42,158 nt of DNA, taken from contig PLLJ01000019.1 in NCBI GenBank assembly GCA_003140935.1, positions 57,191 through 99,348 of the forward strand, given 5' to 3'. The DNA is from Candidatus Omnitrophota bacterium (lineage in GTDB: Bacteria; Omnitrophota; Omnitrophia; Omnitrophales; Aquincolibacteriaceae). A model generated the notes under the pieces. The model did no database searches and was not told where the DNA came from. It saw only the letters and a program-made list of their open reading frames with translations. The position numbers and the translations under genes were made by a program. Of the stretch, positions 1 through 42,158 are shown piece by piece (position 1 is the stretch's first letter; every line of letters starts with the position of its first letter).

Positions 1-620
1 AAGATCAATTTCCCTTCTTCCGAAATGGATAAGTCCGGAAGATTTTCTAATTTTTTATTGTTTATGATCGCATTCAACAAATGATAGAGGGGATATTCTC
101 CATCGCCTTGGATGATGAAATCTATGTCCTGGCAATCGTGTTGGGTTCTCAGCAAATTGCTCCATGGCCCTTGGCCGCCTAATACGATCGTGGAATGGTA
201 TTTTCTCTTTATGAACCTCGTGTAGGCCAACGCGAACACCAAGTTGCTATCGTTTTCTATGTTCGCCGGCAGCGAGAGAAGGACGATCTGCCCGCCCCTT
301 AACGGCACCTTTGAATCTATTTTTTCCATAACGGATTCGACATAGGAGTCGCGGGAACCCTTGCAGTAATTTTTGATCCTTGGCATGTCAAAGAAGATCT
401 CTATATCCACCTTATCTTCCGGAGAAGTTGAATAATGATTATCGTAGTGGATCTTCATGTTGAGGTCGTCTTGCTCTAGGGAAAGACCGTGAGAGCGCAA
501 AAAGGAAGTGATCAGCCCGAGTCCCAAAGGAGGGATTAAGCAACAGTTGGGTTTGGAAGAAAACTGCCCTTTTTTAAAAAAACTTGGCAATCTTATTAAC
601 TTGATCTTAGGATTGCCCAT
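1..620 (-). CDS. B12-binding-type radical SAM protein, N-terminal part (runs off the left edge)
   Basis: The gene begins with ATG at 620 and stays open to the window edge, so only about 206 N-terminal residues are visible. They form a cobalamin-binding-like alpha/beta region: an IRLPSFF start, the LIPPLGLGLITSFLRSHG helix, DDLNMKIHYDNHYST, a hydrophobic strand ending STIVLGGQGP, and DIDFIIQGDGEYPLYHLL. These blocks align with residues 347-520 of the TPR-B12-radical SAM fusion at 4344-7058 (DDLHIKIHHDNYFSD, NPIIIIGGLAYFPE, DIDYAVCNEGE). A radical SAM domain should therefore follow outside the window, but its cysteines are not seen. The start overlaps the upstream SPASM gene by one base (TGATG), so translation is probably coupled. 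Family assignment is good; substrate is unknown. Confidence 0.82.
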   Translation of the reverse strand, partial: MGNPKIKLIRLPSFFKKGQFSSKPNCCLIPPLGLGLITSFLRSHGLSLEQDDLNMKIHYDNHYSTSPEDKVDIEIFFDMPRIKNYCKGSRDSYVESVMEKIDSKVPLRGGQIVLLSLPANIENDSNLVFALAYTRFIKRKYHSTIVLGGQGPWSNLLRTQHDCQDIDFIIQGDGEYPLYHLLNAIINNKKLENLPDLSISEEGKLI

Positions 621-1657
621 CACGAACCCTGGTCTATTTTTTCTTCTTCATACCAGCAATTGATGATGTGGTGGCAGTTTCTCTGACAATGCAGGATCTC
701 TTCGCGCCTTTCATTCGCCATTTGGGAATACCATATATCCTTCAGATCCCCGTCCCGGATATTGCCTATGGGCTTGATATAGGGGCAAAGATTCACGCTT
801 CCGTCCGGAGATACGGTAAAAGCGTTGTCGTTGAGAACGCTACACGACGTCTTTTTTATAAAATCCTGAGGCGCCTTAAAGTAACGCTTGAAAAGCTTGA
901 GTTGGGAGATCGAATTGTTGATCTTGTCTTTTCTGTCCTTCGGAGCGCTCTCCTTCAGCTTGATCAGTTCATCGATCACAAGATCGACCCGTTGGCTCTC
1001 TTTGGGCCAGAGGAATCTATATTCTTCCGAGTTATACCATGCCTCCACAGGAGCACTGTGAAAAGGCTGGACCACGGCTTGAAAAAAAACGGAGGTAAGC
1101 CTCTCGTCATTTTTTACATAATGGGCCAACTCCAAAAGCCCTTCCAAATTAGGGGCCATGATCACCGTATCGATGGCGATCTCCAGCGAGTTGCGGTATC
1201 TCGCTAAATATTCGATCGCCTTCATGAGCCTTCGGTAGCAATCCGGATTACCGCGCATATCATTATGGATCTCTTCTTTGAGGCTATACAAGGTCAAGGC
1301 GATATAGTTGAGTCCTGCCTCCGCGAGCCGCTTAGCCATTTTTTCATCCATTAAATAACCGCTTGTCGCTAACGATGTCCTGAATCCTCTCTGATGACAA
1401 GTGCTGATCAATTCCATGAGCGTATCTGACATCAACAACGGTTCCCCACCTCCAAAAATAACCGTAAAGTCGGAGCTAACAGGTTTATGGATGGAGGAAA
1501 TGAACTTTTTCCACTCCTGAAGGGTGGGCTTCACGACGTCTTTTTCGTTGTTCCCCCACAAATGACACATCCTGCATCTCAGGTTGCATCCGAGGGTAAG
1601 CAGTATCACGCAGGAACTTGGATCCTTAATTTTATGGTTACCCGTTACCGACATCAT
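620..1657 (-). CDS. Radical SAM/SPASM-like protein, paralog 10
   Basis: A 345-residue member of the local radical SAM family. The cluster motif is C24xxxC28xxC31 (CNLRCRMC), preceded eight residues earlier by Cys16. The SAM-binding motif is FGGGEPLL. The middle has QAVVQPF and a W...WP block (WYNSEEYRFLWP). The C-terminal SPASM-like part has a Cys, then NLCPYIKPIGNI, then HCQRNCHHIINCW (CX3CX5C), which should hold an auxiliary Fe-S cluster. The start at 1657 has a good AAAGGA site six bases upstream; ATG at 1654 is an alternative. The gene overlaps the upstream SGNH gene by 20 bases. It is separated from the nine-gene array by the TPR, B12-radical SAM and SGNH genes, and is followed by another B12-radical SAM gene, echoing the order near 7600. 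Substrate unknown. Confidence 0.9.
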   Translation of the reverse strand: MMSVTGNHKIKDPSSCVILLTLGCNLRCRMCHLWGNNEKDVVKPTLQEWKKFISSIHKPVSSDFTVIFGGGEPLLMSDTLMELISTCHQRGFRTSLATSGYLMDEKMAKRLAEAGLNYIALTLYSLKEEIHNDMRGNPDCYRRLMKAIEYLARYRNSLEIAIDTVIMAPNLEGLLELAHYVKNDERLTSVFFQAVVQPFHSAPVEAWYNSEEYRFLWPKESQRVDLVIDELIKLKESAPKDRKDKINNSISQLKLFKRYFKAPQDFIKKTSCSVLNDNAFTVSPDGSVNLCPYIKPIGNIRDGDLKDIWYSQMANERREEILHCQRNCHHIINCWYEEEKIDQGS

Positions 1658-2924
1658 CCAACATCCTTTCTTGGGTCAATGCCTGTTGAAGATTTTCCGC
1701 TATAAGTTTGTACCCATTAGCGTTGCAATGGCCATCAGCGGCGAACAGATCTTCTTGTTTCAAAGTCTTGAGTTTGTCTTTGAATGTTTGATGATTGTCG
1801 ATAACAAGAGTGCCCGACGACATACCGGCCCTTTCCACAACGCTCCTGACACGGGAGGCAACCCCATAAGGATAGCTCATTAAAATAACTTTTATATTTT
1901 TTCTTTTGATGGTTTTTATGATCTCTTTGAGATTATACGCGACCACCTTTTCTAAGGTTTCTTGATCGTCGCGCAATAACGATAATCTTTTCAGGATTTT
2001 TTTGGCTTTTATTTTATCTTTATTGCTATATCTGGCATCAATGACACCTTCCGCTTCTTTGATCCAGGCCTGGATCTTTTTTTGATCGCTTCCATAAAGT
2101 TGAGCTAAAAGCATGAGCGCATATTCGATCACGGAACTATCGCCGTGCCATAAGGTTAGCTTGATCTCGCGTTCGCCAAGCGTAGCGTCATGCAAGACGT
2201 ATAAATAGATACAGGCCTTACGCCAATGCACCCAGGGATTCTGCGGCTCTAATTTTTCGGCTACATTGTATTCGTCAAGAGCCGATTGAGTGTCTCCGCT
2301 TTGAAAATAAATTTGTCCCGAATTAAAATGCTCCTCTGCCTCGCGCGTATTAAATCGTATCAATCCCTTTGCGGCATTTTCCCCGCTAGTAAATTTTGGA
2401 TCCGTCTTGAGGGCGAGCGCCCTTAAATTAGAATAACTGATTTTAATAAATTTATATACCCTGGACCCGCTGAGCGCGATATCTATCTTTCCCAGAAAAT
2501 CGTCTTCTCCGAAGGCTGAATCGCTGGCATTTTCCATATTCCACTGATCGTTGCAGCCGGTCATAATGATGATCAGATCCGGATGATACGTATCGATATC
2601 TTTCTCCAGATTTTTCAGAACCGTGGATGAATTGATGCGGAATTCCTTGTAAGTAATGACATTTTTATGAGTTTGTCCCTTCATTAAATCTTGCAATTGT
2701 TCGGGGTAGCTCTTGCCCTGGGGTGCCCCAAAACCCTGAGTGAAAGAATCTCCCAAGCACAGTATGTTGAAACTGTTCGGCCCTGTTTTCGCCGGTTTAG
2801 AGGGGTATTGAAAATGAAAATACAATACGCCTCCCAGCCTAAGCATGATCTCCAGGAGAAGTAACGTCAGCACTAGCAGCAACACTGAAAAAAGAATTTT
2901 TTTAGGTCTTCCCAAATGCGCCAT
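1638..2924 (-). CDS. Membrane-anchored SGNH/GDSL hydrolase with TPR-like insert
   Basis: About 428 residues from the ATG at 2924. Near the N-terminus is a single hydrophobic segment after a short basic stretch (GRPKK then ILFSVLLLVLTLLLLEIML), which looks like a signal anchor and puts the rest outside the cytoplasm. SGNH blocks are clear: GDSFTQGFG with nucleophile Ser near residue 60, GCND near 123-126, and DGH near 397-399. A TPR-like stretch (AEEHFNSGQIYFQSGD, ALDEYNVAEKLEPQNP) is inserted between the blocks. Such enzymes add or remove acyl groups, often acetyl, on sugars or lipids; that role here is inferred from the glycan-export genes in the operon. A longer GTG start at 2960 is possible, but the ATG has an AGAAGGG site and avoids overlapping the upstream stop. 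Confidence 0.85.
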   Translation of the reverse strand: MAHLGRPKKILFSVLLLVLTLLLLEIMLRLGGVLYFHFQYPSKPAKTGPNSFNILCLGDSFTQGFGAPQGKSYPEQLQDLMKGQTHKNVITYKEFRINSSTVLKNLEKDIDTYHPDLIIIMTGCNDQWNMENASDSAFGEDDFLGKIDIALSGSRVYKFIKISYSNLRALALKTDPKFTSGENAAKGLIRFNTREAEEHFNSGQIYFQSGDTQSALDEYNVAEKLEPQNPWVHWRKACIYLYVLHDATLGEREIKLTLWHGDSSVIEYALMLLAQLYGSDQKKIQAWIKEAEGVIDARYSNKDKIKAKKILKRLSLLRDDQETLEKVVAYNLKEIIKTIKRKNIKVILMSYPYGVASRVRSVVERAGMSSGTLVIDNHQTFKDKLKTLKQEDLFAADGHCNANGYKLIAENLQQALTQERMLDDVGNG

Positions 2925-2938
2925 AGGATGTTGCCCTT

Positions 2939-4354
2939 CTATTTTTTCAAGTTTTGCCACGCCGGTATTAAATTGAGCTCCGAAAAGACAGACGCCATTT
3001 TTTTATGCCTCTGGGTTCTCACTTGGATCGTATTGGACATATCCCGGGTAAACCACGCGTACCAGTCATGGATCATGGATCGGTCTATGTTATATTCCTC
3101 GAGATGGTCGAAGAGGTGCGTCCCCGGTCCGATGCTGCAAATATTGAGGCTGTTGATTTTATCAATAAGAGCGGAATTTTGTCTTATGAAATCCACCGTT
3201 TCGACGACGTCTTCTTCCGTTTCGCCCGGGAATCCGACGATAAGATTGATCTCTGCCCGCATCCCTGCTTCCTTAACCTTGACAAGCATGTCCTTGGAAT
3301 CCTTAACCGTGCTTCCCTTCGACATGAGTTTTAAGACATGATCGGAAAAGCTTTCCATGCCAAAGGTAAGACCTCCGCAACCGGCCTTTTTCATTTTTTC
3401 AATCAAGGCGCTACTCATATCTTTTCTGACCGTGGCTTGTCCGCCCCAAGCCACACCAAGATCCAAACCGATGAGCCGGGTGCAGAACTGATCCAGAAAT
3501 TCCAGGTCACCGTTGATCAGTAAATCACAGAATTCGAACCTTTTTCTGTTATATCGCTGAACGTGATATTTCATCTCCTGGACTACCTTTTCCGGATCCC
3601 GGGCTCTATAAGGCTTTTTCAAGGGTGAATCATAACAGAAAGTGCAGTTTCGTATACACCCCCTGCTGCTGATGAGCGGGATGAGATCTTTTTGGGTGTA
3701 AGCTTCGATATCAAACTCTTCAAAAGTAGGAAATGGGATCGTGTTGATATCCATAGATTCGGGGTGAATGGCCTTGAGACAAACCGCGGAGTCATCCGGA
3801 GAATCTTTCGAGACCAAACAATGGAAGTCCGCCATCGCAACATGCCTGTCCTGAACGCCTTTCAGTAGGCAAAGCAGTGGGTATTCGCCCTCCCCTGCCA
3901 CAAAATAATCGATCAGATCTTTTTGAAATAAAGAACGGCCTTCCCTGTAGCTAGCCCCACCCCCGCCGACGACGATCACCAAGTCGCGGTCAGCCGTTTT
4001 CTTTCGAAGCATTGACAGAAGCCTGTTCAAAAATGGAACGGAAGCGAAGGTGGCGGAAAAACCTAGGATGCCTGCATTGAAAGAGATTATTTTGTCAACC
4101 AGAGGCTCCATCCGACTTTGAAGACTGTCAACGGCTTTCCCGGACGCCCAAAATTCGAAATCCTGCGTATCCCACTTTCCTCTGATCTCTTCCGGAGAAT
4201 GAAGAAAGATATCCATGTTCAGATCATAGATCTCCGCATCAAAACCATGGGATTTCAGGAAGGTGACCAGATATGCAATCCCTAAGGGCGGGGCATAGCT
4301 GCCCCAGGGCGGGGACTGGATGAGAAGAATTCGGTCCGTTACTTTATTTTCCAC
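2939..4354 (-). CDS. B12-binding-type radical SAM protein
   Basis: A 471-residue protein with the usual two-part layout. The N-terminal cobalamin-binding fold runs from about 5 to 175, including SPPWGSYAPPLGIAYL, a VIVVGGGGASY strand and DYFVAGEGEYPLL. The radical SAM domain follows, with CIRNCTFC at C233xxxC237xxC240, a GMESFSD block and the NLIVGFPGETEED strand typical of the Elp3/MiaB-like fold. Family members include methyltransferases and enzymes that rearrange lipids or tetrapyrroles, so the reaction cannot be named. The start is GTG at 4354, inside the last codons of the upstream fusion gene (11-base overlap), and I see no strong ribosome binding site, which suggests coupling. It is not the closest relative of the B12 proteins at 1-620 and 4344-7058, whose N-termini match each other. 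Confidence 0.9.
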   Translation of the reverse strand: MENKVTDRILLIQSPPWGSYAPPLGIAYLVTFLKSHGFDAEIYDLNMDIFLHSPEEIRGKWDTQDFEFWASGKAVDSLQSRMEPLVDKIISFNAGILGFSATFASVPFLNRLLSMLRKKTADRDLVIVVGGGGASYREGRSLFQKDLIDYFVAGEGEYPLLCLLKGVQDRHVAMADFHCLVSKDSPDDSAVCLKAIHPESMDINTIPFPTFEEFDIEAYTQKDLIPLISSRGCIRNCTFCYDSPLKKPYRARDPEKVVQEMKYHVQRYNRKRFEFCDLLINGDLEFLDQFCTRLIGLDLGVAWGGQATVRKDMSSALIEKMKKAGCGGLTFGMESFSDHVLKLMSKGSTVKDSKDMLVKVKEAGMRAEINLIVGFPGETEEDVVETVDFIRQNSALIDKINSLNICSIGPGTHLFDHLEEYNIDRSMIHDWYAWFTRDMSNTIQVRTQRHKKMASVFSELNLIPAWQNLKK

Positions 4355-7058
4355 CGTAAATCAATGTCTTTGTTTTATATAACCCCGACCACTTCATATA
4401 CTCTTTTTCTTTGCGTATTTGCTCTACAAAGCGCATCTTTTCATCTCCCACGGAATAAAACAGTTCTTTTATCTTTTCTTTGTCGTCAAATTTAGAGTAG
4501 AGGAAAAATAAAAATTGTTCGTATTCGTGCTCCGGAAAAGGAGACCAGCCCAGGGTTTTTACGACTTTATTCACAGCCTTAATGATCTGCTTTCTTTTCG
4601 CGGGCCACTTCAGCCCTTTCACTTCATCAAAGCCAAATTTAACGAACGTAGAAAAGCCGTCCTCATAGCTGGATATCTCGAAAATATTGGCGATACCGTA
4701 TCGATCCGGATATTTGCATAATAAACTCGTATCCTTGATATTAAAGGCGTTGTAGTAGAGGGAATCTATGTTCTTTTTATTCTTTTTGACGAACGATATG
4801 GTTTCTTGGACGTCTTTTTCAGTTTCATAAGGCAAGCCCGCAATGATCTCGATGCCCGTCCATATGCCAGCCTCATTGGCTAAAGAGAGCTTTTCTTCCA
4901 GTTGCCCCAAGTCTATATCCTTATTGATATACTTCAACAGCCGGGGGCTGGCTGTCTCCATACCGAAAACCATTCTTATGCATCCGGCTTCCCGCATTTT
5001 ATAAATAGACTCCTTGTCTAATCTGTCCACCCTGACACAGTCGCTCCAACGTACCTTGAGCTTTCTCTTAATGATCTCATCACATACTTGATCCAGATAC
5101 CTTTTGGAAATATTCAGCGTATCATTAAGAAAAAGATACCCCGTAGGATTATATTTTTGCTGCAACTCTTCCAGCCATAAAGCCACCGTCTTGGGTTCCG
5201 TGATATGGATCAACCCTCCGAAGGAGCTTGCGCAAAAAATGCATCGATTCGTGCATCCTTTTGTGAACCTAAGCGGCAGCAGGAACATTCGCGACTCATT
5301 AAATTCTTTCACCGTATCGCGCAAACTCTCCTTGCGGATATAATCCGTCCTGAGGCCACGGTATTTGTACCGGTCCAAAGGCAACCCGTCAAAATCCGGC
5401 TTCATCGGCACGGGGATCTTCGTGCCATAGAACACCCTTTCCGTGGGCCGTTCGGCTGTTTTTTCTTTTAGCATCGAACCGCACAGCGCATATAACAATT
5501 TAGCCAGGACGGCTTCTCCCTCATTACACACCGCATAATCGATGTCGGGCCAATCGCACCCGAGTTTTTTCATAAGTTCCGGGAAATAGGCCAAACCACC
5601 GATAATGATGATCGGGTTATATTTTTTCTTTAAATATTTCGCCAAGCAAAGGCTGAACATGGCATGACTGAAATTCATCGAGCAGCTATCGAGGGAGAAC
5701 ATGACGATCTTGTATCCTTGGAATTCGGTCTTGCGTAAGACCGTTTCCATCATATGGTCTATTTCCGTGTCCTCTTTGCCTTGGGTGTAGGCAATGACCC
5801 TGGGATCCTCAAAAAATACTCCTTCGTCTATTTTCTCGTCGAGATTGTCGGAAAAATAATTATCGTGATGTATTTTAATATGCAGATCGTCCTGGGACAT
5901 GACCAACCCCCGGGCCCTCAGGTAGGCGACAATGCTGCCCATGGCCAAGGGAGGTAGCATGATGGAATTCATTTCCGTGGAGAGGACCTCGGGGCCATAA
6001 AAGTTAGGGATCCGTATCATCTTGATGGTGCAGTCCCCTTGTTGTTTCGTAAAATCCAGATCTCTGGAGAACACCTTGGGGACCTGTTCGGCATAATTAT
6101 TGCTAGCGCTCTTGAGCAGTTCTTCAACCGCCGGTCCATAATTTTTCTGTCGCATATGAAGTTGGGACATTAAATAACCGAATGATTCGTCAAGCATGCC
6201 CGCTTTTTTGATCTTCTGTAACTCCTCGAGACAAAGCAGCGGATTATCCTGCTTAAGATATATTTGGGCTAAGATCTTACGCGCATAACAGTCATCGGGA
6301 TCGATCTTTAAAGCCTGGTTAAAGTGCTCGACAGCATGTTTGAGGTCATCTTTTTGGTAATAGCACGTTCCGATATTGGAATGGAGCTGGCAATGCAAAG
6401 GATTGATCTTTAGAACGCGCTCGAATTCCTCTAAGGCCTTATCGAAATCTTCATTTTGTTGATGGCATAGGGCAAGCCCAAAGCGCGCGTGCTCGTTGTC
6501 CGGATCAACACTCAGAACATGGCGGAACTTTTCCGTGGCATCTTCAACGAGACCCTGCTCAAAACTACAAAGCCCCAGCCCTTCATAGGGATCAATGCTC
6601 TTAGGATTGACCTCAAGAGCGCGATTAAACTGCTGGATAGCCTCGGGGTATTTTTTTTCCTTAAGATAAACATGGCCCGATTTTAAGAGAGCAACATAAC
6701 ACAGCCCTAACCCAAAACGGGAATGCTCGCGGTTGGGATTGAACTTTAACACATGATTGAACTTCTCTATGGCCTCATCCAGACGGCCCTGTTCAAAATA
6801 ACAAAGCCCCAGACCTTCGTGGGGATCGATGCCCTTAGGGTCGATCTCGAGAGCGCGGTTAAACTGCTGGGTAGCTTCGGGGTATTTTTTTTGTTGAAGA
6901 TAAACATGGCCTAACTTGATCATGGCCGTTTTATTCTTGGGATTAAAATTCAGAACCTTGTTAAATTCCGCTATGGCGCCGTCATAGTCTTTCTTGTCCA
7001 GAGACCTCAGCCCAAGATCCAGAGTTTGAGATTCATCGAATGAATCGTCGTTAGGCAT
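4344..7058 (-). CDS. TPR - B12-binding - radical SAM fusion protein
   Basis: This 904-residue protein has three parts. TPR units fill about residues 11-325. A cobalamin-binding-like region covers about 345-530 (MIRIPNFYGPEV, DDLHIKIHHDN, IIIIGGLAYFPE). A radical SAM domain follows, with CTNRCIFC at C602xxxC606xxC609, FGMETASPRLL and IIAGLPYETEKDV. The TPR part contains a duplicated unit of about 78 residues (from about residue 49 and again from about 127), and the same unit occurs in the TPR gene just upstream. The TPR domain may hold partner enzymes or a carrier, which is inference. The gene overlaps the upstream TPR gene by eight bases. The B12 part resembles the truncated gene at 1-620, which starts directly at that domain and lacks the TPR region. 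The reaction is unknown. Confidence 0.9.
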   Translation of the reverse strand: MPNDDSFDESQTLDLGLRSLDKKDYDGAIAEFNKVLNFNPKNKTAMIKLGHVYLQQKKYPEATQQFNRALEIDPKGIDPHEGLGLCYFEQGRLDEAIEKFNHVLKFNPNREHSRFGLGLCYVALLKSGHVYLKEKKYPEAIQQFNRALEVNPKSIDPYEGLGLCSFEQGLVEDATEKFRHVLSVDPDNEHARFGLALCHQQNEDFDKALEEFERVLKINPLHCQLHSNIGTCYYQKDDLKHAVEHFNQALKIDPDDCYARKILAQIYLKQDNPLLCLEELQKIKKAGMLDESFGYLMSQLHMRQKNYGPAVEELLKSASNNYAEQVPKVFSRDLDFTKQQGDCTIKMIRIPNFYGPEVLSTEMNSIMLPPLAMGSIVAYLRARGLVMSQDDLHIKIHHDNYFSDNLDEKIDEGVFFEDPRVIAYTQGKEDTEIDHMMETVLRKTEFQGYKIVMFSLDSCSMNFSHAMFSLCLAKYLKKKYNPIIIIGGLAYFPELMKKLGCDWPDIDYAVCNEGEAVLAKLLYALCGSMLKEKTAERPTERVFYGTKIPVPMKPDFDGLPLDRYKYRGLRTDYIRKESLRDTVKEFNESRMFLLPLRFTKGCTNRCIFCASSFGGLIHITEPKTVALWLEELQQKYNPTGYLFLNDTLNISKRYLDQVCDEIIKRKLKVRWSDCVRVDRLDKESIYKMREAGCIRMVFGMETASPRLLKYINKDIDLGQLEEKLSLANEAGIWTGIEIIAGLPYETEKDVQETISFVKKNKKNIDSLYYNAFNIKDTSLLCKYPDRYGIANIFEISSYEDGFSTFVKFGFDEVKGLKWPAKRKQIIKAVNKVVKTLGWSPFPEHEYEQFLFFLYSKFDDKEKIKELFYSVGDEKMRFVEQIRKEKEYMKWSGLYKTKTLIYGGK

Positions 7059-7410
7059 TTTTTTGCCCGGCGCTTATTTTCATTTGGCGGGTTACGTACT
7101 TCAACATTTCATTGGCCTGGGCATGCTTGGGACGGATCTTCAAAGCACGCTTGAACGCCTCCGCAGCCTTGGCGTGTTCTTGTTTTGTGTTGTAGCACAA
7201 CCCCAAACCAAAATGAGAATGTTCGTTGTTGGGATTAAGCTTTAACACATGATTGAATTCCTCAATGGCCTCATCAAGACGGCCCTGTTCAAAATAACAG
7301 AAGCCCAGGCCCTCGTGGGGATCGATGCCCCGGGGATCGATCTCAAGAACACGGTTAAACTGCTGAATGGCTTCGGGATATTTTTTTTGCTGAAGATAGA
7401 CATGGCCCAA
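6462..7410 (-). repeat. Three copies of a TPR-coding DNA repeat (about 219-234 bp)
   Basis: Closely related copies lie at about 7192-7410, 6696-6914 and 6462-6680. Each encodes GHVYL..KKYPEA.QQFNR.LE..P, then DP.EGLG.C.FEQG, then NEH..FGL.LC. The first copy is in the stand-alone TPR gene; the other two are in the N-terminal half of the fusion gene. DNA-level identity is high by eye, for example the shared strings ggccctgttcaaaataaca and tggggatcgatgccc in the first two copies. This suggests recent duplication across the gene boundary. Edges are approximate. Confidence 0.75.
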
Positions 7411-7596
7411 CTTCACAATGGCGATCTCATTCTTGGGGTTAAAGCCCAGGACTTTGTTAAACTCTGCGATGGCGCGGTCATGTTCTTTCTTGTTCAAATA
7501 TACGATGCCAAGATCCAGAGCTTGAAATTCTTCCGGCAGCAAATTGTAATGGGCGTCATCTTTTCTGTTCTTGAAAAAACCCAACCATTTAAACAT
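7051..7596 (-). CDS. TPR repeat protein
   Basis: A 181-residue protein made almost wholly of tetratricopeptide repeats from about residue 26 to 170, after a short basic N-terminus (MFKWLGFFKNRKDD). Typical TPR positions are visible: GIVYLNKKEHDRAIAEFNKV, GHVYLQQKKYPEAIQQFNRV, GFCYFEQGRLDEAIEEFNHV and FKRALKIRPKHAQANEML. There is no signal peptide, so it should be cytoplasmic. The start at 7596 has a strong AGGAGG site and overlaps the upstream SPASM gene by eight bases; the 3' end overlaps the fusion gene by eight. Its repeats are nearly the same as those of the fusion gene. A scaffold role for the radical SAM enzymes is plausible but inferred. Confidence 0.92.
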   Translation of the reverse strand: MFKWLGFFKNRKDDAHYNLLPEEFQALDLGIVYLNKKEHDRAIAEFNKVLGFNPKNEIAIVKLGHVYLQQKKYPEAIQQFNRVLEIDPRGIDPHEGLGFCYFEQGRLDEAIEEFNHVLKLNPNNEHSHFGLGLCYNTKQEHAKAAEAFKRALKIRPKHAQANEMLKYVTRQMKISAGQKNA

Positions 7597-8596
7597 GTCC
7601 TACCTCCTCTTCGAAAAAACAGTTGATCATTGATTTGCAGTTGTCTTTGCAGTGCTTAATGCTATCTCTGACACGCTGGGCCTCTGCAGAAAACCAGATT
7701 TCTTCCATGCTCCTTCCGTCCCGGATATCCCCTATGGAATCCATGGATAAACATAGGAATATTTTTCCGGATGTGTTCACGCTTATTGAATTATACCCTA
7801 GATTGCATTTTGAGACCCTAACAAATCTTTCGGGATGCCTAAAATAAGATCTGAATATTTTGAACTGGGGAGCGGGGTTGTTTATTTTGTACCCTTTGTT
7901 TTTAAGATCCGTGAGACTGTCCAAAACACGCTCTGCTTTATCCGTATCCGTGGGCCAAAGAAACGAGAATTTCTGGTTTTTGTACCATTCATTGTCCTGA
8001 GGCGTAAAGAAGGGCTGCACCACCGCTTGAAAACTGATGCTATCGATGACCTGGCTTCGATTCACCCAATCTGCAAGCTCTAACAGCTCATCCAGATTTT
8101 GACGCATGATGGTGGTCACCACGTGGATCTTCAGCGAATCTTTCCTGAACTGACCCAATAACTCAATGGCGTTCATGACTTTGTCGTAGGTGCCATGGAC
8201 GCCACGTAAAAAATCGTGGGTTTCCTTTTTGATGCCGTCCAATGAAAAAACGATTGTGCTTAAACCGGAATCTGCAATGTCGCGGGCCATAGGGGCATCG
8301 ACCAAAGAACCGTTGGTCGTCATGGTGGTGGAAAACCCTTTGAGCGCCGCTTGTTTGATAAGGTCCAGGAGCCCCTTTTTGATCAGAGGTTCTCCCCCAA
8401 CGAATTGGATCTGCGCCTTACTGCCCACAAAATCCGCAAAGGAATCTATGAATTTTTTCCACGCTTCGATGTCCGGGCTTCGCGCGTCGCTCTTGCTCTG
8501 CCACATATAACACATCTTGCATTTCAGCATACAAGCTTCCGTGATAATGAGATCACAAAAACTTGGCTTTTGCTGTTGTGGTGTGTTCGTATCCAT
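7589..8596 (-). CDS. Radical SAM/SPASM-like protein, paralog 9
   Basis: About 335 residues from ATG 8596, which has AAGG eight bases upstream; ATG 8602 is also possible. The cluster motif CMLKCKMC lies at C22xxxC26xxC29, with the family's extra Cys eight residues before it (SFCDLIITEAC). The SAM motif is FVGGEPLI, and SLDGIKKETHDFLRGV is a strong family block. QAVVQPF and FLWPTD mark the middle. The C-terminal SPASM-like part has KCNLGYN, FLCLSMDSIGDI and HCKDNCKSMINCF. It is the last of nine consecutive paralogs and overlaps the TPR gene downstream by eight bases. Its sequence is closest in feel to paralog 10 at 620-1657. The reaction is unknown; SPASM enzymes often act on peptides, but no precursor peptide is seen here. 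Confidence 0.9.
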   Translation of the reverse strand: MDTNTPQQQKPSFCDLIITEACMLKCKMCYMWQSKSDARSPDIEAWKKFIDSFADFVGSKAQIQFVGGEPLIKKGLLDLIKQAALKGFSTTMTTNGSLVDAPMARDIADSGLSTIVFSLDGIKKETHDFLRGVHGTYDKVMNAIELLGQFRKDSLKIHVVTTIMRQNLDELLELADWVNRSQVIDSISFQAVVQPFFTPQDNEWYKNQKFSFLWPTDTDKAERVLDSLTDLKNKGYKINNPAPQFKIFRSYFRHPERFVRVSKCNLGYNSISVNTSGKIFLCLSMDSIGDIRDGRSMEEIWFSAEAQRVRDSIKHCKDNCKSMINCFFEEEVGHV

Positions 8597-8607
8597 GATC
8601 ATCGCCT

Positions 8608-9585
8608 TCAGAGTAAATCCTTATCATCAAAACAATTAAGAACATTCAAACAGCTTTCTCTGCATTCATAGATCTGCTTTCTTCGCGAGGCGGCCTCCTC
8701 TGAATTCCAAAGATCCTTGATATGCTTTTCGCGGATGTTCCCAATGGGTTGCATGGAGCCGCACAACAAAACCTCTCCGGTCGGCCGGATATAGATCACA
8801 TAGTCGCCCTGATTACACACCTTGCCATCGCGCACTTTGTCGGGCCGCTTAAAATAGGCTCTGAATGTCTCGAGCTGTTGGATGGAATTGGATATTTTAT
8901 AGCCTTTGTTCTTACGCTCTATGAGTTGGCCGATGACAAAATCGAGCTGCGCCTTATCATGGGGCCAAAGATAACTATGTTCGGCCTTATCGAACCACTG
9001 CAGGTCCTTTGCCGTCGCAAGAGGCTGTGAGATCGCCTGAAAATAAACGGAACTCAATTTTTCATTCGCGTTGATCCAATCAGCCAGCTTGATCAAGCGA
9101 TCCATGTTGGCCCCCATGATCACCGAAAGGATGCTGATGCTTTTGGCTCCGTACTTATTCAGGTATTCGATCGCCTGGAGTGCGCGCCGGTGAGCGCCCG
9201 GGGTCCCCCTCAAAAAATCATGGGTGCTTTCGTCCATACTGTCCAAGGAAATGCTGATCACATCCAACCCCGAATTCACGATCCTCTTGGCCATGGCCTC
9301 ATTGACGAGAAAACCATTCGTCACCATGACGGTCGTGAACCCTTTTTTATTGGCGAATTCTATGAGATCCAGCATGCCTTCTTTGATCAGCGGCTCACCT
9401 CCGGCAAAATGAATGCGCGTCTTGTTGCCGCCCATTTCTTCGAGGGAAACAATGAAATTCTTCCATTCCTCGATCGATAGCTCGCGAGGATTCTTAGAGC
9501 TCTGCCACAACCTGCACATTTTGCATTGAAACATGCAGTTTTCCGTGATCCCGATGTCGCAAAAAACAGGGATTTTCATAACCAT
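8608..9585 (-). CDS. Radical SAM/SPASM-like protein, paralog 8
   Basis: About 325 residues. The start is ATG 9585, with an AGAAGGAG site eight bases upstream; an in-frame TTG at 9612 would overlap the upstream gene and is less likely. The Fe-S motif CMFQCKMC (C17xxxC21xxC24) follows the family's VFCDIGITENC lead. Other blocks are FAGGEPLI, SLDSMDESTHDFLRGTPG, QAISQPL, YLWPHD, KVCNQGD, LLCGSMQPIGNI and ECRESCLNVLNCF. It lies 16 bases after the previous paralog's stop and 11 before the next start. Two features match all nine siblings: the W...WP block before the helical region and the C-terminal CX3CX5NC. Catalysis by SAM cleavage is expected from the family; the substrate is not known. Confidence 0.9.
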   Translation of the reverse strand: MVMKIPVFCDIGITENCMFQCKMCRLWQSSKNPRELSIEEWKNFIVSLEEMGGNKTRIHFAGGEPLIKEGMLDLIEFANKKGFTTVMVTNGFLVNEAMAKRIVNSGLDVISISLDSMDESTHDFLRGTPGAHRRALQAIEYLNKYGAKSISILSVIMGANMDRLIKLADWINANEKLSSVYFQAISQPLATAKDLQWFDKAEHSYLWPHDKAQLDFVIGQLIERKNKGYKISNSIQQLETFRAYFKRPDKVRDGKVCNQGDYVIYIRPTGEVLLCGSMQPIGNIREKHIKDLWNSEEAASRRKQIYECRESCLNVLNCFDDKDLL

Positions 9586-9601
9586 GGTCCGCGCTCCTTC
9601 T

Positions 9602-10636
9602 CTATTCTGCAAAAAAACAGTTCAAGATGTTATTACAGCTTTTCTGGCAATGGCGCATGGCGGCTCTTGTTTTCACGGCGGCCTCCGAGTTCCAGATGTC
9701 CCTGATGCTCTGCTTTTTAATATTACCAACAGGGCGCATAAAACAGCACAGCATCACGAGCCCTAGCACATTGACGTTGAAAGTATAATCGCCGAAATGG
9801 CAGTCATGGGCGCGGACAAAGGATTCCGGGTTTCCATAATACTTTTTGTAAGCAACGAGCTGCGGCATCGCGTTGAGGATCCGGTACCCCGCTTTTTTGT
9901 ACGTCATCAGCATGTCCAGCGTCAGGGACACCTTCTCAAAGTCCGTCGGCCAGAGAAGCCCGTACTCTTTGTCTAAATACCACTGATCGATCGGGTCCGT
10001 CCGGAAGGGCTGGGAAAGCGCCATGACGGAGATCCCGGTGAGAAACTCCTCTTTGTTCACCCATTCGATGAGATCCTTGATGCTGTCAAGATTACGGTTC
10101 GAGAGCACGGCATGAATGTTGATATGGCCTTTTTTCCAGTGTTTTTTGAGATATTCGATCGCTTTCATGATCCGTTTGTAGGAGCCGGGTACGCCCGTTA
10201 GAAAATCCTGCGTATTTTCGTCGAGCGTGTCCAGTGAGACGCCAAGCCTCCATAAGCCGGCATCGGCTATTCTTTTAGCCATATCCTCATTGATCAGCGT
10301 GGCATTCGTAGAAACACAAGCGCGGATACCTTCCTTGGCGCAGAGTTCGATCAGGTCCAGCATGTTCTGTTTGAGAAGCGTTTCTCCTCCCCCGAGATTG
10401 AGCTCAAACGTGGGCGGAACCCAGCCCTTGAGCGAGAGGATGAAATCCCTGCACTCCTCGAAGGTGACCTCGTCTTCGAGCCAGTAGCCGTTCCTCCAGA
10501 AATAACATTTTTTGCATTTTAAATTGCATCTTTCCGTCACTAAAAAATCGCAATAGGAAGGAAGGTCGGCCTTGGCCGCGGATTCCTTGTTCTGTGGGCT
10601 CGTAGGGGCCACGGAAGGGTCTTTCACATCACTCAT
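9602..10636 (-). CDS. Radical SAM/SPASM-like protein, paralog 7
   Basis: A 344-residue paralog with an N-terminal extension of about 25 hydrophilic residues (Pro/Ala/Lys rich) before the SYCDFLVTERC lead. The cluster motif is CNLKCKKC at C37xxxC41xxC44. The SAM-binding motif is LGGGETLL, with Thr in place of the usual Pro after the Glu. SLDTLDENTQDFL replaces the usual THDFLRG, a noticeable departure from the siblings. QPFRT, WYLDKEYGLLWPTD, HDCHFGDYTFNV, MLCCFMRPVGNI and HCQKSCNNILNCF complete the family pattern. ATG 10636 has an AAGGAG site. A 71-base gap lies upstream, one of the few real gaps in the array. These differences may reflect another substrate, which is inference. Confidence 0.9.
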   Translation of the reverse strand: MSDVKDPSVAPTSPQNKESAAKADLPSYCDFLVTERCNLKCKKCYFWRNGYWLEDEVTFEECRDFILSLKGWVPPTFELNLGGGETLLKQNMLDLIELCAKEGIRACVSTNATLINEDMAKRIADAGLWRLGVSLDTLDENTQDFLTGVPGSYKRIMKAIEYLKKHWKKGHINIHAVLSNRNLDSIKDLIEWVNKEEFLTGISVMALSQPFRTDPIDQWYLDKEYGLLWPTDFEKVSLTLDMLMTYKKAGYRILNAMPQLVAYKKYYGNPESFVRAHDCHFGDYTFNVNVLGLVMLCCFMRPVGNIKKQSIRDIWNSEAAVKTRAAMRHCQKSCNNILNCFFAE

Positions 10637-10707
10637 CGAAATGCATCTCCTTGATTTGAATGAATTTTATGATCAAAGCGGATCCTCTCAAGCAAGCGCG
10701 CAGAAGA

Positions 10708-11697
10708 TCAGATCTCTTCATCCTCTTTGAAAAAGCAATTGACCATATTATTGCAGTTCAGGTTGCAAGTGTGCATCCACTCCCTCGCTTGAACGGCCTT
10801 TTCGGAGAACCATAAAGCCTTGATATCATCCTTCTTGATATTGCCGATCGGTTCCTTAAAACAACAAAGCGAAATGTTCCCGACGGGATCCGTGTTGATG
10901 ACATAGTCCCCCAAATAACATGTCGCTTTTCGCGCCCTTTTGGTGGGATCCGCAAAATAAGTCTTATACACTTGAAGCTGCAGCGGAAAATTATGCAAAG
11001 GATACCCCGTTTTCCTCATCTCGATCAGCTCGTCCAACACGGCGTTCATCTTCGCCATGTCCTTGGGCCAGAGGAAACCATACTGTTCGCTCTGGTGCCA
11101 GTGATTATCGAGCGGCACAAAGAACGGCTTCGCGATCGCCTGGCAGTAAATCCCGCTCAGGAATTTCGCCTCTTTGACCCATTTCACCAGATCGACCACC
11201 TCGGTATAATTCACCCCCGAAATGACCGCGATGATGCCGATCCTCAGATCGGGACAGAATTTTTGAAGATTTTCGAAGGCCCTCATGACCCTTTTGTGGG
11301 CTCCCGGCACGCCCCTCAAAAAATCGTGCGTCTCCTCGCGGGTGCTATCGAGCGATATGAAGATCTCCTTGAGGCCGGAATCCCTTATTTTTTTCGCTAT
11401 TTCCTCGTCGATGAGATACCCGTTGGACGGCATGAGGGTTTTAAAACCTTTGTCGGTTCCGAACCTGATCAGTTCAAAGATATCTTTCCTTAATAGGGGC
11501 TCGCCCCCGCTGAACACCAGCTCTTTCGGGCCGTCCAGCAGGCCCTCAAGGGAACCGATGAAATGTTTCCATTCTTCCGTTGAGGTTTGATAGAAATCCT
11601 CTTTCGCTTTCCACATTTCGCACATCTTGCAGCGAAACAAACAATTCGGCAGCAGAACGATGGAACAGGAGTTGGGTCTGTTAGTGTTCGTTTTCAT
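10708..11697 (-). CDS. Radical SAM/SPASM-like protein, paralog 6
   Basis: 329 residues. The cluster motif is CLFRCKMC (C19xxxC23xxC26), after NSCSIVLLPNC. The SAM motif is FSGGEPLL; SLDSTREETHDFLRGVPG, QAIAKPF (Lys instead of Gln before Pro), QYGFLWPKD, ATCYLGDYVIN, SLCCFKEPIGNI and TCNLNCNNMVNCF follow. The gene starts 17 bases inside the end of the upstream paralog with no clear ribosome binding site, so it probably depends on translational coupling. The C-terminal Cys pattern predicts an auxiliary cluster as in SPASM enzymes. The protein has no signal peptide or membrane segment and should act in the cytoplasm. Substrate unknown. Confidence 0.9.
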   Translation of the reverse strand: MKTNTNRPNSCSIVLLPNCLFRCKMCEMWKAKEDFYQTSTEEWKHFIGSLEGLLDGPKELVFSGGEPLLRKDIFELIRFGTDKGFKTLMPSNGYLIDEEIAKKIRDSGLKEIFISLDSTREETHDFLRGVPGAHKRVMRAFENLQKFCPDLRIGIIAVISGVNYTEVVDLVKWVKEAKFLSGIYCQAIAKPFFVPLDNHWHQSEQYGFLWPKDMAKMNAVLDELIEMRKTGYPLHNFPLQLQVYKTYFADPTKRARKATCYLGDYVINTDPVGNISLCCFKEPIGNIKKDDIKALWFSEKAVQAREWMHTCNLNCNNMVNCFFKEDEEI

Positions 11698-12664
11698 AGT
11701 AGCAATTGACCACCAGTTCGCAGTTTCGCCTGCAACTGCTCATTTGTTTACGGATATCCTCGGCCTTCGAAGAACGCCAAAGTTCCGCAATGTTATCGGT
11801 TTTGATATTACCGAGTTTCTCCATGAAAAAGCACAGATAAACATCTCCCAGGGCGTTCACATTGACGGCCTGGTCGGAAACGTTGCAGCGTTTCGACTTA
11901 ATAAAATGATCCGGGCTTTTAAAGTAGTCTTTGAACGACTGTAATTGTCCCACAGGATTTTCTATTTTCCGGTAAGATTTCTTCATCTCGATGATTTTAT
12001 TTAATACGCTCTCTGCTTTAGAATAATCCGCAGGCCACAAATCCCTGAACTCCTCTTTTTTAAACCATTCCCAATCGACCGGAGCACCGAAAGGGCGCAT
12101 CACGGACATAAAATACAGGGAATCCAAAAATTCATTCTGCTCGACCCATTCGGCCAATCCGACAATATCATCTAGATTCGATGCCGTGATAATAGAGTTG
12201 ATGCCCAGTTTCATTCCTTTTTTCCCGATACGCTTAAAATGTCCCAGGGCATTCATGGCTTGCTGAAAACAACCTTCCCGGCCTCTTAAACGGTCATGAA
12301 CCGAAGGGTTCAGGCTTTCCAGCGATAGATTCAACATGCTTAAACCCGAGTCGACAAGCCCCTGAGCCATGGTTTCGTTGATAGGATATCCGGAGGAGGT
12401 CATCACCGTCCTGGAACCCTTCCCCCTGATGTGGCTTATTAAGTCCAATATCCCTTTCTTAATGAGGGACTCTCCGCCGATAAGATGCACCTCCATAGGA
12501 TCAGAGTTCAACTGGTCCAGGGAATCTACGAATTTTTTGCAATCCTCGATATGGATCTCATCTTTGGCGGTATCCAGTTTCCACAATTGGCACATTTTGC
12601 AGCGCAAAACGCACTGGTTGGTTACGGTCAAGAGACATGTCCTGGGCTTTTTGATCTCCACCAT
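11681..12664 (-). CDS. Radical SAM/SPASM-like protein, paralog 5
   Basis: 327 residues, among the most compact copies. The cluster motif is CVLRCKMC (C18xxxC22xxC25), after RTCLLTVTNQC. The SAM motif reads LIGGESLI, so the Pro after the Glu is Ser. LSLESLNPSVHDRLRGREG is a variant of the family's SLD...THDFLRG block. The middle has MSVMRPF and FRDLWPADYS; the end has RCNVSDQAVNVNALGD, YLCFFMEKLGNI and SCRRNCELVVNCYY. It starts four bases after the stop of paralog 4 and overlaps paralog 6 by 17 bases. Paralogs 4 and 5 share the LIGGE variant, which suggests they form a subgroup. The reaction cannot be named from sequence. Confidence 0.9.
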   Translation of the reverse strand: MVEIKKPRTCLLTVTNQCVLRCKMCQLWKLDTAKDEIHIEDCKKFVDSLDQLNSDPMEVHLIGGESLIKKGILDLISHIRGKGSRTVMTSSGYPINETMAQGLVDSGLSMLNLSLESLNPSVHDRLRGREGCFQQAMNALGHFKRIGKKGMKLGINSIITASNLDDIVGLAEWVEQNEFLDSLYFMSVMRPFGAPVDWEWFKKEEFRDLWPADYSKAESVLNKIIEMKKSYRKIENPVGQLQSFKDYFKSPDHFIKSKRCNVSDQAVNVNALGDVYLCFFMEKLGNIKTDNIAELWRSSKAEDIRKQMSSCRRNCELVVNCYYENEH

Positions 12665-12668
12665 CAGC

Positions 12669-13697
12669 TCACTTCGGAATATAATCCGTTATATTTTCGA
12701 TCTTATAGAAACAATTTACGGCGATATCGCAATCCTTTTGGCATCGGTTGATCTCATCCTGGGCATTTTGCATTTCTTTCGATGCCCACACTTCGGAAAA
12801 CTTTTTTTCTCTTATGTTCCCGATAGGAGGCATACAAAAGCACATGTTGATATCGCCGTAAGCATTAACCTCTGGAGCCAGATCTCCTCGGGGGCACTTT
12901 ATCCTGCTGTCGTGGATGAATCGGTACGGATTCTTAAAATACTCCTTCACGAGCCTTAACTGCTCCGGAGGATTACAGATCTTGTATCCCCGCTCTTTGC
13001 AGACTGCCAGATACTCAAGAACCTTATGGACTTTTTCCAGATCCTGCGGCCAAACATCGCTATTCCTTGTGTTCTTGAACCACTCCCGTTCCTGATCATC
13101 GCAATCAAAAGGTTGCAAACAAGCATTGATAAAAAGGTCGTTGATCTTCTCGTTGCTGTTCGCCCATTCCGTAAGATCTCTGACCTCGTCTAAATTCTTA
13201 TCCATTAAAGTCATCGTAAGGCCGATGCTCAGGCGGTCCCCTTTATTCTGCCCCCGGTGTTTGTCCAGAAGTTCGATGGCATTCATGACTCTGGCATGGC
13301 TTCCCTTGATCCCTCTCAGGTAGTCATGGGTTTCTTCCTTAAAACCATCGAGGGAAAGAAAGATGCCGTTCAACCGGGACCGGACGATCTCTTTCGCCTT
13401 CTCTTCATCGATATAGAATCCATTGGTTGTGATGGAACTGCTGAACCCCTTCTCCCTGATATAAGAAACGATCTTGAAAAGATCCTTTCTCAAAAAAACC
13501 TCTCCTCCGATCAGGTGGATAAAGATCGGATCGGTCGTGACATTGCGCAGGTCATCGACAAACCCCTTGATCTCGTCAAGGTTCAACTCTTTCCTGTCAA
13601 TCGGCCTCTCTGCGTTTTTCCACATATTGCACATTTTGCAACGGAAATTACACGTCTTTGAGACCACCAACAGGCAAAAAGCGGGCGCTGCTCTCAT
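12669..13697 (-). CDS. Radical SAM/SPASM-like protein, paralog 4
   Basis: 342 residues. The motif CNFRCKMC is at C16xxxC20xxC23, after AFCLLVVSKTC. The SAM motif is LIGGEVFL, the most divergent of the ten, with Val-Phe replacing Pro-Leu; Gly-Gly-Glu is kept, so activity is still expected. SLDGFKEETHDYLRGIKG, NACLQPFDCD, the W...WP block (WFKNTRNSDVWPQD), KCPRGDLAPEVNAYGD, NMCFCMPPIGNI and RCQKDCDIAVNCFY follow. It carries a few extra residues around the middle (CDDQERE) compared with siblings. The start at 13697 overlaps the upstream stop as ATGA and has an AAGGAGAG site ten bases upstream. Substrate unknown. Confidence 0.9.
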   Translation of the reverse strand: MRAAPAFCLLVVSKTCNFRCKMCNMWKNAERPIDRKELNLDEIKGFVDDLRNVTTDPIFIHLIGGEVFLRKDLFKIVSYIREKGFSSSITTNGFYIDEEKAKEIVRSRLNGIFLSLDGFKEETHDYLRGIKGSHARVMNAIELLDKHRGQNKGDRLSIGLTMTLMDKNLDEVRDLTEWANSNEKINDLFINACLQPFDCDDQEREWFKNTRNSDVWPQDLEKVHKVLEYLAVCKERGYKICNPPEQLRLVKEYFKNPYRFIHDSRIKCPRGDLAPEVNAYGDINMCFCMPPIGNIREKKFSEVWASKEMQNAQDEINRCQKDCDIAVNCFYKIENITDYIPK

Positions 13698-14728
13698 GTT
13701 TTTTTCTCTCCTTGGGTCGTCGCCTCGGGTTCAAAAAAGCAGTTAGCCATGATATGGCAATTCTTCCGGCAGGCGTAGACCGCCTCCCGGGTCTTTTTCG
13801 TCTGCGGCGCCGACCATATGGCGGGCAGGGACCCTGTCTTGATATTCCCGATCGGATCCATCAGACAGCAAAAGAACACTTTGCCGTAAGGATCCACATG
13901 AAATTCGTAGTCCCCAAGATTGCATTTGACCTTTCTCAAGAATTTGTTTGGAGCGAGAAAATAGTCGCTGAACTGCAAAAAATGATCTGGGTGATTTCCT
14001 ATCTTGTATCCCTTAACCTTGAGTTCCCGCAGCCGCTGCATCACCGCCGAGGCCTTTGAAGGATCTTGAGGCCACAGAGCGCTGTTCCTTTCTTTCCGGG
14101 TCCAATCCGCATCCATCTCCTCGCCAAAAGGCTGCGTCACCGCCTGAAAACTGATCATATCCAGCCGCTTGTCCTGCTGTACCCACTCGACAAGGTCCAG
14201 GATCTCATCCATGTTTTTTTCCATGATCGTAGTCAAGATGGCAATCCGAAGTTTCCGGTCGCTGAACCCGTTGAGATGCTCGATCGCCTGAAGGATCTTC
14301 TGGTGGCTGCCTGCCATGCCGCGCAGCGAATCATGCGTCGCGGCCGTTAAGCCGTCCAAAGAAAAGGTCACTGTTCCAAGCCCGGAATCGACGAGCTTTT
14401 CCGCCACGGCCTTGTTGACCAGAAAGCCGTTCGTCACCAGATTTGTTTTGTGTCCTTCTTCATGAATAAAACGGATCAGATCAAAGATGCCCTCTGTCAA
14501 AAGAGGCTCACCACCGGAAAGATGAAACTCGAACCCGGGATCTACAAGTTCGCGCAAAGAACGGACGAATTTCTTTTTTTCTTCCAAGGTCGTTTCGACC
14601 TTCCCATCATCATGCACATCCCAAATGCGACACATGCGACAGCGGAACATGCAGCGATAGTTCAGGACCCAGCAGCAAAAACGCGGCTTTGTTTCCGGTT
14701 CGTTCTTTTTTTTGAATAGGGAGAACAT
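13694..14728 (-). CDS. Radical SAM/SPASM-like protein, paralog 3
   Basis: About 344 residues from ATG 14728, which has AGAGG five bases upstream; an in-frame TTG at 14749 is a weaker alternative. A basic N-terminal stretch (MFSLFKKKNEPETKP) precedes RFCCWVLNYRC and CMFRCRMC (C26xxxC30xxC33). The SAM motif is LSGGEPLL. SLDGLTAATHDSLRGMAG, QAVTQPF, the W...WP block (WTRKERNSALWPQD), KCNLGDYEFHVDPYG, FFCCLMDPIGNI and ACRKNCHIMANCFF complete the pattern. The doubled Cys in the lead (CC) is shared with paralogs 1 and 2, so these three form a subgroup at the front of the array. The 3' end overlaps the next gene as ATGA. Substrate unknown. Confidence 0.9.
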   Translation of the reverse strand: MFSLFKKKNEPETKPRFCCWVLNYRCMFRCRMCRIWDVHDDGKVETTLEEKKKFVRSLRELVDPGFEFHLSGGEPLLTEGIFDLIRFIHEEGHKTNLVTNGFLVNKAVAEKLVDSGLGTVTFSLDGLTAATHDSLRGMAGSHQKILQAIEHLNGFSDRKLRIAILTTIMEKNMDEILDLVEWVQQDKRLDMISFQAVTQPFGEEMDADWTRKERNSALWPQDPSKASAVMQRLRELKVKGYKIGNHPDHFLQFSDYFLAPNKFLRKVKCNLGDYEFHVDPYGKVFFCCLMDPIGNIKTGSLPAIWSAPQTKKTREAVYACRKNCHIMANCFFEPEATTQGEKKT

Positions 14729-14755
14729 TACGGCCTCTTTTTGCGACAAGAACTT

Positions 14756-15784
14756 TTATCCATTCGTCTTGGGGACGGTCTCTTCCTTATAAAGCATCGG
14801 GTCGTCCTCAACATAGCAACAGTTGAGGAGAAGATGACAATTGCTCTTGCATGCATCGACTTTCTTGCGGATAAGGTCCGCATCCTGCGAACGCCACAGT
14901 GTCCTGATATCATCCTGCCGGATATTCCCGATAAAATCCTTAAAAAGGCAAAGCTGGATGAACCCATACGCATTCACGCTGATGGCCCTTCCCCCAACGA
15001 TACATTTGACTTTGTTCACAAGCTTTTTGGGATCGTTGAAGTACGCTTTATAGGCCCTCAAATGCTCGACCCTGTTCGATATCTTCGAACCGTTCTGTCT
15101 CAACCGGATCAATTCATCCAAAAGCGTCGTGACCTTCACTTTGTTCTCCGGCCAAAGAAATACATTCTCTTTCTGCCACTCGTCAGTAAAGGGGCCGCTG
15201 TAATTCGGCTGAACAATAACCATGAAATAGATCCAATTCACACGCGGGTCGCCGTCCGCGAACCGGACAAGTTCTGGGATATCATTCACGCTCTCGTTCA
15301 TAATGATCGAGCACAAACCTTTTTGGGTTTTCGGGGCATATTTTGTGAGATTGTCGAGCGCACCCATGACACGGTCATACACTCCGGGGATCCCTCGCAT
15401 CTTGTCATGCGTTGCGGCCAAATGACTGTCGAGCGACAGGCTCACGGCATCCAGACCCGCATCCCCGATCCTTTTGGCCATGTCTTCATTGATCAGATAA
15501 CCGTTGGACGCCACAGTCGTCCTGAACCCTTGCTCTTTGGCATATTTGACAAGCTCCAAGAGACCGGGCATTGAAAGAGCCTCCCCTCCGCCAAAATCCA
15601 TCTCGAAACCTTCATCCACCAGTTCTCGGAATTGGGCAATGAATCTTTTCCATTCCTCAATGCTCGGAGTTTCTCCCGGTTTTGGTTGAGGCTCATGCCA
15701 TTTGTTGCACATCTTGCAACGCAACATGCAAAAGTCTGTGGCTGCGATACAGCAGAACATGGGCTTCAGATCCATTTCGCTCAT
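14756..15784 (-). CDS. Radical SAM/SPASM-like protein, paralog 2
   Basis: 342 residues. The motif CMLRCKMC lies at C19xxxC23xxC26, after MFCCIAATDFC. The SAM motif is FGGGEALS, with Ala replacing Pro after the Glu. SLDSHLAATHDKMRGIPGVY, MVIVQPNYS, a W...WP block (WQKENVFLWPEN), KCIVGGRAISVNAYG, QLCLFKDFIGNI and ACKSNCHLLLNCCY follow. It shares GGGEAL, MRGIPGVYDRVM-type and QPN blocks with paralog 1, so the two look like a later duplication. A 76-base gap precedes it, and ATG 15784 is followed by another in-frame ATG at 15775. The ribosome site is GGTGG or GGGAG slightly upstream. A substrate cannot be assigned. Confidence 0.9.
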   Translation of the reverse strand: MSEMDLKPMFCCIAATDFCMLRCKMCNKWHEPQPKPGETPSIEEWKRFIAQFRELVDEGFEMDFGGGEALSMPGLLELVKYAKEQGFRTTVASNGYLINEDMAKRIGDAGLDAVSLSLDSHLAATHDKMRGIPGVYDRVMGALDNLTKYAPKTQKGLCSIIMNESVNDIPELVRFADGDPRVNWIYFMVIVQPNYSGPFTDEWQKENVFLWPENKVKVTTLLDELIRLRQNGSKISNRVEHLRAYKAYFNDPKKLVNKVKCIVGGRAISVNAYGFIQLCLFKDFIGNIRQDDIRTLWRSQDADLIRKKVDACKSNCHLLLNCCYVEDDPMLYKEETVPKTNG

Positions 15785-15860
15785 ATGATTCCACCCGCTC
15801 CCTTCATTTCTTTTAACCTTGAATAATGTATACGCACATTAACGAAAAAATTCACTGGGC

Positions 15861-16934
15861 TTAACTAACAGCTTCTGTCACAAAAGGATAATCGCCCTCG
15901 TAATAACAATTCAGCAGAAAATGACAATTGTCTTTGCAGCCGAGGATCTTCTTTCTCGCATTTTCCGCGGCCTCTGAGTACAAAACAGTGGCCAGATCGT
16001 CCTTCTTGATATTGCCAAGATGATCCCAGCGATAACACAGAAAGATGTCCCCGATGGAACTCACATGCACCCCTTTATTCAGATTGCATTGGCCGACCTT
16101 CACAAACCGGTCGGGATAACGGTAATAGGCCTGAAATGCCATGAGCTGCTGAACGGAATTCCCGATAAGAAAACCCCTGTTCCTTAAATGGATCAGTTCT
16201 TCGATCACTTTGATGGCCTTTTCCCTATCTTTGGGCCAATGAAGGTCCAGTTCTCCTCCCTCGTACCATTTGTCCTGTACGGGCGTATTGTTCGGCTGCA
16301 TGGCCGCCATGAAAAGAATGGATTTGAGCCTCGGATCATCGTTGACCCAGTGGGCCAGGGGAATAATCTCGTCGAGATTCGCGTCCATGATGATACTGCA
16401 TATCCCCACGTGGAGGCCGGGACAATGCTTGTGCAAAAGCTCGATGGCCCTCATGACACGGTCATAGACCCCAGGAACACCCCTGAAAAAATCATGCTTT
16501 TCGGGTTTCAAGCTGTCCAGCGAAAGGATCATACTATGCAGACCGGAATCGGCGATCCGTTTTGCCATTTCTTTATCGAGAAGATACGCGTTGCTGGCAA
16601 TGGCCATTTTAAAACCCAGATCGGAACAGAACTTCACAAATTCCCATAACCACTTGACCATCAGCGCCTCGCCGCCGCCGATATCGATCTCAAATCCTTT
16701 GTCGACAACGGTTCTGAGAGACACGGCGGCTTTCTTCCATTCTTCCAGCGTCGCTGCGGGATGCTGCCTGATGACCTCTTCGCCTTTCCACTTCTGACAC
16801 ATCTTGCAACGCAGCATGCAGTCATCCGTCACGGCAAAACAACAGAACCCGGGTTTCACCCTTCCGTTCATCAAAGGTTGCACTTCCGCAGGCCTACTTT
16901 CCTTTTTCCCTGAAAAAAGTCCTTTTATATCCAT
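15861..16934 (-). CDS. Radical SAM/SPASM-like protein, paralog 1 (front of array)
   Basis: 357 residues, the longest paralog, with about 30 extra N-terminal residues (MDIKGLFSGKKESRPAEVQP) before GFCCFAVTDDC and CMLRCKMC (C39xxxC43xxC46). The SAM motif is IGGGEALM. SLDSLKPEKHDFFRGVPGVY, MAAMQPNNT, a W...WP block (WYEGGELDLHWPKD), QCNLNKGVHVSSIGD, FLCYRWDHLGNI and GCKDNCHFLLNCYY follow. It starts 13 bases after the stop of the double radical SAM gene, with GAGGG ten bases upstream that overlaps that stop. The short FSGKKE lead resembles the FSLFKKKNE lead of paralog 3. Family and cofactor use are clear; the target molecule is unknown. Confidence 0.9.
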   Translation of the reverse strand: MDIKGLFSGKKESRPAEVQPLMNGRVKPGFCCFAVTDDCMLRCKMCQKWKGEEVIRQHPAATLEEWKKAAVSLRTVVDKGFEIDIGGGEALMVKWLWEFVKFCSDLGFKMAIASNAYLLDKEMAKRIADSGLHSMILSLDSLKPEKHDFFRGVPGVYDRVMRAIELLHKHCPGLHVGICSIIMDANLDEIIPLAHWVNDDPRLKSILFMAAMQPNNTPVQDKWYEGGELDLHWPKDREKAIKVIEELIHLRNRGFLIGNSVQQLMAFQAYYRYPDRFVKVGQCNLNKGVHVSSIGDIFLCYRWDHLGNIKKDDLATVLYSEAAENARKKILGCKDNCHFLLNCYYEGDYPFVTEAVS

Positions 16935-16947
16935 AGATCCATTGCCC

Positions 16948-19728
16948 TCAAACGTTGCCGTTTCTTGATTTTCGATACCACGTCACTATGTCCATCGCCC
17001 ACCGAAAAAATTTCTTCTCCAAAGGGTGCATACGATCTAGCGAAGCACAGACCAAAGCATTGTGCCCTAGATTATCACAGCTTTTATAGCAGCCCATGGA
17101 ACAATTCTCGTCATTGCCGATACCTTTGAAAAAAGGATCTAAAGGATCCAATTTCAATGTCTTCTGCCTGAACATCTCTTGTTTTGGGGAATGCCATATT
17201 TCGTAAAAAGAATTCTTGTACAAATTCCCCACCGGGATCCGGTGCGCTTTCAAGCAAGCATTCACATCGCCGTCCGACATGATGCGGCTGAATGCCCATC
17301 CCACGTAGCACGGGGAACGCCCCAAAAGTCCGCTGTCATATTGGGCACTGTCGGCACATTCGTCCGAAAGCCTCCGCATGAAATGCTCCAGGTTTTCGAC
17401 CTTTGCTTTGTTTTCCCGTTTTTTGATGTTCTCGCACTGCTTCAGGACCTCCTGGCGTTCTTCTTTGTTCAAGAGCAATTGATCCGTCGCGCCGGGGATC
17501 GTGTCCACGACGGTGAATTCCAAAGATTCACAACCCGTCTCTTCGGCGAATTCGACCATTTGCTCCAGTTCTTGATAATTCAAGTTGGAAATGACGTTGT
17601 AAACTTTAATAGAGGGCTTGCCGCCGGGGCCTTTCAAAAAATTCAACAGCTTGAGCGTCGACTTGAGCCTGTGGAACGTGGCCTCGTCCTTATTGGGATG
17701 GGTCAACGCATAAGTCCTGGGCATCGCGGCCCACACGCTGACGGTTAAAGCGTCGACAGAAAGATCGACAAGCTTTTTGGCGATCAATCCGTCCACCAGT
17801 GTAAAGTTCGTATTGATGCAGCAATGCATCCCCCGCGCCTTTGCATGCTTGATGATCGAAAGAATGTCGGGATGCATAAAAGGCTCTCCCCCTCCGGAAA
17901 AGAAAAGCTCGCTCGTTCCCATACCCGCAAGCTCGCTCATGACTGTCTCAACCAATTGGGTCGGCAGGGTCTTACGTTTCTTGGTGCCCTTGTAGACCCT
18001 ATCTCCCAGCAAAGGGGAATTGCACCAACAGCTGACGCAGTCATTATTACAATTGCTGGTAAGGTCGATCTGCACACAGTCCGGTCCTTTGAACGCACGG
18101 GTACCGTCAAAGATCCCCAGAATATTCAAGTAACGCTTCTTTGCTTTTTTGATTGCAGCTACAGAAACTTTGGGAAGATCCAGCCATGACAGACCCCGCC
18201 TGAAGGAAAGAGCCGCATAAACATCCGTATCGTAAGGGGATAACTTGGAAGCAAGCTTTTTTTTCACAAAGATGCATGCGCCTAAGACCGCAAGGTATGG
18301 ACCGCAAGTCAGTATCTTATGTTTGAGTTTCCTCAAGGGTTTCAAAAGGTGATGCAAAACCCGGATCTGACGGCGTCTTGTCTTCCACACATGCGCCCGC
18401 CAAGCATGATCCGCTTGGCGCTTGGCTTTTTGAAGATCTTCGGGAGTAAGGCTGTCGGTGCGAAGCATGCTTTTAAAGCTCCCGTTATAATCGGAAAGAT
18501 CCCGGGAAACAATGTGCCCTTTCTCTTCCAACGCCTGGAAATAGCTTGTTCCGGGGAACGCCGTCGCGATGGAAAATTGCACGGAATCCGGGTCCAGCGC
18601 CTTGACAAAATCGATGGTCTTTAGAATGGTTTCCTTCGTTTCCCCTGGCAGACCAAAAGAGAACGTAAGATGGGTTTTGATGCCAAGCGACTTGGTGAAG
18701 CGGATCATGCGTTCCGTTTTGCGCAGATCCATATTTTTGCAAATGCGGTTTAACAACTCCTGATCGGCGGATTCCACGCCGTATTTGATTGCGACAAGTC
18801 CTGCCGCACGCAATCTCTCCAGGATATTTTCCTCCATAATGTCCGCGCGCGCCATCATCGCCCAGGGAACCTTGAGATCCCTGTGTCTGATCTCCTCGGC
18901 AAATTCTATCATTCTTAATTTGCCGATATTGGTCGTGTCGTCGTCAAAATAGACGGATTTAAATCCCATATTTTTGACGAGATACTCCATTTCGTCGACC
19001 ACCTTCACAATGTTTCTGACCCGGTACCTGTTATTGTGGTACATGAGCTGCGGCCACGCGCAAAATAAACACTGGTAAGGACACCCCCGGGAAGACCACA
19101 TCTGAACGCTCGGCAAAGGAATGCCTCCCGGATTATCGATGTATTTTTTCATGGGAAGCTCGTCCCGCATGGGCCACGGGAGATCGTCCAGATCCTCCAG
19201 GAGAGGCCGGGCAGGGTTTACCTTGAAGTTCCTGTGGTCTTTGTAGATCAGGCCGCGCAAACCGGAAAGGCTTTTTTTCGCCTCGATCCTTTGCACCAAT
19301 TCCAACAAAGTGAACTCGTATTCTCCGATAAAAACATAACGAATGAAATTGTGCTGGGAAAGAAACTCCGGATCGCGGATGCTCGTTTCAGGGCCGCATA
19401 AAGCCACCGGGAGATTTTCCGGGATCTTTTCCAAAATGCCAAGATCGTTCCACAAAGAAGGCGTGGACGTCTCGGCAACGAGTAGATCGGGCTTCTCTTT
19501 GGAAACAACTTTGAGAAAATCACTCTCAGACAGCTCTTGAGCCAGGGAATCGATCAATGTCACTTCGAAACCCTCTCTCTTCAAAAGAGCGCCCGCGTAG
19601 GCAAGAAAAAAGGGATACGGCAAGTATCTCTTTTCCCGGACGGTCTTAATATGTGGCCAGCGGGAGCCGGCCCGCACACCCCACAGCCCTCCCTTTCTCC
19701 AGGGCAAATTAGCTAGAAGTATCTTCAT
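16948..19728 (-). CDS. Double radical SAM protein (B12-binding radical SAM fused to SPASM-like radical SAM)
   Basis: This 926-residue protein joins two complete radical SAM enzymes. Residues 1-200 form a cobalamin-binding-like domain (MKILLANLPW, ALLKREGFEVTLIDSL, GEYEFTLLELVQRI). The first radical SAM domain has CPYQCLFC at C216xxxC220xxC223 and GLPGETKETIL near 360. A basic linker of about 100 residues follows. The second radical SAM domain has CNNDCVSC at C560xxxC564xxC567, SGGGEPFM, and a SPASM-like end (GRSPCYVGW, VNACLKAHRIPVGNLY, NCSMGCYKSCDNLG). The second half resembles the ten stand-alone paralogs only distantly. It starts as an ATGA overlap with the 99-residue membrane protein and ends 13 bases before the paralog array. 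One chain may therefore do two radical steps in a row; this is inferred. Confidence 0.92.
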   Translation of the reverse strand: MKILLANLPWRKGGLWGVRAGSRWPHIKTVREKRYLPYPFFLAYAGALLKREGFEVTLIDSLAQELSESDFLKVVSKEKPDLLVAETSTPSLWNDLGILEKIPENLPVALCGPETSIRDPEFLSQHNFIRYVFIGEYEFTLLELVQRIEAKKSLSGLRGLIYKDHRNFKVNPARPLLEDLDDLPWPMRDELPMKKYIDNPGGIPLPSVQMWSSRGCPYQCLFCAWPQLMYHNNRYRVRNIVKVVDEMEYLVKNMGFKSVYFDDDTTNIGKLRMIEFAEEIRHRDLKVPWAMMARADIMEENILERLRAAGLVAIKYGVESADQELLNRICKNMDLRKTERMIRFTKSLGIKTHLTFSFGLPGETKETILKTIDFVKALDPDSVQFSIATAFPGTSYFQALEEKGHIVSRDLSDYNGSFKSMLRTDSLTPEDLQKAKRQADHAWRAHVWKTRRRQIRVLHHLLKPLRKLKHKILTCGPYLAVLGACIFVKKKLASKLSPYDTDVYAALSFRRGLSWLDLPKVSVAAIKKAKKRYLNILGIFDGTRAFKGPDCVQIDLTSNCNNDCVSCWCNSPLLGDRVYKGTKKRKTLPTQLVETVMSELAGMGTSELFFSGGGEPFMHPDILSIIKHAKARGMHCCINTNFTLVDGLIAKKLVDLSVDALTVSVWAAMPRTYALTHPNKDEATFHRLKSTLKLLNFLKGPGGKPSIKVYNVISNLNYQELEQMVEFAEETGCESLEFTVVDTIPGATDQLLLNKEERQEVLKQCENIKKRENKAKVENLEHFMRRLSDECADSAQYDSGLLGRSPCYVGWAFSRIMSDGDVNACLKAHRIPVGNLYKNSFYEIWHSPKQEMFRQKTLKLDPLDPFFKGIGNDENCSMGCYKSCDNLGHNALVCASLDRMHPLEKKFFRWAMDIVTWYRKSRNGNV

Positions 19729-20024
19729 TCGCCTTTTTTCTCAATCCTTTCTGCTTCCACCAGGTCCCGGATCTCCTTGGTAAGAGAATTCGAATAGTAA
19801 AGCCCGCGTTCAATATTCGCCAGCATCCTTGCGCTATCGTTTTTCATGTCAAAAAGGAACTGTCCCATGTTCGCGAAGATCCGGAGGAGTAGCCATAGCA
19901 AAAAACTGATTAAAACCACCATCCAGAATCCGATCGAAAGAACGCTGAAGGACTGAAAGGCGGAAAATACCCCCGCGACAGTTATGACATGGGCGAAAAC
20001 CTTCAATATTTGAGCTGTTCTCAT
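19725..20024 (-). CDS. Small two-helix membrane protein, unknown
   Basis: 99 residues. Two hydrophobic stretches are visible: about 9-28 (VFAHVITVAGVFSAFQSF) and about 30-49 (GFWMVVLISFLLWLLLRIF). A hydrophilic helical tail follows with heptad-like spacing (DMKNDSARMLANIERG, SLTKEIRDLVEAERIEKKGE). I do not recognise the family. The gene is locked between the ABC ATPase and the double radical SAM gene by ATGA overlaps at both ends, and has an AGAGGAG ribosome site. The arrangement suggests a membrane partner of the exporter or an anchor for the cytoplasmic radical SAM enzymes. It has no leader/core layout or Cys-, Gly- or Ser-rich tail that would mark a RiPP precursor. Confidence 0.85.
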   Translation of the reverse strand: MRTAQILKVFAHVITVAGVFSAFQSFSVLSIGFWMVVLISFLLWLLLRIFANMGQFLFDMKNDSARMLANIERGLYYSNSLTKEIRDLVEAERIEKKGE

Positions 20025-23000
20025 GCTTTCTCCTCTCTGATATGGATCGAACCTTTAAAAAATTCATATTCTCCGGGCGCGAAATAGCTCTCCTCCTTTT
20101 TGTTCACGCGGAGGCAATGGAAAAGACGGGACTGCACGCTATAAATATGCTGTGAATTCTCGACGATGACCCGATACCCTGGCATTTCAGCCGGTTTGAA
20201 TAGGACCGTGGGTAAATGGTCCGAGTGAGAAGCCAGGCTGGAAACGCCGTCCGCCTTATTGGCCCAAAGACAAAACCTAAAGAAATCATCACTCGTGAAC
20301 CCTTTGGGGAATTCTTGGACCTTTTCGTCTGCACTCCATTTGTCGTATTCCGCGCTCATCATCATGACGGTTTCCTGCATATGGATAGCCGCTTCTTGAA
20401 ACACCTCCATGGTGACGCTCAGAAGAAGCTTTTTTTCATCCCTCAGAAGCATTTTCCAAGTCTGAGCCATGGGGATCCAGGGCCAGAATCCTTCCACGGT
20501 GAGTTGCTCCTCTGAAGACTCTTTGATCTTCCACTTTGCTTGCGTGGAATCATACCAGAATCCGTTAGAATAAACCGACGTATAGATCCCTAGGCCCGTG
20601 GTTAAACGTTTTTGGTTCCAAACCAGCTGACAGCTTCCATCGTGAAATTCGGCCTTCGCCCTTCCAGATCCTATCTTTTGAGAAACTAAACTGGGTCCTT
20701 TTGAGAGGGCTGTTTTTGTCCCGGAAAAAAATCTTCCATTAAAATAAGCGCGCCTTCGTCTTGCTTTCTTGGGGGAGGAATGTTCCGAAACGGTCAGAAA
20801 ATAGGGCCTAAAATAATCTTTTCCTTCTCCGGCCATCCCGCAGATCTGATTCGTCTGAAGCGTTTCGATCTTAAAATCCCCTTTCTGCCCGCAAGAAAAG
20901 ATCGTGGATTTATTACGAAAACGGTCCTCATCGAGGGCGAGGCAAGGAGTTTGCAGACAATATTCAACCACTTCATTTTCTATAAGCAGGGTCTCGGGTG
21001 CCCGCATGGTAATTTCAAAATCCACTGTCCCGTCATCTTGTGATTTAAAATGCCAGACTTGAAATAAAACCTCGGGTCCCTTCCACCTCAAAAAACACAG
21101 AACCTCCCTGTCGGAGATCTTCTTGACCTTCCGCTGAGCCGCGTTTTCCGAAGAGAGGTTTTTCCCTCTTATCATAAAATGGGTGCGTATGCCGTAGCGG
21201 GAGGTGAGTTCCTGACCATGATGGATAATTTGAACATCTGTAGAACTGATAATAAATTTCAAAAAGGGCCCGCAAAATAAAGCCTGTTCCTGCTTTCTTC
21301 TTTCTTTCTTCAAAAGCTCTTCCGTCTCCATCCTCCGAGCCTCCATCTCCCGGGCCTTCATCACACCTAACTGCTTTTCCGCTGCCAGCCTAAAAGCTTT
21401 CATCGTCTCTAATTGTTTTTCTGCCTCCAGCCTCCTGCGCTTTTCTTCCTCCGTTTTGCAGCGCGCTTCCTCAGCCTCTATGGCAATCAGCCGCTTTTCT
21501 TCCCCAAATCTTTGGAGTTCTTCCTCCATCTTCACCTGCCATTCCTCCGCCAGCTTCCTATGCTCTTCCCCAGCCTTCATTAAATTCAGCTGCTTCTCCT
21601 CCTCTAGTCTCCGGCGTTCTTCTTCCATTTGTGTCTGCCACTCTTCCGCCAACTTCCTTTGCTCTCCCCCGGCCTTCTCTAAGAACAGCTGCTTCTCCTC
21701 CTCCAGCTTCAAGCGTTCTTTTTCCGCTTTCAACTGGATTTCCGCCACCAGCTTTTTATGCTCTTCCCCGGCTTTTATCAAGCTCAGCTGTTTTTCCTCT
21801 TCCAATTTCCGTCGCTCTTTGTCCAGCTTCGACTGCCATTCTTCCTCCAGCTGCCGGCGCGCTTCCCCGGCCTTCTCTAAGATCTGCTGCTTCTCTTCCT
21901 CCAGTTTCTGGCGTTCTTCTTCCGCCTTCAACTGCAATTCCTCCTCCAGCTTCCGGTGATGTTCCCCAGTCTTGATTAAACTCAGCTGCTTTTCCTCTTC
22001 CAGCTTCAGACGCTCGCGCTCCGCCTTCGCCTGGATTTCTGCCGCCAGCTTCCTATGCTCTTCTCCAGCCTTCTCTAAACTCAGCCGCTTTTCCTCTTCC
22101 AACCTCTCGCGCTCTTGCTCCATCTTCAACTGCCATTCCTCCGCCAGCTTCTTATACTCTTCCCCAGCCTTCTCTAGGACCAGTTGCTTTTCCTCCTCCA
22201 GCTTCTGGAGCTCCTTGGCCGCCTTCAACTGCCATTCCTCCTCCAGCTTCCTGTGCTGTTCCCCGGCCTTGATTAAACTCAACTGCTTTTCCTCTTCCAT
22301 CCTCTCGCGCTCTTTCTCCATCTTCACCTGCCATTCCTCTTCCAACTTCCGGCGCTCTTTCCCAGTCTTCTCTAAGATCAGTTGCTTCTCCTCTTCCAGT
22401 TTCTGGCGTTCTTGTTCCGCCCTCAACTCTCTTTCCTCATCCAGCTTCCTGTGCTGTTCCCCGGCCTTAATTAAAATCAACTGCTTTTCCTCCTCCAGCC
22501 TCTGGCGTTCTTTTTCTATCTTTAACTGCCATTCCTCTTCCAGCTTCAGACGTTCTTCGACTACCTTCAACCGCTTTTCCTCCTCAAGCCTTCGGCGCTC
22601 TTTCTCCACCTTCAACTGCCATTCCTCCTCCAGCCGCCGTTGCTCTTCCCCGGTCTTCGATATGATCAGCTGTTTTTCCTCCTCCAGCCGCCGGCGTTCT
22701 TTCTCCGCCCTCAACTGTCTTTCCTCTTCCCGATTCCGGAGTTCTTCCGCTTCTTTCAGACGCTCTTCCTCTTCCAGATTCCGGAGTTGTTCCTCTTCCG
22801 AAATTTTAGCGCTTAAATACTGGTAAAGTTGTTTGTCGACCTTTACAGGTTTCAAATAAGAAGCCGCAACCTCATCAAGAGTTCCCTCCAAGACGATCCG
22901 ACTGTCCCGCAGATAGATCCCCTTCGAACATATTTTTTTGGCCAGATCAAGATCATGCGTGACCAGAACGATGGTCATATTTTTTTCTTTCATCTCCAAG

Positions 23001-23548
23001 ACCTTGTCGACGCTCTTGAGACGGAAATTGTCATCACCCACCGCAAGACAATCATCGATCAAAATAATGTCGGGATCGACGTGGATCGCCAAGCTAAAGG
23101 CCAGACGCACATACATCCCTTGAGAATAGCACCGCACGGGGGCGTTAATGAATTTGCCGACACCGGCAAAGTTAAGGATGTCCTCATATTTCTTATCAAG
23201 CTCTTCGCGGCTGAAATGGTAAAGACTCGCATTGAGCAGCAGGTTGTCTCGGCCCGTTAACTCCGGATGAAAACCGGCTCCAAGGTCCAAGAGACTTCCC
23301 ACTCTTCCATTGACTTTTATCTCTCCCTTTTCGGGCGCAAGCAACCCGGCGATCAGGCGGAGGAGCGTGGATTTTCCGGCTCCGTTGGGGCCCATGATGG
23401 CTACCCCTTCGCCTCTCTTGACGGTGAGAGAAATGTCATGGAGCGCTTCGAAACTCTCCCGGGTAGTTTTGCCATCCAGAGTGAGTTCGATCTCATATTT
23501 TTCAAAAACATTTTTTAATTCAATGGCAATATCGTTCGATGGGTTCAT
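20021..23548 (-). CDS. Wzt-like ABC transporter ATPase with giant coiled coil and C-terminal beta-rich domain
   Basis: At 1175 residues this is nearly three times the usual Wzt length. Residues 1-235 are the ATPase: Walker A GPNGAGKST (53-61), signature YSQGM (141-145) as in polysaccharide exporters, Walker B IILIDD (161-166), and the H-loop in VTHD (His198). Residues about 250-750 are charged coiled coil, including eleven 33-residue units. Residues about 757-1175 are beta-rich with many aromatic residues (QLVWNQKRLTTGLGIYTSVY, VEGFWPWIPMAQTWKMLL) and may bind sugar, as Wzt C-terminal domains do; that is inferred, and the fold is not one I can name. It pairs with the permease upstream (ATGA overlap). 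The expected role is ATP-driven export of a lipid-linked glycan across the inner membrane. Confidence 0.92.
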   Translation of the reverse strand: MNPSNDIAIELKNVFEKYEIELTLDGKTTRESFEALHDISLTVKRGEGVAIMGPNGAGKSTLLRLIAGLLAPEKGEIKVNGRVGSLLDLGAGFHPELTGRDNLLLNASLYHFSREELDKKYEDILNFAGVGKFINAPVRCYSQGMYVRLAFSLAIHVDPDIILIDDCLAVGDDNFRLKSVDKVLEMKEKNMTIVLVTHDLDLAKKICSKGIYLRDSRIVLEGTLDEVAASYLKPVKVDKQLYQYLSAKISEEEQLRNLEEEERLKEAEELRNREEERQLRAEKERRRLEEEKQLIISKTGEEQRRLEEEWQLKVEKERRRLEEEKRLKVVEERLKLEEEWQLKIEKERQRLEEEKQLILIKAGEQHRKLDEERELRAEQERQKLEEEKQLILEKTGKERRKLEEEWQVKMEKERERMEEEKQLSLIKAGEQHRKLEEEWQLKAAKELQKLEEEKQLVLEKAGEEYKKLAEEWQLKMEQERERLEEEKRLSLEKAGEEHRKLAAEIQAKAERERLKLEEEKQLSLIKTGEHHRKLEEELQLKAEEERQKLEEEKQQILEKAGEARRQLEEEWQSKLDKERRKLEEEKQLSLIKAGEEHKKLVAEIQLKAEKERLKLEEEKQLFLEKAGGEQRKLAEEWQTQMEEERRRLEEEKQLNLMKAGEEHRKLAEEWQVKMEEELQRFGEEKRLIAIEAEEARCKTEEEKRRRLEAEKQLETMKAFRLAAEKQLGVMKAREMEARRMETEELLKKERRKQEQALFCGPFLKFIISSTDVQIIHHGQELTSRYGIRTHFMIRGKNLSSENAAQRKVKKISDREVLCFLRWKGPEVLFQVWHFKSQDDGTVDFEITMRAPETLLIENEVVEYCLQTPCLALDEDRFRNKSTIFSCGQKGDFKIETLQTNQICGMAGEGKDYFRPYFLTVSEHSSPKKARRRRAYFNGRFFSGTKTALSKGPSLVSQKIGSGRAKAEFHDGSCQLVWNQKRLTTGLGIYTSVYSNGFWYDSTQAKWKIKESSEEQLTVEGFWPWIPMAQTWKMLLRDEKKLLLSVTMEVFQEAAIHMQETVMMMSAEYDKWSADEKVQEFPKGFTSDDFFRFCLWANKADGVSSLASHSDHLPTVLFKPAEMPGYRVIVENSQHIYSVQSRLFHCLRVNKKEESYFAPGEYEFFKGSIHIREEKA
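21512..22690 (-). repeat. 99-bp tandem coding repeats (33-residue coiled-coil unit)
   Basis: Eleven units of exactly 33 codons encode [RK]LEEEKQL.L.KAGEEHRKL followed by EEEWQLK..KERE. They start at residue 287 and then every 33 residues from 350 to 647; one 30-codon variant lies at 320-349. Units alternate mostly between an IKAGE type and an EKAGE type, suggesting a 198-bp duplication step. Thirty-three is three hendecads, not a multiple of seven, so a straight or slightly right-handed coil is expected. The flanking residues 250-286 and 680-755 are similar but irregular. Confidence 0.9.
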
Positions 23549-24414
23549 ATTTTTTTCAGAAAATCCTTTTCGTGCTTATGGAATACGAAAAACCCCGCCC
23601 CTCCGACGGCTAAGGACAGCGGCAAAGCGATCCCCAGCAGACCCAAACAGGCATTTCCGTTATAAAGCAACGCGCTTCTATAAAGACTGATGTAGGGGGT
23701 CATTGGATTAAAGCGAAAGATCGCCGCATATTCCGAGGGGATCATATCCGTGGAATAAAAAACAGGTGTGAGCCACAACCAAAATAAGAGAAGGGTGTTG
23801 AGCAATTGTCCGATGTCTCTGAAAGAAACATAGATCGCGGAGATCATCGCTGACAGACCTGCCGTGAAAAAAAGATGCAAAAAGAGCGCCGCCAGTAAAA
23901 GCGGAAGCATCAAGACCGCCTTAGGGTTGATGACCACAAAAAACGGCATGGTGATCAAAAGCCCTGCTAAAAGAAGCGTAAAATTCGCCAAAACGACGGA
24001 GACAGGGATCAACACCCTTGGCATGGAAAATTGCTTCAACATGTTTGCATTGTTTGGGATCGAGGTGACGACCTCTGATAATGAACCGGCAAAAAAATTC
24101 CAGGGAAGCCACCCCGCCAGAATAAAAAGATAGGCATGCTGGATGTTCATCTTCATGACCTTCGTGAAAATAAAACTAACAATGAGCGCGAGCAGTAAAG
24201 GAGTGATGAATACCCATAGCATGCCAAAGACGCTGCCCGCATACTTCCCCTTAAGGTTCTTGCGAACCAAATTCAAAAGAATTTCTCTGTGCGTAAACGC
24301 CACCGTCAGGAAGTTCATGGGTTCCTTCCAGTCCACCATGTTTTTATAAATAAATGTATAATTATATTCTTGAATAGCGTCATTGAACAGCGCTTTATCC
24401 GACCTCAGACTCAT
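23545..24414 (-). CDS. Wzm-like ABC-2 permease for polysaccharide export
   Basis: About 289 residues from ATG 24414, which has AGGA nine bases upstream; a TTG at 24423 is in frame but weaker. The ABC-2 layout is clear: a cytoplasmic N-terminus with LVRKNLKGKYAGSVFGMLW, then about six membrane helices (for example ITPLLLALIVSFIFTKV, AYLFILAGWLPWNFFAGSL, TLLLAGLLITMPFFVVI), the short YVSFRDIGQLLNTLLLFWLW region and the PVFYSTDMIPSEY loop. RFNPMTPYISLYRSALLYN near the end is typical of O-antigen and teichoic-acid exporters. It should form the membrane channel with the ATPase encoded directly downstream. The usual family length is 255-290, so it is complete. Confidence 0.92.
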   Translation of the reverse strand: MSLRSDKALFNDAIQEYNYTFIYKNMVDWKEPMNFLTVAFTHREILLNLVRKNLKGKYAGSVFGMLWVFITPLLLALIVSFIFTKVMKMNIQHAYLFILAGWLPWNFFAGSLSEVVTSIPNNANMLKQFSMPRVLIPVSVVLANFTLLLAGLLITMPFFVVINPKAVLMLPLLLAALFLHLFFTAGLSAMISAIYVSFRDIGQLLNTLLLFWLWLTPVFYSTDMIPSEYAAIFRFNPMTPYISLYRSALLYNGNACLGLLGIALPLSLAVGGAGFFVFHKHEKDFLKKI

Positions 24415-24432
24415 TTGTAGCAATCCTGTCTT

Positions 24433-25380
24433 TCATGTTCCGCAACCGCTTTGATCAGATCTTTTTTCATTCGCTTCGAACAGCTCTTTTGGGTTCGAAA
24501 AGAATATTTTTATAACCTTGGGCCTAAAAAATAAAACGTAAAGCCAAGTGCACAGATCGTAAAAAACGATCGGTATCAGATGAAGACAGAAGGCCCCGAA
24601 TGTTTCGTTCTTTGAAATGGCACGGTAGCGGTTTTTGATCAGATCGCTGTGAAACTCATCATTTAAATACCGGCGCGCCAAGGCCCTCCCTTGTCCGGAT
24701 CCGTTACGGACCGACCCCCCTCGTACGTGGCACGCAATCGCTGTGGGAACATAATAAGCTTTCCATCCGTGATTATGAGCCCGCCATGAGAGGTCCAGGT
24801 CTTCATAGAACATACGAAAAAACGGATCAAAAAAGCTTACTCCCTCTTTGATCTCATCGAGCATTTTCTTTCGATAAAAAGCCACAGCCCCGCCGACTCC
24901 GAAAACAAAGCCTTCTCGTTCGAACTGACCCCGGTCGGGTCGTCCGTAACCTCGCTCGCGGGCCGTTCGCCAAACAGTTAAGAATAACCCCGTGGTATCC
25001 ACGGTCTTACGATCCGGACGCAAGATCTTTCCGCTCACCATTCCGACCGTCTCATCCGCATGGAACCCTTTTAAAGCTTCGCTAATAAAGTCTTTGTCCA
25101 GCGTCGCATCGTCATTCAAGCATAACACAAAATCGCCCGTGCTTATGGCAATCCCCCGATTTAAGGACTCCCCGTAATAAAGGTTCCGGTCAGGAGTCAT
25201 GATCTTGATCGAGGGGTAGGCTTCCCGGGCTTTCTGCTCCAACGACTCGTCCAGAGAATTATTGACGAGAATGACTTCCCCGGGGGGACAGGTTTGCCGA
25301 CGCAAGGACTCGAGACAGGAAACGAAATACGCATCACGCCCGCAGGTGGGGACAATGACGCTGACTGGGTTATTACGCAT
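24433..25380 (-). CDS. GT2-family glycosyltransferase (rhamnosyltransferase-like)
   Basis: 315 residues. The GT-A fold is clear from VSVIVPTCGRDAYFVSCLES at the N-terminus, LVNNSLD, the nucleotide/metal motif LCLNDDATLD, the acceptor loop GVGGAVAFYRKKML, and FYEDLDLSWRAHNHGWK, the ED motif of this group. A hydrophobic stretch near the C-terminus (HLIPIVFYDLCTWLYVLFF) suggests membrane association. It would transfer a sugar from a nucleotide donor to a growing lipid-linked glycan. It lies 18 bases before the exporter permease, as expected in O-antigen type loci. Donor sugar cannot be told from sequence. It is the first gene of the long downstream run, after the 424-base gap. Confidence 0.9.
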   Translation of the reverse strand: MRNNPVSVIVPTCGRDAYFVSCLESLRRQTCPPGEVILVNNSLDESLEQKAREAYPSIKIMTPDRNLYYGESLNRGIAISTGDFVLCLNDDATLDKDFISEALKGFHADETVGMVSGKILRPDRKTVDTTGLFLTVWRTARERGYGRPDRGQFEREGFVFGVGGAVAFYRKKMLDEIKEGVSFFDPFFRMFYEDLDLSWRAHNHGWKAYYVPTAIACHVRGGSVRNGSGQGRALARRYLNDEFHSDLIKNRYRAISKNETFGAFCLHLIPIVFYDLCTWLYVLFFRPKVIKIFFSNPKELFEANEKRSDQSGCGT

Positions 25381-25804
25381 AAGTCGTGTCCGTCGCTTTC
25401 AGTGAAGAAATCCTCGGGCAGCCGCCCGCCGTATACGCTTCAGTGTTGCGATGGAATGTCTCAGCCAACATATTCTCTCGAGTGCCTGGCTATTCCCCCG
25501 CCGGGAGATATTTTCCATCCAAAGGTTCGCGGTGGAACTATTCAGGAAGTCCCGGGAAAATCACCAGAAAAATATCGCTCTCATCCAACGTAAAATAAAC
25601 GAAACTTCTTCGACCTTGGCCTTGAGAGACTCGTAAAAAATTACATGAAAGATCAAGGCTGTTTAAAAAACAACGGAAATGTCCATAAGGTTCCAAGCAA
25701 AGGCCTGGAATAAGGAGGCTTCGAATCCTTCACCTCAAGCCCCTGGAGGAGGTTCCTCTTTGCGCAGGTCTCTCTAAGGATCACAAACAATGCCGCTCAT
25801 GCTC
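25381..25804 (-). other. 424-bp gene-poor stretch, possible gene relic
   Basis: No intact gene is seen on either strand. On the minus strand, a TAGGAG site fused to the preceding stop is followed by ATG at 25800 and an eight-codon frame (MSGIVCDP) ending in TAG at 25774. All minus-strand frames are then broken by stops, though protein-like pieces appear (for example RRSFVYFTLDESDIFLVIFP around 25550-25610). I could not recognise the pieces. A GCCTTGA/TCAAGGC inverted repeat lies at about 25618-25660. This may be a decayed gene and may also hold the promoter for the operon downstream; I see no convincing promoter. Confidence 0.4.
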
Positions 25805-27121
25805 CTATGCGCGGGTCAACATTTCAGCAACCCGCTTACCGTCCAGGATAGCATCTTCCATCGACATGTATCTCCACGAGCCATACCGCCCGCACGGAAA
25901 GATGCCATTTTTGTGCAAAAAACTCAAGGCTTTCTCCCTTGCCGCCTTATAGTGCCGGTCATAGATCGGATACCCATACTTGATATCATTGATATCTTTT
26001 GCACAAATTTTGTCTTTGGGGGAAAGCAGCCCGATTTTTTTTAGATCTCGAGTGATATGGGATATGGCCTTTTGTTTGTTGATCGGCTTGCAATCCGAGT
26101 AGGAAACTTCCGCATACAAAGATCCTTTCCCCTCGGGAGCAAGATCGGAAGAAAAATTATGAGGAAATCCCACTCTGAAAAAACAATTCTCTTTTTTGGG
26201 AAAATAGATCCAATGCCGCTTCAAAGTATCGCCGTTCAAACTCACGCCCAAATTTAGATTTAAAATAGAGTTCCACCGCAATCTTTTAAAAACTGCCCGC
26301 ATTTCCTTTGACAAGCCCGGGATCAGATGAGACATTTCAGGAAGGGGGATCGTCGAGATCAGTGCGTCAAACCTTTCTCTTCTTCCGGAAGACGTTTCGA
26401 TCTCTCTCTTGGCGAGATCGATCCGGGAGATCTTGTTTCGGACATAAACATGTTCCAGAGATTTCACAAAAGCTTGGGGAAGCTGCTCGATCCCGCCCTT
26501 CCGGGGATACCAAAAATGAACGTTATAACCCAATTGTTTTTTGCTTTCTTTATTGGCCCCCTCAAACACTTGTTTCAGAGACGGAACCGGGATCATCCTA
26601 TCCAACCATTCACAGGTCAGTTCTCCGGGAGGGACGGTCCAGAATTTGGCGTTATAGGGATCCATAAAATGACGCGCGATGCCCTCGCCGAAAGTTTGAC
26701 GGGTCCATTGGGAAAAATTCATGGTTTCTTTTATGGATCCACCGCGCTTTCTTTTTTGAGCACGGACAAATCCCTCAAGACATTCCTTGATAACCCGCGG
26801 GGGAAGGCCGAAAAGATTCGCTTGAAAGGGATATCGCGTATAGCGCCCGTAAGTGGAGATCCACGCGCTCCTCTCGTGTTTGACAAACTGTTCTCTGAAC
26901 AGTTTTCGCACAAGATTGAAGGCGTAAGAATTCTTGAAATGCAGCAGGTGTCCACTGTAATCAAAGGTAAAGCCGTGGACCTTCTTGGAGCGGCAAAGCC
27001 CTCCGACTTCGCCCTCCTTTTCAAAGACAGGACAAGAAATGCCTTTTTTCCTTAAATGCCATGCCGCGCTTAGACCCGCGATCCCGGCGCCTAAAATAAG
27101 AGTTTTTTTTTCAGATTTCAA
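25805..27121 (-). CDS. FAD-dependent UDP-galactopyranose-mutase-like / amine-oxidase-fold protein
   Basis: 438 residues. The FAD-binding beta-alpha-beta motif GAGIAGLSAA begins at residue 11, followed by VFEKEGEVGGLCRSKK. The C-terminal flavin-contact block GRYGSWRYMSMEDAILDG resembles the end of UDP-galactopyranose mutases and related flavoproteins found in polysaccharide loci. Mid-protein blocks include FSQWTRQTFGEGIARHFMDP and TVPPGELTCEWL. Mutase activity is plausible but not shown; protoporphyrinogen-oxidase-type and other oxidoreductases share the fold. The start is TTG at 27121, overlapping the upstream stop as TTGA; the Rossmann motif lies so close to the N-terminus that a later start is not possible. 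Low expression by coupling is likely. Confidence 0.85.
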   Translation of the reverse strand: MKSEKKTLILGAGIAGLSAAWHLRKKGISCPVFEKEGEVGGLCRSKKVHGFTFDYSGHLLHFKNSYAFNLVRKLFREQFVKHERSAWISTYGRYTRYPFQANLFGLPPRVIKECLEGFVRAQKRKRGGSIKETMNFSQWTRQTFGEGIARHFMDPYNAKFWTVPPGELTCEWLDRMIPVPSLKQVFEGANKESKKQLGYNVHFWYPRKGGIEQLPQAFVKSLEHVYVRNKISRIDLAKREIETSSGRRERFDALISTIPLPEMSHLIPGLSKEMRAVFKRLRWNSILNLNLGVSLNGDTLKRHWIYFPKKENCFFRVGFPHNFSSDLAPEGKGSLYAEVSYSDCKPINKQKAISHITRDLKKIGLLSPKDKICAKDINDIKYGYPIYDRHYKAAREKALSFLHKNGIFPCGRYGSWRYMSMEDAILDGKRVAEMLTRA

Positions 27122-28098
27122 ATTTGTACGCGGCCCATTTTTTTAATTAAAACAAAACTCCCCCATCCCGCAAAAACAAGAGTTGCGATCGCAAAAGGGT
27201 TGGAGACCTTGCTCAAGATGAGTCCAACTATAACAAAAAAAAGAGTCCAACCCATCATCACGGCTAAGGTTTTCCATTTCGAATATCCTTTTTTTAAAAA
27301 TCTTAATGCCATGTGGTCCTCGCTCTTATTGAACGCCGACTTCCCCTTCCGGATACGCATCAGGATGAGAAACAGCGTATCGAGAATAGGAAATCCCATG
27401 AGAATCACGGGGACAAGAAGGGCTATGGGCCTTTCAAGCGTCGCATAGTGCGTGGTGAGACTGATCGCCGCCAGCACGATCCCTAAAAAATGGCTGCCGC
27501 TGTTCCCCATATAAACCTTTGCCGGCGGAACATTGTAAACCCAAAAACCCAAAACGGTTCCGCCTAAAACACAGGAAAGGATCAGGGATAAACTGTTCAC
27601 GTTTATGGCAGAAATAGCACAAAAACCTGTAAGGATCACCAGAGCCGTTCCGCCCGCCAGTCCGTCCATCACATCCAGAAGATTCATGGCATTGGTGATG
27701 CCGATAATCCAGAGAATGGATATAGCTATATTCACTGGATCGCCTATATAGACAATATGTGTCCTTACGCCAAACCCCACCAAAATAGAGGCGGCGATCA
27801 ATTGCACTGCAAACTTCTGGATCACGGATAGTTCCCGATGGTCATCGAAAATACCGGCGAGAAGTATGACGGCCGAAGCGATCACGACCCCTTGAATCCC
27901 TTTGGGAAAACCAGCCACGTAGGACCCGATCGAAAGAAGGCCCGCAAAGAAAGCGAGGCCCATGCTGATCCCCCCGATCGAAGGAACGCCCTTGGAGGTC
28001 AAAAAATTCCACCGGTGGGAAAGCTCCTTGATCAACAGCGAGAATAGTACGGATAAAAAGAAGCTGCTCAATGCCACTCCGAGAGAGTTAATAAGCAT
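27118..28098 (-). CDS. WecA/MraY-family undecaprenyl-phosphate glycosyl-1-phosphate transferase
   Basis: 326 residues, strongly hydrophobic with about ten membrane helices. Family motifs are present: SKGVPSIGGISMG at the first cytoplasmic loop, GIFDDHRELSVIQKF (the DD motif), NAMNLLDVMDGLAGG, and KVYMGNSGSHFLG. A C-terminal cytoplasmic loop has RIRKGKSAFNKSEDHMALRF. These enzymes move a sugar-1-phosphate from a UDP-sugar to undecaprenyl phosphate on the inner membrane face, the first step of lipid-linked glycan assembly. The gene overlaps the GT4 gene upstream by 11 bases and the flavoprotein gene by 4. Together they form the start of a surface-glycan pathway. The sugar, HexNAc or other, is not determined. 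Confidence 0.9.
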   Translation of the reverse strand: MLINSLGVALSSFFLSVLFSLLIKELSHRWNFLTSKGVPSIGGISMGLAFFAGLLSIGSYVAGFPKGIQGVVIASAVILLAGIFDDHRELSVIQKFAVQLIAASILVGFGVRTHIVYIGDPVNIAISILWIIGITNAMNLLDVMDGLAGGTALVILTGFCAISAINVNSLSLILSCVLGGTVLGFWVYNVPPAKVYMGNSGSHFLGIVLAAISLTTHYATLERPIALLVPVILMGFPILDTLFLILMRIRKGKSAFNKSEDHMALRFLKKGYSKWKTLAVMMGWTLFFVIVGLILSKVSNPFAIATLVFAGWGSFVLIKKMGRVQI

Positions 28099-29248
28099 GC
28101 GCCACCCCTTTCGTTTTGACCAGTTCTTGATACAGATCTTCGTGAGCTTTTACCATCGTCTCCGTGTCAAATTTTTCATTAATGCTTTGCTTTGCATTGC
28201 GGGTAATACGCTCTCTCAGAGAGACGTCTTTCAAGAAAATACATACCTTTTTTAACATAGAAGACGTGTCATGGCAAGGCACAAGAAATCCCGTCTCCCC
28301 CTCCGCGATAATTTCGGAAATGCCTCCCGTATGGGTCGCCACAACCGGTACCTGGCTCACCATCGCCTCCAAAACCGCGATCGGCAGACCTTCCCATCGA
28401 GATGTTAGCACAAAAACATCCATAGCGGATAAAACCCTTGCGATATCTTTTCGCCAGCCCGTCAAAATGAATCGGGGAACCAGATTGAGTTTCGCGATCA
28501 ATTTCTCGATCCTTTTGCGAAGAACACCGTCCCCTATCATCAAAAATCTGGCTTGGGGAAAAACCTGATGGGTCAAAAAAGCCAGCTGCACAAAATCCTC
28601 GGGCGCCTTTTGCGGCTTAAAGCAAGCGATCGTTCCAATCACTATCTCGTTATCGCCGATCCCAAGCTCTTTGCGGATGGAAGGATCCCTCCTGCCGAAT
28701 TGGGCTCTATCGATACCATAGCGCAGCAAGGAATATTTCCTGTCCGTCCCTATTTTTTGGTTCAGCCCTTTTTGTCTGTCATGGTTTGACACGACAATGA
28801 TCTTGTCCGTGAATTTTGCGCTCAATCTTTCGAGCCCAAGATAGAGCTTCCTGAGAAACGGTTTTTGAAAATCATTGAACGACCATCCGTGAACCGTATG
28901 AATAACGATCTTTGTCTTAGCCAAGGCCCCGGCCCACCGGCCCAAAATACCGGCCTTGGAACTGTGCGTATGGACGATATCGATCTGGTTTTTTTTGATA
29001 AACCTTAAGATCTCAATCATTGCCCAAAAATCTTCGAGAAAATTGATTGGCCGCTTTAAATGCCTGGATCTGTAACAGGTCAGACCTCCCAACGACAGGG
29101 CCTCTTCCATAAGCAGGCCTTCCTGGGCGGTAAACAGGAAGAGATTATAACGCCTTCTATCGAGATGGCGGATCAGGCTCAGCAGCTGTCTCTGCGCGCC
29201 TCCCAGCTCCAGTTGAGTGATCACATACAGAATGTTGATCTTTCGCAT
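28088..29248 (-). CDS. GT4-family glycosyltransferase
   Basis: About 386 residues from ATG 29248; GTG at 29251 is an equal alternative. The GT-B fold is visible in two halves. The N-terminal part has INILYVITQLELGGAQRQLL with the glycine-rich GGAQ loop and IDIVHTHSSKAGILGRW. The C-terminal part has IGTIACFKPQKAPEDFVQLA, FLMIGDGVLRKRI, VFVLTSRWEGLPIAVLEAM (EX7E-type donor site) and VVATHTGGISEIIAEGETG. It should act on the cytoplasmic side of the inner membrane, adding sugar to the carrier made by the WecA-like enzyme encoded just downstream. It is the first gene of this glycan unit, 119 bases after the diguanylate cyclase. Confidence 0.92.
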   Translation of the reverse strand: MRKINILYVITQLELGGAQRQLLSLIRHLDRRRYNLFLFTAQEGLLMEEALSLGGLTCYRSRHLKRPINFLEDFWAMIEILRFIKKNQIDIVHTHSSKAGILGRWAGALAKTKIVIHTVHGWSFNDFQKPFLRKLYLGLERLSAKFTDKIIVVSNHDRQKGLNQKIGTDRKYSLLRYGIDRAQFGRRDPSIRKELGIGDNEIVIGTIACFKPQKAPEDFVQLAFLTHQVFPQARFLMIGDGVLRKRIEKLIAKLNLVPRFILTGWRKDIARVLSAMDVFVLTSRWEGLPIAVLEAMVSQVPVVATHTGGISEIIAEGETGFLVPCHDTSSMLKKVCIFLKDVSLRERITRNAKQSINEKFDTETMVKAHEDLYQELVKTKGVAHAY

Positions 29249-29370
29249 CACAAAAATACCTTTTGGATCACGGCCTTGAGATCCCTCTGTGAGTTCCGCC
29301 GGAGATCCCGGATTTTAATTTGAAAAATTCCACCGCAAATAAAAGAAGCCGGAAAAAGGATCGAGGCGGT

Positions 29371-31143
29371 TTATTGGCCTTCCGTACAAACGCGATTTTT
29401 CCCTGATTCCTTGGCTTTATAAAGAGCCATGTCTGAGCGATGCACCATGGCATCTGGAACATTCTCTCCGGGGCGAAGCGTTGCAACGCCAAGACTTACT
29501 GTAACTGAGATCGGCTTTCCTTCCCATTCAAACCTGGTCTCTTCGATCTGCTTCCTGATGCGCTCGGCCGTAGTCTCCGCCGCCTCTTGAAGGCCGGTCC
29601 TTCGAAGCATGACGATAAATTCCTCGCCGCCGTAGCGGGCCGCAAAATCGATCTCGCGGAAAGGACGGTGTTTCCGGATAAGCGCGAGAATGGTCGCCGC
29701 CGTTCTTTTGAGGACGATGTCCCCCGCAAGATGTCCGTAGGTATCGTTGATCTTTTTAAAATTATCAATATCGAGCAGAATGACCGACAGGGGTTGCTTC
29801 CGGAGGCTCGCTTCGCGCACGATCTGGTTCATGATCATACGGAAATGACGGATCACATACAGATCGGTCAGGCCGTCCCGCGTGGCAAGATGAAAAAGAT
29901 GGGATTTTTCGCGCATCGCGGTGGCCTGGACATAGATCGCCGAAAAAATAAAAAGGCTGAGCATGAGCAGGGCCGGATAGATGACGTAGAATCCTAAATG
30001 CCATTTTGCAAAAACTCCGAAACAGAACGCGAACCATCCCGCGACCAGTAAAGGCCCTGCGACAAGCGCCCATGTTCCGCTCAGTGTGACAAATAAAAGG
30101 GTGGCCAGACATCCGCTCCCTAAAAGACAAATCCCATTCCCCCAAAAGGAGACCGGACGCACCCAGTTCCCGGTGAGCGCCGCATTCATGATCTGTGCGT
30201 AGATGCCGATCTTCGCATAGGCGGCATAGAGGGGTGTCACTTTAAGTTCCGTCGCTCCGGAGGTAACGGGTCCCACGAGGCATATTTTCCCGGCGATCAG
30301 TCCCGGATCGATGACCGGACGCATCCCTTTCTGGATCGCATAAAAACTGTGGATCAGCTCCGCATAATTGTAGCGCTTAAATCCACGGTCCCACGCACCG
30401 CTCCAGGGAATCAGGATCTTCCCTTGAGGATCTTCAAAAGTCTTCCATTCTGGAGAGGACGGGATGGGCTTTTTCATTTGATCGAATGCCACACGAAGCG
30501 GAAGAAAAGGGTGGGTTTCCTTTCCTTCTGTGATGAAAGGATCGAACCTTCTCAAGATACCGTCCGCGTCCGGTGTGAGATCATTGTGGCCGATCGCCCG
30601 CGCTTTTTTTTCAAACTCCGGCATCGCGTGGACCCAAACCTTCTTACCCTCTCCCTTGTCCAGCACGACAGGCATCCCATGGACCCAGAATTTTTTCTCC
30701 TTTTGAGGCTTCAGTTCGACGGGAAAATAGAGAGGGGCTTCAACCTTCTCCAAGGATTGGGCCAGATCCTGGTCGTTCTTGGAATCGGTCGGCTCCGACA
30801 GGTCGAGATCAAGAACGATCGCGGCCGCTTTCCATTCGCTCAAAAGACGCGCCATGATCGCATGATAGCTCCGTGGCCATGGCCAAGGGCCCACCTCATC
30901 TAAAGCCGTTTCCGAAATCTCGATCAGAACGATGCCGGGATGAGCTTGCCCCCATGCCACATGCTTGAGAAAACTATCACGAACGAGATCTTCGAAACGG
31001 TCGAGTTTGTGGGTTCCCAAAAGAAACGCAAAAATACCGATGATCAGGAAATAGGTTCCGAAGCGGACCCATTCCCGGTAACCTCGCGAGCGGGTACGTG
31101 TAAAAAGTTTTTCGGTCGCTTCAATGGGTTCGTGGGAGGTCAT
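29371..31143 (-). CDS. CHASE2-GGDEF transmembrane diguanylate cyclase
   Basis: 590 residues. A membrane helix at about 28-45 (FGTYFLIIGIFAFLLG) is followed by a CHASE2 sensor domain (VLIEISETALDEVGPWPWPR, DLDLSEPTD, ARAIGHNDLTPDADGILRRF, LIAGKICLVGPVTSGATE). Three or more helices lie at about 335-410. The GGDEF domain follows from about 430, with active-site GGEEF in AARYGGEEFIVML and an RxxD inhibitory site (REID) five residues before it. The usual DPLTGLYNRR start is changed to DGLTDLYVIRHF. It should make cyclic di-GMP in response to a periplasmic signal. Its place just upstream of the glycan genes suggests, without proving, control of the exported polymer. Confidence 0.92.
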   Translation of the reverse strand: MTSHEPIEATEKLFTRTRSRGYREWVRFGTYFLIIGIFAFLLGTHKLDRFEDLVRDSFLKHVAWGQAHPGIVLIEISETALDEVGPWPWPRSYHAIMARLLSEWKAAAIVLDLDLSEPTDSKNDQDLAQSLEKVEAPLYFPVELKPQKEKKFWVHGMPVVLDKGEGKKVWVHAMPEFEKKARAIGHNDLTPDADGILRRFDPFITEGKETHPFLPLRVAFDQMKKPIPSSPEWKTFEDPQGKILIPWSGAWDRGFKRYNYAELIHSFYAIQKGMRPVIDPGLIAGKICLVGPVTSGATELKVTPLYAAYAKIGIYAQIMNAALTGNWVRPVSFWGNGICLLGSGCLATLLFVTLSGTWALVAGPLLVAGWFAFCFGVFAKWHLGFYVIYPALLMLSLFIFSAIYVQATAMREKSHLFHLATRDGLTDLYVIRHFRMIMNQIVREASLRKQPLSVILLDIDNFKKINDTYGHLAGDIVLKRTAATILALIRKHRPFREIDFAARYGGEEFIVMLRRTGLQEAAETTAERIRKQIEETRFEWEGKPISVTVSLGVATLRPGENVPDAMVHRSDMALYKAKESGKNRVCTEGQ

Positions 31144-31348
31144 GGACCTTGATTTTCGTTTTGTTTTATTAAAGGGGCACTAAGGGCTGTCATAATGAAA
31201 CGAAGGAAATCCTTACGGAAGGGCCACGATATTTCTCATAAAAATACGCCATGGCGGGGGATTCTACCGCATTTTCTCTTAAAGAGCTAGCGAAGGAGCG
31301 ATCCGCTTGGGACGTTAAGTTTTACCGCTTTTCACCCACTGCATGCGC
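31144..31348. other. Intergenic region, 205 bp
   Basis: This lies between nrdJ and the diguanylate cyclase gene. CGCCATGGCG followed by TATTTTT (minus strand, about 31243-31252) is a palindrome but lacks room for a loop, so it is a poor terminator. A TAGAAT hexamer lies nearby, without a good -35 partner. AAGG three bases before the cyclase ATG is the likely ribosome site. Confidence 0.35.
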
Positions 31349-34300
31349 TCAGGAACAACCCATGCTATTGCCGCAATTCAAGCATTTATAGCATGAGCCG
31401 CTTCGCACGGTCACGTGTCCGCAATTCGTGCAGAAGGGCGCATCGCCCATCATATTTGAAAGATGTTCGCTCGCTCCGGCAGCGCCAAGAGAAATATTCT
31501 TTTTGACAACACTCGCCAGCAGAGCCGGATCTTTGACAGGAGCGGGAATTTCAATCACGGGTGCCTGAGCGATGGTGGAGCCCGGTTTTTTATTGATCTG
31601 AAGGTCCTCGGGTGCCGGCGGGATCTGGACAAATTCCGTCATTCCAAGATACTCCATACCCAGCACGCGGAAAAGATAGTCCACGATCGAGGTGGAAAGC
31701 TTGATGTTCGGATGATCCACGAGCCCCTGCGGCTCAAAACGCGTGAACGTAAAGACATTTACGAATTCTTCAAGCGGCACGCCATACTGCAACCCCAGAG
31801 AAACCGCAATCGCAAAACAGTTCATCATGGAGCGGAACGCGGCACCTTCCTTGTGCATGTCGACAAAGATCTCACCGAGCGAGCCGTCCGGATATTCCCC
31901 TGTCCGAAGATAGATCTTTTGGCCGCCGACACGGGATTCTACCGTGATCCCCGCGCGCTTTTTTGGCAGGCGCTTGCGCTGAAGGATCGGAGGATGCACA
32001 TTTTGAATTTCGTTCTTTTTTTCAGATTTTTTGTCCGAAGCCGAATCGCCGGATTTCGTATTGAGCGGCTGGGATAATTTAGATCCGTCCCGGTAAAGCG
32101 CCACGGCCTTAAGCCCCATTTTCCAAGCCTCCACGTAGATCTTTTCGATCTCTTCGACCGTGCTTTCGTGCGGGAGATTCACCGTCTTGGAAATGGCGCC
32201 GGAAATAAACGGCTGTGCTGCGGCCATCATCCGGACATGCGTCATGGGTTCAATAAAACGTTTGCCGTGTTTCCCGCACCGATTCGCGCAGTCGAAGACC
32301 GGCAGGTGCTCGGGCTTGAGGAGAGGCGCGCCTTCGATCGTCATTATGCCGCAAACCACGTTGTTAGCCTCTTCAATCTCAGTTTTCGAAAATCCGAGCG
32401 CTTCGAGTACGTTGAACCGAAGATGGCCGTAGTCTTCCGGTTTGAAACCAAGTCTTTTGAGCGTATCTTCCCCGAGCGTCCACTTCGTGAAAGCGAAGCT
32501 AAGATCAAAGACCGACGGTAGCATGGATTCGATCTTATCCAGCTCAGCAGACGTAAAACCTTTGGCCGCCAAAGTCGTGCGATTGATCCATGGAGTTCCT
32601 TCGAGGCGCGAGGTGCCTTGGACGTATTCAACGATATCCTGGATCTCGTTTTCGGCATATCCGAGCTTGTGAAGAGCGGCGGGAACACCTTGGTTAATGA
32701 TCTTGAAATAACCGCCGCCGGCAAGTTTCTTGAATTTCACGAGCGCAAAATCGGGCTCGATCCCGGTCGTGTCACAATCCATGAGGAGACCAATCGTGCC
32801 GGTCGGGGCGATCACGGTGGTCTGCGCGTTGCGGTAGCCATAAAGCTTCCCGATCTCGAACGCATCTTCCCAGTCTTCGTGCGCCGCCACCAGGATATCC
32901 TGCCAGCAGTGCTCGGTTGGGATCTTATGCGCCGCGGCGCGATGTTTTTCGACCACGCGTATCATCGAGCTTTCATTTTTCTTATAATCGGAGAACGGGC
33001 CTTTGGAAGCCGCGATCTCCGCGGAAGTCCGGTAGGCATGCCCGGTCAGAACAGCCGTAAGTGCGCTGCAGATCGCGGAGGCTTGCGGGCTGTCGTAGGG
33101 AATGCCGCTGACCATGAGAAGACTTCCAAGATTGGCATAACCGATCCCGAGCGGCCGGTAAACATGACTGTTCCGGGCAATCTGTTCTGTCGGATAGGAG
33201 GCATAATCCACCAGAATATCCATGGCCGTAATGAAAATGCGAACCGTGTGACGGAATCCCTCAACGTCGAAAGTTCCGTTCGGCCGCAGGTATTTCATGA
33301 CGTTCACCGAGGACAAGTTACACGCCGAATCATCCAAGAACATGTATTCCGAGCATGGATTGGATGCATGGATGCGATCGGTGTTGGCGCAAGTATGCCA
33401 ATCGTTGATCGTGGTATCAAACTGGACGCCGGGGTCGGCGCATGCCCAGGCGGCAAAAGCGATGTGGTCCATCATATCCTTAGCCTGGAATGTCTCGCAA
33501 ACATCTCCCGTGGTACGGAAACGCGTTTGCCATTTCCCGTCGTTCAAGTAGGCGCGCATGAACTCATCCGAGATCCTCACCGAATTATTCGAGTTTTGTC
33601 CCCCAACCGTTTTGTAAGCTTCCCCGTTGAAATCTGAGGAGTACCCGGCCGCGATCAATGCAGCGACCTTTTTTTCTTCGCGGACCTTCCAAGTGATGAA
33701 GTCCATGATCTCGGGATGGTCGAGATCCAAGCACACCATTTTTGCCGCGCGGCGCGTAGTCCCTCCGGATTTCGTCGCGCCTGCTCCGCGGTCCAACACT
33801 TCCAAAAACGACATAAGCCCTGAGGACGTCCCGCCGCTTGATAGTTTTTCCTGGCGGCCGCGGAGTTTTGAAAAATTCGTCCCGGTCCCTGAACCGTATT
33901 TGAAAAGTCGCGCCTCATTTTTTATCAGGTCAAAAATGGACATCAGGCTATCGTCCACGGATTGGATAAAACAGGCGGAGCATTGGGGGTTGGAATAAGA
34001 ATCCACGGATTGACGGATCGTGTCGGTGGCCGGGTCCCAATAAAAATTACCACCGCTTCCCTTGATCCCGTAAAGATCCATCCCACAATTAAACCACACG
34101 GGAGAATTAAACGCACATTTCTGTTGGATCAACAAATGAAGCATTTCCTCTTCGAAGACTTGCGCATCTCCTGCGGTTTTAAAATAACCCCCGAATTTTT
34201 CCCCTGCGGCCCGGATGGAATGGGCGATGCGGCGCACCACCTGCCGCGCACTTACCTCGGACCCCGTCTCGGGCACCCCCGCCTTCCGGAAATACTTGGA

Positions 34301-34522
34301 AACAATAATGTCGGTCGCAAGCTGGCTCCAGCTCTCGGGAACTTCCACATTTTCCATTTTAAAAACTACCGAGCCGTCGGGATTCGTGATCACCGAGCTG
34401 CGTTTGACATATTTGATCTCATCCAGAGGATGCGCGTCCGGTTTTGTGAAGAATCTCTTAAATACAAGCCCCCGGCCTAAACCCTGCCCTTCCTTAGTGG
34501 ATGGTAAGTTTTCTGTTTTCAT
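31349..34522 (-). CDS. nrdJ: Adenosylcobalamin-dependent ribonucleotide reductase (class II)
   Basis: 1057 residues. It reduces ribonucleotides to deoxyribonucleotides using adenosylcobalamin, with no oxygen requirement, in the cytoplasm. The class II catalytic block [18 protein letters not shown] has N388, C390 and E392; redox-active cysteines are probably those in QCSACFIQ (181-184) and C401. [18 protein letters not shown] and [18 protein letters not shown] are also typical. A TSCPD-type stretch ([19 protein letters not shown]) lies at about 905-925, and a zinc-ribbon-like tail ([20 protein letters not shown]) ends the protein. The start at 34522 has AAGGAG 12 bases upstream. It follows a 360-base leader with a NrdR-box pair, so copper-independent NrdR control by ATP/dATP levels is likely. 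Confidence 0.96.
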
Positions 34523-34539
34523 GAAGCGCTTTTTCTCCT

Positions 34540-34558
34540 TAAGCTTTTCAAAAGCTTA
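34540..34558. promoter_or_regulatory. Perfect 19-bp palindrome next to the nrdJ ribosome site
   Basis: TAAGCTTTTCAAAAGCTTA is a perfect inverted repeat, with nine-base arms around a single C. It ends where the AAGGAG ribosome site of nrdJ begins. It could be an operator or an RNA hairpin affecting initiation. No known regulator is assigned. Confidence 0.5.
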
Positions 34559-34565
34559 TTAAACA

Positions 34566-34613
34566 TTACTATATGTGGGTGTCTGTGTGTATCCTGCACA
34601 CTACATATAGTAT
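34566..34613. promoter_or_regulatory. NrdR-box pair upstream of nrdJ
   Basis: ACACTACATATAGTAT at 34598-34613 matches 14 of 16 positions of the NrdR box ACACWATATATWGTGT. A weaker, inverted-orientation copy (TTACTATATGTGGGTG) lies at 34566-34581. Centres are 32 bp apart, the spacing known for paired NrdR boxes (about three helix turns). NrdR is the standard repressor of ribonucleotide reductase genes. The nrdR gene itself is not in the window. Confidence 0.7.
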
Positions 34614-34690
34614 TGCTTTCGATTTTTTCTAGAATCGCTTTTTGTGATTGGATCTCTTAGATGTTAAGACTCGTGTTCTGCGGTCATCCG

Positions 34691-34719
34691 ATTTTAAGAA
34701 TGCATAACAAAAATTTCAA
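34691..34719 (-). promoter_or_regulatory. Candidate sigma70-type promoter for nrdJ (proximal)
   Basis: On the minus strand TTGAAA (34714-34719), a 17-bp spacer and TAAAAT (34691-34696) fit a vegetative promoter well. Transcription would start near 34684, upstream of the NrdR boxes. The region is AT-rich, so chance matches are possible. Confidence 0.45.
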
Positions 34720-34817
34720 CCATTCGTTTTCTTTAAAATTTTAAAACGAACTTTAGAAAATTCGCCTCACATTGAGTGATTCGTTCTTAAATTTTTCTTT
34801 CTTGCTCGGCGAAAGGA

Positions 34818-34845
34818 ATTCTAACAAAGAAATTTTTGAAGTCAA
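34818..34845 (-). promoter_or_regulatory. Candidate sigma70-type promoter for nrdJ (distal)
   Basis: On the minus strand TTGACT (34840-34845), a 16-bp spacer and TAGAAT (34818-34823) resemble a strong vegetative promoter. It would give a leader of about 290 bases before nrdJ. I see no cobalamin-riboswitch core in that leader. Confidence 0.5.
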
Positions 34846-34882
34846 ACGCTTATTAAATTTTTTTTCGTTTCTCTTCTGAAGA

Positions 34883-36274
34883 TTATTTGCCAATGCAAAA
34901 TTCTGAGAAGATCACATCCAAAAGATCCTCGGAGTAGATCTCCCCGGTCAACTCTTTCATGGCCTCTAGAGCCGCACGAAGGTCCGGCGTCACAAATTCG
35001 AACGACATTTTCATTTGAAAGGATCTTTCCGCGCGGCACAATGCTTCAAATGCGGCTTCCAATGCCTTTTTGTGCCGAAGTTTCGTGATCTGCTCTCCGG
35101 TCTCACAAGTTCCCTGCTCTAGATAATTCGCGATCTCTTCTTCGAGCTCCTTGAAGCCTTCGCGCGTCTTCGCAGAAAGACGAATCGGGGGCCTCTCTCC
35201 CAAAAACGACTCAATCTCTTTTGGCCTGGCCCGAAAATCAAGATCGGATTTGTTCACAAGCGCGATTACTTTCTTGCCTTTCGGAATAAGATGAAAAATG
35301 TGACGATCGGCTTCCTCAAAAGGCACGGAACCGTCCATGACATAGAGCACCACATGACTTTCCTTGAGCGTATCGAGTGTCCGGTCCATGCCCATCTTAT
35401 CCAGCGGATGTTTGGGCTCAGAAGTCAGCCCAGCGGTATCGCGGAGCCGGACATAGAACCCTCGAATCTCAAGAGCTTCTTCTAAATGATCGCGCGTGGT
35501 ATGTGGCAGGTCGGAAACAAGCGCCCGGTCACGCTCGAGAAGCGCATTAAAAAGCGAGGATTTCCCGACATTGGGTTTTCCCACAAGCGTCACGAGAAGA
35601 CCTTCCCGGATCAACTGGTTACGCTCAAAACTTGCGATCAGTGAACGGATCTTTTCACGGACATTTTCGAACTGACCTTGGAGGCTCGCCTTTCCTTCCG
35701 CTTCCAGATCTTCTTCAGGAAAATCAAGATAGGCTTCCATGTGAGCCAAAAGCCGCATCAGTGAATCTTTTAACTCTTTGAGCGTGCGGGAAAGAGAGCC
35801 GGAAAGTTGACGGATAGCGATGTCGAGCGAGCGATTGCTTTTGGCATGGATCAAATCGAGCACGGCCTCGGCTTGCGTCAGGTCAAGTTTTCCATTGAGA
35901 AAAGCCCGGCGTGTAAATTCCCCCGGCTCGGCATGGCGAACGCTTTTCCCGAGCAAAAAGCCGAGGATCCTCCTCGTGACCGCAAAACCGCCATGGCAGC
36001 TGATCTCGATCACGTCTTGCCCGGTATAGGAACGCGGCGCACGGAAACAACTTATAAGCACCTGGTCCACGGGTAGCCCCGTGGGATCCATGAATTTCCC
36101 CCAGCGGATCGTATGGGTGGGTGTATCTCTCAATTTTTCGTGTTCGTGAGAGGCAAAGAATGGCTCAACCGCTTCGAACGCCCCGGGGCCGCTGACGCGG
36201 ATCACCGCAATGCCCCCCTCACCTACGGGCGTTGCGATCGCTGCGATCGTGTCGTCAAGTTCGAGTTTAGGCAT
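34883..36274 (-). CDS. mnmE: tRNA modification GTPase MnmE
   Basis: About 463 residues from ATG 36274, which begins MPKLELDDTIAAIATPVGEG as in the family; a frame open further upstream to 36343 comes from a repeat element. With MnmG it makes the C5 modification of wobble uridine in tRNA. The N-terminal tetrahydrofolate-binding domain is followed by the G domain, inserted in the helical part: GKPNVGKSSLFNALL (G1), TTRD (G2), DTAGL (G3) and NKSD (G4). The C-terminal FSEFCIGK keeps the catalytic Cys motif (CxGK). It begins one base after the folC stop codon (TAATATG). No strong ribosome site is seen, so it probably depends on coupling to folC. Confidence 0.96.
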   Translation of the reverse strand: MPKLELDDTIAAIATPVGEGGIAVIRVSGPGAFEAVEPFFASHEHEKLRDTPTHTIRWGKFMDPTGLPVDQVLISCFRAPRSYTGQDVIEISCHGGFAVTRRILGFLLGKSVRHAEPGEFTRRAFLNGKLDLTQAEAVLDLIHAKSNRSLDIAIRQLSGSLSRTLKELKDSLMRLLAHMEAYLDFPEEDLEAEGKASLQGQFENVREKIRSLIASFERNQLIREGLLVTLVGKPNVGKSSLFNALLERDRALVSDLPHTTRDHLEEALEIRGFYVRLRDTAGLTSEPKHPLDKMGMDRTLDTLKESHVVLYVMDGSVPFEEADRHIFHLIPKGKKVIALVNKSDLDFRARPKEIESFLGERPPIRLSAKTREGFKELEEEIANYLEQGTCETGEQITKLRHKKALEAAFEALCRAERSFQMKMSFEFVTPDLRAALEAMKELTGEIYSEDLLDVIFSEFCIGK

Positions 36275-36275
36275 A

Positions 36276-37601
36276 TTAAAAGACCGGGACTCGTAGCTCG
36301 GGATACGTTCCTTGTAAAGGCGAACGGCCAGAACGAGTCCCAAGTCCCGAGTCCCTTGTTTTTAGGATTTTTCGCGCTTCACCGACCAAATAAAAAGATC
36401 CCGTCACAACAACATTTTTTCTCGGCGGTGCGCTTTTTTTAAAAAGATCAATCGCCTCTTTAATATTGTGGGCGGTAAGAACGCATTTGAAAAGCCCTTT
36501 CGCTTCGTGAATAAGCATCGCAACGGGTTTGGCGCGATTTCCCGCGATCCCGGTCAGGATCACTTTTGAAAAAAACCGGCTCAATGTTTTCAACATTTCG
36601 CGGCTGTTTTTATCGTTCATCGCGCCAAACACGAGCCAGGGGTCCCGGATCTTCAAGATCTTCAAAGACCGCACCAGTTCTTTGACGGAAAGCGGATTGT
36701 GCGCGCCGTCCAAAATGAATCGCCGGCCACCTCGATGGAAACTTTCCATCCTCCCTTTCCAGCCCCCGGAGCGCAATCCTATCCTGGAACGCTTCGGGTC
36801 AATCGGAAAATTAAATTGCATCTTCAGGACCTCCGAAGCTTTCAACGCGGTCCCGGCATTCATCTTTTGGAAATCTCCGGCAAGACCGAGCGGAACCCCG
36901 GAGACAAGCTTCGCCTTCCATAAAGATCCCCGGCTTGCTTTTACCCTCCGGCGAATGACCTTGATCGCGTCCGGGAATTGTTTGCCGGTCACGGCATGGG
37001 CGTAAGGTTTGATGATCGCAGCTTTTTCCGCCGCGATCCTGGCGATCGTTCTTCCTAAAAACGTTTCGTGGTCGAGATGGATCGGCGTCAGGATCACAAG
37101 CGGGGCTTGCAGCACATTCGTCGCGTCAAGCCGCCCGCCAAGTCCGATCTCGAAGATCCCGAGAGTGATACCCTCCCGCGCGAAGATCCAAATGGCGAGA
37201 AACGTCAGTATTTCAAAGTAGGTCAAAACTCCCATGCTTGGGGGAATGGGTTTTTTAAGAAGGAGTCTTCGGACCTCCGAAAGACCGTCCGCCCAAAGTT
37301 TCTGGGAAGCCATAGCCCCCTGAACGCGTATCCGTTCCCGGGGATCTTCAACGTGCGGCGAATGATAATAGCCGACCCGGATACCGTTCGCTTTCAGGAT
37401 CGATTCGAGAAAGAAGCCCGTAGAGCCTTTCCCCGTAGTCCCCGCGATCAAAACGGGAAAAAACTTCTTTTCCGGATGGCCGCTTATTTGAAGCAAATGT
37501 TCCATTCGCCTGAGATTGAAAAAGGAATTCTTGGGAAGTTGCGCGAGTTTTTCGAGATCAGTAAAAGAATTTAAATAGCGAAGAGCTCGGGAGTAGTTCA
37601 T
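36276..37601 (-). CDS. folC: Folylpolyglutamate synthase / dihydrofolate synthase
   Basis: About 441 residues from ATG 37601 (MNYSRALRYLNSF). An upstream TTG frame is part of a repeat element. It adds glutamate to folates and/or dihydropteroate in the cytoplasm. Mur-ligase-type features are present: P-loop AGTTGKGSTGFFLESIL, YYHSPHVEDPRERI, FEIGLGGRLDATNVL, PIHLDHETFLG with EKAAIIKP, and the C-terminal LDGAHNPLSVKELV. The family normally ends near VTGSFYLVGEARKIL; here a copy of the GGGACTCGGGACTTG-type repeat adds about 27 residues (KTRDSGLGTRSGRSPLQ and on), up to a stop that touches the mnmE start. It fits beside pabB, the pabC-like gene and purH as a folate/one-carbon group. Confidence 0.93.
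   Translation of the reverse strand: MNYSRALRYLNSFTDLEKLAQLPKNSFFNLRRMEHLLQISGHPEKKFFPVLIAGTTGKGSTGFFLESILKANGIRVGYYHSPHVEDPRERIRVQGAMASQKLWADGLSEVRRLLLKKPIPPSMGVLTYFEILTFLAIWIFAREGITLGIFEIGLGGRLDATNVLQAPLVILTPIHLDHETFLGRTIARIAAEKAAIIKPYAHAVTGKQFPDAIKVIRRRVKASRGSLWKAKLVSGVPLGLAGDFQKMNAGTALKASEVLKMQFNFPIDPKRSRIGLRSGGWKGRMESFHRGGRRFILDGAHNPLSVKELVRSLKILKIRDPWLVFGAMNDKNSREMLKTLSRFFSKVILTGIAGNRAKPVAMLIHEAKGLFKCVLTAHNIKEAIDLFKKSAPPRKNVVVTGSFYLVGEARKILKTRDSGLGTRSGRSPLQGTYPELRVPVF
36285..36355. repeat. Dispersed GGGACTCGGGACTTGG-type repeat, copy A
   Basis: The minus strand carries GGGACTCGGGACTTGGGACTCG (36334-36355), a spacer, then an inverted arm (CGAGTCCC, 36286-36293; plus TCCCGAG). The 8-bp arms lie 40 bases apart. 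It forms the end of folC, which reads RDSGLGTR from it, and the spacer before mnmE. Confidence 0.75.
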
Positions 37602-37610
37602 TGTTTGAAG

Positions 37611-37695
37611 CTCGTACCTCAGGACTAGGGACTCGTAATGAGACAAGGATTTAGTTTAGTTTTTGCGATCCCCGAGGAACCAGTCCCAAGTCCCT
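37611..37695. repeat. Dispersed GGGACTCGGGACTTGG-type repeat, copy B
   Basis: This fills the 98-bp gap between purH and folC. Minus-strand GGACTTGGGACT (37682-37693) pairs with AGTCCCTAGTCC (37622-37633) with one mismatch over 12 bases, across a loop of 48 bases. It has the same arm order as copy A and could form a hairpin in the transcript. Confidence 0.75.
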
Positions 37696-37699
37696 GTCT

Positions 37700-39277
37700 T
37701 TAGTGTCGAAAATGCCGCTCGCCGGTAAAGGCCATCGCAATACCGGCCTGATCGCAGGCTGCGATCACGTCCGCGTCGCGGATCGAGCCGCCGGGTTGGA
37801 TGATAGCTTTGATCTTATGCTTGGCCGCGATCTCAATGGAATCCGGCATCGGAAAGAAAGCATCGCTGCCGAGCATCGCGCCTTCGGTCAGATATCCGGC
37901 CTTTTGCATGGCGATCTGCACCGAATCCACTCGCGACATCTGCCCTGCTCCGATCCCGACCGTGTGTTTGTCCTGCGTCAACACGATAGCGTTCGACTTC
38001 ACGACCTTGGAGCACTGGAAGGCAAAGATCAGTGCCTCGGTCTCCTCCTCCAAAAGCTTGGCCTTTGTGACAAAGTTCAGCTTCTTTTTCAGCTCGGCCA
38101 TATGATCCTTGATGGGCCGGTTCTTTTCCTGGACAAGGATCCCTGTGCGCAGGAATTTGATGTCATAAGGATTTTCATCGCGGAATTGATGGACCTCGAT
38201 CAGCCGGAGATTTTTCCTGGCCTTGAGGAGCTTCAGCGCTCCGGCCTTAAAAGACGGGGCGACCAGCACTTCAAAAAACGCGAGTTTCTCGAGGACTTTC
38301 GCCGCGATCTTGCTGTCGCAGCAGCGGTTCACGCCCACGATCCCGCCAAAAGCGGAGAGGACGTCGCCATCGATCGCTTTTTCGACCGCGACCAGGGCCT
38401 GGGTGTCCTGGGCGATACCGCAAGGATTGTTGTGCTTGATCACGCACGCTGCCGGCGCGTTGAATTCCGCCAAAACGTCCAGCGTCGCGTCCACGTCCGT
38501 GAGATTATTAAAGGAAAGCTCCTTGCCGTGAAGCTGGGTCCACGAGGCCGCCGCCTTATGGGTGGTCGGAATATAGTAAGCCGCCTTCTGATGCGGGTTC
38601 TCGCCGTAACGCAGGTCCTGTGATTTTTTGAAATGGAAGACGAACTGCGACGGAAGTGCGGCCTCTTCTCCGGTCTTTTTCTTGTGCTTGGCCATGTATT
38701 GGCTGATCACGGCGTCATAGGCGGAAGTTTTTTCAAAAACCTTTTGAGAAAGCGCGAAGCGGGTTTCATCTGTCACGCTCCCCTTATGCTCATCGAGCTC
38801 TTTAGCGACGCGGTCATAATCCTGGACATCCGTGATCACGGTCACCGACTCATAATTTTTCGCTGCGGAACGGAGCATCGAAGGGCCTCCGATATCGATG
38901 AACTCTTTGGCGTCGTCCATACTCAGGTTTCCCTTGCTCGTGGCTTCCTCGAAAGGGTAGAGATTCACGACCACCAGGTCGATGGGCTTAATGCCGTGCG
39001 CTTTCACCTGTTTTTGATGGCTTTTCTTGTGGCGGAGAAAAAGAAGCCCGCCGTGAATCTTCGGGTGAAGAGTCTTCACGCGGCCGTCAAGCATCTCGGG
39101 AAATCCCGTGTAATCCTCCACCGCCATCGCGGGGACTTTGGCCTGTTTAAGAGCTTTCAAGGTACCGCCGGTGGAGAGAATCTCCGCGCCGTGCTTGCGC
39201 AGGGTTTTGGCAAAAGGAATAAGGCCGGTTTTATCGAAGACACTGATGAGGGCGCGGCGAACGGTGTGGCGTGACAT
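37700..39277 (-). CDS. purH: Bifunctional AICAR transformylase / IMP cyclohydrolase
   Basis: 525 residues. It carries out the last two steps of purine synthesis: formylation of AICAR by 10-formyl-tetrahydrofolate and ring closure to IMP. The N-terminal cyclohydrolase has RRALISVFDKTGLIPFA, EILSTGGTLKAL, VEDYTGFPEMLDGRVKTLHP and IDIGGPSMLRSAAKN. The transformylase part has LRYGENPHQKAAYY, the catalytic KHNNPCGIA and the end QPGGSIRDADVIAACDQ. Length is typical. The start at 39277 has a strong AGGAGG site, placed inside the 3' end of the pabC-like gene (47-base overlap). Its folate product links it to folC downstream. Confidence 0.97.
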   Translation of the reverse strand: MSRHTVRRALISVFDKTGLIPFAKTLRKHGAEILSTGGTLKALKQAKVPAMAVEDYTGFPEMLDGRVKTLHPKIHGGLLFLRHKKSHQKQVKAHGIKPIDLVVVNLYPFEEATSKGNLSMDDAKEFIDIGGPSMLRSAAKNYESVTVITDVQDYDRVAKELDEHKGSVTDETRFALSQKVFEKTSAYDAVISQYMAKHKKKTGEEAALPSQFVFHFKKSQDLRYGENPHQKAAYYIPTTHKAAASWTQLHGKELSFNNLTDVDATLDVLAEFNAPAACVIKHNNPCGIAQDTQALVAVEKAIDGDVLSAFGGIVGVNRCCDSKIAAKVLEKLAFFEVLVAPSFKAGALKLLKARKNLRLIEVHQFRDENPYDIKFLRTGILVQEKNRPIKDHMAELKKKLNFVTKAKLLEEETEALIFAFQCSKVVKSNAIVLTQDKHTVGIGAGQMSRVDSVQIAMQKAGYLTEGAMLGSDAFFPMPDSIEIAAKHKIKAIIQPGGSIRDADVIAACDQAGIAMAFTGERHFRH

Positions 39278-40109
39278 CTTGTTGGATCCTCCTCTTAAAA
39301 AAATGGTGCAGTTTTAAAGTGACGGGACCGGGCTTTCCCGCGCCGATCATGCGGCCATCGAGTTCACGGACCGGCAGGACCTCCCAGGAAGTATTACAAA
39401 GAAAAGCTTCATCTGCGTTAAAAAATTCATGACGGGTCAGCGGCGCTTCCCGGACTTGCATCCCGAGTTCGAGGGCGCATTTTATCACAAACCTCCGGGT
39501 CACTCCATTCAAGATTAGATGCTCCGGCGGCGTGAGCAGTGTCACGTTACCCTTCTTCGCACCTCCGAAATGCGCGGAGTGGTATTGGACGATAAAAAAG
39601 TTTCCGATGCGTGTTTCCGAGAGAATGCCTCCCTGGTCCAGAAAGATCCATTCGTAGATCTTGTCCGGATGAGGCTCCGTGCTGGCCAATATGGCCTGCT
39701 GATAGGCCGAGGCTTTGGTTTGCCAAGGGAAAGTATGGGGCCCACCACGAGGGAAGGAGGCTGTTTTAAGCGCCACGCCCTTCTTATAGAGCTCTTTCGG
39801 ATGCTCCCGGGAACCCAGGATCACAAAAGAACAACCCTCCCAAAGGGTCAGTCGGACATAACATTCTTTTTTACTAAAAGCCTTGAGTGACGCCTTCAGT
39901 TCCAGCCGGAGTTCCGCTAATTCGGGAAAAGGCCTGTAACCCACGGTCTTCGCAGATTCCAAAAGGCGGGAAAGATGCTCTTCCTCGTGAAGGATCCGAC
40001 CGCCGTAAGCACGCATGCTTTCAAAAATACCGGCGGCTTCCGTTCGCATGAGATCGAAAGGAAGCTCTCCGTTCACCTCTTTTCCTTTTTGATAGATCTT
40101 GTAGTTCAT
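39231..40109 (-). CDS. pabC: Class IV PLP aminotransferase-fold protein, probable aminodeoxychorismate lyase
   Basis: 292 residues of PLP fold type IV. GIFESMRAYGG marks the start of the fold, WQTKASAYQQAILAS carries the probable PLP lysine, and SETRIGNFFIV is the Glu/phosphate-binding block; LILNGVTRRFVI and FNADEAFLCNTSWEVLPV also fit. Branched-chain and D-amino-acid aminotransferases share this fold, so the lyase call rests on the pabB gene directly upstream (ATGA overlap). It would release pyruvate from aminodeoxychorismate to give p-aminobenzoate for folate. The last 15 or so residues (Arg/His/Pro-rich) read through the purH start and look like a non-homologous tail. Confidence 0.85.
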   Translation of the reverse strand: MNYKIYQKGKEVNGELPFDLMRTEAAGIFESMRAYGGRILHEEEHLSRLLESAKTVGYRPFPELAELRLELKASLKAFSKKECYVRLTLWEGCSFVILGSREHPKELYKKGVALKTASFPRGGPHTFPWQTKASAYQQAILASTEPHPDKIYEWIFLDQGGILSETRIGNFFIVQYHSAHFGGAKKGNVTLLTPPEHLILNGVTRRFVIKCALELGMQVREAPLTRHEFFNADEAFLCNTSWEVLPVRELDGRMIGAGKPGPVTLKLHHFFKRRIQQDVTPHRSPRPHQCLR

Positions 40110-41491
40110 GATCTGTTTCCGCTGGCTTCCCGAAGCGATTGCGTCAAAGCCTTCGCTTTGTGAAGAGTCTCTTCATATTCTTTCTCAGGATCCGAATCGT
40201 AGACGATCCCAGCGCCCACCTGAAGATGACCCTTCCCGCGCCTCAAAAGGATCGTCCGGATCACGATGTTCAGGTCCATGTTCCCGTGAAGATCCAGATA
40301 GCCCAGGGAACCGGTATAAACACCACGCCGCACGGGCTCAAGTTCATCTATGATCTGCATGCAGCGGATCTTGGGACACCCCGTAATCGTCCCGCCGGGG
40401 AACATGGCCTTGATCAGGTCCAGCGCGTCCTTATCTTTTTTAAGCTTTCCCGTGATCTTGGAAACGATGTGCACCACATGGGAATATTTCTCAAGCGTCA
40501 TGAACTCTTCCACTTTCACGGAACGGTAATTGCAAACACGGCCGAGGTCGTTCCGCTCGAGGTCCACGAGCATCAGATGTTCGGCTTTTTCTTTTTCATT
40601 CTGGAGAAGGTTCTTCCGCCACTCGGCAAGCCGTTCCGAGGAACCGCGGGCCGGGCATGTCCCCGCGATCGGCCGGGTTTCGCACATGCGGCCCTTTTTC
40701 CGGATTAGACGTTCCGGCGACGAGCTGACGATCTCAAGATCCCTTGTTTTCAAAAAACAGGAGAAGGGCGACGGGTTGATCGCGCGAAGTTTGCCATACA
40801 GTTCAAGCGAGGATCCCCAGTATCCGAAAGAAAACCGCTGTGACAGATTGGCCTGATAAATGTCCCCGGCCGCGATGTACTCCTTGGCTTTTTCAACCAT
40901 CCTTTTGAACCGCTTCTTCGTCATTTCCGTCGTGAATTTTTTAAATTGAAAATTTTGTTTTTGCAAAACTGGCCCTTTAAAAAAACCTTTCAGCTTATCT
41001 GCCTTTCGGGTCCCGACTCCCGAGTCCCGCGCGTTGATTGCGATATGATAAACGCGCTTTTGATGGTCATACGCGATCACGTTCCGGAAAAGCCCCAGAT
41101 AAAGCCGCGGCAAAGCAGGTGCGGATTTAGCCCGGAATTTTATTTTGTCGCAAAGATCCGCGGCTTCGTATCCAAAATAACCGACGAACCCTCCAGTGAA
41201 GAACGGGTAAGGACTCCGTTCGCGAACCCGGTATTTTGCAAAGATCTTTTTGAGGGTGGGGAAAAGTTCGCCGGCGGGATATTCTCCACTCCGCTCGCCT
41301 TCCACGCGAAGAACCTTTTCATCTAACCGGATCTCAAGATCGGGGTCCATCCCGATATAGGAATAGGCTTGCTCGGACGGAACCTGATGAGGAGAATCCA
41401 AAAAAAAACAGGCTCGGGAACGTGTGTGGACCGATTGAAAAATTTCCCAGGGATTTTTGGAAGAGCGGAAGGTTTCGATTACAAGGGACAT
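40106..41491 (-). CDS. pabB: Aminodeoxychorismate synthase component I
   Basis: About 461 residues from ATG 41491, which has GGGGTG five bases upstream; TTG 41503 is possible but weaker. The N-terminal region has FTGGFVGYFGYEAADL. The chorismate-binding domain has EYIAAGDIYQANLSQRFSF (with the PIAGTCPARG block nearby), LMLVDLERNDLGRVC, SHVVHIVSKITGKL, MFPGGTITGCPKIR and VGAGIVYDSDPEKEYEETLH, close to PabB and TrpE. PabB is preferred because of the pabC-like gene next door. It makes aminodeoxychorismate from chorismate with ammonia or a glutaminase partner, which is not seen here. A repeat-derived stretch (NARDSGVGTRKADK) sits in the linker between domains near residue 155. Confidence 0.92.
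   Translation of the reverse strand: MSLVIETFRSSKNPWEIFQSVHTRSRACFFLDSPHQVPSEQAYSYIGMDPDLEIRLDEKVLRVEGERSGEYPAGELFPTLKKIFAKYRVRERSPYPFFTGGFVGYFGYEAADLCDKIKFRAKSAPALPRLYLGLFRNVIAYDHQKRVYHIAINARDSGVGTRKADKLKGFFKGPVLQKQNFQFKKFTTEMTKKRFKRMVEKAKEYIAAGDIYQANLSQRFSFGYWGSSLELYGKLRAINPSPFSCFLKTRDLEIVSSSPERLIRKKGRMCETRPIAGTCPARGSSERLAEWRKNLLQNEKEKAEHLMLVDLERNDLGRVCNYRSVKVEEFMTLEKYSHVVHIVSKITGKLKKDKDALDLIKAMFPGGTITGCPKIRCMQIIDELEPVRRGVYTGSLGYLDLHGNMDLNIVIRTILLRRGKGHLQVGAGIVYDSDPEKEYEETLHKAKALTQSLREASGNRS
41007..41031. repeat. Dispersed GGGACTCGGGACTTGG-type repeat, copy C
   Basis: On the minus strand it reads CGCGGGACTCGGGAGTCGGG plus ACCCG, inside pabB and in frame (RDSGVGTR). It lacks the inverted arm seen in copies A and B. 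It is an isolated direct-repeat arm in the inter-domain linker. Confidence 0.65.
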
Positions 41492-41533
41492 GAGGCACCC
41501 CAAAAACGACCGGGAACTTTGTGAGGTTCGGAA

Positions 41534-42158
41534 TTATTCTTGATGTGAATAAAAAACAAGCCCGGTAGCGAGCTTGGGATAAAAATAGGTGGATTTCTGA
41601 GGCATGCGCTCGTTGACGGCGCCCATCTTCTCGAGCATTTCGACCTTCGGAGGCTGCAAAAGAAAAACCGCCTGCGCTTCGCCCTTTTGGAGCGGCGCGA
41701 CGGCCCCGTCGACCGTATGCTCGAATTTTAAGACCGATTCCCAGCGATCTTCCTTAAGCTCGAGCAGCTCGTCAAAGATCAGGTGTGCCAGGACGTTCAC
41801 GTTCAGGTCGTACCAAATGTCGGGTTTTCCATGGACCATCCGCTCTTTCGCCTTTTCCTTGTCGATCATCGTCAGAAGAAAACATCCCTCCTCCAGAACC
41901 AGCCCGAAAATTTTCCCTTCCTGATCATAAGAAAGCGTCATCTCTTTCAATTTGGCAAGCGAGACTTCTTCCACCTTAAAATATTCTCCAAGCCGGCGAA
42001 TGGCATCGCCGCCGGTCATGCCCAGTTTGGTCACGATCCGGTGCGTGGGCAGGACGATAAACCCGGGATCATCAAAGCTTACGAGCGCCATGTACATATA
42101 ATCGAACGGAAAAAGCACAAGGTCCGAAGAGCGATGTTCTTCTCTTTGCTGCCGGGGT
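41534..42158 (-). CDS. DUF1015-family protein, C-terminal part (runs off the right edge)
   Basis: About 207 C-terminal residues are visible, and the frame stays open to the window edge. The end resembles DUF1015 proteins: FPFDYMYMALVSFDDPGFIV, LPTHRIVTKL and the C-terminal MPQKSTYFYPKLATGLVFYS. A GTG at 42118 is in frame, but the reading frame runs past it, so I treat the gene as truncated by the edge. The family is widespread but of unknown function. It ends 43 bases before the pabB start and may be the upstream member of the same unit. Confidence 0.8.
   Translation of the reverse strand, partial: PRQQREEHRSSDLVLFPFDYMYMALVSFDDPGFIVLPTHRIVTKLGMTGGDAIRRLGEYFKVEEVSLAKLKEMTLSYDQEGKIFGLVLEEGCFLLTMIDKEKAKERMVHGKPDIWYDLNVNVLAHLIFDELLELKEDRWESVLKFEHTVDGAVAPLQKGEAQAVFLLQPPKVEMLEKMGAVNERMPQKSTYFYPKLATGLVFYSHQE

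Follow-up and report, generated by a model that had tools for sequence, protein, structure and literature searches.

The known diversity of glycans is attributed to glycosyltransferases and to sugar-nucleotide enzymes, and the sugar-acting radical SAM enzymes described so far work singly. Among radical SAM enzymes, the Twitch type (BtrN/MoaA/SkfB) has a truncated SPASM domain with one auxiliary cluster. The full SPASM domain has the seven-Cys motif CX9-15GX4C-gap-CX2CX5CX3C-gap-C and two clusters (PMC6231123); the same paper, on SkfB, warns that sequence clusters in this family are no guide to function. HpnJ, the bacteriohopanetetrol (BHT) cyclitol ether synthase, converts the hopanoid-linked BHT glucosamine to a cyclitol ether (PMC12583986). 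In ABC-transporter-dependent surface polysaccharide loci, the Wzt component often recognises a chemically modified chain end via a carbohydrate-binding domain (PMC9445017).

In this work, we describe a locus that resembles Wzm/Wzt O-antigen and surface polysaccharide loci in having a WecA-like initiator, glycosyltransferases, a Wzm/Wzt exporter with a C-terminal beta domain, and presence or absence at a fixed chromosomal site. It differs from them in that radical SAM enzymes outnumber glycosyltransferases and in that a Wzt extension in such array loci can contain as many as 11 beta domains, for which Pfam has no match. HpnJ is the nearest NCBIfam model for the N-terminal half of the protein encoded at 16948-19728, but this protein scores far below the cut-off and is fused to a radical SAM/SPASM half, and no hopanoid genes were seen in the island. 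Like BtrN, BlsE and DesII, the array proteins have a barrel and, putatively, a C-terminal Fe-S domain (TM 0.71/0.73 for BlsE; BtrN matches the auxiliary-cluster region), although identity is 12-17% and those are stand-alone small-molecule enzymes, not arrays. By E-value, the best sequence and fold matches are the RiPP maturases SkfB, SuiB and CteB; unlike these, the array proteins have no RRE before the barrel and their gene string has no precursor peptide gene. Our literature search turned up no O-antigen locus described as having a radical SAM battery, and no paper on polysaccharide loci with tandem radical SAM/SPASM genes or on Omnitrophota with radical SAM arrays; a paper on the Cariaco Basin refers to radical SAM genes and to Omnitrophota in general terms only. 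The suggestion of an undescribed system, made in an initial annotation of this DNA, agrees with that search.

Results

The window, that is, the whole stretch of 42,158 nucleotides analysed, is contig C23:57191-99348 of a 2.4-Mb genome, a metagenome-type draft with close matches in Omnitrophota. Its minus strand carries ten nearly gapless array ORFs, one at 620-1657 (g01) and nine between 7589 and 16934 (g02 to g10). The initial annotation had given ten radical SAM genes, nine of them in tandem, and we recovered the same coordinates. Two extra orthologous family members lie a short way downstream of the window (L001 9066-10874 and L001 8087-9064), so the full locus comprises twelve array genes, not ten. 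In total, 19 of the 63 radical SAM domains of the genome fall within 32 kb here, with a chance of about 1e-20 under uniform placement. Elsewhere in the same genome, contig C14:19795-28097 (L002 of genome G000) has six radical SAM domains in 8.3 kb that are outside the array family.

The gene g01 lies 3' of accessory genes and in the same gene string as the other nine. The genes in between have overlapping ends and, also on the minus strand, encode an SGNH/GDSL hydrolase with TPR and a hydrophobic N-terminal segment (1638-2960), present in other arrays too, a B12-binding radical SAM protein (2939-4354) whose orthologue at the same place in G094 (L013) is 57% identical, a TPR protein fused to radical SAM (4344-7058) and a TPR protein (7051-7596). 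Array genes overlap as well, for example by 4 bp (g07/g08) and 17 bp (g05/g06), and only two gaps in the string exceed 60 bp (74 and 79 bp). Such overlapping or near-touching genes point to a putative shared transcript. Promoter-like sites did not exceed chance level, and the promoter and terminator scans gave no evidence on transcript limits. Rfam and tRNA searches returned no match. At the window start, the N-terminal part of a further B12/radical SAM protein (3-623, minus strand) belongs to a gene split into two frames by two N at C23:57189-57190, just before the window; the split is likely an assembly artefact.

All ten array proteins match Pfam Radical_SAM (E 2e-18, for g10, to 3e-27) and, g10 falling marginally below the cut-off, Pfam SPASM. 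Aligned over their length, they constitute one family with pairwise identities of 31-44% (33-39% against the first member) and an invariant CX3CX2C motif (C24/C28/C31), which 173 of 176 family members keep. L006 1380-3386 encodes a 669-aa array protein with two domains, the first of which is missing CX3CX2C. The C-terminal domain has five invariant Cys, in the pattern C266-X12-G279-X4-C284 and C318-X3-C322-X5-C328, so that the seven-Cys SPASM motif is not present in the array proteins. With five conserved Cys against seven, the domain therefore appears Twitch-like. At the level of sequence, the Cys set is compatible with one auxiliary cluster and the region matches BtrN. The SPASM-like label of the initial annotation has the Pfam matches behind it, but Twitch-like appears to be the better one. 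All 6 members of the positional group d1 are devoid of three of the five auxiliary Cys. The downstream gene L001 9066-10874 encodes an array member with a fused TPR tail, and its lack of three of the five is common to its orthologues in six genomes.

The predicted structure of g02 has a pLDDT of 93.5. Its nearest solved folds are SkfB (top), BlsE, SuiB, CteB, anSME, MoaA, DesII and BtrN, a mixture of peptide-acting and sugar-acting enzymes, the latter including BlsE, DesII and BtrN. All ten proteins hit dozens of radical SAM models in NCBIfam without approaching the cut-off of any. The top match to the sactisynthase SkfB, followed by SuiB, CteB and anSME, might suggest a RiPP pathway in which every radical SAM enzyme would have one residue or one precursor as its target and the peptide would leave through the ABC pair, all the more as the B12-radical SAM protein at 2939 resembles RiPP C-methyltransferases (rSAM_ocin_1, 7e-35). 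Nevertheless, radical SAM homology starts at residue 11-35 in all ten proteins, leaving no N-terminal RRE, and the 74- and 79-bp gaps leave no room for a conserved precursor within the string, where we found neither an RRE domain nor a precursor peptide gene. Moreover, the exporter is of the Wzm/Wzt type and the remaining locus consists of glycan genes. We therefore regard a RiPP pathway as unlikely.

The genes upstream of the array, all on the minus strand, start with a double radical SAM protein (16948-19728) composed of an HpnJ-like B12-radical SAM half and a radical SAM/SPASM half. It is followed by a small membrane protein of 99 aa (19725-20024), which G084 has too, a Wzt-type ATPase with a coiled coil and C-terminal beta domains (20021-23548; residues 762-867, partial, and 959-1154), a Wzm-type ABC-2 permease (23545-24423), a GT2 glycosyltransferase (24433-25380), a UDP-galactopyranose mutase (UGM) homologue (25805-27121; 4dsg, E 4e-50), a WecA-like polyprenyl-phosphate sugar-phosphate transferase (27118-28098; Glycos_transf_4, 4e-34) and, at the upstream edge of the island, a GT1/GT4-type glycosyltransferase (28088-29251). 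The exporter matches are ABC2_membrane (5e-15), galactan Wzm/RfbD (2e-20) and Wzt/RfbE (3e-48), below the family-specific NCBIfam cut-offs. Judged by homology, the locus has the Wzm and Wzt of an ABC-transporter-dependent surface polysaccharide locus, together with the initiating polyprenyl-phosphate transferase and glycosyltransferases of such a locus. Downstream, the island encodes B12- and TPR-linked radical SAM proteins, SGNH hydrolases, a PMT_2 glycosyltransferase, a class-V aminotransferase of the cysteine-desulfurase type, a WbuX-type amidotransferase, a carbamoyltransferase, two GT1, one GT2 and two NAD-epimerases. This context recurs: all 11 arrays with enough upstream sequence directly follow Wzm and/or an extended Wzt, and UGM and WecA-like genes are recurrent upstream of arrays.

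The HpnJ-like half of the double radical SAM protein reaches 237 bits, below the HpnJ NCBIfam equivalog cut-off of 577.6. This match, and weaker ones to ladderane and GDGT-synthase models, might indicate that a hopanoid-, ladderane- or tetraether-like lipid is built or modified, rather than its sugar part. However, HpnJ itself acts on the sugar head group, not on the ring system (PMC12583986), and every one of these matches is far below its family cut-off. We identified no genes for lipid assembly in the island, which is rich in glycan genes, and we consider a lipid product improbable. In favour of a link to glycan, an HpnJ-like B12-radical SAM protein from another phylum is fused to a GT2 glycosyltransferase (L037 1255-3831, in a MAG labelled Deltaproteobacteria).

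The surface-glycan island around the array spans 54.5 kb and is missing at the same site, between conserved genes, in two congeners (G018 and G015). In G018, the island-flanking CHASE2 gene directly adjoins genes located 54.5 kb away in the window genome. In the congener G084, the same site holds an exporter, a double radical SAM and a B12-radical SAM gene, and no array members were found in the 19.9 kb that were read there; also in this genome, a frame open for about 1470 codons (L116 3555-7964) apparently combines two halves of the B12-radical SAM type with one of the radical SAM/SPASM type. Another insert of about 16 kb, with no array or exporter homologues, occupies this chromosomal site in G005 (L119 1400-18000). 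The GC content is 47% in the island and 51.7% in its flanks. This pattern of presence, absence and base composition is the behaviour of a variable surface-glycan locus.

The Wzt extension is made up of a beta domain of approximately 190 residues, present in 3 copies in G051, in 11 in G080 and as one full and one partial copy in the window. The G080 protein (L088 1429-9657) is a Wzt of 2743 aa with eleven beta domains behind the ATPase. In sister loci, the same domain is found at the N-terminus of radical SAM/SPASM proteins and at the C-terminus of HpnJ-like B12-radical SAM proteins and of PMT_2 glycosyltransferases; in the window's own locus it was found in Wzt only. It has no Pfam match, and a PDB search with its profile returned nothing at E 10. 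Its structural model is weak (pLDDT 65), with carbohydrate-active enzymes as best folds in marginal matches. The domain is present in 25 of the 29 array genomes against 48 of the 355 others (p 3e-16, a value that is only a guide because genomes are not independent samples), and in all 22 of the strongest array genomes.

A scan of genome contigs located the array family chiefly in Omnitrophota and in the form of tandem arrays with 4 to 16 copies. Across the phylum, 29 of 384 genomes gave strong array matches; they belong to the class of the window and to further classes, and none of the genomes listed for the window's own genus and family matched strongly. As that search scored only five candidates in each genome, its copy counts are lower bounds. 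Genomes of family f46 have a shorter form of the locus, with 4-5 array members. Eight tandem array-family genes lie near GT2 and polysaccharide deacetylase genes at L036 21-9341, in a bin labelled archaeon (host or mis-binned).

A tree of 176 family members groups them by array position and not by genome. Ten of the 13 positional groups are clean splits with support of 0.95-1.0 and approximately one member per genome: d1, d2, g03 (8608-9612, support 1.0), g04 (9602-10636, 0.99), g05 (10708-11697, 0.95; 82% identical to its G155 orthologue), g06 (11681-12664, 0.97), g07 (12669-13697, 1.0; the LIGGEVFL variant, 53-80% identical to its positional orthologues), g08 (13694-14749, 1.0), g09 (14756-15784, 1.0) and the Twitch-type g10 at array position 10 (15861-16934, 0.98; a clade of 8 genomes). 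The group of g01 includes one extra G080 member (support 0.996), that of g02 (7589-8602) forms a split whose base lacks support, and g11, which is missing from the window, is not clean in the tree. Reciprocal best hits revealed no order inversions relative to the window in any long array; when seven long arrays, taken from the window's class and others, were all compared with one another, 3 of 545 pairs were discordant. Among long arrays, orthologues are 41-87% identical, against 31-44% for paralogues, with an orthologue dN of 0.1-0.33 and a saturated or near-saturated dS. Array orthologues are under purifying selection.

Positional clades, fixed order and low dN together indicate that the set is old and maintained one to one. 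These results bear out the initial annotation in its proposal of an old divergence after duplication, in that proteins of one array position cluster together whatever their genome, and of members that are each distinct, their positional identity being conserved in tree and order. The same orthologues recur in the same order in related genomes, including other Omnitrophota classes; the proteins are neither drawn from unrelated families nor, in homologous loci, reduced to one or two copies. The annotation had also suggested a diversity-generating set, in which interchangeable copies would be variably expressed or recombined. The range of 4 to 16 copies across genomes would suit such a set, but the one-to-one orthologues, the order fixed across classes, purifying selection and the lack of near-identical copies, recent duplication or shuffling in the window make it very improbable.

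We found 22 positions conserved within orthologue groups and different between them. They include i/i+2 pairs on barrel strands 1, 2 and 3 (17/19, 66/68 and 93/95), and position 162 lies on strand 5; this arrangement suggests that the pairs and position 162 point to a common side, which is probably the inside of the barrel. Outside helices, group-specific positions were not significantly enriched (3/22 vs 27/92). Every member of g09-g11 has Cys at position 162, and no other group does; this Cys is a candidate hydrogen donor. Given the differences between groups, including Cys162 and the loss of Cys in d1, it may be that members differ not only in substrate but also in chemistry. The group-specific pairs and the restriction of Cys162 argue against a glycan locus in which most array enzymes are redundant, having one repeat unit or nucleotide sugars as their common target instead of separate chain sites. 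The shorter f46 locus, and the exporter and double radical SAM of G084 with no array member in the stretch read, fit such redundancy better, and on balance we hold it to be unlikely.

Discussion

The array proteins belong to one family with positional orthology, conserved gene order and purifying selection, in a polysaccharide export context with a shared beta domain. With fair confidence, we consider it probable that the array is an old, differentiated, non-redundant battery of radical SAM enzymes with Twitch domains, by which a lipid-linked glycan is edited ahead of its export in a Wzm/Wzt locus. That the glycan is the direct substrate, which reactions take place, the allotment of one site to each enzyme and any order of action are what we infer.

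In such a pathway, synthesis of the lipid-linked glycan would begin in the cytoplasm with the WecA-like enzyme, and glycosyltransferases, supplied with UDP-Galf, would extend the chain. The array enzymes and the HpnJ-like B12-radical SAM proteins could then alter individual sugars by C-H chemistry, with epimerisation, dehydrogenation, ring rearrangement and C-methylation as candidate reactions, each array enzyme possibly having its own conserved site or substrate. The shared beta domain may tether several radical enzymes and the exporter to the polymer. Wzm/Wzt would export the edited chain, which SGNH hydrolases may trim or acylate.

A bolder version, possible but doubtful in our opinion, is a collinear polysaccharide assembly line, in which a dozen radical SAM enzymes docked via the beta domain would each edit one defined sugar, so that the gene content of the array would encode the fine structure of the glycan. 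The initial annotation had also spoken of an assembly line; the collinearity and non-redundancy of the array are consistent with that term, but the substrate and sequential action it implies are conjectural.

The locus is best read as otherwise recognisable as of the ABC-dependent surface-polysaccharide type, its novelty lying in the radical SAM battery, and we see a real but minor chance that it embodies a new biosynthetic logic. If the proposed editing of the glycan is true, a conserved set of twelve or more such enzymes in an export locus would be a new way of writing polysaccharide structure during or after assembly, and the orthologues, with their matched specificity differences, would offer a means of studying substrate choice by radical SAM barrels. 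The new family of domains of approximately 190 residues would likewise serve as a marker for such loci across this uncultured phylum.
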